DNA from: Atrina japonica
Taxonomy: Eukaryota > Mollusca > Bivalvia > Pterioida > Pinnidae
Direction of reading: 5' to 3'
DNA length: 64,000 nt
NCBI GenBank assembly: GCA_030159075.1
Contig: BROG01000239.1
Span: forward strand, 62,001 to 126,000
In this document: positions 1 to 64,000 of the stretch, piece by piece
Numbering within the stretch: position 1 is the first letter of the stretch
Layout of the letters: each line of letters starts with the position of its first letter
Program-made: the position numbers and the translations under genes
The notes under the pieces: model-generated
What the model was told of the DNA's origin: nothing
Database searches by the model: none
What the model saw: the letters and a program-made list of their open reading frames with translations, nothing else

Positions 1-34
1 CCAAAGCAACTGCAAGAATTAGCAAGGAACGCAT
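1..34 (-). CDS. Gene Z exon 1, signal peptide (cut by window edge)
   Basis: Minus-strand start codon at 34-32, then a hydrophobic start reading MRSLLILAVAL that runs off the left edge. The sequence and its upstream flank match exon 1 of gene A at 6992-7034. The donor site and the cysteine exon would lie left of the window. By homology with genes A-C this is the first exon of another copy of the 12-cysteine secreted peptide. No coding exon 2 is visible for it here, so whether the gene is intact is unknown. Confidence 0.7.
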   Translation of the reverse strand, partial: MRSLLILAVAL

Positions 35-850
35 TTTGATGGTCGTTCAGTTGTGAGAAGTGAAGGGAAACTGCTGAAAAATTCTAGAATATGTTATATT
101 TATACATTAAAGTACGCACCTACTAAACGAATCATTTAGATAACCATGTTCGTTTGTCATGACCGCATGACATTCAAAACTGAAAGTCAAAGACAAACTA
201 TTGATAAAAGATAAACGGGAATTCAACGACAAACTTATAGTTTATTTTCGATTTGCAGAGCTGATGAACCCAGTATAACATGAAAAATTAACATGAGGTA
301 AATAAATTTTGCCTAGGTTTGTAAGGTGTATAAGGATTTCTTTTTAGTAGAAAAACAAAAACTTGTCCACATACATCTTTAAAAGATACCCGCTAGACAG
401 AGGCAAATGGGAGGTAAATCCTGTAATCCGCAAGTATGGAATATGGGAACAACTGTTATGGCAAATTTCAGTAGTTTTTATGATAAAATGTCATTGCGGA
501 TATTGGCTGATAGGGGTTTAATTCCACGTGTTGTAATTTTCACGATTTTCTGTTTCTTGGGACGATTGCGGATATTTTTTAATCCGCGGAGCAGGAATTC
601 TTTAGTGACACCAGGCCCTGCAAACACAGCCCATAATATATTGTGTACATATATTATTCCATTAAAAAGCTATTTACTGTTTATTAAATTCACGAAATGA
701 ATATAGGGAATATTATGACCGCGAGTTATTTTCTCATTGTACAGTGCCGTATTTAATTATTAGTTCAACGGTTGTATACACCCCTCTACAGAAGGTGTTA
801 ACAAGCAAAATTGAATGTCCAAATCTATTGGTTTGTTTAGTTAATTGATT
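35..850 (-). repeat. Upstream flank of gene Z, duplicated at 7035-7830
   Basis: About 800 bases upstream of exon 1 of gene Z align closely by eye with the bases upstream of gene A at 7035-7830, with small indels. The shared block extends well past the putative promoter, so the duplication carried the regulatory region. No gene is seen in it; the 97-residue frame at 407-700 is not kept in the other copy. Confidence 0.6.
97..104 (-). promoter_or_regulatory. TATA box of gene Z
   Basis: Minus strand reads TATAAATA about 63 bases before the start codon at 34. The same box lies at the same distance before gene B (24085-24092). Gene A has a weaker version, and gene C has lost it. Confidence 0.5.
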
Positions 851-854
851 TCGT

Positions 855-1020
855 ACGGCACCCTCGACACTTTTTCGGTTATATGGTGCCGGCTATGTTT
901 TAATTGTGGAGGAGAGGACCCGATTACAGTGTATCCTGGGTAGGTCCTTCGGCTTTCTCAAAGTAATTTGGTAAAATGTCTCACAATATCAGCGGGTCTC
1001 AAACATGTTCTGACAAACGG
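855..1020 (-). mobile_element. SINE fragment (minus)
   Basis: Contains the complement of a tail related to the LINE 3' end (GGTTATATGGTGCC, compare 58741-58790) and, further right, a tRNA B-box-like stretch (GCGGGTCTCAAAC). A close relative lies at 9585-9725. Ends are not clear. Confidence 0.45.
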
Positions 1021-1329
1021 CGAGAGAACCCACTCTGTATATTGTTAACAGTTTACTAAAATTACTATGAAACCAATAGAATGTTTTTCCACCGTTTTCT
1101 GCCCGGATACGCTTTTTCAGCACCGTATCATACCTAAGTACTGTAGATATTACAAATCCACTAGTATTGTTGAAAAGATCATTTCATTTACGTTCATTTA
1201 CAACGTCCTCTCTTACTAATGACAAACAAGTCTTTATATATTTTTGAAAACAGAAATGTCAAGAAATATTTTTTTTTTATTTTTCAAAGCAAATTTAATT
1301 ATATTTGGGGGCCGTGTAGTTAGACTTTC

Positions 1330-1445
1330 ATTGATTGTTGTTTTACACACACCCAAGAATATTTCACTTATCTGGAGATGTCACCAGCTTTAGGTGAAGT
1401 GATACAAATTATGGCCTGTGCTATGGACTGACGTTAATGAGGTTT
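1330..1445 (-). mobile_element. SINE 3' fragment (minus)
   Basis: Reads as the complement of the SINE tail seen complete at 49850-50000: a gagtgaaatattc-like core and a gttaaacaaca-like tail. The tRNA-like head is missing. Confidence 0.45.
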
Positions 1446-1467
1446 CTTTCACGTGCCACGCCTTCCG

Positions 1468-1685
1468 CGACATGGGACCGCCGAGTGGTTAGACCCATCA
1501 CACTTTAACCCATGACGTATCTTACTTCTGGCCAGCACAGGTTTCAGACCCGTTGAAACATAAATTGATTTTGTGAGAAAGTTTGCCATTTTACTTGCGG
1601 AAGGCCGGTGGTCCCTTTTACAGGTACCACCACATAACTGAAACATTGTTGAGTGTTACGTAAAGCACTTATCAAAATCAAAAAT
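1468..1685 (+). mobile_element. tRNA-derived SINE with LINE-like tail
   Basis: An A-box-like GAGTGGTTAGA near 1484 and a B-box-like GGTTTCAGACCC near 1550 suggest a tRNA-derived head. The tail CCACCACATAACTGAAAC near 1627 resembles the 3' end of the LINE at 58735-58790. Target-site duplications were not found. Confidence 0.5.
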
Positions 1686-1949
1686 TAATTTGTAAATATA
1701 CTTAGGTTAATATCAGTCTGGAACCAAAGTATTTTGAAATCTTAACGATCGCCTTGAGTATTTGTATTGTTATTTTGTCTTGGCAAAATTTTAACTTTGT
1801 TATCATTGTAATCATTTACTTGTTACACAATGCAATAATTCCGCAAACCCTTTATCTTACAGAACAGGAAACACTTTTTGACTCTTAAGACCCATATATT
1901 CCTTTACAGACAATAATAGCGTAAACAACTCGTCATGTTACTACTTTGT

Positions 1950-2280
1950 ATAGTGTCTGCACGTAAAACGAAATCGCACTATGGTAAATGATCTTATTGA
2001 AGGTCAAACTGCTCATAGAAGAATTTACCTATAGAAGCTCAGTACATGGACACTGCATGTTTACTAAAACTCGAAGACAAGTACATGTCGTCCCCCATAT
2101 TGCCATGATGGCCTGTCCGTCTCGTCCGTATGCAAATTGTAGTATTTCGCACCAACAGAAAATTTATTCTCATCTGATACACACTTCTAATTTTCCATCT
2201 GTCAATTCTATAATTCGTGTTAATTGTCATCACTTTACTTCAGTGATTAATGACAAAATCAATTTCTAATTTTTCATTCG
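1950..2280. repeat. Low-copy repeat block, also at 9810-10140 and 33540-33770
   Basis: Three copies share stretches such as TACATGGACACTGCATG. The block lies just before a degenerate Penelope-like RT tail each time, so it probably belongs to the duplicated unit. Short overlapping frames differ between copies and no protein is recognised. Confidence 0.5.
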
Positions 2281-2289
2281 TCAATTTTT

Positions 2290-2760
2290 ACTAAAAACAC
2301 AGAGGGGAAATGAACAACTAAGCCTTCCGACAAACACGACTTTCGGCTTTAAATATGAATTTTCCATATATAAGTAGTGATATCCCACAATTATCCGCAT
2401 ATGGAGTTTAAATTTCACAGATGATCTGATATGCCAGGGCGTATGCAACATATGAACATTTCATGAACAGAGGTAAATTACTCACTGACAAATTATTGAT
2501 ACAGGGATATCGAGAACACGGAACTCTGGAAATCCTAGAGTTGTGATCAAGTACCGCGGAGAAGAAAACATCGCCAGTTAACCGGTCACACTCGCCGAGA
2601 GTCCACAGTCAAATCCAAAAGAAGTGAGCAACAAAACCTCGTAATCATTGGTAGAGACGTCTCAACATCCACCATCAAACGGTACAGACGTCAAATAAAC
2701 AAAACAGCAACTTTTAAACGGTCAATATTTCTTAAAGTTGATATCGAAATCAAAATACCG
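2290..2760 (+). pseudogene. Degenerate Penelope-like RT C-terminus and tail
   Basis: Bases match the C-terminal RT segment seen more fully at 47150-47480 (the DKRDDFGFP region to the end) followed by the characteristic 3' tail. Stops and frameshifts run throughout. Related relics lie at 10170-10700 and 33790-34270. Confidence 0.55.
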
Positions 2761-2839
2761 GTAGATGTTTAATTTCGGAAGACGAAGGGCAACATTCAAT
2801 ACCAAAATGTACTGTCAAAGAGTAAAACACAGAACAAAC

Positions 2840-2913
2840 TTTTTATTATTATCGTATTCCATTCTGTACATTTCATTTCTTAAGGTATGGAAATCACATG
2901 GACTTTCAATGGT
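2840..2913 (-). CDS. Gene A exon 3: last codons, stop and 3' UTR
   Basis: Acceptor TTCTTACAG ends at 2914 on the minus strand. The first two bases complete a split codon to His, followed by CAT (His) and the stop TGA at 2908-2906. The following bases carry AATAAA (complement at 2842-2847), so this is a terminal exon that is mostly 3' UTR. The same arrangement recurs at 13280, 36820 and 38183, and inverted at 28232. Phase matches the donor of exon 2 at 4205. The 3' end is approximate. Confidence 0.7.
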
Positions 2914-4204
2914 CTGTAAGAAATATAAATAAAATGAATTAACATGGAAATGTTCAACTGCAATATTTCATTCAATGCATGAATAAATAATAAGATAGAT
3001 AAATGAATAAAACTATCATGAATCAGTGTAGGTTACTACAACAAATTATGATGTAAATGGTGTTAAGTAAAAGTATGATTAAGACATATTTTGGGTACTC
3101 CAATCATTTGTTTTATTGACAAGACAATCATAAGTATGACCAAGTTAATGTGAATGATGAAAGATACTTAATAGTAATGTGTTTTCTATTTAGTCACAAC
3201 CAGAAGTTTTACAAAAAATCTACATCACTATAGTCAGATAATGAAGGTTGAGTGACTTCAGGCCTGGTATCAATGATTGAGTGATTGATACGAAAGCCTA
3301 AAATATAAATTGTAAAACGATGTCAATTCCAATATTGGAGTTGGAAATTCCAATACAAAGTTAGCTTTTCAAATTTTAAAAGTTGGAATGTCCAAGAGTA
3401 AAGTTGATTTTCCGTCAGTAAAGTTGGAATAAAGGGAAAACGAAAAATAAATAAATTACAATGACTAATACGCATCCGTAGATTAGAGCTCCTTGCCTGA
3501 CCACTATTTTTACAGAACGCATGGGCTTGAGACTGGATTGAATCCATGCTGCTTATGAGAGAGATATTAACGCATTGTTGTCTTATCAAAAACCACAACA
3601 GATTTTTGTCAAAGTGGAGTTTGTCCTTTTTGTATATACTGGATGTTTGCAGAGAAAAATGCAAATACGAGACTAAAACGATTAGTAACGTATGCCTCAC
3701 CTTGAACATTTGGTCAAAAGAAAATAGGAACACACGCTTTTCTATAAAAAAAAAATCTTTACATTTAGTTCACATTAAAATATTGGAACAACCTATCAAA
3801 GAAAAATGGCAAATAAATTATCTTCATGTATATTTTTACTACCTGCTTTAGAACTTGTGTGTCGGGACTACGTTAAAAGGCTTCAAACGGCAAATATAGG
3901 TCTATCATGGTAAAGTTGTATTTCCGGGTTCTATCCAAAACTAAACAGTACGTTCTATTTTCCAACATATTGTCTTGCACGGATTCCATGCATGACTTGG
4001 ACACTAATATTTTTATGTCCAAAAGTAGCCCGTCACCCCTGTTCCATTTTTAATTTTGATTCGATGCTTTTAAACATGTGCTAGAGCTACACGCGACCTT
4101 CATAGCATACGGTAATTGGTAAAGTAGGAAATCGCGTGCAAATATATTTTTACAAAATTGCAAGATTTTTTTCTGGCTGAAATCTGTATATTGAGCATAC
4201 TCAC
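2914..4204 (-). other. Gene A intron 2
   Basis: About 1.3 kb, bounded by a GTGAGT donor and a TTCTTACAG acceptor. It is shorter than intron 2 of genes B (3.0 kb) and C (2.45 kb) and lacks the foldback element present in both. It includes short imperfect repeats of an AAGTTGGAA motif around 3320-3430, also present at 15440-15550 and 39720-39840. Frames here are not conserved between copies. Confidence 0.6.
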
Positions 4205-4390
4205 GACAATGACAGACGCCATTGTGATCACAATGTCCCACAACATTATTGTTACATGTACAGTGTTCTCCCCCGTGATGACAAGAATTGTGACAATCAC
4301 AGTGTCCATCATGACATGCTCCATCACTGCCATCTTGACAAAATCCATGACAGTCGTCATCCGTAGAACAAGCGTCGTCTTGTGCCATGG
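4205..4390 (-). CDS. Gene A exon 2: 12-Cys, His-rich secreted peptide
   Basis: A 186-base exon between a TTGTAG acceptor and a GTGAGT donor, in phase with exon 1 at 6992 and exon 3 at 2913, for a 78-residue precursor. The exon encodes 61 residues with Cys at exon positions 7, 13, 17, 25, 30, 32, 36, 43, 45, 53, 59 and 61, and ten His; exon 3 adds two more His. The first six Cys follow C-x5-C-x3-C-x7-C-x4-C-x-C, the spacing of CS-alpha-beta (defensin-type) folds. The second six are C-x6-C-x-C-x7-C-x5-C-x-C, a looser echo. Asp-rich and acidic, unlike typical cationic defensins. With the signal peptide it should be secreted. The role is inferred only: defence peptide or metal-binding protein. 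Splicing replaces the in-frame ATG at 4388 as the start. Confidence 0.75.
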
Positions 4391-5152
4391 CTACAACTTA
4401 AAATTTTCAAATAGATTATTAATGGCGTTTTGATAAAATGTCTTTGTTGTGTTTTTAACTGTAAAAGCATTACCTTGTTATAAACTTGCATCTCCTATTA
4501 ATTTATTGGGTAGTAAGCATCCTCTTGCTGCTGGTCGCATATTCAAAGGGTCTTTATCTGTGTTTACCCCAAAAACTTCGATACACAAATAACAAATAAG
4601 ACCTATACACGGACATAAAAATTTTTATGTTCTTATATATTTTGTAAAAATAATGCCATATCCAGTGCGGTATGCATGCATAGAAATAGTAAAGCAAATA
4701 ATTGCCATATTATTCTCAAGCGATTCTCACAAACTATACAGTAATCTAAGAACTTTATGTCTGTGTATATCATCTTTTTGTTATTGTATATCAATCTAAG
4801 TAGTTTTTTTTTCGGAAAAAAGCTATGACCCCTTTAAGGTAAAACAATATGTTCAGAATTGGATGAGTTATATGTCCTTGGAGTTAGATACATGTTAAAA
4901 TTCTTTGATAATGTGAATTTGCATTTGAACGTTAAGGCAAGAAAAGACTTAAAACTGTAGTCCAAGTCAAATTATATGAAAAAATTCAGTTATTTTGTAA
5001 AGAAACAAATCATCAATCAAGATAAAAGCATGTTTACTGATATCGAGAAAAAATAGTATTTTTTTTTAAACATAATACCAAATTCAAACTATTCACTATT
5101 TGGCGTAATAGAAGTGTTAAATATATATTATAAACATAATACCAAAGTTATA

Positions 5153-5204
5153 ATGCACAAGACGATCATTTCGGTCAGTTAGACTTCATCAGTTGAGCTC
5201 CAAT
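5153..5204 (-). ncRNA. Hammerhead ribozyme motif, partly decayed
   Basis: Minus strand keeps CTGATGA, a GTC/GAC hairpin and CGAAA, then GATCGTC at the cleavage position. Stem I is weakened: GCTCAA faces TTGTGC instead of TTGAGC. A single copy, so a relic of the retrozyme seen as a dimer at 60950-61394. Confidence 0.6.
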
Positions 5205-6139
5205 TAAAATCAAAATAGATTTGCTAAAGAGAAAGTGGTATATAATACAATGAAAAATGATTTTCACCTCGTGTGTTTTCGATAAAATTTTTCAAACTAT
5301 CATGAATTGTTTTTCTATATTCTACACAAATAATCACATGTCTATCAGCAGCCATGTGCAGGCATTTTATGAAGCGAGTTGCCAACAAACTCGTGCATTC
5401 TAATAATAGTGCCGCCATTTTTGTTTATATATCTATATACAGAGTAGAATCGGACCCGAAATTCCGGGAAAATGTGAAAGTTAAAGTTTTGTTTTCATTT
5501 TTTTTTTAAAAAAAAGTTCTGGGGTCGGAGGTAAAAATTGAGAAGGTCGGGTATCCGGAACCACACACACACACATTCTTAAATCCCTATATATTTTGTG
5601 AAATATGCTTGAGAAACCCAAGTTTGGCGCTTTCTCACTCGCAATTGATTAAATGAACCTTACTATTTGTATATAACTAAATACCACACTGGACCTGACC
5701 TATCAAAATATATAGGAATATAAGATTTCTATGTCTGGGTATAGCTTTTATTTGTTATTGTACATAAAAGTAGTAAAAGTAGGGAAAATCGAAATAATAT
5801 TTATGTACACAGCTAATGCTCCTTTAAACTTCCCCGTTAATATGTATTCAGTTTATCAGATTTTAAGAGAACTATTGTTCAGTTCATCATTGGTATTGTC
5901 TATCTTTGAGTTGAATATATTTAGATATTATACCCATTACCATTAATATTGTAAGAAACATAACTTTGTTACAGATTTCATGGTTTGTTGTATACGTATT
6001 TTGATTATGTTTTTGTTTTTCATTTCATGCTTTAAACACGGGAAATAAAGATCAAGAACTAAATTTGTATTTGGATCTTTGTTTACAGGGTTAACACTAA
6101 CTAGAATGAATTATCCCCAAAATTAAGGTGTGATAAGGA

Positions 6140-6410
6140 AGTCGAGATCTTTGTTGTATTGTTGTTAAACGTCCTACTAAGGAATATTTCACTAATATGG
6201 AGACATTACCAAATACCAAGGACTTCAGATTTTGGCCTATGTTCGGTAGTTCAGCAGTGAGAGTTCTTTAACATGCCGATACCTATTTATACGGGACCTC
6301 CATTCTTTCTTTTTCATCTGAAGGACAGGTGAAGCCTCCGCCGAGGCTCGAACCCCCGTCCATCCTATTGTGATTCGAGCACTCTTCCGCAAAGCCACGA
6401 CGGTTTTCTC
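6140..6410 (-). mobile_element. SINE, near complete (minus)
   Basis: Complement of a tRNA-like head near 6340-6405 (B-box-like complement GGCTCGAACCC), a middle domain with the complement of a GTTAAAGAACTCTC-like motif near 6270, and a GTTGTTAAACGTCC tail end at about 6158. A relative lies at 23023-23280 in the matching part of gene B intron 1. Confidence 0.6.
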
Positions 6411-6991
6411 GAAATCTTATTATTTGTCTGGTTAGCCTCATTTCCCGTCTGTGTGTATAGTAAATTAAATGTCCAAGTTGGAAGCGTGTGCTATTTATTC
6501 TGTTGTGTCTTTAATTTATAGTTCGTTGAAACATATCGTACCGACATATGACTTAGACGCTATGGCAGATTTTATTCTTCAAGAGCTCCATCAGATGGTT
6601 GATTCAATTACACACTTTTATCAAAAAAGTTCTTTTTGCTTAAAAATACCATTCTTTTCATTGTCTTGGGCACCACATAATCTTTTTACTTGCACATTTA
6701 CATGTCTGAAATCGTGAAGGAAACAAATTTCAAACTCCTCAAAATATTGAAATATTTTTGGTTTCTTGTTTTGTTTTGTTTTTTTGTTTTTCTTTTTGTT
6801 TTTACTCTTAATAGACAGATTTAGGAATACATGTAAGTATAGACCATGGGTGATACCAATTTATGTTTCGGAACTCTACATGTATTTTAAATTCCAACTG
6901 TACTGATATTGGCAGAAACGATCATCGTGCATTCGTCCCCCCTTTTTCAAAACTAAAGCTTGGATATAATGTTAATTATATTTAAACTTAC

Positions 6992-7034
6992 CAATGCACA
7001 CCAAAGCAACTGCAATGATCAGCAAGGAACGCAT
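6992..7034 (-). CDS. Gene A exon 1: signal peptide
   Basis: ATG at 7034-7032, then MRSLLIIAVALVCI and one base of a split codon before a GTAAGT donor. Joined in phase to exon 2 at 4390, the split codon becomes Ala. A basic residue, a hydrophobic core and a small residue form a standard secretory signal. Homologous exons lie at 1-34, 23978-24020 and 44991-45033, all 43 coding bases where complete. The upstream TATA element is weak (TATAAC near 7099). Confidence 0.75.
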
Positions 7035-7834
7035 TTTGGTGATCGTTCAGTTATGAGATGTGAAAGAAAACTGGTGAAAATTTCTAGAATATGAGTTATA
7101 GTTATACATTAAAGTACGCACCTACTAAACGAACTATTAAGATAACCGTGTTCGTTTGTCATAACTGCATAATATATCAAACTCAAAGTCAAACTACTGA
7201 TAAAAGATAAATGGGATTTCAACGACAATCTAATAGTTTATTCTAGATTTGCAGAGCTGATGAACCCAGTATAGCATGAAAAATTAACTTATGAAAGTGT
7301 AAATTAATCTTGCCTAGGTTTGTAAGGTGTATAAGTATTTCTTTTCAGCAGAGAAACACAAAATGCCCACATACGTCTTTACAAGATACCCGCTTTAAAA
7401 AGGATGTAACTTAACAAATGGGAGATAAATCCTGTAATCCGCAAGTATGGAATATGGGAACACATGTTATGGTAGATTTCAGTGTTTTATATGATATACA
7501 ATAATGTCAATGCGGATATTAGCCGATATACTGTACAGGGGTTTAATTCCATGGGTCGTAACTTTCACGTTTTTTCTCTCTTAGGTCCCAGAAAGAGAGC
7601 CCGTAATATATTTCGTAGTTATATAATATCATTAAAACGCCATTCACTTTCTTAAATTCACGAATTTATCAACAGCGTGAATATAGCTAATATTATGACC
7701 TCGAGTTATTTTCCTACTGTACAGTGCCGTATTTAATTATTAGTTCAACGGTCATATACAACCCTCTGCAGAAGGTGTAAGCAGGCAAAAGTGAATGTCA
7801 AAATCTATTTGTTTAGTTTATGGATTTCGTACGA

Positions 7835-8070
7835 CACCGAGCCTGCCTAGCTCAGTCGGTAGCGCACTCGACTCTTGATCGTGAGGTCGTAAGTTCGAGT
7901 CCAGCCGGCGGCATGTCGGTTTCCTGTATTTCGGATGAGACAGTAAAAATCGAGGTCCCCTTTATACCAGTAGGTGTCGGCACGTTAAAGCGATATGAGC
8001 TGTCGTATTCCCATAGTCTATCCCAAATAATTTTTGTCTGTTGATTTTGGCTGATTAAAGTAAAATGGTT
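7835..8070 (+). mobile_element. tRNA-derived SINE, alternative 3' part
   Basis: Starts with a tRNA-like head: A box TAGCTCAGTCGGTAG and B box AGTTCGAGTCC. The next part matches the SINE at 49710, up to the GGCACGTTAAAG motif near 7979. After that it diverges to a different tail, so it is a distinct subfamily or a chimera. Some mispairing in the anticodon stem argues against a working tRNA. Confidence 0.65.
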
Positions 8071-8079
8071 GGTACCTAC

Positions 8080-9430
8080 CACTTACATTTAACGTAGCGG
8101 TATCATATACATACTTCATTAATAATCCATGTCCATGACAAATACAAATTAATCCGTTTTGTACTAGATATTCGCACATAAAATTATCCCGTGGGAATTT
8201 TACGTATGTAATGGCGGCCATCTTTGGGAGTTTCAGAGCAAAAGTAAACGAAAGGGAGTGTTTATTGGTCATATTGATTTAGCCTGGCTCACTGATATTT
8301 TAATACACAATTACCGATTCCTTACGACAATAATATATATTGGGAGTTATTTCCCTTCATATAACTCTTGTCAAGAGAGGCGAGAATTTTAATGATTACT
8401 CACATGACCCAAATATTTGACATCACATGGATAACACAGAGATTCCCGTAGGAAGAGTATTTACAAAATTGAATCGACCAAACAAAGAAAAAAACACGAA
8501 GAAGAGATATAGGATAAACTTTCTGTCTTTTTGAATTATATCACTTTAATATTTTTATTTAGACGATTGGTTGCTTTTCAAATTCATTTTGAAATTCATG
8601 ACCTAATATGGGTCAGACTATGAGAGACCACCTGGTAGTTAGAATACCGAGTGTCCAATAAACACGTGCTATTTGCAGTTAATATACATTCTATTCTTAT
8701 TACCTACCCTTCGCGTTTATTTTTCGTACATCATCATTTCATACCTAAATCAGGCAAAGTTTGTCTTTTTTCTTTGTTTCAAATCATTCGTTTCTGAAAT
8801 TTTCCACATGCTAAGTATATTGGGTTATCTCAACCCATTTTAACTCGTCCCATTGCATTCTCGTCTTTATCATTCTTGACACGTACGGTTATGAACTGCC
8901 CAACTCCACCAGACATGCCAGCACGATTGTTTAAATTTCTGTTACGGATGCTTTTTTCACTGTTATATTGTTTTAATGTCAGCATTCAGGGTAACATTAA
9001 AGATCTGAAAAAACTATTTTAGTGACCTGATATATTTATTCATATATTCATCCGATTTACCTCAGTAATTTAAAATAGCGTTGAAAAGCATATATTGTAC
9101 ACAGTACATGCACATTCCAATAAAAAGCACGTCCTGTGTTTTAACAGTAAATATAAAATACATAAAAATCGGCCGACTTGAACAAAGTCCGAGAACGTAA
9201 AGAACCAAGATCGCCTGATAGCATTACGAAGTACATTTGATATGTCGAAAGAGTTTATCTGAAAGGTCATTGCATACGGAAATAGAGCAGGATTTTTTAA
9301 GGTACGGGGGAACTTAAATTCTAATAATACAAATAACTTTGAAAAGAAGATCTTTTACAACGATTCACGTGTTTGATAATGTATTTGAACACACATTTGA
9401 TCATATCCTCGACTTTATGTCAGAGGTCAA
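8080..9430. other. No gene seen
   Basis: AT-rich sequence with only short open frames (up to about 84 codons) that show no motif and no second copy in the window. I see no coding gene here. Confidence 0.5.
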
Positions 9431-9439
9431 AAATAATAA

Positions 9440-9580
9440 TTGTGACAGCTTATATCACTTTGAAGACTCCTCACAGCTCAATGACCGTAAGTGCCGTGCA
9501 TAGGCCAAAATTTGAAGCCTTTGGTGACGTCTCAATATGAGTGAAAAATTCTTGAGTGGGACATAAAACAACAATAAACA
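9440..9580 (+). mobile_element. SINE 3' fragment
   Basis: Matches the 3' half of the full SINE at 49860-50000, including CATAGGCCAAAATTT and a GGGACATAAAACAACAATAAACA-like tail. The head is absent. Confidence 0.55.
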
Positions 9581-9584
9581 TTGT

Positions 9585-9725
9585 AGGACACCCTTGACAA
9601 TTTTTCAGTTATATGGTGGCGAGAATGTTTTAATTCTAGAAGAGAGGACCCGATTACAATATACCTCAGAAGTGACCTTCGGCTTTTCCAAAGTCATCTG
9701 GCAAACTTTCTCACAATATCAATAA
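9585..9725 (-). mobile_element. SINE fragment (minus), relative of 855-1020
   Basis: The complement of a LINE-like tail (TTCAGTTATATGGTGGC) is followed by bases that match 900-1015. The tRNA-like end is truncated. Confidence 0.45.
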
Positions 9726-10169
9726 TGCAATAATACACAATGCAATAATTTTGCAAACCCTTTATCTTACAGGACAGAAAACACTTTTTGACTCTTCAGA
9801 CAATGATACCGTAAACAACTCGTCATGTTACTGCTTTGTATTTTGTCTGCACGTAAAACGAAATCGCACTATGGTAAATCATCTTATTGAAGGTCAAACT
9901 GCTCATAGAAGAATTTACCTATAGAAGCTCAGTACATGGACACTGCATGTTTACTAAAACTCGAAGACAAGTCCACGTCGTCCCCCATATGCATGATGGC
10001 CGGTCCGTATGCAAATTGTAGTACTTCGCACCAACGGAAACCTATTCTCATCTGAAACATCTAGATTTTCATATGTCAATTCTATAATTCGTGTATATTT
10101 TTATCATTGTACTTCACTGATTTAATTTCTAATTTTTCATTCGTCAATTTTCATATAGACACAGACGGT

Positions 10170-10720
10170 ACATTATCAACTATGCTATACGACAAACGCG
10201 ATTATTTCGGCTTTCCCATCTTATATTTTCCACATTAATATCCCACAATCATCTGCATATGGAGTTACAATTTCCGAAATAATCCGATATGCCACGACGT
10301 GTTCAACATATAAACATTTCCCATACTGAGGTAAAATACTCACTGGCAAATTATTGACACAGGTATATCGAAAACCGCGTTTAATGTCAATGTTCCGCAA
10401 ATTTTATGGTTGGTATAAATAGTACTGCTTGTGATTACTCTATGTCATTAAGTGAAATTTTGAGTTACCTGTCCGGTGGGGGGGGGGGGGGGTTGAGATG
10501 TCTGTACCTATTGTAACGAGGATTCGTTCCTCACGTATTTCATTTTGATTTGACTGTGGACTTGCGGCGAATGTGAACGTTCACTCCATGATACTTGATC
10601 CCACCTTTTGATTTCCAGAATCCGTGTTTGTCCGTTTTTTCCAGATTTGTACCTATATCCTTAAGATTCTAAAGATTTATATTTTGGTATCTAAGATATT
10701 TATATATTCTATATTCGGAT
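10170..10720 (+). pseudogene. Degenerate Penelope-like RT C-terminus and tail
   Basis: Frame-broken translation recognises LYDKRD, FGFPI and further short blocks of the RT C-terminus, ending in a homopolymer of 14 G at about 10480. The 3' tail follows (CCAGATTTGTACC, GGTATCTAAG). Duplicate at 33790-34290. Confidence 0.6.
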
Positions 10721-10799
10721 ATATTTTTATCATTATATTTCCCTCATTAATAAAATTTAAAACCGTAGGAGAACCAGTTGATAATATCCAATTCATTAG

Positions 10800-11340
10800 A
10801 ACAGGGCATTTAAGATGTGTAAATGGTCTCAACGTGAAGAACTATTGTGAATCCCAAACAGGATAGGACCAGGTGTCCCGAAGGCGTCAATGTCCTCTGC
10901 TGGCATGGCACACGTGCCGCAAATGTTCCATGGAAAACTTTCTAGTATGATGAAAAGGTCAAATTCAGTGAAACGATCAAGCTTGTAATATACAGCAGGT
11001 CTCAACAGGTACAACTGTTGCGAATCCCAAACGATATTGGACTTATTTATTTAATGAGGAACCAGATCGCCAGGCACATGTTTACCTACGCAAAACGTTG
11101 AATTATCAACATTGGAGGTGTTTGCCTTATATATTTTAAAGCTATCATGATAACACCAAACCCCTTAATACTTATGATGGGAACAGAAACTGATGATAAA
11201 ATCACGCACATGGATTATGCGAAGAAGTTGTATATTTTTCTTTCACAGTTATCTTATAAGATTGTCTGATACATTCAGTGAAACGATAAAGCTTGTAATA
11301 TACTTCGCCTATTTTGTGATTTCATGCCTTTTTAACAAAA
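10800..11340 (+). repeat. Second repeat family tail, duplicated at 34375-34930
   Basis: Contains the tail block seen next to the RT fragment at 46020-46245 and a broken copy of the unrecognised coding block that is open at 29470-29720 on the minus strand. Several frameshifts here. Confidence 0.5.
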
Positions 11341-11389
11341 TTGACCATTATATCATATACGGGTAGAAAGTTGTCCTTAATATAAAAAA

Positions 11390-12490
11390 ATCTCATATAC
11401 TAAAGTATAAATCAATAGAATGTCCAGGACATAGATACAAATCCGATAAAAATGGACAGACACTGACCTCAGAAAACCAAGCGGTGGGATCAGGTGCCAT
11501 GGAGGAGTAAGCATCCCTGTCGACCGGTCACACCCGCCCCAATGAAATACGTGAGGAGTGAATCCTCACCACAATTGGTACAGACGTCTCAACAACCGCC
11601 AACGAAAAGGCAACTCAACATTTCAGTTAGTGAAAAAGTAATCGCAAACAAGACAATTATACCGACCATAAAATTTGCGAACGTTGACATTGAACGCGGT
11701 TTGCCATATTCCTGTGTCAATAATTTGTCAGTGAGTAGTTTACCTCTGTATATGAAATCTTCACATGTTGTACACGCCCTGGCATATTGGATCATTTGTG
11801 AAGTATAAACTGATTATGTGGGTGGCTGAGGGATATTACTACTTAAATGTGGAAAATTTACGAATGGAAAGCCGAAAACGTCACGTTTGTCGTATAACTT
11901 AGTTGCCAATTTCCCGTCTGTGTCTATGTTAAGTAAAATGTCTAAGTATGAAGCGTGTGTGCTTGATTCTATTGCATCTTTAATTTCTAGTTCGCTTGGA
12001 TATTTCGCATTGACATATGTATGAAAATCGTCATTATTAATCGACAAAACGTCGTCGATATATCTAAATGTCAAATTAAATGACTCCGTTAACGTTTTCT
12101 TCTTTTGATTCAGCAGTTTTTGAAGTCTGCTTCGTATGAAAAAAGGAACAGGTCGTCCAATAAAGGGGCACAAATGGTTCCCATAGGAATGTTGACAGTT
12201 TGTTGAAAGACCACGTCTCCGAATATTACAAATATATTGTCTATTACAAATTCCAGTAATGGATAAATTGACGTGACGTGACCAAATATGCCATTTTCTT
12301 CACAAAAAACCGTAAAAAATATCTTCTTTACCGGGAAATATAAAAGGAAGAGTGCATGAAGCTTATTTGAAAATAAAATATATGTCATGCCCGATGAAAG
12401 CGTTTTTATCGATGTGAAGTGCATACTTGATAGATATATTTAAAATCTGGGAGAAAGCATGTTTTCCCGGACTTAAGTAAATCTTCATGA
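11390..12490 (-). pseudogene. Penelope-like RT, C-terminal two thirds and tail
   Basis: Minus-strand pieces keep IPMGTICAPLLDDLF (RT motif B region) near 12180, FRYIDDVLSINN (catalytic motif C, YIDD) near 12060 and the downstream DKRD and RACTTCEDF blocks, ending at about 11589. The non-coding tail runs on to about 11390. Frameshifts at about 12130 and 11800 break the frame. Motif layout fits Penelope-like or a related RT; no GIY-YIG endonuclease is seen. Near-copy at 34970-36030. Confidence 0.75.
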
Positions 12491-12599
12491 TTTTTTTGCA
12501 ATCATCTATAGACATGTCTTTGTTTTTAAAAAGTCATCCCCTGATTAGTCTCCTGATGTTTTAGTATAATTCATAGGGCATGCAACTTTGTCCCACTTT

Positions 12600-12765
12600 A
12601 ACCTATGAACTTTCAATGTTGTTTTACACATGTTACATATTATTATTACTGGAGGAGAATCAGGCTACACGACCACGGACCTTACGCAAATAAACTGGCA
12701 AACATTCTCCCGAAAATAAGCTTAGGTTCTAGCGGGAGTCGAACCTGCGCCGATGAGAAGTGAAA
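12600..12765 (-). mobile_element. SINE-like fragment (minus)
   Basis: Contains the complement of a tRNA B box (AGTCGAACCTGCGCC) near 12740 and a GGAGGAGAAT block shared with 36150-36290 and 37510-37650. Confidence 0.4.
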
Positions 12766-12789
12766 GATTTTATGGTTCAAATGTAACAA

Positions 12790-13040
12790 TCTCAGATACC
12801 AAAGTATAAATCTTCAGGATATCCTGGACACAAATACAAATCTGATCAATATTGAACAAACACGGACCTCTGGAAATCCTAGAAATTGAGATCAGATACC
12901 GGGGAGGAGAAAGCATCGCCAGTTAACCGGTGAGTCCACAGTCAAATCCAAATGAAGTAAATGAGAAACAAAACCTCGTTACAATTGGTACAGACGTCTC
13001 AATATCTACCTCTGAACGGTACAGACGTCAAATAAACATA
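12790..13040 (-). mobile_element. Retroelement 3' tail without RT
   Basis: Tail sequence with blocks such as TGAACAAACACGGACC (plus) and a GTACAGACGTC end. Similar tails without RT lie at 36330-36580, 37695-37930 and, inverted, 28430-28640. It sits just downstream of exon 3 of genes B and C. Confidence 0.5.
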
Positions 13041-13204
13041 ATACCAAAGTCATGGTATGGTATAAAAGCAACTTATAAAAGGTCAATATTTCTTCAGTTA
13101 ATATCGAAATCAAAATAGTGGTAATTGTTTAATTTTTAATTTCGAAAGAGAAGGACGGATATTTTATACTAAAATGTATTGTCAAAGATTAAAACACAAA
13201 ACAA

Positions 13205-13280
13205 ACTTTTTATTAGTATCGTATTCCATTTTGTACATTTCATTTATAAAGGTATGGGAATCACATGGCCTTTCAATGAT
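13205..13280 (-). CDS. Gene B exon 3: last codons, stop and 3' UTR
   Basis: Acceptor TTTTACAG before 13280. The exon completes the split codon as His, then has His and TGA at 13275-13273. An AATAAA signal lies at 13209-13214 on the minus strand. In phase with the exon 2 donor at 16276. Confidence 0.7.
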
Positions 13281-13516
13281 CTGTAAAAAAAGAAACAAAA
13301 TTAATTAACGTGGTCAATGACAATATTTTATTCAATGTGTGAATAAATGAATAAAAAGCTATCATAAATCAGTGTAGGTTACGATAACAAATTATGATGT
13401 AAATGGTGTTAAGTAAAAGTATGTTTAAGGCATCATGGGTACTGCAATCATTTGTTTTATCGACAAGACAATCGTAAGTATGACCAAGTTAAAAGAATGA
13501 TGAAAGATACTTTATC

Positions 13517-13670
13517 AAGGATTGTTTTCCATTTTTTGAACATCATCGGGGTATAAAAGCAATTGCTCATGGAACAAATCTGTGCAGCACAAAGTGCTAC
13601 AAAATGAAATTTTCCCATGAGCAACTGCTTTTATACCCCGATGATGTTAAAAAATGAAAACAAAATCCTT
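13517..13670. repeat. Intronic foldback (long inverted repeat)
   Basis: Two arms of about 55 bases, 13517-13572 and 13615-13670, are about 95% complementary by eye, around a 42-base loop with its own small palindrome. It lies in intron 2 of gene B and would be transcribed as a hairpin. Copies: 38434-38585 (gene C intron 2), 27900-28022 (inverted block) and a diverged one at 57900-58085. TTAAGG ends suggest a MITE. Confidence 0.75.
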
Positions 13671-13747
13671 AAATTAATATACATTACCATTTTTCATTGA
13701 AACTATAGTCCACTGAATACTTAATTCATTCCCGAATACTGACTTTG

Positions 13748-13778
13748 TGTGTGTGTGTGTGTGGGGGGGGGGGGGGGT
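13748..13778. repeat. TG tract followed by G run
   Basis: About eight TG units followed by about 14 G. The inverted copy keeps only a C run (27807-27818), and gene C has neither. Confidence 0.8.
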
Positions 13779-16275
13779 GTTTTCATATGCCGTAATAGCT
13801 CTGTTTTGACACGAGAAGTAGTTCTCTTTTCTGATTGCAAATACTAAATGAAATTAAGGTTTAATTTCTTTTTATATCATTTTGAAAGAAACTAGTGATA
13901 TGGACAATTTTGAATACTTATTCTCAGATTTAATTCGCGATTATTCATATTCGACCATTTAATATTGGTGGTTAAATGTGTCAGAAGATAGTTGCCCGAA
14001 TGGGCCGTGTGCAAATGACTGAAAGGCCTACCATTTGGAAAGCAACAAATTATCGTTGTTTACAACAATTTTTTGTTTGAATTCTGATTTTTATCAGAAG
14101 AATACACCACAGAAAGTGTGAGTGTGACTGTTAATATTCGTTCATGACAACTGGAAGTAGCCATTTTATTTGATATTTTACCATTTGCGGAATCAGCTTT
14201 TAAATGACGTGAACTGTGAAGGCGTGCCGATTTTGTAAGTAGACCCATTTCAGTATATAGGCTGGAGGTAGCCATTCTACTGTACTTGACATTTTTACCA
14301 ATCGCTGAATCAGCTGGGGAAATGCCTTATCGGTGATGTTTTCGTAAGTATTTCAGTATATAGGCTAGTCCACTAGCAAAAACTTGAAATCAATTGAATC
14401 AAGACAAATGCCAATTATGTTGTGAAATAACAAACATTTATTTGTCTGTTTAAAAGATAATTATCGACACCTTCATTATGGAAAATCCGTGTAGGCCAAG
14501 GCTATAAAGTATATGTCGTTGTTATGGCTGTTATGTAGGTCAATTCAAACTTCAGTATTTACCAGCTGATCTATTTGATGTATTTTATAATGCAAACACG
14601 ATAGGTCTAAGTATATAATATAGAGTATTCCGTCAATTTACTGAGAAACCTATGAACACTATTTATTCTCAGCATTATCATTACAGGTTGTAACCTAGCA
14701 AATATAGGATCTGAGGTGAAATGGGAACCGATTTACACGATGCGAGTGACAAATTGTCTCTGACAGGAATATATGGTGACGGCAAAGCAAGCTGTTTATC
14801 AGAGATGCTTGACAAAAATGCACTAGATCTAACTCTCCTTTTTCTGTTTAACTTACAAGCAACGCAACTACGAAGTGAACTTTCATTTCTGTGACCTGTG
14901 TTTCTTTTCATAACATTACCTAGATGCAATATGAGCATGCACAGTGTGCTACAGATGCAGGCCTAGTCTTGTGTGTTCGATTTCTTTCTGTGATTTTTGT
15001 TTGTTTTGTGGTATTGAATGGTTTTTAAGATGAAATAAAAAATACAAAATTAATGTGTGTTATTTTATTCTTTATTGATTCATTCATATGTTCAGAGAAG
15101 ATTTGCCCGAGGAATACATGGCCATGGAAAGGATTTCTAAAATGTAATGTATTCCTACGCTAAAAAGTAAAGCGGTTAAATGCTTGGGTCACGCGACGAC
15201 TGACTTGTGTAATTTAAAATTTAAATATTTAGTTCAGTCGTTCTATATACCTGCAATGAAGGAAATAGCAGTCGGTATGTAAATATTAGTAATGTGTCGT
15301 ATTAGTCACAACAAGAAGTTTTACAAAAAAAACTACATCACTATTGTCAGATAATGAAGGTTGAGTGACTTCAGGCCTGGTCTAAAATGATTGAGTGATT
15401 GATAGGAAGGAAATCCTAAAATATAAATTGTAAAACGATGTTAAATTTCAATATTGGAGTTGGAAATTCCAATACAAAGTTAGCTTTTCAAATTTAAAAG
15501 TTGGAATATCCAAGAGTAAACTTGATTTTCCATAACAGTAAAGTTAGAAAAATGGAGTAAAGCTAGGAAAACCAAAAATATATAAATTATAATGATTTAA
15601 TACGCATCCGTGGATCTGATCTCCTTGCCTGACCACTATTTGTATAGACGCGTAGACTTGAGACTGGATTGAATCCATGCTGCTTATGAGAGAAATATTA
15701 ACGCATTGTTGTCTTAAATGAATTGAATTAGAAATGAAGGATAAAACAGATTTTTGTCAAAGTGGAGTTTGTCCTTTTTGTAGATACTCGATGCTTGAGA
15801 GAAAATTGCAAATACGAGACTAAAACGACTTGTAACGTATGCCTCACCTTGAGCATTTGGTCAAAAGAAAATAGGAACACGCGCTTGTCTATGAAAAAAA
15901 TCTTTACATTCAAATAGATTATCCCCATGTATTTACTACCTGTTTTGGGGCGTATGTGTTGGGACATTTCTAAAGCTTCAAACGGAAAGTATAGGTCTAC
16001 CATGGTACGTTGGCATATCCGGGTTTTATCCAAAACAAAACAATCCGTTCTGTTTTCCAATAATAGGTCGTATACATAAAAGATATTGCCTTGACACTAT
16101 TATTTTTATGTCCAAAATTGACCTTTTACCTTTATTTATATTTGATTCTTTGTTTGTAAACAAGTGCCAATTTACATTGTTAGATAGCAAACGGTAATTG
16201 ATAGAGTAGGAAATTTGTTGTAAATATATTTGTAGAGAGCACAAGATTTTTTCCGCACTGAAAAAGCATACTCAC

Positions 16276-16461
16276 GGCAATGGCAGACGCCATTGTGATC
16301 ACAATGTCCCACAACATTATTGTTGCATGTACAGTGTTCTCCCCCGTGATGACAAGAACCGTGACAATCACAGTGTCCATTATGACATGCTCCATCACTG
16401 CCATCTTGACAAAATCCATGACAGTCGCCATCCGTTGAACAAGCGTCGTCTTGTGCCATGG
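16276..16461 (-). CDS. Gene B exon 2: 12-Cys, His-rich secreted peptide
   Basis: Same 186-base exon as in gene A: TTGTAG acceptor, GTGAGT donor and 61 residues with all 12 Cys in the same places. Three residue changes against gene A at exon positions 11 (Asp to Gly), 27 (Asp to Asn) and 34 (Asn to Gly). By eye, about four base changes are silent and four change the residue. With exon 1 at 23978-24020 and exon 3 at 13280 it gives a 78-residue precursor. Function unknown; secreted by its signal peptide. Intact in every visible respect. Confidence 0.75.
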
Positions 16462-17261
16462 CTACAACTTAAAAATTTCAAATCGATTATTAATGGCGTT
16501 TTGATAAAAAACATTGTTGTGTTTTTTAACTGTAAACGCAATACTTTATTATAAACTTGCATCTCCAATTAATTTATTGGGTAGTAAGCATCCTGTTGCT
16601 GCTGGTCGCATATATAACGGTTTTCATCTATATTTAGCCAGTTAAATTTGATGTACAAATCAAACATAAGAGCTATACACGGACATAAAAATGTTACTAT
16701 ATATTTTGTGAAAATGATACGTGATCCAGTGTGGTATGCAAGCATGGAAATACTCAGGTTGAATTACTCAATTCCAAGCAAATAATTACCAAACTGTGTT
16801 TCACAAAATATACACTAATCTAAACTTTATGTCTGTGTATATATACTTTTTGCTATTGTATATCAATCTAAGTAGTACTTTTTCGGGAAAAAGTTATGGT
16901 CCCTTAAAGTTAAACTAATATGTTCAGAATAGGATGACCTATTTGTCCTTGAAATTAGATAAATGATAAAACTGTAATAATGTGAATTTGCATTTGAACG
17001 TTAAGGAAAGCAAAAAATTAAAAATGTCCTCCAAGTCAAATTATATGAAAAAGTTATTTTGTAAAGGATCACCGATCAATAAAAACGGTTTTACTGATAT
17101 CGAGAATAAATGTTTTTCCTTTAACTTTTTACGAGATAATTGCAATTCATCAAAATTGTTTTTGAACAAGAATATTTTAGTCTTATGATAGAAATACATT
17201 GGGTCCCGTCGTCTTTCACAATACATACTATAAATATTATAAACATAATACCAAAGTTATA

Positions 17262-17311
17262 ATGCTCAAGACGATATCGTTTCTGTCAATTAGACTTCAT
17301 CGGTTGAGCTC
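17262..17311 (-). ncRNA. Hammerhead ribozyme motif, core mutated
   Basis: Minus strand shows stem I halves GCTCAA and TTGAGC, a GTC/GAC hairpin, GAAACGATATCGTC, but CCGATGA in place of CTGATGA. That core change should abolish or strongly reduce cleavage. Confidence 0.65.
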
Positions 17312-17479
17312 CAATTTTATGATAATATCCAGAATACTTAAAATCCATCTTACGGAAGATGTGAGACAAGTTAAACCATGTTGAAATAAATAATTTGAAT
17401 ATTGATGGAGACATTACTCAGTCCTAAGACAGATTTGTCAATTTTTTATCTAATCGGCAAAAGACACTAGCCGAGCAAT

Positions 17480-17660
17480 ATATTAGATACCGATGTATTA
17501 ATCTCCAGTTCGTCCAGGAGACAAATTATAAATCTAGTGAACATTTGACAAACACGGACCTAGAAATCCAGAGGTGGGATCAGGTGTCTTGGAGGAGTAA
17601 AAATCCCCCTTTATCCATCACACCCACCGCTAGTCGAATATGGTACATACGACTCACTTT
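17480..17660 (-). mobile_element. Retroelement 3' tail fragment
   Basis: Short diverged copy of the Penelope-like tail (GACAAACACGGACCTAGAAA), duplicated at 41640-41810 in the gene C block. Confidence 0.4.
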
Positions 17661-18457
17661 CGAATCGGTAACTCCACATTTCATTTAGTGAAGCATATGA
17701 GATACAAACAAGGACATTATACGGACCGTACGTTGCGTCGTCTCCGAGATCCATCGGCAGACCTCTTTCTGTCATGAGACTTTCATCACTACGTGACAAA
17801 ATTTAAGTCACATTTTGGGCAAAATGGCAAATACCTATAGTAGTTCTCGTATAAGATGATAAAATGCTAAGTTCAGAAATAAAAATTAATATTACAACTC
17901 GTAAATATTTTCCTATATATTAGGATTCTTGAGTCTCCTGTCTTGACTCCTGTCAGTGACGGCGAATCATAGACTTGAATACGCTTACGTTGTAGATTCA
18001 TATTTTATTGGAAAATTCTTTAAATAAAATGAAACGGATTTCTCTCTGGAATCCGATTTCCGACATGGCACACACATCAGCATTTGCTTGTTGATTCCAA
18101 CTGAAATTCTTTATATTTTGTGAAAATTGCTTGAGAAACACAGAAAGGCATTTTTCGCTTGCGAATCAACCTTACTATTTGTTTATGCATAGCACATTTG
18201 ACCTGACCTTATTTTCACAAATATTATATAAGAATATAAGATTTGTATGCTGGTGTATAGCCTATTTGTTATTGTACATCAAGTACTAGTAGTAAAATCA
18301 ATATGATTTTTGAGTAATCACAGTTAGTGCCCCTTTAAAGTAATGTATTGCTATTTTGAAAATGTAAAATAGAATATGATTTTTGAAAACCTTTTTATAG
18401 TTTGTAATTGCCTGTTTCATATTTCAAGACATACAAATAAAAACGAATACATTTACT

Positions 18458-18634
18458 ATAGACTCTTTCCCGATAACTGCGGACCAGTAACTTTGACAGA
18501 ATAAATGATACAGATTCCCGGAAAATGACATCAAGAAACAATCAGTTACTATAATGACGTCTGTATTTTTGCGGGTATCTGTATCATTTATTCCCTCAAA
18601 GTTACAGGACCGCAGTTATCGTTAAAGGGTCTAT
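18458..18634. repeat. Foldback MITE in gene B intron 1
   Basis: Arms 18458-18516 and 18578-18634 are inverted repeats starting TAGACTCTTTC and ending GGGTCTA, consistent with a TA target site. Same element at 42591-42767 in gene C intron 1, where the end TAGACTCTTTCACGATAACT is a better match to its partner arm. No coding capacity, so a MITE. Confidence 0.7.
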
Positions 18635-19189
18635 TCTATCTATCGTTACAATGACGATTTTTCTTTAGTTATTTAACAGTTTTCAATATATGGATAGTGA
18701 AAGTAGGCCTACTAAATAAAATTATTTTGTGAATGTGTACATATATTCTTTTTTCTTTACTTCATTATGTCATATTTATATTAACCCTTCTCTTTGTTTC
18801 TCTTTTATCCTCTATTACTTTATCTCTTGGAGGCTTAGTCTTTCCTTCTTCCTTCCTACCTTTCTATTTACAAGAAAATGTTCACAGTCAATGTTATATT
18901 TGGTCAAGTCATTACCCCAATATCCGTACATATCAGTAATATTCAGCATGAAACAATTTGGTAACAACGCTTAAATAAAAGTTTATTGTTAGATATTAAA
19001 TAATGAGGGCATGATCTACTGAGATCAGATGCACTAAAAAGGACCGGCAACTATTGGCTTTAACACCAGAGGTAAAAATAAAACTCTTGAACACGTTTTG
19101 ACTTCCAGAGGTCAGTGTTTGTCCATTTTATACCAGATTTGTATATATATACTGGACATTTTATACTTTGGTATTGAGATTTTTTTTAT

Positions 19190-19354
19190 CCATTTACATT
19201 TTTTTTTATACATTAGCCTTGGTGTCTTCTTGGGTACATGCTTTCTGCCACCTGCCATCAGGGCTTGAAAGGCATCAATTGCCTGTTCAGAAGGTCTTTC
19301 AGCTGCTTGGACAATAACTTCTTTGTTGTTCTTGCTACATTTTATGGCATTCAA
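19190..19354 (-). pseudogene. Unrecognised coding-like segment, copy 1
   Basis: About 50 codons, minus strand, with AAERPSEQAIDAFQALMAGG and a basic end (KKTPRL). A second copy at 43680-43826 keeps the frame with about seven substitutions. No start context or splice sites stand out, and a retroelement tail abuts the 3' side. I do not recognise the family; it may be a captured exon or part of a transposon. Confidence 0.35.
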
Positions 19355-19499
19355 CCTCTATATTTAATTCCGCATGTTATAATAAGGCCACATACCAAAG
19401 TATTTTGTTGAATTTCAGAATATTCTAAATATATTTACTAAAGGGAAAGTGGTTTAATACAAGGTCGACTTATTTTCACCTCGTGTGTTTTCCATAAAA

Positions 19500-19838
19500 T
19501 GAAGTTAAACCTCGTTATCTCGAAGTCGTTGGGACCAAGCAAAATTCAAGATAAACTGGCCTTGGAGTTAAAAGGTCCGTCACTAGCCATACAATCACAA
19601 GGATTAATGACGATGTACGAAAAATCACTTAGAGATAACTGGTCACTTTCACATTGAAATTAAACATCGTGACCATGTATTAACATCGGTATTAGCGGTT
19701 TTTCTACTTTTCCGATCTAGAGTTATCATATCTTTGTTTAATAAGATATAAATGGAAAATTGCCGGGGCCGGCCTTGATCTCGAGATAACCTGTTAAATC
19801 GAAATTACCGATCTCGGCATAACGAGTTTCGACTGTAT
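19500..19838. mobile_element. MITE with pogo/Tigger-like ends
   Basis: Ends read AAACCTCGTTATCTCGAAGT (left) and the complement of AGTCGAAACTCGTTATGCCG (right), with TA at the right edge. These resemble ends of pogo/Tigger-type elements. No transposase. Gene C keeps only a short GACTGTA scar at the matching point (about 43886), so the element was lost there. Confidence 0.55.
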
Positions 19839-20620
19839 CATGGTATTGTTCAAATATATCATTAAGTGTTCTTCTACATTCTACATTTATAATCACATTT
19901 CTATCGGCAGCCATGTGCGGGCATTGTCTAGAGCGAGTTGCCAACAAACTCGTAGATTCTAATAAATATGCCACCATTTTTGTTGATATCAATATACAAA
20001 GTAGAGTCTGACCCGAAAATCCGGGAAAAAGCGAAAGTGATTTTTTTTTTCTTTTTTTAAATAAAAATAGAGTAAATTAGTTTAGCTATTCAATTTCAAA
20101 CAGGTTTTGCAGTGCCTGGACATCAAACATCTTCAACACAACAATGTCAGATCTTCATGTGCTTCATCTCCTTTCAAATACAATCCTATCGGGCATGTAA
20201 TTACCTGCGACGTTTCTATTGTTGAAAATGAAAACCTCAAAAATCTTATTTTAAGGGGCCCTAATACCGAGAAGCTCGTTCCTTTAATTGGCGTCAGAAT
20301 TTCAGTTTAGTTATGAATTATTGTCGAAGATTATGCCAGACGATGGGCCAAACACGAAGACGTAAAACCTGACACTTTGTCTGAATGGCTAAAAGCAATA
20401 CGATGGTAGATAAAATTTCGTATTCGGAAACTTAAAGGGACTATGAAAACACGTTATCCCTCTGTATTTAGTGATCCAAGAAGTAGTAACTGAACTGGAT
20501 AGATTACATGACCAATATATACTGCTACTAGCAGCGTCAAATAATATAGTTTTTATTTGTAAGGCACATTATTTTAATTGTTTATTAGGCTCGTATTACG
20601 CTCATTTGATATACCTACAA

Positions 20621-20940
20621 TATTATAAACATAATACCAATGTCATAATGCTCAAGACGATATCGTTTTCTGTCAGTTAGACCTCATCAGTTGAACTCCA
20701 ATTTGAAAAGTATGTTTTTGTTTTCTAAAGATAAAGTGATATCATACAAGGCCAAATAATATCTCTAAAAAATATAGCCGAAATCCTTCTAAGAGTAACC
20801 ACTGTAAAAAAAATGACTATTTTAGCTTTAGAATTTTTCGAATTTAAATGATGTTATCAGTGCCAAATATTACTTTAGTATAAGATGAACACTCGTACCG
20901 AAATACCAGGTACTAGGTTTATGTATACCTTTGTATACAA
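20621..20940 (-). mobile_element. Retrozyme unit nested in the RT pseudogene
   Basis: Compared with the uninterrupted RT at 44625-44650, about 315 bases are inserted after GATATACCTACAA. The sequence resumes at GTATACAACGGATACC, so flanks suggest a short imperfect target duplication. The insert matches the unit at 60950-61394 and has one hammerhead motif at its left end. Confidence 0.65.
20649..20699 (-). ncRNA. Hammerhead ribozyme motif
   Basis: Minus strand CTGATGA, GTC/GAC hairpin, then GAAAACGATATCGTC and TTGAGC. Stem I pairs through one wobble (GTTCAA with TTGAGC). One extra A in the GAAA region may reduce activity. Confidence 0.65.
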
Positions 20941-23022
20941 CGGATACCGATTTTGAGCTACCATATTTATATTTGATACCTAAACTTCATAAAACCCAAT
21001 ATAAGCAAAGATACATAGCAAGATCCCGCTAATGTTCTACCAAACCTTTATCTTTACTCCTTACCAAGATATTGACAGCCGTTAAGGAGAAACTTCAACA
21101 ATACTGTACAGTTGCTTATTCCAGAAGCGATGTAAATCGGATGTGGATACTTAAAACTTTTAAACAGTTTTTAGAAAATTTGAAGGCACAGAATTTTTGT
21201 CGAATTCACAGTTTCAAAACTTATGACTTTCTACTCTTTACACAACTATTCTACATAAAAAAAAATAAAAGAAAGACTTTTTCGCATCATGGAAAACTGT
21301 TTTTTCACTAAAGGTGGTACCCGAAAATTTAAATATCTAGTGATTGGCTATCAGGATATTTATTTTGTCCAACACCACTCTGATTCTACACATAAATACA
21401 CTGAAGTTGATATAAAAACATGCTGGAATTTCTTATAGACAATATATTTGGAATGTTCGGAGACGTGGTCTTTTAACTTACAGTCGGCATACCTATGGGA
21501 ACCAATTGTGCCCCTTTATTGGCCAACCTGTTCCTTTATTCATACGAAGCAGAATTAATTCAGAAACTGCTTAATCAAAAGAAGAAAAAGTTAGCGGTGT
21601 CCTTTAATTTGACATTTAGATATGTCGACGACGTTTTGTCAACTAATTAAAAACAATTTCCATACATATGTCAATGCGATATATCCCAGCGAACTAGTAA
21701 TTAAAGATGTACCAGAATCAAGCATACACGCTTCGTACTTAGACATTTTACTTAATATAGACACAGACGATAATTGGCAACTAAGCTATTCGACAAACGC
21801 GACGATTTCAGCTTTCCCATCGTAAATTTTCCACATTTAAGTAGAAATATCCCTCAGTCATCCGCATACGGAGTTAATATTTCACAAATGATCCAATATG
21901 CTAGGGCGTGTACAACATATGAAGATTTCATATACAGAGGTAAACTACTCAGCGACAAGTTATTGACACGGGGATATCGAAAACCGCGCTTAATGTCAAC
22001 GTTCCACAAATTTTACGGTCGGTATAATAGTCTTGTTTGCGCTTACTCTGTTTTACCAGGTGAAATGTTAAGTTGCCTTTTTGTTTGCGGTTGTTGAGAA
22101 TTCTGTACCAATTGTGACGAGGATACACTCCTCACGTGTTTCATTGGACTTAACTGTGGACTCACGGCGGTTGTGACCGGTCGACAGGGGATGCTTACTT
22201 GCCAATGGTATCTGATACCTTCTCTTGGTTTCCATAGGCCCGTGTTTGTCCATTTTTACCGGATTCATATCTATGTCCTGGACATTCTATTGATTTATAC
22301 TTTGGTATCTGAAGTTATTTTTTTATACAAGTGTACATCGTGAGCTTGGTTGAATTATCTATCTGAGACAGTGTTAGATAACAGTAAATTCTACTGTTTT
22401 ACATTGTATGTAAATCAACAACAAATATATTGGGACTTTAAATAAAACGGCGATTCAGAAAATTAAATGTACAGTAATTCAAAGGAAATAATTTGTTGAC
22501 ATGAAGTATTCATGAAGCATTCTCCGAATGTAGTAAACAAATTATAATTGCAAACAAACGTAAGTATAAATGTGATATAAGATGCCTTTGTTTTCCAGGT
22601 TTAGAACATTGTTCTTTTAATTTACATAAACTGTGCATTTAATTTGGATATGGTCTCACGGATTTACATTTGTATTCAGTACCGTACCTTTACATAGTTT
22701 AGGTTGTTAGCGAGTTGATGTCATTTTGTTTTACACCAGGTTAACATTAAAATATTTCGTAAACTTCCCCGTTAATATGTATTCAGTTTATCAGATTTTA
22801 TGAGAACTATTGTTCAGTTCATAATTGGAATTGTCTGTTTTGGAGTTGAATGGATTTAGATATAATACCTATTACCAGCAATATTGTAAGAAATCTAAAT
22901 TTATTACAAATTTCATGGTTTGTTGTATTCGCATTTTGATTATTTTTTTACTTTATGCTTCAAACTCGATCAATAATGATAAAAAATGTTGGTGTGGTAA
23001 GGAAGTCGAAATCTTTGTTGTT

Positions 23023-23280
23023 GTTGTTTTTGTTGTTATTGTATAGTTGTTTAACGTCCTACTCATAAAATCTTTCACTCAAATGGAGTCATCATCAAAT
23101 GCCGGTGACGGGTTTCAAATTTTTGCCTATGCTCGGCACTTGCGACCAGTCAGCAGTGAGAGTTCTTTAACGTATCTATACCTACTGTGACACGGAAAGA
23201 GAAGCCAGCCGCCTCCGCCAAGGCTCGAACCCGCGTCCATCCGGTTGCGATTCGACCACTCTACCGCGGAGACAGGTCGG
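23023..23280 (-). mobile_element. SINE, near complete (minus)
   Basis: Tail complement TTGTTTAACGTCCTACTC at the left, a middle domain with the complement of GTTAAAGAACTCTCACTGC, and a tRNA-like head complement (GGCTCGAACCCGCGTCC) near 23222. Matches 6140-6410 at the equivalent site of gene A. Confidence 0.65.
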
Positions 23281-23479
23281 GTCTCTCAAATCATAGTGTT
23301 TATCTTATAGCTTCGTTAATTTCCTGTCTGAGTCTATAGTAAGTTTAATGTCCAAGTTGGAAGCGTGTGTGATTTATTCTGTTGTCTTTAATCAATATAG
23401 TTCGTTGGGATATACCATACAGACATATGACTTGAACTATATTGTAGATTTATCCTCCCAGTAGTCGATCAGTTGATTC

Positions 23480-23590
23480 AAATATTATAAACATAATACC
23501 AAAATTATAATGCTCAAGACGATATCGTTTCTGTCAATTAGACGTCATCAGTTGAGCTCCAATTTGAAAAGGATGTTTTTTTTCAAAGAC
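23480..23590 (-). mobile_element. Short retrozyme insertion
   Basis: Relative to gene A near 6600-6620 (GTTGATTCAATTACACAC), about 110 bases are inserted after GTTGATTCAA. The insert holds one hammerhead motif and short flanks only. Confidence 0.55.
23512..23563 (-). ncRNA. Hammerhead ribozyme motif
   Basis: Minus strand GAGCTCAA, CTGATGA, GTC/GAC hairpin, GAAACGATATCGTC, TTGAGC. All core bases are present. Only the closing pair of stem II departs from the usual G-C. Confidence 0.7.
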
Positions 23591-23977
23591 AACTACACAT
23601 TTTTATCATAAAAGTTCAATTTGCTGTTGTCTTAGACACCACATAATCTTATGCATACCCTTCTCTTTCTTACACATTTATGTGTCTGAAATACGGAGGA
23701 AAAAATAAAAATTCAATTTCAAACTCCTCGAAACCGTGGACAGTAATCTTTTACAGTTTTTAGTCTTATACATATTTAGGAATACATGTCGGTTAGTTTT
23801 GGCCTTGGATGATGTCAATTTTTGTTTCGAAAATCTTCATCTACTTTAAATTCCAGTTGTACAGATACAGTATAATTGACAGAAATGGTCATCCTTTTGT
23901 ATTAATTTGACCTCATTTATTTATCTTGTTTTGCAAAACTAAACCTTTTATATTATGTTAATGGTATTTAAACTTAC

Positions 23978-24020
23978 CAATATACACCAAAGCAACTGCA
24001 AAGATTAGCAAGGAACGCAT
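23978..24020 (-). CDS. Gene B exon 1: signal peptide
   Basis: ATG at 24020-24018, MRSLLIFAVALVYI, one base of a split codon, then a GTAAGT donor. In phase with exon 2 at 16461. A TATAAATA box lies about 65 bases upstream at 24085-24092. Confidence 0.7.
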
Positions 24021-24084
24021 TGTGATGATCAATCAGTTGTGAGAGGTGAAGGGAGACTGGTGAACAAATCTAGAATATGAGTTA

Positions 24085-24092
24085 TATTTATA
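24085..24092 (-). promoter_or_regulatory. TATA box of gene B
   Basis: Minus strand TATAAATA, same distance from the start codon as in gene Z. The matching part of gene C lacks about eight bases here. Confidence 0.5.
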
Positions 24093-24419
24093 CATTTAAG
24101 TACGCAAGATAACTGTGCTTTGACCTCGATTTTCATAACTCATGACATTCATAACGCAAAAGTCAAAGATAAACTATTGATAAATTATTGATAAATTGGA
24201 CTTCAACGACAGATTTGCGGAATACAATATCCTCCCATTTGCAAGAGTTGTCTTTCATTATTGCATATATCTCGACGAAACACTACTTTTTATTTTACTT
24301 CAGAAACTGGACAGACTGGTAAACCCAGAAAACTTAAAAAGATGAAAAATTAAATAAATTTTACCCAGGATTGTAACTTGTATATAATATGTTCCATTGT
24401 ATCACGGTACATAACGATT

Positions 24420-24495
24420 TTCCCTGGTTATCGGCTTCTCTCCTCCACCATTAAAACTAGCTGCAAACATATAACTGAAGAAAATATTATATAGC
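24420..24495 (+). mobile_element. SINE tail fragment
   Basis: Block GGTTATCGGCTTCTCTCC and a tail ACATATAACTGAAG similar to the LINE 3' end. Matching copy at 45848-45930 upstream of gene C. Confidence 0.4.
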
Positions 24496-24739
24496 GTAAA
24501 GCTATAATCAAAACAAAAAAATATGAATCTATTTAAATTAATATTGGTCTGTAATCAAAGTGTTTTGAAATCTTTACAATTCCCTGAAGCATTTGTTTTG
24601 TACTTCTCTCTTAGCAACACTATACACCTATTATTATTGTAATCATTTACGTGTTGCACAATGCAATCATTTTGTAAACCCTTTATCTTACAGTGTTAAT
24701 TTCCCGTCTGTGTCTATAGTAAGTAAAATGTCTTAATTA

Positions 24740-25310
24740 TGAAGCGTGTTTTTGCGTGAATATTATTTTATGTTAATACCTTGGATCTGCCACTACATTA
24801 TACTACAATCTTGATCACGAAGGGAAAACGCTGAAAAAATCCGTCCAAGAAAAGATTAAAAATAAATATTCTATCTTGTGACGTAATAAAGATGAATAAT
24901 CTATCTTGTGACATAATGAAAATAAATAATCTGACTAAAATTTGCATGGCTCTACTATCGTCCCCTAAGGTTATATAACGTTTAAGCAATATAAAATTTA
25001 AATCATATTAAATAGAAACTTAAAATGCATCCATTTAATGAACAGCGAATATATACCCAATTCTTGGCAATGTGAATTACTATAGTAGCCACTCAAGGTA
25101 GTTTCGATGTAGATGTGTCATTATTTTTAACGCCATCATTTTAGCGAAGCATTGCCCTTTTGCTTATCAGTAATTGTGCCGTTTCATATTTTACACGGTG
25201 TTCTAAAATTGGAAAACTAAATTATAGATATCCAAAGTTATTCAGTACACACTGTCCGAGTAACTGTTTAATATGTAGACCAAATGTATATTAATCTTGT
25301 TGAATTTTGT
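24740..25310. repeat. Duplicated non-coding block, also at 47695-48195
   Basis: About 500 bases in common with the second copy, including a 30-base internal repeat (ATCTTGTGACGTAAT) present twice here. No gene seen. Confidence 0.5.
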
Positions 25311-25689
25311 AGGCTAAATGTTCTTTTAGTGTCATAAATTAATATATGAACTTCCAAATACATCTGACGTAGCTCAAGACCAAAAGTATTTGCTTGAACC
25401 CTTTGTAAACTAATGGTTGGATGACATTGGTGTCACAGATCAAGCCCAAAGAATGACCATTGGTCAGTCAACAAACAGAGTTTGATGAACGTAGGAAAAC
25501 ATGTCAATTCATCACACTTTTAGAAAATGTATAAGGCGATATTACTTATTTAAGAAAATCTTGCATGTTCTTTAAAAATTATATTGCTACAAAACATACT
25601 GCTCTAAATAAAGATGGACCAGAGCAGGAATCTGTAGGTATACTACGTTTAATGTTGCTAACAATACCATAGTTATATGTCAAAAACAT

Positions 25690-25738
25690 GCTCAAGATGG
25701 TCGTTTCTCTCAATACGACTTCATAAGTTGAGCTCAAA
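25690..25738 (-). ncRNA. Decayed hammerhead motif, second lineage
   Basis: Minus strand GAGCTCAA, then CTTATGA in place of CTGATGA, a hairpin GTCGTATTGAG, GAAACGACCATC and TTGAGC. The core G is lost, so it should not cleave. The same change is in the copy at 51490-51538, so the loss predates the duplication. Confidence 0.55.
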
Positions 25739-25826
25739 TTTAATATAAGGGTTGTATCCCACTACTGTTTAATCTAACACTTTCACAGATAGAAATACAA
25801 TTATATCTCCTGGCACACTACAATAC

Positions 25827-26204
25827 TTGCATTTCACTTATCAGGGTCAACAACTTTATAGCGAACACAATTATTATTACAAGAATCAAGGACAACGTTT
25901 TGCACTGCTACACGGCATTGTGTATTTATTTAAAGGAAACAAAACTAAATTACAAGAGACGACAATAATGATCATTACTGAAATGATCAACAAACTTTCA
26001 TATTTTTTGAGAATCATTTCCAAATGTGCTGTTGTGGACTTTAAATTGTTTACATATAATAACAAATACACATTTGACCTTAAGCATCCTGGATTCATGA
26101 ATACAAGTAATATATACCGGTGCATGTTATGTTTGGTTTTACATCTCGTCAAGAATTGGTCACTTATATTGATATATCACCTGTTATTGGTCATGTTCTA
26201 CTAA
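25827..26204 (+). CDS. Unrecognised 125-codon frame
   Basis: Open frame starting MHFTYQGQQLYSEHNYYYK, rich in Tyr, Asn and Lys, with a hydrophobic end. A second copy at 51633-51995 keeps the frame for 120 codons. Most base differences between copies change the residue, which argues against purifying selection. No motif recognised and no splice sites evident. It may be part of an element or an accidental frame in AT-rich DNA. Confidence 0.25.
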   Translation: MHFTYQGQQLYSEHNYYYKNQGQRFALLHGIVYLFKGNKTKLQETTIMIITEMINKLSYFLRIISKCAVVDFKLFTYNNKYTFDLKHPGFMNTSNIYRCMLCLVLHLVKNWSLILIYHLLLVMFY

Positions 26205-27899
26205 TTATAGCCCTTTACGTACAACGCATTCCGCGACACAAGGCCTCGGTTTTCAATCTTATTGGAAAAACTGTGCGCTCTACCACTTGACTACCACAAG
26301 CGATGTGTATGTTATACGGGTCAAAGAATTACTGAACTTTAGAGCAGGTTTTACCGCAAGTATTTGATTGAAGACCGACCAACCTTGTTTGAATGTAATA
26401 CTGTACAGGTACTTTTTTCATTTTATTTACATACCGACTGTAATTTCCTTCACTACAGTTATACAGAACGACCGTATTGTTGTATCAATAAAACCAGTGT
26501 GCAATCAGGTGATCTAAGTGTAAACCGCTAGCTGGCGTAGGGATACCTGAATATCTAAGAAACCCTTTCCATGACCATGTTACCTCAACGATTTGTCAGA
26601 CAAGTATTCTCTGAACATATGAATGAATCAATAAAGAATAAAATAACACACATTCATTCTATATTTTTATTTAAAGCCATTTATTATCACAGAACAAACA
26701 AAAATCTCTGAAAGAAATAGAAAACACGAGACTAGGCCTGCATCTGTAGCACACTGTGCATGCCCATATCATAAGCCTATTGCGATATATCTAGGTCAAA
26801 AGAATTCAAAATGAAAAGAAACACAGGCCACGGAAATGAAAATGTGCTTCGTAGTTACGTTGCTTGTAAGTGAGGTGAAAAGGGTGTCACGTCTAGTGCA
26901 ATTTGTCCTACATCTCTGATGCTTGCTTTACCGCCACTGTATAGGCTATTCCTGTCAGAAACAATTCGTCACTCGCACCACGTGAAATGCACTCTCAGTT
27001 CACCTCAAATGCTATTAATTGCTAGGCTAGATACAAGGCACATCTTGTTTTTCACAACCTGTAATGTTATTTCCGAGTGTAAGTAGTGTTCATAGGTCTC
27101 TCAGTAAATTGACGGGATACTCTATCTCGTAAAAACTGAAGTCTGAATTGACATATGGATCTATTATACTTTATACGCCTACACGGATTTTCCATAACGA
27201 AAGTGTCGATAATTATCTTTTAAAATGAAAAATAAAAGTTTGTTATTTCACAACATAATCTGCATTTGTTTTGTTTCGATTGATTTGAATTATTTGCTAG
27301 CGGGCTAGCCTATATACTGAAATGGGTCTACTTACAAAATTGTCACGCCATCACAGTTCACGGCATTTAAAAGCTGATTCCGCGATTGCTAAAATATCAA
27401 ATATAATGGCTGCTTCCAGTTGTTATGAATGAATATTAGCAGTCACACTCAAACTTTCTGTGGTATATTCCACTGATAAAATATCAGAAGTCAAACGAAA
27501 ATTTGTTGTAAACAACGATCATCTGTTGCTATTCAAATCGCACATGGTAGGCCTATCAGCCATTTCCACACGGCCCATTTGGGCAATTCTCTTCTGACAC
27601 ATTTAATCCGCCACTACTAAATGGTCGAATATTAAAAATTGCGAACTAAATCTGAGAATAAGTATTCAAAATTGCCCATATCAATAGTTTCTTTCAAAAT
27701 GACAAAAAAAAGAAATTAAACCTCAATTTCATTAGTATTTGCGATTAGAAAAGAGAACTACTTCTCATGTCAAAACAGCTTTTGAGCTATTACGTCATAC
27801 GAAAACACCCCCCCCCCCCGCAAAGTCAGTGTAATGGAATGTATTAAGTATCCAATGGACTACAGTTTCACTGAAAAATGGTAATGTTTATAAATATAA

Positions 27900-28022
27900 A
27901 GATTGTTTTTCATTTTTTGAACATCATCGGGGTATAAATGCAATTCGTGCTGCAAAGAATCTTTTCCATGAGCAATTGCTTTTATATCCCGATGATGTTC
28001 AAAAAATGGAAGACAATCCTTA
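27900..28022. repeat. Foldback, shorter copy
   Basis: Arms around 27900-27945 and 27980-28022 form the same inverted repeat as at 13517-13670, with a shortened loop. Ends AAGATTG and CAATCCTT. Confidence 0.65.
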
Positions 28023-28231
28023 ATAAAGTAGCTTTCATCATTACTTTAACTTGGTCATACTTATGATTGTCTTGTCAATAAAACAAATGATTGGAGTACA
28101 CAAAATATGTCTTAATAATATTTTTACTTAACATCGATTTATGATAGCTTTTTATTCATTTATTCACACATTGAATGAAATATTGCTGTTGACCATTTCC
28201 ATGTTAATTAATTTTGTTTCTTTTTTTATAG

Positions 28232-28300
28232 ATCATTGAAAGGCCATGTGATTCCCATGGAATGTATAGAATGGAATACGATACTAATAAAAAGTTTGCT
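28232..28300 (+). pseudogene. Orphan copy of peptide-gene exon 3
   Basis: Acceptor TTTTTTTATAG just before 28232, then the same start as exon 3 of gene B with TGA at 28237-28239 and AATAAA at 28286-28291. No exon 1 or 2 lies upstream on this strand, so it is a fragment carried by the inverted duplication. Confidence 0.6.
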
Positions 28301-28429
28301 TTGTGTTTTACTCTTTGACAATACATTTTCTCTTTCGAAATTAGAAATTAAACAATTACCGATATTTTGATTTCGATATCAACTGACGAAGTATTGGCCT
28401 TTTATAAGTTGCTTTTTTACCATAACATG

Positions 28430-29385
28430 ACTTTGGTATTGTGTTTATTTGACGTCTGTACCATTCAGAGGTGGATGTTGAGACGTCTGTAGCAATGTAA
28501 AGAGGTTTTGCTTCTTACTTACCTCATTTGGATTGGACTGTGGACTCATGGCGGATGTGACCAGTTAACTGGCGATGCAATCACATCCCCGGTATCTGAT
28601 CTCAGCTTCTAGGATTTCCAGAGGTCCGTGGTCTATAAATGATTGCAAAGAAATTATGACAATATACTTAAGTCCGGGGAAATATGCTTTCTCCCAGATA
28701 TTTCACATTTCCATCAAGTGTGCACTTCACATCAATAAAAACTCTTTCATTCTATCAGGTATGATATATATTTTATTTTCAAATAAGCTTCATGCAATCT
28801 TCCTTTTATATTTCCCTGAAAAGAAGATATTTTTACGGTTTTTTGTGACGAAAATGACATATTTGGTCACATCACTTCATCCATCACTGGAATTTTCAAT
28901 AGACAATATATTTGTAATGTTCGGAGACTTGGTTTTTCAACAAAATGTCGGCATTCCAATGGGAACCAATTGTGCACCTTTATTGGCCGACCTGTTCCTT
29001 TATTCATACAAAGCATACTTCATGCAGACACTGCTGAATCAAAAGAAGAAAATGTTAGCGGTGTCCTTTAATATGACATTAAGATATATCGATGACGTTT
29101 TGTCAATGAATAATGACAATACTTAGACATTTTACTTAATATAGACACAGACGGGAAAATTGCAATTAAGCTATTCGACAAATGCGACGATGTCGGCTTT
29201 CCCATCGTAAATTATCAACATTTAGGTAGTAATATCCCTTGGTCATTCGCAAATGGAGTTCATATTTCACAAATGATCCGATATGCCAGGGTGTGTACAA
29301 CATATGAAGATTTTATATACAGAGGTAAACTACTCACTGACAAATTGTTGACACAGGGATACCGAAAACCGCATTTAATGTATGA
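28430..29385 (+). pseudogene. Penelope-like RT fragment with upstream tail
   Basis: A retroelement tail block (28430-28640) precedes an RT piece with VGIPMGTNCAPLLADLFLYS near 28950 (motif B) and LRYIDDVLSMNND near 29085 (motif C). About 100 bases are missing after 29125. The C-terminal blocks continue to about 29380 with frame changes, where an inverted junction follows. Confidence 0.7.
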
Positions 29386-29725
29386 ATAAAGGAACATGTC
29401 GGCCAATAAAGGAGCACAATTAGTTCCCATAGAAATGCCGACAATTTTATAAGATAACTGTGAAAGAAACATATACAACTTCTTCGCATAATCCATGTGT
29501 TTGGTTTTATCATCAGTTTCTGTTCCCATCATAATTATTAAGGGGTTTGGTGTTATATTGATAGCTTTAAAATAGGACAAACACCTCCAATGTTGATAAT
29601 TCAACGTTTTGCGTAGGTAAACATGAGCCTGGCGATCTGGATCTTCATTAAATGAATAAGTCCTATCTCGTTTGTGATTCGCAACAGTTGTACCTGTTGA
29701 GACCCGCTGTATATTACCAAGCTTC
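29386..29725 (-). pseudogene. Unrecognised element-associated coding block
   Basis: Minus-strand frame of about 90 codons, with RTYSFNEDPDRQAHVYLRK, a LNYQHWRCLSYFK block and a TETDDKTKHMDYAKKLY block. Two broken copies lie at 10990-11275 and 34590-34870. It starts next to an RT motif-B scrap (GTNCAPLLADMF, 29385-29440) that belongs to a different frame segment. Its constant company with RT relics suggests an ORF of the second Penelope-like family, but I do not recognise the domain. Confidence 0.45.
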
Positions 29726-30525
29726 ATTATTTTACTGATCTTGACACGGAGCTTGAATTGCCATATATTTATTGGATTCCGAAGATGCACAAAAATCCCT
29801 ATAAACACCGCTTAATTGCGGGGTTATCTAAGTGTTCCACCAAGCCTTTATCAATTTTGCTAACCATACAAACACATATTAAACAAGGTCTTCAAAAGTA
29901 CTGTATAACGGCCTACTGAAGAAGCAGATTCAATCAGATGTGGATCCTAAATAATTCAAAGGAATTGTTGGAACATTTAAAATCTCAAAATTACAAACAT
30001 ATTATAAGCATCAAGTCTTTTGATTTTTTAAACCCTTTACACAAAATCCCTTATCAAAAACAGATTAACATCTATTATACAAACCTCTTTGTATACAAAA
30101 ATGGAAATCGCAGATATAAATATCTGGTGTTAGGTTATGAAGAACCTTTTTTTGTCAAGAAACACTCTGATTTAAATAACAAGTACACTGCAGACGATAT
30201 TATCAAAATGCTAGAGTTCTAGTAGACAATATCTTCGGGGTTTCTCGGCATTCCAATGGGTACCAATTGTGCACCTCTCTTGGCTGACATATTTTTGTAT
30301 TCATATGAAGCGGAATTTATACAGTCTCTGCTCTCCAAAGGAAACAAACAGTTAGCATCTCGGTTCGATTTTACTAACAGGTATATAGACGATGTTCTGT
30401 CCATAAATAATTCAGTATTTTAGAATTACCTCGGTCAGATGTATCCTGTTGACCTAGAGACCAATGAGACGACAGAGAGCAACACATCTTCTTCTTACCT
30501 AAAGGACTAGATCCTTGTTTAGCGA
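29725..30525 (+). pseudogene. Second-family Penelope-like RT fragment
   Basis: Reads ELPYIYWIPKMHKNPYKHRL near 29755, a KCSTKPLSILLT block, then an open stretch at 29938-30222. Next come GIPMGTNCAPLLADIFLYS near 30245 and FTNRYIDDVLSINN near 30370, ending near 30510. Stops at 29918, 30222 and 30421. It matches the minus-strand copy at 46245-46865 better than the first family. Confidence 0.75.
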
Positions 30526-30529
30526 TATT

Positions 30530-32600
30530 GGCCCTGTAATATCTTAAAAATTAAAGTAGAATGAATTAAAATAAAATTGTTATCATAGGTTAGTCAAGGC
30601 TTGGTACTATCGCATCATGCCAAAATTTCCTCGCCAAAACGTCATCTTGTTGAATTCTATAATAGACGAAACCGATATCGGACTAGTTTTCTGCAGAAAT
30701 TTCCATTTTTTCTACTTTGATCACGTTTTTCATATAAAGCACACCCTCTGATCTAAAACGTAATTGCAGTCCATTAAATCTTATCAACAAAGGGTTTTTT
30801 TCAAGCGAGAATTTTTGGATCAGAAGTTGTGCTGTTGATGAAAATTAACATTATACTAAACCAAGGAGCAATCCTGAATGAGCTATTTTAGATATGTAAA
30901 CGAACAAATCAATCGTTCAGTGCACAATATTTACTTAAAAAATAACTACATGGAATTTAAATGGGAACAAAGAAAAATTAGGAGTTTGGTTTCTTAACGT
31001 TATAATTCAGTTGGACGTATCGCATCCGGCACCCTCTAAACATTTAATTTGATTGTCTTGGTTTGTTTTAACACACACTATAAAATAACATTTTTTATAA
31101 ATAGACAGATCTAGGCATGTTTAGCAACAGTACATCTACTGTGGTTGCCTCGTGAGTAGGTTACTGGTTAGAATTTGTAGTATGTTGGCTACTAGTACTG
31201 CTGTTGCAGGCTAGTGATCAGAGGAGGCAGATATCCAGATATAATTGTAATTCACAATGGCGCAGCGGTTCGGTCGTGGACTATAAATTCGGGGGTCCAG
31301 GGTTCAAATCTGAATAACACCATTTTTTTTTCGGTTTAATTATAAAAATATTTATTTCCCCGCTCACAATACAGTATAATGTTTTCAAAAATATTTTTTT
31401 TAACTTGAACGGTTTGCAATATTGTAACTCAACAACAAAGTAAATAGGGCTATAGATCTATATTAATTTATGAAAATATCATTTTTTACAGTTTCTGTCT
31501 TCTTTTTCAAGTGAAAACAAAAACCATTTTAAAAAAATATCATGATTATATGGTATCTGCATTTGGGTCTATGAAGTGAAAATAAATGCTTACGTAAACT
31601 TGAAACACAGATGATCATCATAATAAATTGAGACTTGAAAATGCAAAAGAATAATGAGTCTATGACAGTTTTTAGTGGTTTCAAATTCAACAGTTTTTTT
31701 CTTTAGTTCAATATATCAATTTTATAGTAAAAAGATATAGCACGCATGCATAACAAAATGGTTATATGATATCTACTATATATAAATGCAGTGAATTTCT
31801 GCTCTCTTTTATCTGCCTCACTTAACGACATTCGTGTTTATAGATTATAATATTTAATTACATTACTTAATGCATCTCTTCCTTTATTACTCAGATGGAT
31901 TAATTATTTCCACAGAATCTGTTGAAAATCATAAAAATAGGAAATCCATGAAAAAAAAATCAAAATGAAGAGATGTAGATATAAAATGTGATGATTTTCC
32001 TGCTTCTGGTCTCCCCCTACCTTAATTATTTTCTAGACATGGATACCCGGCATATATTGGATACAGGGCAACTAAAACCAAAAATCCTGTCTTAGCCTAA
32101 TAATTTCCCCCTGTGCTGTACCTTTCCCTGTTGAAGGGGATTTAGTAAGTCGATGACCTTGATAGCTATGCTGGTGGGATGTAACGATCCTACTTGGGCT
32201 AACCAAGTCAAACAGGTTGAATGGTAGGTGTCAGATCTGAGACACCGCCTGGGTTCCTCGCTTTTGGGGCGTTAAAGCGAGGATATGAAGAAATATATAA
32301 AACCTCGGTACCAAATCCCATGCTAACTCACAGAGATGGAAAGTATTCGCTGTAGCAATTTCTGGTGTTGGATTACAAGTCATTACTATTTAAATGACAA
32401 TACACATGTTTTATTTCTCTGTTCAGATATCCATGTGTTTTGTACAGATGCTACCTATATATATAATGAAGACATTACACAAGCTTATTAATTTCATTCA
32501 TCCAAGAAATATTGTCTTTTCCATTAAAATCGCCCTTGCTATCCATGTTTAAGAATTTAAAAAATATTCTTCTAATATCTAATACGAAAATAATTTACAA
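30530..32600. other. No gene seen; scattered repeats
   Basis: AT-rich. A tRNA-like stretch near 31258-31322 (GGCGCAGCGGTTCGG and AGGGTTCAAATC) looks like a SINE head. Block 32150-32290 contains GGGGCGTTAAAGCGAGG, similar to the SINE tail type at 7980. No reading frame over 60 codons worth noting. Confidence 0.5.
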
Positions 32601-32619
32601 GAGATGAATTTCATATATC

Positions 32620-33330
32620 ATTTCCATAAATATGTGGTTTCTGTAAACCCTTCATGCATTTTTTTTTCTTCACCCGAATAATTCACTATACATAAGAATT
32701 AATTTCTCGAATGTGTCAATAGAACATGACAGAAAATAACCAACATTTGAGACTGTCACTTGATTAGAATGAATTTCATCAGACAAATAAATAAATCAGA
32801 AATCTGTGATTTTTAATCATTTCCTAAGGTTTTACACCCAAATAACCATTTGTTAGAACTTTCCAATTGTTTGCAATATGGAATGACCGCAGGTAAACAC
32901 ATAATTATTGGTTGCTTGACTGCACAAATATCACAATGTATAATGTTTATTTTAAAAATCCCAAAAATATGTGGTTTTCAATCATTTTACACAGCTTTTT
33001 CCTAAAAATAGCCTTGTAAAACCATCCGTTGAAACTCTTCAGTATTTGTGATATGAAATGACCCAACCGAAGACAAAATACCACTTAATCGTGTACATAT
33101 TTGAATGGATAACTTAAATAAATAATTCCAGAAAATCTGTGATTTGTACCAAAAAATAACCATACAAAACAATTTTTTTTCATGTTTTATTCGATATTGA
33201 ATACCCTATCACTTGATAGGACATATATCAAAACATAATTTTAATAAATAATTCCCCCCAAAATCTGTGATTTTCAATCATTTTTCACTGTTTTTAAAAA
33301 ATAGTATTGAAAACATTCCTTATCACCATA
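32620..33330. repeat. Diverged tandem repeat, about 130-170 bp period
   Basis: A block like AATCTGTGATTTTCAATCAT recurs near 32623, 32797, 32962, 33132 and 33262. Each is followed by a TTTTTACCxAAAATA-like run and an ATATGAAATGACC-like block. Units differ by many changes, so the array is old. Confidence 0.6.
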
Positions 33331-33539
33331 CAACTTCTAAAATCATGAGCATAAACATCTAACGTCATGAATTTACGTTGTAAATTGTATTTGAACACCG
33401 CCGCGTTTCGAACTCGTCCAAAGTCGATCTAGCTAAAAGCAAGATGGCGGACAAGCTGTATGTGTAGAAACACCTTATCTCAAAATTATTTTTGTTGATT
33501 ACGAGCTGCATAAACATTTGTAGGAGAAACAAATGCTGT

Positions 33540-34300
33540 TTTCAGTTACGACAAACTAAATACATGGACACTGCATGTTTATTAAAACTCGAAGACAAGT
33601 CCATGCCGTCCCCTATATTGCCATGTTGGTCTGTCCGTATGCAAATTGCAGTATTTCGCACCAACGGAAAACCTATTCTCATCTGATACACACTTCTAAA
33701 TTTTCATCTGTCAATTCTATAATTTGTGTGCATTTTTATCATTGTACTTCACCGATTTAATTTCTAATTTTTCATTCGTCAATTTTCATATAGACACACA
33801 TTATCAACTATGCTATACGACAAACGCGATTATTTCGGCTTTCCCATCTTAAATTTTCCACATTAGTATCCCACAATCGTCCGCATATGGAGTTTAAATT
33901 TCCGAAATAATCCGATATGCCACGACGTGTTTAACATATAAACATTTCTCATACCGAGGTAAACTACTCACTGGCAAATTATTGACACAGGGATATCGAA
34001 AACCGCGTTTAATGTCAATCCGCAGATTTTATGGTTGGTATAATAGTACTGCTTGTGATTAAGTGAAATTTTGAGTTACCTGTCCGGTGGGGGGTTATTG
34101 AGATGTCTGTACCTATTGTAACGAGAATTCGTTCCTCATGTATGACATGGGATGCTTACTTCTCCATGGCACTTGATACCACCTTTTGATTTCCAGAATC
34201 TGTGTTTGTCCGTTTTTTACCAGATTTGTACCTATATCCTTAAGATCCTAAAGATTTATACTTTGGTATCTAAGTTTTTTTTATATTCTATATTCGGGTA
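33540..34300 (+). pseudogene. Low-copy block and degenerate RT tail
   Basis: Matches 9940-10720. The first part (33540-33780) is the block also at 1950-2280. The second (33790-34300) is a broken Penelope-like RT C-terminus and tail. No intact frame. Confidence 0.55.
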
Positions 34301-34374
34301 TATTTTTATTATTATATTTCACTAATTAATGACATTTAAAACTGTATAAGTACCAGTTGATACTCAAAACTCAA

Positions 34375-34930
34375 ATTCATTAGAACACAGCAAATAAGGT
34401 GTGTAAATGGTCTCAAGATGAAGAACTATTGTGAATCCCAAACAGTATACGACCAGGTGTCCCGAAGGAGTCAACGTCCTATGCTGGCATGCCATACGTG
34501 TCGCAAATGTTCCATGGAAAACTTTCTAGTATGATGAAAAGGTCAAATTCAGAGAAAAGGTCAAGTTCAGTGAAACGATCAAGATTGGTAATATACAGCG
34601 GGTCTCAGCAGGTACAACTATTGCGAATCCCAAACGAGATAGGACTTATTCATTTAATGAAGAACCAGATCGCCAGGCTCATTTTCACCAACGCAAAAAT
34701 TTGAATTACCAACATTGGAGGTGTTTGTCCTATATATTTCAAAGTTATCATGATAACACCAAACCCCTTAATACTTATGATGGGAACAGAAACTGATGAT
34801 AAAACCAAACACATTGATTATGCGCAGAAGTTGTATATTTTTCTTTCACAGTTATCTTATAAGATTGTCTGATACATATACATCGCTTATTTTGTCATTC
34901 CATGCCCTTTTAACAAAATTGACCATTATA
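34375..34930 (+). repeat. Second repeat family tail and broken coding block
   Basis: Counterpart of 10800-11340. Contains short direct repeats of a GGTCAAGTTCAG-like unit (34545-34585) and a frame-broken copy of the block that is open at 29470-29720. Confidence 0.5.
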
Positions 34931-34969
34931 TCATATAGGGATAGAAAGTTGTCCTAAATATAAAAAAAT

Positions 34970-36050
34970 CTCAGATACCAAAGTATAAATCAATAAAATA
35001 TCCAGGACATAGATACAAATCCGGTAAAAATGGACAAACACGGATCCCTGAAAACCAAGAGGTGGGATCAAGTGCCATGGAGGAATAAGCATCCCCTGTC
35101 GACCGGTCACACCCGCCGTGAGACCACAGTCAAGTCCAATGAAATACGTGAGGAGTGAATCCTCACCACAATTGGTACAGATGTCTCAACAACCGCCAAC
35201 GAAAAGGGAACTCAACATTTCACTTAGTGAAACAGAGTAATCGCAAACAAGACGATTATACCGACCATAAAATTTCCGAACGTTGACATTAAACGCGGTT
35301 TTCGATATCCCGATGTGTCAATAATCTGTCAGTGAGTAGTTTACCTCTGTATATGAAATCTTCATATGTTGTTCACGCCCTAGTATATCGGATCATTTGT
35401 GAAATATAAACTCCATATGTGGGTGACTGAGGGATATTACTACTTAAATGTGGAAAATTTACGATGGGAAAATCGAAATCGTCTCGTTTATCGTATAGCT
35501 TAGTTGCCAATTTCCCGTCTGTGTCTATATTAAGTAAAATGTCAAAGTTTGAAGCGTGTGTGCTTGATTCTGTTGTATCTTTAATTACTAGTTCGCTGGG
35601 ATATATTGCATTGACATATGTATGAAAATTGTCATTATAAATTGACAAAACGTCGTCGATATATCTAAATGTCAAATTAAAGGACACCGCTAACTTTTTC
35701 TTCTTTTGATTCAGCAGTTTCTGAAATCTTCTTCGTATGAATAAAGGAACAGGTCAGCCAATAAAGGGGCACAATTGGTTCCCATAGGAATGTTGAGTTT
35801 GTTGAAAGACCACGTCTCCGAACATTACAAATATATTGTCTATTAGAAATTCCAGTAGTGGATAAAGTGACGTGACCAAATTTGCCATTTTCTTCACAAA
35901 AAAATAAAATATATGTCATACCTGATAAAATAAACGCGTTTTTATCTATGTGAAGTGCATACTTGATAGAAATGTGAAATATCTGGGAGAAAGCATATTT
36001 TCCCCCGGACTTCAGTATATCGTCATTATTCTTTTTTTTTTGCAATCATC
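34970..36050 (-). pseudogene. Penelope-like RT, C-terminal two thirds
   Basis: Tail at 34970-35220. The RT has RACTTYEDF-type blocks to about 35373, an open stretch 35373-35687 with FRYIDDVLSIYND (motif C), and the motif-B region near 35770 in another frame. It continues upstream to about 36030. Frameshifts at about 35690 and 35800. Counterpart of 11390-12490. Confidence 0.75.
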
Positions 36051-37044
36051 TATAGACGTGTCTTTGTTTTTAAAAAGTCATCCCCTGATTAGTCTCCTGA
36101 TGTATTAGTTTAATTCATAGGGCATGTAACTTAGTCCCACTTTAATGTTTGAACTTTCAATGTTGTTTTACACATGTTACATACTGTTATTGCTGGGGGA
36201 GAATCTGGCTTCAAGACCATGGGCCTTACGCAAATAAACCGGCAAACGTTCTCCGAAAAATAAGCTTAGGTTCTAGCGGGAACCTGTGCTGAGGAGAAGT
36301 GAAATATTTTATGGTTCAAATATAAAAATTTCAGATACCAAAGTATAAATCTTCAGGATATCCTGGAGACAAATACAAATCTGATCAATATTGAACAAAC
36401 ACGGACCTCTGGAAATCATAGAAGTTGGGATCAGATACCGGGGAGGAGAAAGCATCGCCAGTTAACCGGTCACATCCGCCGTGAGTCCACAGTCAAATCC
36501 AAATGAAGAATCAAAACCTCGTTACAATTAGTACAGACGTCTCAACATCCACCATCGACCGGTACAGACGTCAAATAAACATAATACCAAAGTCATGGTA
36601 TGGTAAAAAGCAACTTATAAAAGGTCAATATTTCTTCAGTTGATATCGAAATGAAAATATCGGTAATTGTTTAATTTTTAATTTCGAACGAGAAAAACGG
36701 ACATTTTATACCATAAAGTATTGTCAAAGAGTAAAACACAAAAAACCTTTTATTATTATCGTGTTCCATTCTGTACATTTCATTTATTAAGGTATTGGAA
36801 TCACATGGCCTTTCAATGATCTGTAAAAATATAAATAACATTGATTATAACGTGGAAATGGTCAACAGAAATATTACATTCAATGTGTGAATAAATAAAT
36901 AAAAAGCTATCATAAATCAGTGTAGGTTACTACAACAAATTATGATGTAAATGGTGTTAAGTAAAAGTATGATTAAGACATATTTTGGGTACTCCAATCA
37001 TTTGTTTTATTGACAAGACAATCATAAGTATGACCAAGTTAAAA
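35678..37044. repeat. Recent tandem duplication, unit 1
   Basis: 1367 bases directly followed by a near-identical unit (37045-38407). The only differences I saw are a few bases and short length changes in A or T runs. The unit spans the RT motif-B part, a tail, and exon 3 of the peptide gene. Confidence 0.85.
36745..36820 (-). pseudogene. Extra copy of gene C exon 3
   Basis: Identical acceptor, His codons, TGA and AATAAA to the copy at 38183, created by the tandem duplication. It lies further downstream of exon 2 than the other copy, so the nearer copy would probably be used first. Confidence 0.6.
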
Positions 37045-38407
37045 TAAAGGACACCGCTAACTTTTTCTTCTTTTGATTCAGCAGTTTCTGAAATCTTCTT
37101 CGTATGAATAAAGGAACAGGTCAGCCAATAAAGGGGCACAATTGGTTCCCATAGGAATACTGAGTTTGTTGAAAGACCACGTCTCCGAACATTACAAATA
37201 TATTGTCTATTAGAAATTCCAGTAGTGGATAAAGTGACGTGACCAAATTTGCCATTTTCTTCACAAAAAAATAAAATATATGTCATACCTGATAAAATAA
37301 ACGCGTTTTTATCTATGTGAAGTGCATACTTGATAGAAATGTGAAATATCTGGGAGAAAGCATATTTTCCCCCGGACTTCAGTATATCGTCATTATTCTT
37401 TTTTTGCAATCATCTATAGACGTGTCTTTGTTTCAAAAAGTCATCCCCTGATTAGTCTCCTGATGTATTAGTTTAATTCATAGGGCATGTAACTTAGTCC
37501 CACTTTAATGTTTGAACTTTCAATGTTGTTTTACACATGTTACATACTGTTATTGCTGGGGGAGAATCTGGCTTCAAGACCATGGGCCTTACGCAAATAA
37601 ACCGGCAAACGTTCTCCCGAAAATAAGCTTAGGTTCTAGCGGGAACCTGTGCTGAGGAGAAGTGAAATATTTTATGGTTCAAATATAAAAATTTCAGATA
37701 CCAAAGTATAAATCTTCAGGATATCCTGGAGACAAATACAAATCTGATCAATATTGAACAAACACGGACCTCTGGAAATCATAGAAGTTGGGATCAGATA
37801 CCGGGGAGGAGAAAGCATCGCCAGTTAACCGGTCACATCCGCCGTGAGTCCACAGTCAAATCCAAATGAAGAATCAAAACCTCGTTACAATTAGTACAGA
37901 CGTCTCAACATCCACCATCGACCGGTACAGACGTCAAATAAACATAATACCAAAGTCATGGTATGGTAAAAAGCAACTTATAAAAGGTCAATATTTCTTC
38001 AGTTGATATCGAAATGAAAATATCGGTAATTGTTTAATTTTTAATTTCGAACGAGAAAAACGGACATTTTATACCATAAAGTATTGTCAAAGAGTAAAAC
38101 ACAAAAAACCTTTTATTATTATCGTGTTCCATTCTGTACATTTCATTTATTAAGGTATTGGAATCACATGGCCTTTCAATGATCTGTAAAAATATAAATA
38201 ACATTAATTATAACGTGGAAATGGTCAACAGAAATATTACATTCAATGTGTGAATAAATAAATAAAAAGCTATCATAAATCAGTGTAGGTTACTACAACA
38301 AATTATGATGTAAATGGTGTTAAGTAAAAGTATGATTAAGACATATTTTGGGTACTCCAATCATTTGTTTTATTGACAAGACAATCATAAGTATGACCAA
38401 GTTAAAA
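37045..38407. repeat. Recent tandem duplication, unit 2
   Basis: Second unit. The junction GTTAAAATAAAGG at about 37038-37050 joins intron 2 sequence directly to RT sequence, which defines the duplication end. Near identity to unit 1 shows a recent event, or an assembly artefact. Confidence 0.85.
38108..38183 (-). CDS. Gene C exon 3: last codons, stop and 3' UTR
   Basis: Acceptor TTTTTACAG before 38183. The exon completes a His codon, then has His and TGA at 38178-38176, and AATAAA near 38112-38117 on the minus strand. In phase with the exon 2 donor at 40634. Confidence 0.65.
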
Positions 38408-40633
38408 AAATGATGAAAGATACTTTATTAAGGATTGTTTTCCAGTTTTTTTTAACATCATCGGGGTATAAAAGCAATTGCTCGTGGAAAAAATTCTGTG
38501 CAGCACTAAGTGCTACAAAATGACATTTTCCCATGAGCAATTGCTTTTATACCCCGATGATGTTCAAAATATGAAAAAACAATCCTTAAATTTATATACA
38601 TTACCATTTTTCATTGAAACTGTAGTCCACTAGATACTAAATTCATTCCAGAATAATGACTTTGCGAGGGTGTTTTCATATGACGTAATATCTCAACAGC
38701 TGTTTAGACATGAGAAGTAGTTCTCTTTTCTGATCGCAAAGTCTAAATGAAATTAAGGTTTAATTTCTTTTTTATATCATTTTGAAAGAAACTAGTGATA
38801 TGGAGAATTTTGAATACTTATTCTCAGATTTAGTTCGCGATTTATAATATTCGACGATTTAATAGTGGCGGGTTAAATGTGTCAGAAGAGAATTGCCCGA
38901 ACAGATGATCGTTGTTTACAACAAATTTTCATTTGAATTCTGATATTTTATCAGTGAAATACACCAAAGAAAGTTTGAGTGTGACTGCTAATATTCGTTC
39001 ATGACAACTGGAGGAAGCCATTCTGCTGTACTTGACAATTTTACCAATCGCTGAATCAGCTGGGAAATTCCGTATCGGTGTTTTTTTCGTAAGTATTTCA
39101 GTATATAGGCTAGCCCACTAGCAAATCCTTGAAATCAATTGAATCAAGACAAATGCTGATTATGTTGTGAAATAACAAACTGTTATTTGTCTGTTTAAAA
39201 GATAATTATCAACACCTTTGTTATGGAAAATCCATGTAGGCCTAGACCTAGATATATGGGTATGTACAGTGTGCTACAGATGCAGGCCTGGTCTTGTGTT
39301 TTCGATTTCTTTCTGTGGTTTTTGTTTGTTTTATGGTATCGAATGGCTTTTAAGATTAAAAAAAGTACGAAATGAATTGCGTTATTTTATTCTTTATTGA
39401 TTCATTCATATGTTCAGAGAAGATTTTTCCGAGAGATACAAGGGTGACGGAAAGGATGTCTAAAATGTTATGTATTCCTACGCTAAAAAGTAAAGCCGTT
39501 AAACGCTTGGGTCATGCGACGACGGACTTGTGTTATTGAAATATGAATACAGTCATTCTATATACTTGCAATGAAGGAAATAGCAGTCGGTATGTAAATA
39601 TTAGTAATGTATTTCCTGTTTAGTCACAACCAGATGTTTTACAAAAAAAATACATCACTATAGTCAGATAATGAATCAATGACTGAGTGAGTGATAGGGA
39701 AGCCTAGAATATAAATTGTAAAACGATGTCAATTCCAATACTGGAGTTGCAAATTCCAATACAAAGTTTTTTAGATTTTAAAAGTTGGAATGTCCACGAG
39801 TAAAGTTTATTTTTCATTAGTAAAGTTAGAAAGTTGGAATAAAGCTGGGAATAAGAAAAATGAATAAATTACAATGACTCTAATACGCATCCGTAGATTT
39901 GAGCTCCTTGCCTGACCATCATTTTTATAGAACGCGTGGACTTGAGACTGAATTGAATCCATGCTGCTTATGAGAGAGATATTAACGCATTGTTGTCTTA
40001 TCAAAAAACCACATAAATGAATTGAATTAGAAATGAAGTATATAACAGATTTTTGTCAAAGTGAAGTTTGTCCTTTTTGTAGATAGTGGATGCTTGCAGA
40101 GAAAAATGCAAATACGAGACTAAAACGACTAGTAACATATGCCTCACCTTGAGCATTTGGTCGAAAGAAAATAGGAACACACGCTTTTCTATGAAACAAA
40201 TCTTTACATTCAGTTCACATTAAAATATTGGAAAACCTATAAAAGGAAATGTCAAATAGATTATCTCCATGTATTTTACTACCTGCTTTAGAACTTATGT
40301 GTTGGTACAGTTCAAACTTCAAATCTTCAAACGGCAAGCATAGGTCTACCATGGTACTTTTATCATTGTATCCAAAACAAAACAGTTCGTTCTGTTTTCC
40401 AATAATAGGTCGTATAGATAAAACATATTGCCTTGACACTAATATTTTTATGTCCAAAAGTGGCCTGTCACGTCTATTTATATTTGATTCTTTGTTTGTA
40501 AACAAGTACCAATTTACATTGTTAGACCTACACGTGACCTTTATAGCAAACGGTAATTGAAAAGTAGGAAATTTGTTGAAAATATATTTATACAAATCAC
40601 AAGATTTCTTCTGCACTGAAAAAGCATACTTAC
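38184..40633 (-). other. Gene C intron 2
   Basis: 2.45 kb with a GTAAGT donor (GTGAGT in A and B). It holds the foldback and blocks colinear with intron 2 of gene B. The 14.1-14.9 kb part of gene B is partly deleted here. Confidence 0.55.
38434..38585. repeat. Intronic foldback in gene C intron 2
   Basis: Arms begin AAGGATTGTTTTCC and end AACAATCCTT. The same loop with GTGCAGCACTAAGTGCTAC as in gene B. Flanking TTA at the left and TTAA at the right are compatible with a short target duplication. Confidence 0.75.
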
Positions 40634-40819
40634 GGCAATGGCAGACGCCATTGTGATCACAATGTCCCACAACATTATTGTTACATGTACAGTGTTCTTC
40701 CCCGAGATGACAAGAACTGTGACAATCACAGTGTCCATTATGACATACTCCATCACTGCCATCTTGACAAAATCCAAAACAGTCGTCATCCGTAGAACAA
40801 GCGTCGTTTTGTGCCATGG
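40634..40819 (-). CDS. Gene C exon 2: 12-Cys, His-rich secreted peptide
   Basis: 186 bases, TTGTAG acceptor and GTAAGT donor. All 12 Cys are kept. Seven residues differ from gene A: exon positions 4 (Asp to Asn), 14 (His to Phe), 24 (Ala to Val), 27 (Asp to Asn), 34 (Asn to Ser), 38 (His to Leu) and 40 (Gly to Glu). By eye, eight of ten base changes alter the residue, and none touches a Cys. Two His of the His-rich set are lost. Reading on past the donor gives a longer open frame, but the conserved donor and exon 3 make that unlikely to be used. Confidence 0.75.
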
Positions 40820-41639
40820 CTACAACTTAAAATTTTCAAATCGATTACTAATGGCGTTTTGATAAAAACAAATGTTGTGTTTTTAACCGTAAACGCATTA
40901 CTTTGTTATAAACTTGCATCTCCAATTAATTTATCGGGTTATAAGCATCCTCTTGCTGCTGGTCGCATATTTAAATGGTCTTCATCTGTGTTTACCCAAA
41001 TAAATTTGATGTACAAATAAAAGCTATACACGGACATAAAAATCTTATGTTCTTATATAGTTTGTGAAAATAATACGAGATCCAGTGCGGTATGGAAGCA
41101 TGGAAATATTATGTTTGAATTACTCAATTCCAAGCAAATAATTGTTAAACTGTGTTTCTCAAACAATTTTCACAAAATATGCACTAATCTAAGAACTTTA
41201 TATCTGTGTATATATATTTTTTGCTATTGTATATGAATCTAAGTAGTATTTTTCGGAAAAAAAGTAAAGGTCCTTTCAAGTTAAACCAATTTGTTCAGAA
41301 TTTGATGACATATTTGTTCTTGAAATAAGATTAATGATAAAACTGTAATAATGTCAATTTGCATTTGAACGTTAAGGAAAGCAAAAATTAAAAATGTCGT
41401 CGAATCAAATTATATAAAAAAGTTCAGTTATTTTGTAAAGGATCACCGATCAATAAAAACAGGTTTACTTATATCGAGAATAAATGTTTGTCCTTTATCT
41501 TTTAACGAGATAATTGCAATTCATCAAAATTGTTTTTGAACAAGAATATCTTAGTCTTATGATAGAAATACATTGGGTTCTAATCTAATCGGCAAAAGAC
41601 AATAGCCGAGCAATATATATATATATAAATCATAGATAC

Positions 41640-41810
41640 CAAAGAATTAATCTCCAGTTCGTCCAGGAGACAAATTATAAATCTGGTGAACATTTGACAA
41701 ACACGGACCTGGAAATCCGGAGGTGGGATCAGATGTCGTGGAGGAGCAAAAATCCACCGTTATCTATCACACCCACCGCAAGTCGAATATGGTACAGGTA
41801 ACTCCACATT
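41640..41810 (-). mobile_element. Retroelement 3' tail fragment
   Basis: Counterpart of 17480-17660, with a slightly expanded TATATA run before it. Confidence 0.4.
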
Positions 41811-42590
41811 TCATTTAGTGAAGCATATTAGATAAAAACAAGGACATTATACCGACCGTACTTTACGTCGTTTCCGAGATCCATCGACAAACCTGTTTCT
41901 GTCACGAGACTTTCATCACTACGTGACAAAATTTAAGTCATATTTTGGATACCTATAGCAGTCCTCGTATCAGCTGATAAAATGCTAAGTTCAGATTAAA
42001 AAAATCAATATTTTAACTCGTAAACATTTTCCTATAGATTAGGGTTCTTGGCTAGGTACTCCTGGCTTGACTCAAATTTTACATCAGTGTCAGTGACGGC
42101 GAATCATAGACTTAAATACGCTTTAGTTGTGGGTTCATATTTTTATTGGAAAATTGTTTAAATGAAATGAAACCGATTTCTCTCTGGAATCCGATTTCCG
42201 ACATGGCACACACATCAGCATTTGCTTGTTGATTCCAACTGAAATTCTTTATATTTTGTGAAAATTGCTTGAGAAACACAGAAAGGCATTTTTCGCTTGC
42301 AATTTAACCTTACTATTTGTTTATGCATACCACATTGGACCTGACCTTATTTTCACAAAATATATAAGAATATAAGATTTTTTATGCTGGTGTATAGCTC
42401 TTATTTGTTATTGTCACTAGTAGTAAAATCAATATGAATTTTTGAGTAATCACAGCTAGTGTCCCATTAAAGTAAAGTATTGCTATTTTGAAAATGTAAA
42501 ATAGAATATGATTTTTGAAAACCTTTTCATAGTATATAATTGCCTGTTACATATTTCAAGACATATAAATAAAAAAGGAATATACTTACT

Positions 42591-42767
42591 ATAGACTCTT
42601 TCACGATAACTGAGGCCCTGTAACTTTGAGAGAATAAATGATACAGTTTCCCGGAAAATGACATCAAGAAAGAATCAGTTACTATAATGACGTCTATATT
42701 TTTGTGGGTATATGTATCATTTATTGTCTCAAAGTTACAGGAACGCAGTTATCGTGAAAGGGTCTAT
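42591..42767. repeat. Foldback MITE in gene C intron 1
   Basis: Terminal inverted repeats TAGACTCTTTCACGATAACT and its complement. TA on both sides. Same element as 18458-18634, so the insertion predates the B/C duplication. Confidence 0.75.
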
Positions 42768-43419
42768 TCTATCTATCGTTGCAATGACGATTTTTCTTTA
42801 GTTATTTAACAGTTATCAACATACGGATAGTGAAAGTAGGCCTTCTAAATAAAATTATTTTGTTAATGTGTACATATTTTCTTTTTTCTTTACTTCATTA
42901 TATCATATTTCTATTAACCCTTCTCTTTCTTTCTCTTTTATCCCCTATTATTTTATCTATTAGAGGCTAAGTCTTTCCTTCTTCCTCATTTACAAGAACA
43001 TGTTCACAATCTATGCTACCTTTGGTCATCAAGTCATTACGCAAATATCCGTACATACCAGTTATATTCAGCATGGAACTTTTTGGTAGCAAAGCTTAAA
43101 TAAATGTTTATTGTTAGATATTAAATAATGAGAGCATGATCTACTGAGGTCAGATGCACTAAATAGGGCCGGCTACTATTGACTTAAACACCAGAGGTAG
43201 AAATAGGACTCTTGAACAATCACATTTTGAATTATAACATTTTTGTTTAATTCTTCATTTGAGTATGATATTTTTTCATCTGATGCATATATGTATTTAA
43301 AATAAAAAAAAAATCAAAGAAAAAGTTAATAAATAAAACAGTGCTGGACATATTCACTTATACATGCCATGAATAATACACTTCTCTGTGACATTGTGTG
43401 TTTGTTACGGTTTCACTAA

Positions 43420-43680
43420 GTGAAATGTTGAGTTGCCTGTTATATGGCGGCTATTGAGATGTCTGCATCCATTGTGACAGGATTCGTTCCTCGCGTATTT
43501 CATTTTGATTTGACACAGCGGGCGTGACCGGTCGACAGGGGGTGCATACTCCTCCATGGCACCTAACCCCACTTTTTGAATTCCAGAGGTCCGTGTTTGT
43601 CCATTTTATACCAGATTTGTATTTATATCCTGGACATACTATAGATTTGTACTTTGGTATTTGAGATTCTTTTATATCCA
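43420..43680 (+). mobile_element. Retroelement 3' tail without RT
   Basis: Starts in the last RT codons (a SEMLSCL-like end near 43425) and continues through GACCGGTCGACAGGGG and CCAGAGGTCCGTGTTTG to the GGTATTTGAG end. The RT body is missing, so it is a strongly 5'-truncated insertion abutting the coding-like segment on its right. Confidence 0.6.
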
Positions 43681-43826
43681 AACACTAGCCTTGGTGTCTT
43701 CCTGGGTACATGCTTTCTGCCACCTGCCACCAGGACTTGAAAGGCATCAATTGCCTGTTCAGAAGCTCTTTCAGCTGCTTGTACAATAACATCTTCGTTG
43801 TTCTTGCTACATTTTATAACATTCAA
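43680..43826 (-). pseudogene. Unrecognised coding-like segment, copy 2
   Basis: Minus-strand block with AAERASEQAIDAFQVLVAGG and RKTPRL, the same segment as 19190-19354. The frame is kept between copies with a handful of conservative and non-conservative changes. No family recognised. Confidence 0.4.
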
Positions 43827-44016
43827 CCTCTATATTTAATTCCTAATGTTATAATAAGGCCACAGACCAAAGTATTTTGTTGACTGTACCATGGTATTGT
43901 TCAAATATATCATAAAGTGTTCTTCTACATTCTACATTTATAATCACATTTCTATCGGCAGCCATGTGCGTTCATTTTTTTTTTTTAAATAAAAAATATA
44001 AATAGAGTAAATTAGT

Positions 44017-44740
44017 TTGGCTATTCAATTACAGGTTTTGAGGTGCCTGGACATCAACCATCTTCTACACAAAACTGTCACATGTTCATGTGCGTCATCT
44101 CCTTTTAAATACAATCCTATCAGGCATGTCATCACCGGCGACGTTTCTATTGTTGGAAATGAAAGCCTCAAAAATCTTATTTTAAGGGACCCTAAAAACC
44201 AAGAAGCCCGTTCCTTTAATTGGCGTCAGAATTTCAGTTTAGTTATGAATTCTGTCGAAGATTATGCCAGACGATGGGCCAAACACGAAGACGTAGAACC
44301 AGACACTTTGTCTAAATGGCTAAAACCCACACGATGGTTGATCAAATCTCGTATTCGAAAACTTAAAGGGAATATGAAAACATGTTATCCCTCTGTATTT
44401 AGTGATCCAGAAGTAGTAAATGAACTGGATAGATTACATGACCAATATGTACTGCTACCAGCAGACAAAGCCTCCAATAATAGTTTTTATTTGTAAGGCA
44501 CATTGTTATAATTGTTTAGTATAAGAACTTGGATTTAATTCGAATTCTGGAAATCTTATATACACTCGTAGCTCACTTTCAAAGGACGAGATCCTTCAAA
44601 ATTACGTGTCCGTATTACGCTCATTTGATATACTTACAACGGATACCGATTTTGAGCTACCATATTTATATTGGATTCCTAAACTTCATAAAACCCCATA
44701 TAAGCAAAGATACATAGTAGGATCCAGCAAATCACTCCTC
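44017..44740 (+). pseudogene. Penelope-like RT, N-terminal part
   Basis: Open from 44017 to 44496, with a RRWAKHEDVEPDTLSKWL block and LLPADKASNN near 44455. After a frame change, 44606-44735 reads ELPYLYWIPKLHKTPYKQRY (early RT motifs). At 44733 it jumps to the 3' tail, deleting all catalytic motifs, so no RT activity is possible. It shows the intact target of the retrozyme insertion at 20621. Confidence 0.75.
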
Positions 44741-44940
44741 ACGTGTTTTATTGGACTTGACTGTGGACTCACGGCGGTTGTGACCGGTCGACAGGGGATG
44801 CTTACTCCTCCATGGCACCTGATCCCACCTCGTGGTTTCCAGAGGTCCGTGTTTGTCCATTTTTACCGGATTTGTATCTATGTCCTGGACATTCTATTGA
44901 TTTATACTTTTGTATCTGAGATTTTTTATATTATGTTTCT
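44735..44940 (+). mobile_element. Retroelement 3' tail
   Basis: Canonical tail with ACTCACGGCGGTTGTGACCG, CCTCCATGGCACCTGATCCC and CCGGATTTGTATCTATGTCC. It ends near 44930, 60 bases before gene C exon 1. Confidence 0.65.
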
Positions 44941-44990
44941 TTTTTGCAAAACTAAACCTGCTATATTATGTTTATGGTATTTAAACTTAC

Positions 44991-45033
44991 CAATATACGC
45001 CAAAGCAACTGCAAAGATTAGCAAGGAACGCAT
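44991..45033 (-). CDS. Gene C exon 1: signal peptide
   Basis: ATG at 45033-45031, MRSLLIFAVALAYI, one base of a split codon and a GTAAG donor. In phase with exon 2 at 40819. Upstream, the TATAAATA box of genes Z and B is missing: the stretch reads GTATAACTC after an apparent eight-base deletion near 45095. A retrozyme lies about 400 bases further upstream. Confidence 0.7.
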
Positions 45034-45419
45034 TGTAATGATCGGTCAGTTGTGAGAGGTGAAGGGAGACTGGTGAACAAATCTAGAATATGAGTTATAC
45101 ATTAAAGTACGCACCTGCTATATCTATAATTAAGATAACTGCTTTGACCTCATTTGTCATAACTCATGATATTCAAAACTCAAAGTCAAAGTTAAACTAT
45201 TGCTATAAGGTTAATTGGATTTCAAGGACAAATTTGCGGAATACAGAGTAACCTCCCATTTGCAACAGTTGTCTTTCATTATAGCATATTTCTCAACGTA
45301 ACATTACTTTTTATTTTACTTCAGAAATTGAACAAACTGATAAACCCAGTAAAACTTAAAAAGATGAAAAATTATTATATGAGCTTAATAAATTTTACCA
45401 AGGATTGTAAATTGTAGAT

Positions 45420-45815
45420 ATCGTCTTGGCCGTTATAACTTTGGTAGTATGTTTATAAGATTTATAACCACTAGGTCGTTGCCACTGCTGGTGGACCGTT
45501 TGAGTCCCCGAGGGTATACATAAACTTAATACCTGGTATTTCGGTACCAGTTGTTTATCTTATATTAAAGTAATATTTGGCACTTTTAACATCATTTCAA
45601 TTCAAAAAATTTCTAAAGCTAGGATAGTCATTTTTAGTGGATACTCTTAGATAGATTTCGGCTATACTTTTAAAGATATTATTTTGCCTTGTATAATACT
45701 ACTTTCTCTTTAGAAAATACACATAACTTTTAAACTGGAGCTCAACTGATGAAGTCTAATTGACAGAAACGATATCGTCTTGAGCATTATAACTTTGGTA
45801 GTATGTTTATAAAAA
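45420..45815 (+). mobile_element. Retrozyme insertion upstream of gene C
   Basis: Absent at the matching place upstream of gene B (24370-24395, AGGATTGTAACTTGTATATA). Contains the 3' part of one hammerhead (TCGTCTTGG at 45421), a unit of about 354 bases, and a full hammerhead at 45738-45785. Landmark blocks: GTTGCCACTGCTGGTGGACC and GAGTCCCCGAGGGTATAC. So one unit plus partial repeats of its ends, as expected from a retrozyme. Confidence 0.75.
45738..45785 (+). ncRNA. Type I hammerhead ribozyme
   Basis: Plus strand: GCTCAA (45740-45745), CTGATGA (45746-45752), a GTC/GAC hairpin, GAAACGATATCGTC to 45779, TTGAGC (45780-45785). Stem I is six perfect pairs; stem III is the palindrome ACGATATCGT without a real loop, as in dimer-acting hammerheads of retrozymes and Penelope-like elements. 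Predicted cleavage is after 45779. The A-A at the foot of stem II is unusual. Confidence 0.75.
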
Positions 45816-45847
45816 TATATAATGTGTTACATTGTATTGCGGTACTT

Positions 45848-45930
45848 AACGATTGTCCGTGGTTATCGGCTTCTCTCCTTCCACCATTAAAACTAGCTGC
45901 CACCATATAACTGAAAAAAATATTATATGG
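45848..45930 (+). mobile_element. SINE tail fragment
   Basis: Matches 24420-24495, with CCACCATATAACTGAAAA near the end. Confidence 0.4.
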
Positions 45931-46019
45931 CGTAAAGCTATAATCAAAACAAACAAAAAAATTATGAATCTATTTAAAGTAAACAAAAATCAAAACTCAA
46001 GTCCATTATAGCACGACGA

Positions 46020-46865
46020 ATTAGATGTGCAAATGGTCTCAACATGAAGAACAATTTCGAATCCAAAACGGGATAAGATCAGGTGTCTGGAAAGAGTCAG
46101 CATCTTCTGCTGGCATGCCACACCCGTCGCAAATGTTCCATACAAACCTTTCTAGTTCGATGATCTGGTCAAATTCGGTAAAAACGTCAAGTTTGGTGAT
46201 GAGGTCAAGTTCGGTAAAAAGCATGATTGGTGAAACGGAGTCACTCTCTGTGGCCGTGATCCAGAATACTATCTAATGTCTCTGAGAGGGGGACTTCATA
46301 ATGTTTAACAAGATCCCCGTATCGACCATAAAACTTCTTAAACGACGACTCCAAGCGTTCAACATCGTAACCTTGTGTAAGTAGTTTATTGGCTAGTCGT
46401 TTAGCTCTCAGAATAAAACATTTATAGGGAGAGCATGCCCTGGCATAACATATAAGTTGTGAAATGAAAACGCCATAGGCAGGAGAAGATGGAATATTAC
46501 GACTTAGAATCGGGAAGTTTGTGATATGGAAATTGAAATCGTCTCGTTTGTCATAGAGGGATGTGTGAAGTTGACCGTCTTTACCAATCGACAGGAGTAA
46601 ATCTAAGTAAGAAGAAGATGTGTTGCTCTCTGTCGTCTCATTGATCTCTAGCTCAACAGGATACATCTGGCCGAGGTAATTCTGACATTCTGAATTATTT
46701 ATGGACAGAACATTGTCTATATACCTGTAAGTAAAATCGAACCGAGATGCTAACTGTTTGTTTCCTTTGGAGAACAGAGACTATATAAATTCCGCTTCAT
46801 ATGAATACAAAAATATGTCAGCCAAGAGAGGTGCACAATTGGTACACATTGGAATGCCGATAATC
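46020..46865 (-). pseudogene. Second-family Penelope-like RT, C-terminal part
   Basis: Minus strand: motif-B region (CTNCAPLLADIFLYS) near 46835, motif C as YIDNVLSINN near 46715 (catalytic second Asp replaced by Asn), then an open stretch 46666-46241 with LYDKRDDFNF and KFYGRYGDLVKHYEV. The tail to 46020 has 15-18 base direct repeats (GGTCAAGTTCGGTAAA). It meets the next RT head to head at 46866. Confidence 0.75.
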
Positions 46866-46869
46866 TGTT

Positions 46870-47700
46870 GAAATTAAAGATACAACAGAATCAAGCACAC
46901 ACGCTTCATACTTACAACAAACTGTTGGCATTCCTATGGGAACCAAATGTGCCCTTTTATTGGCCGACCTCTTCATTTATCCAGACGAAGCAAACTTCAT
47001 TTAGAAACTGCTGAATCAAAAGAAGAAAAACTTAGCGGTGTCCTTTAATTTGACATTTAGATATATCAGCGAAGTAGAAATTAAAGATACAACAGAATCA
47101 AGCACACACGCGTCATACTTAGACATTTTACTTAATATCAACAGAGACGGGAAATTAACAACTAAGCTATACGACAAACGCGACGATTTCGGCTTTCCCA
47201 TCGAAAATTTTCCACATTTAAGTATAAATATCCTTCAGTCACCCGCATATGGAGTTTATATTTCACAAATGGTCCGATATGCCAGGGCGTGTACAACATA
47301 TGAAGATTTCATATACAGAGGTAAACTACTCACTGACAAATTATTGACACAGGGATATCGAAAACCGAGTTTAATGTCAACGTTCCGCAAATTTTATGGT
47401 CGGTATAATAGTCTTGTTTGCGATTACTCTGTTCCACTAAGTGAAATGTTGAGTTGCCTTTTCGTTGGCGGTTGTTGAGACGTCTGTACCAATTGTGACG
47501 AGGATACACTCCTCACGTATTTCATTGGACTTGACTGTGGACTCACGGCGGGTGTGACCGGTCGACAGGGGATGCTTACTCCTCCATGACACCTGATCCC
47601 ACCTCTTGGTTTCCAGAGGTTCGTGCTTGTCCATTTTTATCGGCTTTGTATCTATGTCCTGGATATTCTATTGATTTATACTTTGGTATCTGAGATTTTA
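46870..47700 (+). pseudogene. Penelope-like RT, C-terminal part with full tail
   Basis: A motif-B scrap near 46930 (frame broken), then open 47038-47478. A deletion has removed the YIDD motif (FRYIS joins straight to the downstream EVEIKDTTES block). C-terminal blocks KLYDKRDDFGFPIENF, RACTTYEDF and KFYGRYNSLVCDYSVPLSE are intact to the stop at 47478. The tail runs to about 47700. The best preserved C-terminus of the family in the window. Confidence 0.8.
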
Positions 47701-48189
47701 TTATACTACAATCTTGATCACGAAGGGAAAAAGCTGAAAAAAATCAGACCCGAAAAGATTAAAAATAAATATTCTATCTTGTGACGTAATGAAAATAAAT
47801 AATCTGACTAAAAATTGCAAGGCTCTCCTATCTGAATCACAAAGTCGTCCCCTAAGGTTATATAACGTTTTAAGCAATAGAAAATTTAAATCATATTGAA
47901 TAGAAATTTAAAATGCATCCATTTAATAAACAGCGAGTATATGCCCAATTTCTGGCAATATGAGTCACTATAGTAGCCTCTCAAGGTAATTTCGATGTAG
48001 ATGTGTCATCATTTTTGTCACGCCATCATATTACCGAAAAATCGCCCTTTTGCTTATCAGTAATTGTGTCGTTTCATATTTTACACGGTGTTCTAAAATT
48101 CGAAAACTAAATGATAGATATCCAAAGTTATTCAGTACAAACTGTCCGAGTGCCTGTTTATGTACGTAGGCCAAATATATATTAATCTT

Positions 48190-48320
48190 GATAAGTCCAG
48201 AAAAAAAGTTGGGAAAACCAAATTTTAAGTTGGAAAAGCCAAGAAAAAAGTTGGAAAAGTCAACTTTAAAGTCGGAAATTATAAGACAAAAATTGGAAAA
48301 GCCAAGTTTTGAACGGTGTT
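48190..48320. repeat. Short imperfect repeats of an AAGTTGGAAAAGCCAA unit
   Basis: Four or five variants of the 16-22 base unit. The same kind of GTTGGAA repeats lie in intron 2 of genes A-C (3320-3430, 15440-15550, 39720-39840). Confidence 0.55.
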
Positions 48321-48469
48321 GCCCAAATCAAATATGTTCATGCAGAGATCTACCAAAAAGTCAATAGGGATGAAATTTTCAGGTTGACCCTTATAGGAGT
48401 TAATTTTGGGTTTTATCTGGGTGACCGTTATGGCCCTCAGGGCATCTTGTTACTTTATATGGAATGATT

Positions 48470-49150
48470 AGTTACTAAAGTAATATTTGGCACTGATAAC
48501 ACCATTTAAATTCTAAATTTTTGAAAAGCTAAGATAGTAATCTTTTTTTCAGTGGTTACTCTCCGTTTAGCATTATAACTTATAATATGTATATATATTT
48601 ATATATTATAATATTTATAACCACTAGGTCATTGCCACTGCTGGTGGACCGTTTGAGTCCCCGAGGGTATACATAAACCTAGTACCTGGTATTTCGTATC
48701 AGCTGATAATTTTATACTAAAGTAATATTTGGCACTGATAACACCAATGAATTCTAAATTTTTCAAAAGCTAAGATAGTAATCTTTTTTTCAGTGGTTAC
48801 TCCCTTTAGCATTATACCTTTCTTTATAATATTCAATACCACTAGGTCATTGCCACTGCTGGTCGACCGTTTGAGTCGCCGAGGGTATACATAAACCTAG
48901 TACCTGTAATTTCGTATCAGCTGATAATCTTATACTAAAGTAATATATTGCACTGGTAACACCAATAAACTCTCAAGATTTAAAAAGTTAAGATATTTTT
49001 TTACAGTGGTTACGCTTAGATGGATTTGGCTGTTGGTTTGGATTTGTTGTTTGGCCTTGTATTTTACCACTTTCCCTTCAGAAAATCTATTTAAAACTGG
49101 AGCTCAACTGATGAAGTCTAATTAACAGACACGATCGTTTTGAGGATTAT
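48470..49150 (+). mobile_element. Retrozyme array: three units, two without ribozyme
   Basis: CTAAAGTAATAT recurs near 48475, 48718 and 48936, and the CCACTAGGTCATTGCCACTG block at 48621 and 48839. In units 1 and 2 about 130 bases holding the hammerhead are deleted between GGTTACTC and TTTAGCATTATA. Unit 3 is full length and ends with the hammerhead at 49098-49145. Confidence 0.7.
49098..49145 (+). ncRNA. Hammerhead ribozyme motif, decayed
   Basis: GAGCTCAACTGATGAAGTC is intact. The later part reads GACACGATCGTTTTGAGG: GAAA has become GACA and the cleavage GTC is GTT, so cleavage is unlikely. Confidence 0.6.
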
Positions 49151-49369
49151 AACGCTGACATTATGGTTTATAATGTTTATGAAGAAGTTAAATCCATTCA
49201 CTATAATGAAGTTACGAAAATCTTTTTCAAAGAGAAAGTAACTATCTGTCAGATAGAGTGCATGTTACCATGTACACAACTACAGGTACAACTAACACTC
49301 CATATAACTCGACTGACATGGTGGACTAATCCCCCAGGAAGAAAATAACCAGGTACTCTAATATTGACG

Positions 49370-50560
49370 GCACAAAGGGCCGACTTTTATTCAAAATCGT
49401 TCAGATACATAGGTTACAGCAAATGTTCAACCAGTCCTTTATCTTTACTCCTTACCGATATACTGACAACCCTTGAGGAGAAAAATTAGCAATACTAGTC
49501 AGTTGCCTATTCCAGAAGCGGTGTAAATCAGATGTGGATACTTTAAGAAAAAATTCTAAACAGATTTTAGAAAATCTAAAGATATACATAGCATGAGTCA
49601 TACTCCTGTTACAGCACATGTGATTAAAGAGAGATAACTCGCATTCACGGCAAGTAAGCTTGAATGTTTGGTGTAGTGAGAGGCATACTGGTCAGTTGCT
49701 TATTCCAGGAGCCGGCCTGGCTCAGTCGGTAGCGCGCTCGACTCTGGATCGTGAGGTCGTGAGTTCGAGTCCCGCCGGCGACAGGTTGGTTTCCTGTCTT
49801 CCGGATGAGGCAGCAAAAACTTGAGGTCCCGTGTCACAGTAGGTATTGGCACGTTAAAGAACCCTCACTGCTCAATGGCCGTAAATGCCGAGCATAGGCC
49901 AAAATTTAAAGCCCTTCACCGCCATTTGGTCACGTCTCCATATGAGTGAAATATTCATGAGTGGACGTTTAACAACAATAAACAAACAATAAACAAACAA
50001 AGCTTATTCCAGGTGTGTAAATCAGATGTGGATACTAAAAAAAATTAAATTTCTAAACGGTTTTTAGAAAATCTCAAAACACACTATTTTCTCAAACTCA
50101 TAGTGTCAAAACACACGACAAGTAAGCTTGAATTTTTGGTGTAGTGAGCGGCATGTTGTGAAGGAGCAGTCATTAATGTTGAATTTGACAAATATTTTTT
50201 TTACAAAATGGCATACACCTTGCTAAGGACTGTCAGTGCTGAGATGGGAAAGGAGTTGCATATTGCTTAAGAGACGATCGAAGCGCTCTTCATCATGTTT
50301 TGACTTCTATGGGATACCTCGAGCATCTTTACGGCTTAATTCAACATGTCTGACTGTAATATGACAAGGAGGCGCTGCGTCATTTGACCTTACCGGGTCA
50401 TGTTACAGGAACACCTGCAGAAGGGTACTGATAATGTCTAACGGCCCTAAGTAGTTTCAAACTTCTAGAGTAATAGACTACTGGTTATATTGATACTTAT
50501 TTCGTCTAACACCACTCTGAATCTATATATAAATACACTGCCTTTGAAAAAGGCCGAAAA
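49370..50560 (+). pseudogene. Penelope-like RT scraps split by a SINE
   Basis: 49430-49570 reads as the LSLLLTD and CGVNQMWIL-type blocks of the RT N-terminal half. The part at 50010-50090 repeats the same region, and 50485-50540 matches a later block. Heavily broken. Confidence 0.5.
49710..50001 (+). mobile_element. Full-length tRNA-derived SINE with target duplications
   Basis: Starts with a tRNA-like head: A box TGGCTCAGTCGGTAGCG and B box GAGTTCGAGTCCCGCC. Then a central domain (GGCACGTTAAAGAACCCTC; CATAGGCCAAAATTT) and a tail ending AACAATAAACAAACAA. Flanked by direct repeats GCTTATTCCAGG at 49698-49709 and 50002-50013. Inserted into an RT relic. The reference copy for the SINE fragments elsewhere in the window. 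Confidence 0.85.
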
Positions 50561-51489
50561 AGGCGGACATCGAAGGGTAGAATGTAAACAAAAGTGCCAA
50601 GATAACAGCTATCATCACTCGAATTTCCGCGGGATTAATTTGAAAAGATTTTTACTGAATAAATCAGTATTATAATGAAACATTATTGTATCAGAGATAA
50701 GAGATTGTATTGGTCTCTGTCAATTGTTTACAATTGTTAATAGGTGCGTTGTTCAAATACAATTATGCCTTATGTGTTAACTTTGCTAGTGGTATATAAT
50801 ATTAAAATGACAATGGGGAACGAGAGCTACCAGATTCTTGTACCATCAAAATATTATGTTGTCATGGGTTCCAATAAATCTTGAAAAAGGGGTTTCATTA
50901 AACGTCTTTCCAAATGGTATTAAATTCCTTCTCTTGATAAACATTTGCTGTGTTTTGGGCATAATGCATTATCGGAATTTCGTGCAAATCTACCCGACAT
51001 TTTACTTCTAGTAAATAGAATATACGCATTCCCTCATTCTGAAATAGGTTATCAAGTATTTATGTATACTTTACAATCTCATATTTAGAACAATTTGTTC
51101 TTAATCTAGATAGAAGGCTCTGAAAATAGTCTTTCGGTGTCATAAATTAATGTATGAACTTCCAAATAGATCTGACTTAGGTCATAACCAAACGTATTTG
51201 ATTGAGCCCTCTGCAAACTAGTGGTTGGATGATATTGGTGTCACAGATCAAGCCCAGAGAATGGCCATTGGTCAGTCAACAAACAGAGTTTGGTGAACGT
51301 AGAAAACGTGTCCATTCATCACACTTTTAGAAACTGTATAAGGCGACTGATATTATTTATTTAAGAAAATCGTGTACGTTCTTTAAAAATCCTATTGCTA
51401 CAAAACATGCTGCTCTAAATAAAGATGGAACATAACAGGAATCTGTAGGTATACTCCGTTTAATGTTGCTAACAATACCATAGTTATAT

Positions 51490-51538
51490 GTCAAAAACAT
51501 GCTCAAGATGGTCGTTTCTCTCAATACGACTTCATAAG
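51490..51538 (-). ncRNA. Decayed hammerhead motif, second lineage
   Basis: Same sequence as 25690-25738, with CTTATGA in place of CTGATGA. Not expected to cleave. Confidence 0.55.
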
Positions 51539-51632
51539 TTGAGCTCAAATTTAATATAAGGGTTGTATCCCACTACTGTTTAATCTAACACTTTCACAGC
51601 TAGAAATACAATCTCCTGGCACACTACAATAC

Positions 51633-51995
51633 TTGCATTTCACTTATCAGGGTCAACAACTTTATAGCGAACACAATTATTATTACAAGAATCAAGGGCA
51701 ACGTTTTGCACTGGTAGACGGAATTGTGTATTTATTTAAAGGAAACAAAACTAAATTACAAGAGATGACAATTATGATCATTACTGAAACGGTCAACAAA
51801 CTTTCATATTTCTTGAGAATCATTCCAAAATATGGTGCTGTGGACATTAAATTGTTTAAATATTATTACAAATACACATTTAACCTTAAGCATCCTGGAT
51901 TCATGAATACAAGTAATATATACCGGTGCATGTTATGTTTGGTTTTACATCTCGTCAATAATTTGTCACTTATATTGATATGTCACCTGTTATAG
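51633..51995 (+). CDS. Unrecognised 120-codon frame, copy of 25827
   Basis: Frame starts MHFTYQGQQLYSEHNYYYK as in the first copy. Differences are mostly residue-changing. No motif recognised. Real coding status doubtful. Confidence 0.25.
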   Translation: MHFTYQGQQLYSEHNYYYKNQGQRFALVDGIVYLFKGNKTKLQEMTIMIITETVNKLSYFLRIIPKYGAVDIKLFKYYYKYTFNLKHPGFMNTSNIYRCMLCLVLHLVNNLSLILICHLL

Positions 51996-52490
51996 GTGAC
52001 GTTCTACTAATTATAGCCCTTTACGTGCAACGTATTCCGCGACACAAGGCCTCGGTTTTCAAAATATGGGAAAAACAGTGCGCTCTACCACTTGACTACC
52101 ACAAGCGGTGTGTATGCTATGCGCTTGGTGTTTTGTAAACATTACGGTCAAGCTTATCTATAAAGGACTTTAACGGGTCAAAGAATTACTAAACTCTAGA
52201 GCAGGTTTTACCGCAAGTATTTGATTGAAGACCGACCAACCTTGTTTGGATGTAATACTGTACAGGTACATTAACGTAAAACAATCATATTAAATTAACG
52301 GTTATATTTTTGCTTGAGTCATTACTCTTTAATGTTGCATTGTTTTATGCTTATTGTTTGGGATGCACTAAAATGATCGGTCGGACATGAACCCTTGACT
52401 GTTTTGATGCAAATTTCCAAAACTGATGACTCAATTCATATGATTTCAGTTAGATAAAGTTACAAAGAATTGTTTTTTACCATTTAAGCA

Positions 52491-52521
52491 TATCTCTCTC
52501 TCTCTCTGTCTCTCTCTCTTA
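52491..52521. repeat. TC microsatellite
   Basis: Short run of TC units with one G interruption. Confidence 0.7.
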
Positions 52522-52741
52522 AAAGCACACAGAGCAAATTATTTAATGAGTGTATTTAATATATTTCTGATATTTCTATACCTTGTGTTGACATTATTGT
52601 ATTGAAAATTTTTAAAAAATGAAAAAAATAATCATTCTAGCATATTGTTGATTTATGCAGTTTCTGAAGTGGCAAAACGTAAAATACATCAATGGCATTT
52701 CAGTTGTGTTCATAAATGAAGTCAGAACTGAATATGTCTTA

Positions 52742-53005
52742 AGCCCCGTTCACACGATCAACGTTTTCTTTGTCAAAGTCTGTTTAAGAAAACTTAATCA
52801 AAGTTTTTATTGATGAAGTCACCCGTTCACATTATCAAAGTTTTTTGAGCGACTTGTACAACAAAATACGGGGACCATGCGCTTGTCACATGTAAACATT
52901 GATTACGTCATATCGAATATCTGCTTTGATTGGCCGAATTCCATCAAAGAACAGTTTGCTTAAAAAAACTTTGACCAAAAAATTTTTGATCGTGTAAATG
53001 GGGCT
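52742..53005. mobile_element. Harbinger-type MITE
   Basis: Terminal inverted repeats start AGCCCCGTTCACACGATC and end with the near complement GATCGTGTAAATGGGGCT. Flanked by TTA at 52739-52741 and 53006-53008. A three-base TTA duplication and about 264 bases fit a PIF/Harbinger-derived MITE. A second inverted pair lies inside (CAAAGTTTTT and AAAAACTTTG). No transposase. Confidence 0.75.
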
Positions 53006-53409
53006 TTAGCATATTCAATAAGTTGTCCCATTTGATTTTTTTATCCCGCAGTGTCAGGTTTTCCTGACCTACGTTTCATATTTCTAAATGTTCTTAAATA
53101 TTTACAGTAAATATATATCTTGGGGCAAAGACATTGAAACCTTTCTTTGACATAATGGAGTCTGTTAAAAATTGAAATGTTCTACTTACTTTTGAAAACT
53201 ATTTTTACAGGTTTTTTATTAAATGTAAGTCGTTATTTTATTAAATCACTGTGACCCCAAAGATAAATATTTTTGAATCCCAAGTTAAATTTTAAAATTT
53301 TAAAAATAAAAGAAACTTACATGATAGATCTCTAACATATACCAATGATAAATCTATCGATACATAGACAATTTAAATCACAGCTATTTCAAATACATCT
53401 AAGGCCTAT

Positions 53410-53565
53410 TAAATAACTCATAAACATTTACCTTTATCTTTGAGGTGTTGGTTATGCTTATAAACGCATACGCATTTACCTCTATTTTGAAGGTGTCAGT
53501 TATCCTCATAACTCATACGCATTTACCTCTATTTTGGAGGTGTCGGTTATCCTCATACTGGTAGC
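53410..53565. repeat. Tandem repeat, about 48 bp, three units
   Basis: CGCATTTACCTCTATTTT at 53469 and 53518 and a diverged first unit near 53425. The minus strand translates to repeats of YEDNxHLQNRGKCV, and the units keep that reading apart from one stop. Confidence 0.65.
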
Positions 53566-53728
53566 TAGAATTAAACACAGACTTTGGATAACCGTCATCA
53601 GTGTCATTGTGACTGTCAACTTCAAAGTTACCAGAGTTATTGGTTCTCTCTCGCTTTGAGATGGAATCACAATTTCGTGCGGATGATTCAGGTTTATAGT
53701 TATTCAAGGGAAATAGTTCTGTCTTCAT
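53513..53728 (-). CDS. Possible terminal exon, Ser/Asn/Asp-rich tail
   Basis: Minus-strand frame of 71 codons from an ATG at 53728, rich in Ser, Asn, Asp and Arg, ending in YEDNRHLQNRGKCV inside the tandem repeat. A possible acceptor (AAATCAG) lies a few bases before the ATG. It resembles a cytoplasmic tail in composition, but no family is recognised and no upstream exon is seen. Could be chance. Confidence 0.25.
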   Translation of the reverse strand: MKTELFPLNNYKPESSARNCDSISKRERTNNSGNFEVDSHNDTDDGYPKSVFNSSYQYEDNRHLQNRGKCV

Positions 53729-54074
53729 TGAATTTCTGATTTACAATTGCCAACAAAATGTCGACTGCATGCCTGTGATGAGGCAAAGGATCATATCCTA
53801 GTGGACGGCGTATCATAGAAATTTTATTTAGATCGTTATTTTAGTTTCTATTTTAGTTTGAAAATGTTCAAATGAAATATCTTACATCCATGGATATTTG
53901 TTTGGATTGGGTTTTTTTTTCTAGAATCAGATTTGCATGTCACAACGCACCAATATTTTCTTTTTTTGATGTAGGAAGTAGATTTATTTTGATTCCGTTT
54001 TCCAATCATGATTTTTTCGTATTTCCCGTTACAAAAACGACGTATAGGGAGGAAGTACCACCCTTTCTTTAGCC

Positions 54075-54170
54075 ATTATAAAATCTCAGATACTAAAGTA
54101 TAAATCTACAGTATGTCCAGGATACATATACAAATCTGGTTATATCAGACAAACACGGACCCCAATAAAC
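54075..54170 (-). mobile_element. Retroelement tail scrap
   Basis: AAATCTCAGATACTAAAGTA and CAGACAAACACGGACCCC match the Penelope-like 3' tail in minus orientation. Nothing of the RT remains. Confidence 0.45.
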
Positions 54171-54179
54171 AGACAATAT

Positions 54180-55640
54180 ACCAGCGATATTTATCGTGTT
54201 TGGACGACTATTATCTTGTACAAACCATAGGATTCTATGCAGACAAAGGTCATACATATTGATGACCTAAGAAACGAAGAAATCGTAGATTGTAATGTCG
54301 GTTTATTCTTACAAATAAGAATATAAATATTGAATTCTGCATGTACCAGTAAGTTGCATCTTAAAAGGGTATTCGCTTTCCAAAAAAAATCGCTTTGTTA
54401 CTAGTAAGATTGATTGATGTACATTAACAAATCAAGAGATATACAATGGCATAAAATCATTTTATCCTATAATTAAAGCCAAAAGTATTGTAAATCATTT
54501 AAGTCACGAATATCAAACATGTGATTTTGTTTTGCTGATGTTGGACTTATAATTTATTGTTGAAATGACGTCACACGCCTTATACATCTTACATATTTCT
54601 TAGATATTCTTGGGCAAAGTGGCGGCCCCAAAATTGTTAAACATACATTACATTTAAAGTATAAATTAATTCAGGAGTTATAAAACATTACCGGATACGC
54701 AGAAAAGATGGTTGGTATCTTGAAATGCAGGTTGTATTGAAATCGAAAAGTTTCTCAGATTCGTTTTATTTTAATCATCGACCAAATACGAACTATATTT
54801 TGAGACACTAATCATCTATTCTCATTTTATTTCTAAATATTTCGTGAAAATAAGGTCAAGTTCCGTGTCGTATGCATATACAAATAGTGAGGGCGAATTG
54901 ATCAATTGCCAAAATGGGTTTCTAAACCAATTTTCACAAAAGTAATAGGAATTTTACAATCGGTATGCCTGTCAATATCTGTCTTCACTTTCTGTTATTG
55001 TCCATCAACATACATATTAAAAACAAAGAACAAAGTTTGGAAAAACAGCTAAAACCCCTTTAAATTTAACATATACTTCTATCAATACATTAAGTCAGAT
55101 TTTGAAACTCGATTCATACATTACAAGAAGAAAACGTAAATTTACGTTATTTCGCTTTCAATCTTTCCTAAGGTATAACTGGACTTTGAATCGAAATGTG
55201 GCAGTTGGTCTGTAAGATACAACAGTTATTGCATTACGTTATACGTGCATTTGTGCACGAACGATGAGTATTTTGGTAACAGATGAGATAAGATAACAGA
55301 TTGATATTTACATTGGAATCCCCTGAACAATTCAAATAAATTGTGCAAGTAATTATCAACAAAGTATTGTCTTAGCATTGCATTTTTACGTGAAAGGTCT
55401 GTGACAAAACGTCATTGCCACAAAGTAGACTAAATTTTATATCGCATTTTTTATGATTGGGATCAGAAGCATGACTCCTCTTACCTCATTCCACATAAAA
55501 TGTGTGGTAAGGCTGAAGATTTATATATAGACCTATCCTATTACTACGGGATATCCGGGATTCGAGATCACTCAAATTAATTAACAAATATATCTTACTG
55601 TAACAATAAAAATCCTATGTTCAATATTGACACAACTGAG
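54180..55640. other. No gene seen
   Basis: AT-rich non-coding sequence without long frames. A stretch near 54820-55080 resembles the fast-decaying intron 1 blocks at 5580-5830 and 18110-18350 (TTTCGTGAAAATAAGGTC, GTATGCATA), so it is an old repeat. Confidence 0.4.
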
Positions 55641-55644
55641 ATTC

Positions 55645-55753
<109 letters not shown>

Positions 55754-56054
55754 GTTTATGTGGGTGATCCTTTTAATTGCCATTCAGAATATATTCACTT
55801 AAGTTTTCCGTATGTAAATAAAACGTTTACTGAGGGTATCAATTATTCACAAACAAAAAGATTGCATATTGACACAATATAAATTTATATATGTTTTCAT
55901 AACGCGGTCATTAGTAGTTTCAACTAAAAGAAAAACCAGCGAGTACTACAAAGTCGACACTTAGGGCACGATTCAGATATTCAGTAGGGTGAATTCTGTC
56001 TAATCAACACTAGTTTTTCATCATGCCTATAAAGACTAAAGTGCATATCCCTGT

Positions 56055-56459
56055 TTGCATGTCAATTCGACGATGAAAACTCAGGTTTATACCCGGCCGT
56101 TAGGAGAAGTCATCTCCTCCATTACACTGATCTCAACCTGGTATTTTGTCTACATGCGACTAACAGTATGGTCCGACTGTTTTATATTTTATATTAATTT
56201 TATTTCGCTAATTTCCTTGTACATGGAGACGATCCTTTATTTTAACTGCTATGCCAATGCATACATACATAAACGAACTCGTCACGATATCGCTCTAATA
56301 AATGTAGGACAAGGTTTAGGATACGGATCTAGGACACGAGTATTGAACGTAACCATTAAATTCATAAACAGCTGTAGACGCACATATACCTGTACAATTG
56401 ACAAAAATGTCAAGATTTCGCTGAGCACTCTAATCTCTAATAGCTTTAACCCTATGTGA
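56055..56459 (+). CDS. Unrecognised 134-codon frame
   Basis: Open frame from an ATG at 56055 to a stop at 56457. A hydrophobic stretch of about 30 residues lies in the first half and a basic Arg/Lys-rich region in the second. No recognised domain, no second copy in the window, no clear splice sites. May be a chance frame. Confidence 0.2.
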   Translation: MHVNSTMKTQVYTRPLGEVISSITLISTWYFVYMRLTVWSDCFIFYINFISLISLYMETILYFNCYANAYIHKRTRHDIALINVGQGLGYGSRTRVLNVTIKFINSCRRTYTCTIDKNVKISLSTLISNSFNPM

Positions 56460-56540
56460 TTATACTTGTGGAAACAAATTTTAAAAATCTAGCTGTGAAC
56501 AATGGGAGATAAATCTTAAGCTGTAATAAATAGAGATTCC

Positions 56541-56677
56541 ACAACGAGTGTTAGTTGATTATTATGTTTATCTAACTCGAGTTAGTTAATTTTCAAAATA
56601 TGAAAAGATACCGGGTTTACCGAATTTTGAAAATTAACTAGTTAGATAAACATGATAATCAACTTACACGAGTTGTT
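56541..56677. repeat. Foldback element
   Basis: Arms about 56541-56603 and 56624-56677 are inverted repeats (left starts CAACGAGTGTTAGTTGATTA) around a loop of about 20 bases. The left arm also holds the palindrome CTAACTCGAGTTAG. No other copy in the window. Confidence 0.7.
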
Positions 56678-57029
56678 GAATTTGTTTCTACTATAACTGC
56701 AAACCGCTGATTGGGTTATTACCCTACATCACGTCTAGACACTATTGAGTTTGGACTGTCATGATCGTGTCAAACGTGTACGTCACTTCAATCTCTTCAT
56801 TCATCGGAAGGTTGGTGATTATGTCATTTAGTGTTTATGACGTCACTTAGAACAGACCTGTTGGTTATTTGTAAATAAATACAAATCGACTGCAATTCCC
56901 TTCATTGAAAGTATATAGAGCGATATATTGTATGTTCTCTAAATGCAGTCGCGTGCCCCGAGTATTGACCACTTTACTATTCAGCGTAAGAATATATGAA
57001 CGAATCAATAAATAATAGAACATCACATG

Positions 57030-58090
57030 TTTATTTCTTATTTATTTAATCTTAAAAGCCATACATTAGGCCTACAACAAAACAAATAAAAATCATAGAA
57101 GGAAATCGGAAATACGAGACTACATCTGTAGCACAATGTACAGCCTACAGGCCCATATCGCGATATATCTAGGTCATGCTATGATGTTATGACCTGAACC
57201 ACAGACCACAGTCTGGCACAGGAATGAAAGTTCGCTTCTTAGTTACAACAGAAATAAAAATAGTAAGGCCTAGTGCATCTCTTGATAAACAAGTCGATTT
57301 GTTTGCCTTCACTGGATATCCCTATCAGAAACAATTCGTCACCCGCATCCTGTGAAATAGGCCTACTTACGTAGGTTACGTACCAATCAGTCATCATGGT
57401 TCCCAGCTGATTCGTAAAAAATGTCAAATAAAATGGCTACATTAAGTTGTCATGAATGAACATTAGCTGTCTCACTTCTTGTGAGTCACACTTTAACTTT
57501 CTATAGTACATCCCATTAATAATATATCAGAATTCAAACGCAAATTCGTTGTAAATACATTATACATCATACTCATTCGCATTTTCAATTCTCCTCCGAC
57601 ACATTTGACCTTCCGGTTACCAAGCAGACGAATATTCTAAAATAACTTAAAAACAAATCGGACACTTATTCAAAATTTTCCATATCACTAGTTTCTTTCA
57701 AAATGACATGAAAATAAGAAAATGAACCTTAATTCCACTTAGTATTTCCGGACAGAAAAGGGGAACTACTTCTCGTCTCACACAGCTGTTTAGCTGTTAC
57801 GTCATGTGAAAAAAATCTCCTACTGCAAAGCCAATTACATAGAATGAATTTCGTAATCCGCTGACTACAGATTCACAGAAAATGGTAATATATATAAATA
57901 TAAGGACTGTTTTTCATTTTTTTTTTTTTGGAATGCATCGAGTATAAATGCAATGGATTATGGGAAAAAATATGTGCAGCAATTCCTTAAATATACACAA
58001 ATAAGTGCTGCACAGAATATTTTTCCATAATCCATTGCATTTATACTCGATGTATTCCAAAAACTGATAAACAATCGTTAATTACTGTCA
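57030..58090 (+). repeat. Diverged inverted copy of gene B intron 2 block
   Basis: Colinear with 26640-28020 (for example TCTGTAGCACA near 57126, GAACTACTTCTC near 57762) but much more diverged. Ends with its own version of the foldback. No peptide exon is seen in or next to it. Confidence 0.55.
57900..58085. repeat. Diverged foldback with matching arm changes
   Basis: Arms about 57932-57971 and 58019-58060 pair almost perfectly (GGAATGCATCGAGTATAAAT with its complement ATTTATACTCGATGTATTCC, one mismatch). Yet each arm differs at many bases from the arms at 13517-13670. The loop keeps GTGCAGCA and TGCTGCAC. Confidence 0.7.
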
Positions 58091-58740
58091 CTAACTGCTT
58101 TTATCTGTGTTAGTAACAAGATTGTACGTCCGAAGGCCCACAATAGTGAACGCGATAACGGAGTACTAGAAAGTTGTGATGTTCTACACTTTTCACTTAT
58201 CATATGGATGATTCTACTCACTTAAAATACACTGTTAATTGTCCATATAATATAATGACTTGTGTCTGAGAACTGATCAATAGATCATTAATACAGGGCT
58301 TATACAGAAAAATCCGGTTAACAGAGAAAATTTCACAGGTGAGAATTTTTTGTCATGGAAACCAGGCATGCCCACTTCAACTCCCTCACTATCTCATCAC
58401 ATGTCTATATAACATCTCTGAGGATCATTTGTCTTACCGCTTTGTCATTCTGGATGTGTTGGCAATTGTTCTAATGCTACCCAAGTCTGTTCAAACTTTC
58501 ATTTGATATTCCAATAAGGTTTACATTTCAACCAGCTAGCAAAAATGTCCTGCAAATGCGACGACACCTATAAGACTGAAATTTTTCATTTTCTGGGGAA
58601 AAGCAGTTGGTGATCACTGTAGGAAACAGATTCTCAGTATCCAGCATGTGGGCATGCATATGATTGCAATTTCCAATCGCAGTTTGAGTGTATTCAGGAG
58701 TGTTAAACATAGATTTAAAATACTTAGTTAATTTGTTTAA

Positions 58741-58790
58741 ACGACACTTTCAACAATATTTCAGTTATATTTTGGCGATGCATCAATTAT
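58741..58790 (-). mobile_element. LINE 3' tail shared with SINEs
   Basis: Minus strand reads GCCAAAATATAACTGAAATA then TTGTTGAAAGTGTCG. Similar bases end the SINEs at 1627-1680 and 855-900, which fits SINEs using this LINE group's machinery. Confidence 0.55.
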
Positions 58791-58904
58791 AATTTCGGAG
58801 TAAAATCACTTTCACTAAAATACTTTCCTTTCAAAAATATTAAAATTACAAATTGTAAAAGATAATATATTTGATAATTATTAATAAAAGACTATCTACA
58901 CGTT

Positions 58905-59492
58905 TCAGACTTTTAAAAAACATTTCAAACTTTTGAATATAAACCAATGTCTTTTAAAAATTCTAAAAAAAATTATGTCGCCAGCAACATTATTAAAAGC
59001 ACTATGAAGATCTGTCTCTGAGTAATACTTCTCATAAATACGTTTAAAATCAGTACATTCTGTTAAAATATGTTTTATTGTAAGTCTGGATCTACATGGT
59101 ATACATACCGGTGGTTCTTCTTTAATTAATAAATATCTATGTGTAAGGTTACTGTGACCAATACGAAGTCTGGTCAGAGTAACTTCATCTTTTCTATAAC
59201 TAGTGCAGACTGGTGGATTATTGACTAATTTGGCAACTTCAGCAGCTTTGGTATTTCCTTTTATGCCGAAGTGGCTAGGAATCCAACAGAAGACAATCTC
59301 TGTACCAACAGATGTTAAATAATGCACTGTTTCTATGATTTCAAAATTTATGTTATCAGAAAAGTTTACACTTTCAATTGATTTTAAACAAGACGATCTG
59401 AGAAAATAATACATTTTCTTATAGCTTTTGTCTTTATATAATTTAGTGCTAGTAAAATCGCTGTGGGGCAATATTGAAAATAGAGGCGTCAC
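58905..59492 (-). pseudogene. LINE RNase H and C-terminal domain
   Basis: Open frame of 195 codons. FCWIPSHFGIKGNTKAAEVA near residues 68-87 is the last part of an RNase H fold. Downstream, LTRLRIGHSNLTHRYL and CIPCRSRLTIKHILTEC (a CxxC...H...C pattern) are typical of the C-terminus of LINEs of this group. The first RNase H motifs lie upstream in other frames. Confidence 0.75.
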
Positions 59493-59659
59493 GTGGCATT
59501 TTTGTTTGAAAATAATGAAGTTTATAATAGCTGCACCTGAAACGTTGGTCGAGGATTAAGATCCATCAGTAAAAATAGGTAAAAAGTTGTTGTTGTCAAA
59601 AGTTTCTATCAATTCCAAATAATGTTGTTTTAAATCTATTGGATTTGATTCAGATTTTT

Positions 59660-60950
59660 TATTTTAGTTCAGAGATAAATAGATAGTTTGTTTTGAAGTC
59701 TGAAAGAAATACGTCGCAGTCTTCAATATGTTCCTTAATTCTAATGCCAAGTGAAGCAATAGTTTTTCTACTATTATCGTACATTTGTTCATACAGTGGT
59801 TGAAAGACACAATCGTATGCCGGATTGTTAGGAGCCGATTTTAATTTTGTAATATATTGTAACGTCAATTTGATCCTCCGTCGTTGTTCCAGAGGCAACT
59901 CTCCAGCCTCTACATACAAACTATCTATTGGCGATGTTCTAAATGCACCAAAAGCAAGACGTAAACCTTGGTGATGAACGGTATCAAGTATGTTAAGTAG
60001 GAATGACGAGCAGAGCCATATACAATACATCCATAGTCAAGTTTCGATCGAACAAGTGAACGATATAAGTTCAGGAGAACTAATTTATCTGCTCCTAAAC
60101 TTGTATGTTTTTGTCAAAAATAAGACCTAGAAATTTGTTTCTTAAACAACCGTAATTTTATTACCATTTTGGTAAAATTCAGAATCCGGATGAATATCCC
60201 TATTATTGCAAAAATGCATGCATACTGTTTTTGAACTGGAAATTTAAAGCCGTTTTCTGTTGCCCATTGTTCTACCTTTCTTAGACATAACTACACTTGA
60301 CGTTCTATGGAATGCATGTGTTTGGCTCTGTAAGACATAACAAAATCATCAACATATAATGATCCTTGCATGTCCTGACTTAAAACTTTGCTCAAACTGT
60401 TTATTTTTAACTTAAAAAGTATAACTGACAATATACTACCTTGGGGCTCGCCCATTTCTTGACTGTGTCTTTCAGACAATGTGTTATTGAATCTTCTTAC
60501 TTTAGAGTTACGCTTTTTAAAAACTTTGAAATAAAATTTGGCATTCGGTCACGTATATTTGTATATTCGAGGTATCATACCAATCGATCATTTAACATCC
60601 TCTCCATAGTCTTACAAATACAACTAGTAAGAGCTATGGGACGATAGTTGTTTACGTCACTATGATCTTTACCAGGTTTTGGATTTGGAATGATGGTTGC
60701 TTCCCGCCATGTATCTGGGAAATTACCGATTTTCCACATATCATTAAACAACTGTAGTAAGATATGACGAGCATCTGAAGGTAAACGTTTTAGAAATTGA
60801 TAGTGTACTTTATCAGGACCTCCAGCAGTGTCGTGTGCTTTGTACAGAGATGTTTTTAATTCATCTATGGTGAATTCTCTATTATAAAATTCTTCATTTA
60901 AAGAATCAAATTTAAGTTTTTATTTTCCAATTTTTATTTTATATTTACTA
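59660..60950 (-). pseudogene. LINE reverse transcriptase, main part
   Basis: From right to left: an ELKTSLYKAHDTAGGPD-type block and TWREATIIPNPKPGKDH near 60690, then RPIALTS near 60630. Next come GEPQGSILSVILFKLKINSL near 60410 (motif B), GSLYVDDFVMSYR near 60350 (motif C, YVDD), and the thumb region VHHQGLRLAFGAFRTSPI near 59965. Frames change at several places. Confidence 0.75.
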
Positions 60951-60981
60951 AATATTATAATCATAATACCAAACTTATAAT

Positions 60982-61029
60982 ACTCAAGACGATATCGTTT
61001 CTGTCAATTAGACTTCGTCAGTTGAGCTC
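60982..61029 (-). ncRNA. Type I hammerhead ribozyme, 3' copy
   Basis: Minus strand: GAGCTCAA, CTGACGA (position 7 may be any base), GTC/GAC hairpin, GAAACGATATCGTC, TTGAGT. Stem I pairs with one mismatch or wobble at its end. Core compatible with activity. Confidence 0.7.
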
Positions 61030-61342
61030 CAATTTGAAAAGTATGTGTATTTTCTAAAGATAAAGTGGTACCATACAAGGCCAAATAATATCTCTAAAAG
61101 TATAGCTGAAATCCGACTAAGAGTAACCACTGTAAAAAAAAAATGACTATCTTAGCTTTAGACAATTTTCGAATTTAAATAGTGTTAACAGTGCCAAATA
61201 TTACTTTAGTATAAGATGAACAGCTGATACCGAAATACCAGGTACTAGGTTTATGTATACTCTCGGGGACTCAAACGGTCCACCAGCAGTGGCAACGACC
61301 TAGTGGTTATAAATATTATAAACATAATACCAAAGTTATAAT

Positions 61343-61390
61343 GCTCAAGACGATATCGTTTCTGTCAATTAGACTTCATCAGTTGAGCTC
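61343..61390 (-). ncRNA. Type I hammerhead ribozyme, 5' copy
   Basis: Minus strand: GAGCTCAA, CTGATGA, GTC/GAC hairpin, GAAACGATATCGTC, TTGAGC. Same sequence as the plus-strand motif at 45738-45785. Stem I fully paired, stem III palindromic. Confidence 0.75.
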
Positions 61391-61394
61391 CAAT

Positions 61395-61745
61395 CCGAAC
61401 AATGGTTTGATGATGAATTGTTTGATATTGTTTCTGCTAATTTATTAGCAATATCAGTTTTTTGTGTAATAACAGAATTGTTAGTTCTTAGGTGGTGTAC
61501 TTTGGTAATTGATCCACGGCCTTTTATTTTGTTAACCATATTCCAAACCTTGTTCATTGGAGTGTTATCATTAAGTTATGAGACAAATTGTTTTCCAGCA
61601 GTTTCTCCGTTTTCGTTTGATTGTTCGTCGTGCCTTTGCTCGGGCTATTCGGAAAGCATTTAGATCTGTTTTTGAGGTCTGCGTCTAAATAATTTTTTCA
61701 GATTGTTTACGCCGTTTTATTATGGGTTGTTATGTTATAACAACC
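61395..61745 (-). pseudogene. LINE linker between endonuclease and RT
   Basis: Reads LNAFRIARAKARRTIKRKRR near 61650 and MNKVWNMVNKIKGRGSITKV near 61550, typical of the segment between endonuclease and RT in such LINEs. One frameshift near 61570. Confidence 0.65.
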
Positions 61746-63080
61746 TATTATTGGTTTACTTCGACTTTTCATCGACGCCTATCCTGTTAGCAGTGAAGCG
61801 GTCATGGCAGTTACATTCGCAAAATATAGTCCAACTCAAGAATTCAACTTTTACAGAAAAGTCAAATATTTTGGTGTAAATGAAATTAAATCTAATTTGA
61901 ATAATCATTAAATGAAATACCACATGATTCTACTTATTTCTGCCTTTCCAAATTATACAATGCGATTTGTCGTTATAGTCAACCAAACGTCATCGATCTA
62001 TGTATAAATATGGAAATTCACTATATAAGATTCCAGTGATGTTGAGCCTGTATTACTCCGCCATTCATCATATTGATATTTACAGCTAGCGAGCTTCAAA
62101 CATACAGCGATGTAAATAGAAATAATTACATATCGCTCATACCAACATGAAGCTAAATCTATTTCTGTTGAACTCTCAAGAATATGTATGTTTTCTAGTC
62201 CATGGAAAAAAGAAAACAAAAGCAGAACAGAAGGGATAGCATCGAGTAGTAGGTGCTTGTTATGCAAATGGCACGTGAATGTTCCTGTCCACTTTGAAAA
62301 CTATCAAATTAACGTGTTTGTCAACTAATCGCTATACATAACCTGCCTTAATGCGATTCCCGTGCATATTTCCTTTATTTATACACCCTATATGGTGACC
62401 ACATGCCTTATATAACCAGCGTCAGTTCAATTTCAGCGGATGGTCACTTGTATACTGTGTGTATTGATGTCGCAAAGGGAGGTAACTCGAACGTTGAATG
62501 TTACAATTTTTCGAAAATCGCCATGTCCATTGTCGTGTGTTTACACAACTTTTGAAGTTAATGATGTATAAACATAAATTATTTATTAAACAATAAACAT
62601 GGGATAAACTGTCTGTTTCACCCTGTAAATTATTTATATTAATTAATACAAGATAGAGAACGTTGTTTGGTTGTTTATTTAGTCAAGGCAGAGTATGTTC
62701 ATGTACCACGGTTATAGCCCTAAATATGATTGTTTACGTTTGATATTACAACACCTAAAATATGCTTTAAATAACAGCCATTTCTCACTTTGAAAAATTT
62801 ATTTTACCTGTTCCTAGTGCCATGTTTGGTTTAAATGTAAGTAGGCACCAGGAATGCTCACGTTTTATTTTGAAATGAATGTTAATGCACGACAGACAAT
62901 ATTTAAAGTTGGTGCGGAAGATACAACAAATAGAATTTTAAATGTTAATTTTTAATTTATTTAGAGGCTGGAAATTGAAGTTTTTTTTATTGTTGTTTTA
63001 AGATCTACACTAATTTGATTTATTTTCATTTCATATATGTTAGATAGAAGTAGTTTGAATCCCATGGCTATTTTGCCAAA
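61746..63080. mobile_element. Unknown 1.3-kb insertion in the LINE
   Basis: The LINE reading stops at KPWYDDECKHVIKVLKW (63090) and resumes left of 61737. ATAACAACC flanks the 1335-base insert at 61737-61745 and 63081-63089, a nine-base direct repeat. The ends show no clear terminal inverted repeat. Inside I see only short frames (89 codons at most) and no recognised domain. Confidence 0.5.
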
Positions 63081-63089
63081 ATAACAACC

Positions 63090-63795
63090 CATTTCAGTAC
63101 TTTGATTACATGTTTACATTCATCATCGTACCATGGTTTACGACGTTTTATGGGTGCCGAAGTTTGAGGAATTGTTTTCGTCGCTGTGTCTGATATGATT
63201 TTTGTAAATTCGTCTATTGGATTTTCACACTTCAGGATATTTTCGTTTCTATCTAAAGTACAGAATGTTTTGAAAGTGGACCAGTCGGCTTGCTTTAATT
63301 TCCATCGCTGGTGACTATCATTTTCATTGTAATTTATAATTGGAAAATGGTCACTTCCACATAAATCATCATGTACCTCCAATGAAAAATAATTGAAAAT
63401 ATCTGCGAGTTGTAAATGAAAGATCAATAGCTTTATATGATCCGGTTCCTGGATGCATATACGTATCTGATCCATCATTTTTTATTATATTTTCTAAGAG
63501 TTCTCCTTTTGTGTTTGTTATTTTACTACCCCATAAAGGGTTATGTGCATTAAAATCACCAAGCAAAAGTACTGGTCCAGTTATTTGTTCTAATGAATTA
63601 TTACCATCAATAACAGAATAAGGAGGAACATAAACATAACAAACAGTAAATACAAATGACAGTGTTACTTTAACAGCAACAGCTTGTATATTTGAGTTAA
63701 CTGGTTTTGCACTATGGACAATATCCTGTCTTATTAGTATAGAGGAACCGCCAGCAGCCCTCTCATGAGTAGTATCAATTGTATTATAAAATTTG
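63090..63795 (-). pseudogene. LINE APE-type endonuclease, 5'-truncated
   Basis: Starts within a RAAGGSSILIRQDI block, then VLLLGDFNAHNPLWGS near 63560 (conserved Asp/Asn of the fold), and after a frameshift near 63420 LCGSDHFPI near 63355 (catalytic Asp-His). The N-terminal third is missing. Confidence 0.75.
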
Positions 63796-64000
63796 AGTTG
63801 CCTTTTCGTTGGCGGTTGTTGAGACGTCTGTACCAATTGTGACGAGGATACACTCCTCACGTGTTTCATTGGACTTGACTGTGGACTCACGGCGGGTGTG
63901 ACCGGTCGACAGGGGATGCTTACTCCTCCATGGCACCTGATCCCACCTCTTGGTTTCCAGAGGTCCGTGTTTGTCCATTTTTACCGGATTTGTATCTGTG
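63796..64000 (+). mobile_element. Penelope-like 3' tail at the right edge
   Basis: GAGTTGCCTTTTCGTTGGCG (end of the RT frame) followed by the canonical tail, running off the window. Adjacent to the 5' truncation point of the LINE. Confidence 0.7.

Follow-up and report, generated by a model that had tools for sequence, protein, structure and literature searches.

The window analyzed here, a 64,000-nucleotide stretch of Atrina japonica DNA, carries on its minus strand a tandem array of three complete genes (A, B and C) and the start of a fourth (gene 0), in order. The genes are segmental duplicates whose coding exons have kept their amino acids, and the array exceeds chance similarity. Their predicted product is a secreted peptide unusually rich in Cys and His. 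We speculate that the genes represent a lineage-restricted family of disulfide-rich peptides, whose His residues would bind metal or switch charge with acidity and which may serve in host defence, either by withholding metal or through an action triggered by acid. We hold this reading to be a serious possibility, at somewhat less than even confidence.

The signal and Cys exons have GT donors and AG acceptors, and the splice phases agree. The parts of the array are located as follows.

1–34, minus strand: gene 0, initial 34 bases of its signal exon, where the gene leaves the window; 91–94% identity to the other three signal exons, TATAAA at −70 from the ATG
2714–2913, minus strand: last exon of gene A, with an approximate 3′ end; would add His-His-stop when spliced to exon 2; has a poly-A signal 66 bases into the exon and the best conserved acceptor
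3701–3741, minus strand: gene A candidate exon 2b, 41 bases, giving QKRVFLFSFDQMFK after the Cys exon; strongest donor conserved in the three copies
4205–4390, minus strand: gene A exon 2, the 12-Cys exon, phase 1-1; GT/AG, similarity among copies
6992–7034, minus strand: gene A exon 1, coding part; encodes the signal peptide and ends in phase 1; conserved donor, score 4.5
13081–13280, minus strand: gene B terminal exon, 3′ end approximate; splice signal, poly-A signal
15848–15888, minus strand: gene B candidate exon 2b, HKRVFLFSFDQMLK; equivalent of the gene A candidate
16276–16461, minus strand: gene B exon 2, 12-Cys exon; splice signals, similarity
23978–24020, minus strand: gene B exon 1, coding part; splice signals, similarity
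28232–28431, plus strand: terminal exon within an inverted partial copy of the unit (26424–28630); similarity
36621–36820, minus strand: terminal exon of gene C, copied a second time within a tandem duplicate (99%) of about 1.37 kb
37984–38183, minus strand: gene C terminal exon, 3′ end approximate; splice signal, poly-A signal
40148–40188, minus strand: gene C candidate exon 2b, QKRVFLFSFDQMLK; equivalent of the gene A candidate
40634–40819, minus strand: gene C exon 2, 12-Cys exon, product with 10 His; splice signals, similarity
44991–45033, minus strand: gene C exon 1, coding part; splice signals, similarity

An earlier note on this DNA had proposed four signal exons and three Cys exons in tandem on the minus strand, with splice signals and phases agreeing in the three complete genes. 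Both proposals were confirmed: exon 1 ends in phase 1, and the Cys exon (exon 2) is phase 1-1. TATAAA or TATAAC is located 64–72 bases 5′ of the ATG in all four copies. Within the inverted partial copy, similarity found neither a Cys exon nor a signal exon. The earlier note mentions neither this copy, nor the second gene C terminal exon, nor candidate exon 2b.

The Cys exon has an ATG in CCATGG at its start, from which a cytosolic peptide could be translated if the signal exon were not joined to it, and the weak acceptor of exon 2 (−2.5, −0.8 and −2.5) would suit such a gene model. However, each unit contains one signal exon, in its ordered place, and this exon has a matching phase and a conserved donor; 38 of its 43 bases are conserved in the three-way comparison. 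We regard a cytosolic product as highly improbable. The suggestion that frame-based annotation would miss these genes holds for the signal, which is absent from the open reading frame, but not for the Cys exon, which lies within an ATG-started frame of 112 aa in gene A and 200 aa in gene C.

Comparison of the copies, with gaps excluded and flanks of 600 bases, showed that the Cys exon is more conserved than its surroundings. Its identity was 95.7% for A/B, 94.6% for A/C and 94.6% for B/C, versus 83.3%, 84.1% and 89.7% for the flanks (Fisher P = 9e-7, 3e-5 and 0.02, respectively). The coding exons of A and B differ by 6 nonsynonymous changes, where the flank rate would predict 28.5. In exons 1 and 2, nonsynonymous change was below the flank rate in every pair (P = 8e-8 for A/B, 2e-4 for A/C and 0.016 for B/C), and the constraint on amino acids was weaker in A/C and B/C than in A/B. 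Synonymous changes were less suppressed relative to the flank rate than nonsynonymous ones.

Spliced from exon 1, exon 2 and the terminal exon, the products of A, B and C are 78 aa each. The gene A product has 13 Cys, one of them in the signal (residue 13), and 12 His; the gene B product has 12 Cys and 12 His, and the gene C product 12 Cys and 10 His. The signal would be cut after Ala-Met-Ala, and the predicted mature chain of 61 residues contains 12 Cys, 10–12 His and no Lys or Arg. Its only aromatic residues are one or two Phe. The Cys spacing is 5,3,7,4,1,3,6,1,7,5,1, with three CxC pairs and no CC pair. His adjoins Cys in 9 of 12 cases in A and B and in 8 of 10 in C (P = 0.012 for A versus shuffled positions). 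The computed charge is −8.3 to −10.3 at pH 7 and about +4 to +6 at pH 4. The earlier description of a 78-residue product with 12 Cys and, in gene A, 12 His is correct for the His of A and for the Cys of the mature chain; it omitted the 13th Cys in the gene A signal, and the length depends on which exon follows the Cys exon.

Intron 2 of all three genes contains the 41-base candidate exon 2b, which has the strongest conserved donor. Its inclusion would replace the His-His-stop end with a Lys-Arg site and a longer tail. In that case the mRNA would have four exons, with 2b spliced in ahead of the terminal exon. The product would be a precursor of 122–139 aa in which the signal and the 12-Cys domain are followed by a Lys-Arg processing site and a C-terminal tail to be removed. 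This is the layout of mytimycin precursors, for which a dibasic boundary and a C-terminal extension are reported (PMC8004829). The donor AAG|GTGAGG scores 7.8 in the three copies and ranks first among the 117 GT sites conserved in the gene alignment; only six donors on both strands of the window reach at least 7.7, and three of them are this site. The acceptor is T-rich and ends in ATAG. With the three pairs added together, differences within 2b at the three codon positions number 2, 0 and 6, and in A and B the tail after it remains open over 32 codons. Against this, the three copies of 2b represent one event rather than three, and the acceptor scores only 4.3, 0.6 and −0.8, ninth among 75 conserved acceptors. 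Conservation extends past the 41 bases, each pair still differs by 1–2 replacement codons in 2b, and exon 3 in the tail frame has 6–7 replacement codons and no silent ones in each pair. A run of 32 open codons has a chance of 0.05 by shuffling, the tail of gene C shifts frame, and a further conserved acceptor is present at 3548. We consider the four-exon transcript plausible, at a little under even likelihood. The choice affects the 3′ end only and fits alongside any reading in which the peptide is secreted.

The terminal exon described earlier, with two His codons, a stop and AATAAA, is encoded in all three genes, with AATAAA or ATTAAA 66 bases in; as the partner of the Cys exon it is less secure. 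Since the 41-base exon 2b, conserved and with a stronger donor, lies in between, the 78-residue length and the His-His end are provisional.

Searches for relatives agreed with the earlier remark that no named family of this make-up is known: no Pfam family reached its cutoff, and the homologue searches returned none. The Pfam matches of the three products were sub-threshold, namely Toxin_2 in two of three copies (E = 0.0024 and 0.025, and 15.3 and 18.6 bits, each pair in ascending order; gathering cutoff 25.1) with no match in the third, Nodulin_late with the 78-aa gene A product (0.0025), and EpCAM_N (0.097) for the second half alone. All six PDB profile matches were scorpion toxins or a nodule peptide; searched singly, C gave three such matches and A one. 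After Cys-preserving shuffles of the 61-aa exon product, none of 10 matched these Pfam families (Toxin_2, Nodulin_late) and none of three matched such PDB chains. Foldseek on the predicted fold, for which the query was the 61-residue Cys-exon translation starting two residues before the predicted cut and lacking the last two His, gave one weak match, to a scorpion toxin (E = 0.77). Against 5.8 billion proteins, one sequence gave no candidate with three common 5-residue words, and three long models gave 33 candidates, none at E up to 1. Pattern matches numbered 3 in viral contigs and 22 in prokaryote contigs, none confirmed. These protein and contig collections are metagenomic, viral and prokaryotic and poor in animals, so absence from them is weak evidence.

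The CS-alpha-beta framework is C..CxxxC..C..CxC, and the spacing of Cys 1–6 (5,3,7,4,1) agrees with it. Judged by sequence, Cys 1–6 appear to resemble weakly the CS-alpha-beta scaffold of scorpion potassium-channel toxins. The register C-x5-C-x3-C-x7-C-x4-C-x-C is shared, through weak matches, with scorpion short toxins (Toxin_2) and with legume late nodulins and nodule Cys-rich peptides; unlike these, the array peptides fall below the Pfam cutoffs, have no basic residue but His and carry a second six-Cys half. The likeness is likely to be convergence. In favour of a channel blocker or protease inhibitor of this type are the matches of the first six Cys to scorpion potassium-channel toxins, which are weak but consistent. 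Such toxins, however, plug the pore with a basic residue, and the Cys domain here lacks Lys and Arg. A common fold shows no function, and the extra six-Cys half is left over. This role is very unlikely.

Among mollusc peptides, the mytimycins of mussels are described as secreted, Cys-rich and encoded by a multigene family; in the best studied variant, the mature chain has 54 residues and 12 Cys. They are usually cationic, with a pI mostly of 7–9, and across the family 10 Cys are invariable and 6 accessory; the first exon is non-coding, and the extension contains an EF-hand (PMC8004829). Compared by description, the array peptides are likewise a predicted secreted Cys-rich multigene family, with 12 Cys in all three mature chains; a dibasic KR boundary and a C-terminal extension are common to both only if 2b is used. 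Unlike the cationic mytimycins, they have the negative charge at pH 7 given above, no Lys or Arg and 10–12 His. Mytimycin was set aside by its described charge and Cys pattern. CRP-I of Mytilus is described as a secreted Cys-rich multigene family without established function; its six Cys form a C-C-CC-C-C array, cleavage is at KR or RR, and exon 4 encodes the Cys region (PMC10138031). It is like the array peptides as a secreted Cys-rich multigene family, whereas these have no CC pair and place 12 Cys in the second exon. CRP-I was rejected, as its C-C-CC-C-C array does not occur here. Theromyzin, clavanins and myticin C are described as variously having His content, negative charge and pH-dependent action, in common with the array peptides. 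Theromyzin and clavanins differ in being listed as alpha-helical. In reduced myticins, and in one other mollusc peptide that contains His, action is described as pH-dependent (PMC5198042).

The composition of 12 Cys and 10–12 His in 61 residues, with no aromatic residue except one or two Phe, would also suit a secreted metal carrier or detoxifier with partly reduced Cys, acting like an extracellular metallothionein. However, a signal peptide implies an oxidizing route, and the Cys spacing has only three CxC pairs. No metal-response element was found in the 1 kb upstream of the four copies, and Pfam gave no metallothionein match at E up to 10 with a tool that omits most weak matches above about 0.1. 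We consider this unlikely. Less likely again is a structural peptide of attachment thread, shell or mucus, cross-linked through Cys and His-metal bonds. A His-rich and Cys-rich composition may suit metal cross-linking, but the chain is short and non-repetitive. Searched in the main text of 5.39 million open papers, six peptide strings gave no match, and among the papers listed on mussel byssus and Cys/His-rich peptides there was no evident match.

We return to the proposed disulfide-rich defence peptide. Its 12 Cys would form six disulfides. The N-terminal half would probably fold as a CS-alpha-beta-like unit, followed by a second Cys-rich module in the C-terminal half. Most His adjoin a Cys and would therefore be displayed on a rigid core, where they could bind Zn or Cu and gain protons in acid. 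The computed charge of the chain, about −8 to −10 at pH 7, would thereby rise to about +4 to +6 at pH 4. The most likely role would be host defence via metal withholding or acid-triggered action. A further, less probable reading would be a new secreted miniprotein family that joins a CS-alpha-beta-like unit to a second six-Cys unit, with the usual Lys and Arg wholly replaced by His beside the disulfides. It would be an effector loaded with metal or switched by acid, with negative charge in body fluid and positive charge in acid compartments.

Secreted Cys-rich peptides restricted to lineages are common in marine invertebrates, so one more such family is no surprise in itself. What is unusual is the make-up, a mature chain that lacks Lys and Arg and in which His and Cys are about equal in number. 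Should the His prove functional, these peptides would be a compact case of metal- or acid-gated secreted defence. The natural copies differ in His (12 in A and B, 10 in C), which makes the role of His directly testable.

The tandem array of Cys/His-rich peptide genes described in the earlier note was recovered, with every feature where it had been placed. Three complete copies (genes A, B and C) and the start of a fourth, cut copy (gene 0) lie on the minus strand in the following order:

Gene C: 45033 to 38183, minus strand, first
Gene B: 24020 to 13280, minus strand, second
Gene A: 7034 to 2913, minus strand, third
Gene 0, start: 34 and past the window edge, minus strand, last

The coding part of exon 1, the signal exon, spans 43 bases; a GTAAGT donor closes it in phase 1. 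The Cys exon (exon 2) measures 186 bases in phase 1-1, with the donor GTGAGT in A and B versus GTAAGT in C. A good acceptor precedes the terminal exon, which reads His-His-stop when joined to exon 2 and carries a poly-A signal 66 bases inside. The first introns of A, B and C are 2601, 7516 and 4171 bases long, and the second introns 1291, 2995 and 2450 bases. TATAAA or TATAAC lies 64-72 bases 5′ of the ATG in all four copies, which suggests that exon 1 probably has a short 5′ leader. The earlier note covered the coding part of exon 1 alone.

The units carrying the genes are segmental duplicates: long intron and flank stretches align at roughly 70-92%. The 600-base flanks, gaps excluded, showed identities of 83.3% (A/B), 84.1% (A/C) and 89.7% (B/C). 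The Cys exon reached 95.7%, 94.6% and 94.6%, above the flanks in each pair (Fisher P 9e-7, 3e-5 and 0.02). Across the coding sequence of exons 1 and 2, the flank rate predicts 28.5, 27.2 and 17.5 nonsynonymous differences (A/B, A/C, B/C), but 6, 11 and 9 were counted (P 8e-8, 2e-4 and 0.016); synonymous differences numbered 6, 4 and 2 (P 0.13, 0.035 and 0.055). The larger nonsynonymous deficit indicates that change is suppressed mainly, not solely, where the peptide would alter. However, NG86 dN/dS was low only in A/B (0.032/0.174), middling in A/C (0.060/0.122) and near 1 in B/C (0.049/0.046). By the codon-difference lists, in which codon 49 differs in all three genes, gene C alone departs from A and B at 6 replaced codons, two lost His among them, with no silent change of its own:

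Gene C exons with gene-specific replacements: 40634-40819 and 44991-45033, minus strand, by codon comparison with A and B

From these small numbers, gene C may be relaxing or shifting its role. Intron parts are also highly conserved, so exon 2 is not the sole conserved block.

Further copies and repeats were located in the window:

35671-37047 and 37038-38410: adjacent duplicates of ~1.37 kb, 99% identity, gene C terminal exon in each; either a recent duplication or one produced by the assembly
26424-28630 and 56990-58082: inverted partial unit copies with intron 2, the 3′ region in the first only; similarity found no signal or Cys exon in them
11814-12173, 21774-22097, 28575-29126, 35373-35687, 46241-46666 and 47038-47478: retroelement reverse-transcriptase-like ORF fragments, presumably Penelope-like, some with YIDDVLS; a Pfam scan of four of the six gave no match, and for one fragment 1540 relatives turned up in the protein collection
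63372-63890: retroelement endonuclease domain (Pfam Exo_endo_phos_2, 1.1e-10)
49711-49783: tRNA-like match (Rfam, 32.4 bits; no ARAGORN call); the surrounding sequence, probably a tRNA-derived short interspersed element, recurs at 7839-7990 (85%)
53413-53557: 47-base tandem repeat, about 3 copies
55647-55751: perfect TA run, 52.5 copies

Splice sites were scored with a simple hand-written consensus matrix. The exon 2 acceptor is weak (−2.5, −0.8 and −2.5 in A, B and C), so exon 2 may also begin slightly elsewhere. An AAG six bases 5′ of the drawn start would, as acceptor, add two in-frame residues, with an in-frame TAA immediately upstream. The weak acceptor also favors a cytosolic product, a reading we consider highly improbable.

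Within intron 2, the gene model of the earlier note missed a 41-base candidate exon (2b) in a conserved block. It has a T-rich ATAG acceptor and an AAG/GTGAGG donor in each copy:

Gene A, candidate exon 2b: 3701-3741, minus strand
Gene B, candidate exon 2b: 15848-15888, minus strand
Gene C, candidate exon 2b: 40148-40188, minus strand
Conserved intron blocks: 4451-4540, 3506-3760 and 3011-3115, ~87-93% three-way identity in 60-base windows

The blocks nearly match the Cys exon in identity, and candidate exon 2b, within 3506-3760, is the only explanation on offer for any of them. A second conserved acceptor, at 3548, lies 3′ of 2b (3.1, 3.4 and 3.1) and may mark a further exon.

The 2b donor scored 7.8 in all three copies, the top value among 117 conserved GT sites; for comparison, donor scores were 4.5 at exon 1 and 2.2-3.0 at exon 2. 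Six donor sites on both strands of the window score at least 7.7, three of them 2b donors, which count as one event because the copies are homologous. Differences in 2b at codon positions 1, 2 and 3 were 2, 0 and 6 (pairs summed), a coding-like pattern in which each pair has 1-2 replacement codons. The 2b acceptor stands out less (4.3, 0.6 and −0.8; ninth among 75 conserved acceptors). Read in the tail frame, the terminal exon is not coding-like: any two copies differ by 6 or 7 replacement codons and no silent one. If 2b is used, the Cys domain would run directly into (Gln or His)-Lys-Arg and a tail in place of His-His-stop, giving 122 aa in A and B and 139 aa in C. We hold this use of 2b to be a serious possibility, though somewhat short of even. 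Which 3′ end is used is a separate matter, and every secreted reading can accommodate either.

The three-exon reading yields products of 78 aa. Of the 13 Cys encoded by gene A, one falls in the signal; the 12 claimed earlier holds for the mature chain. The 12 His of gene A agree with the claim, and B and C have 12 and 10. With signal cleavage placed after Ala-Met-Ala by the usual −3,−1 rule, the predicted mature chain is 61 residues long and contains 12 Cys but neither Lys nor Arg. Assuming every Cys oxidised and the N-terminus blocked, its computed charge is −10.3, −8.3 and −9.6 (A, B, C) at pH 7 and +5.2, +6.4 and +4.0 at pH 4. Nine of the 12 His of gene A adjoin a Cys, a count reached in 1.2% of random placements at non-Cys positions, and all 12 lie within two residues of one.

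The peptide would naturally be expected to be secreted via its signal, oxidised to six disulfides and folded into two small Cys modules. Unusually, every basic residue in the mature chain is a His, and most of these flank Cys. This makes Zn or Cu binding likely, as well as a large shift in charge from pH 7 to pH 4-5. Both properties would suit a host-defence molecule acting in mucus, gut or phagosome, and we tentatively propose such a role, at a little below even chance. It is unlikely that the peptide is instead a metal carrier, slightly less probable still that it is structural, and very doubtful that it is a channel or protease ligand. Activity that depends on pH is described for mussel myticins in reduced form and for a peptide with His from another mollusc (PMC5198042).

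A text search of open papers with six peptide strings matched no paper. Among secreted Cys-rich mussel peptides, the mytimycins differ in charge (PMC8004829) and CRP-I in its Cys array (PMC10138031), going by their published descriptions. The Atrina peptide would appear to be of a known kind, a lineage-restricted secreted Cys-rich peptide, whose unusual part is His replacing Lys/Arg.
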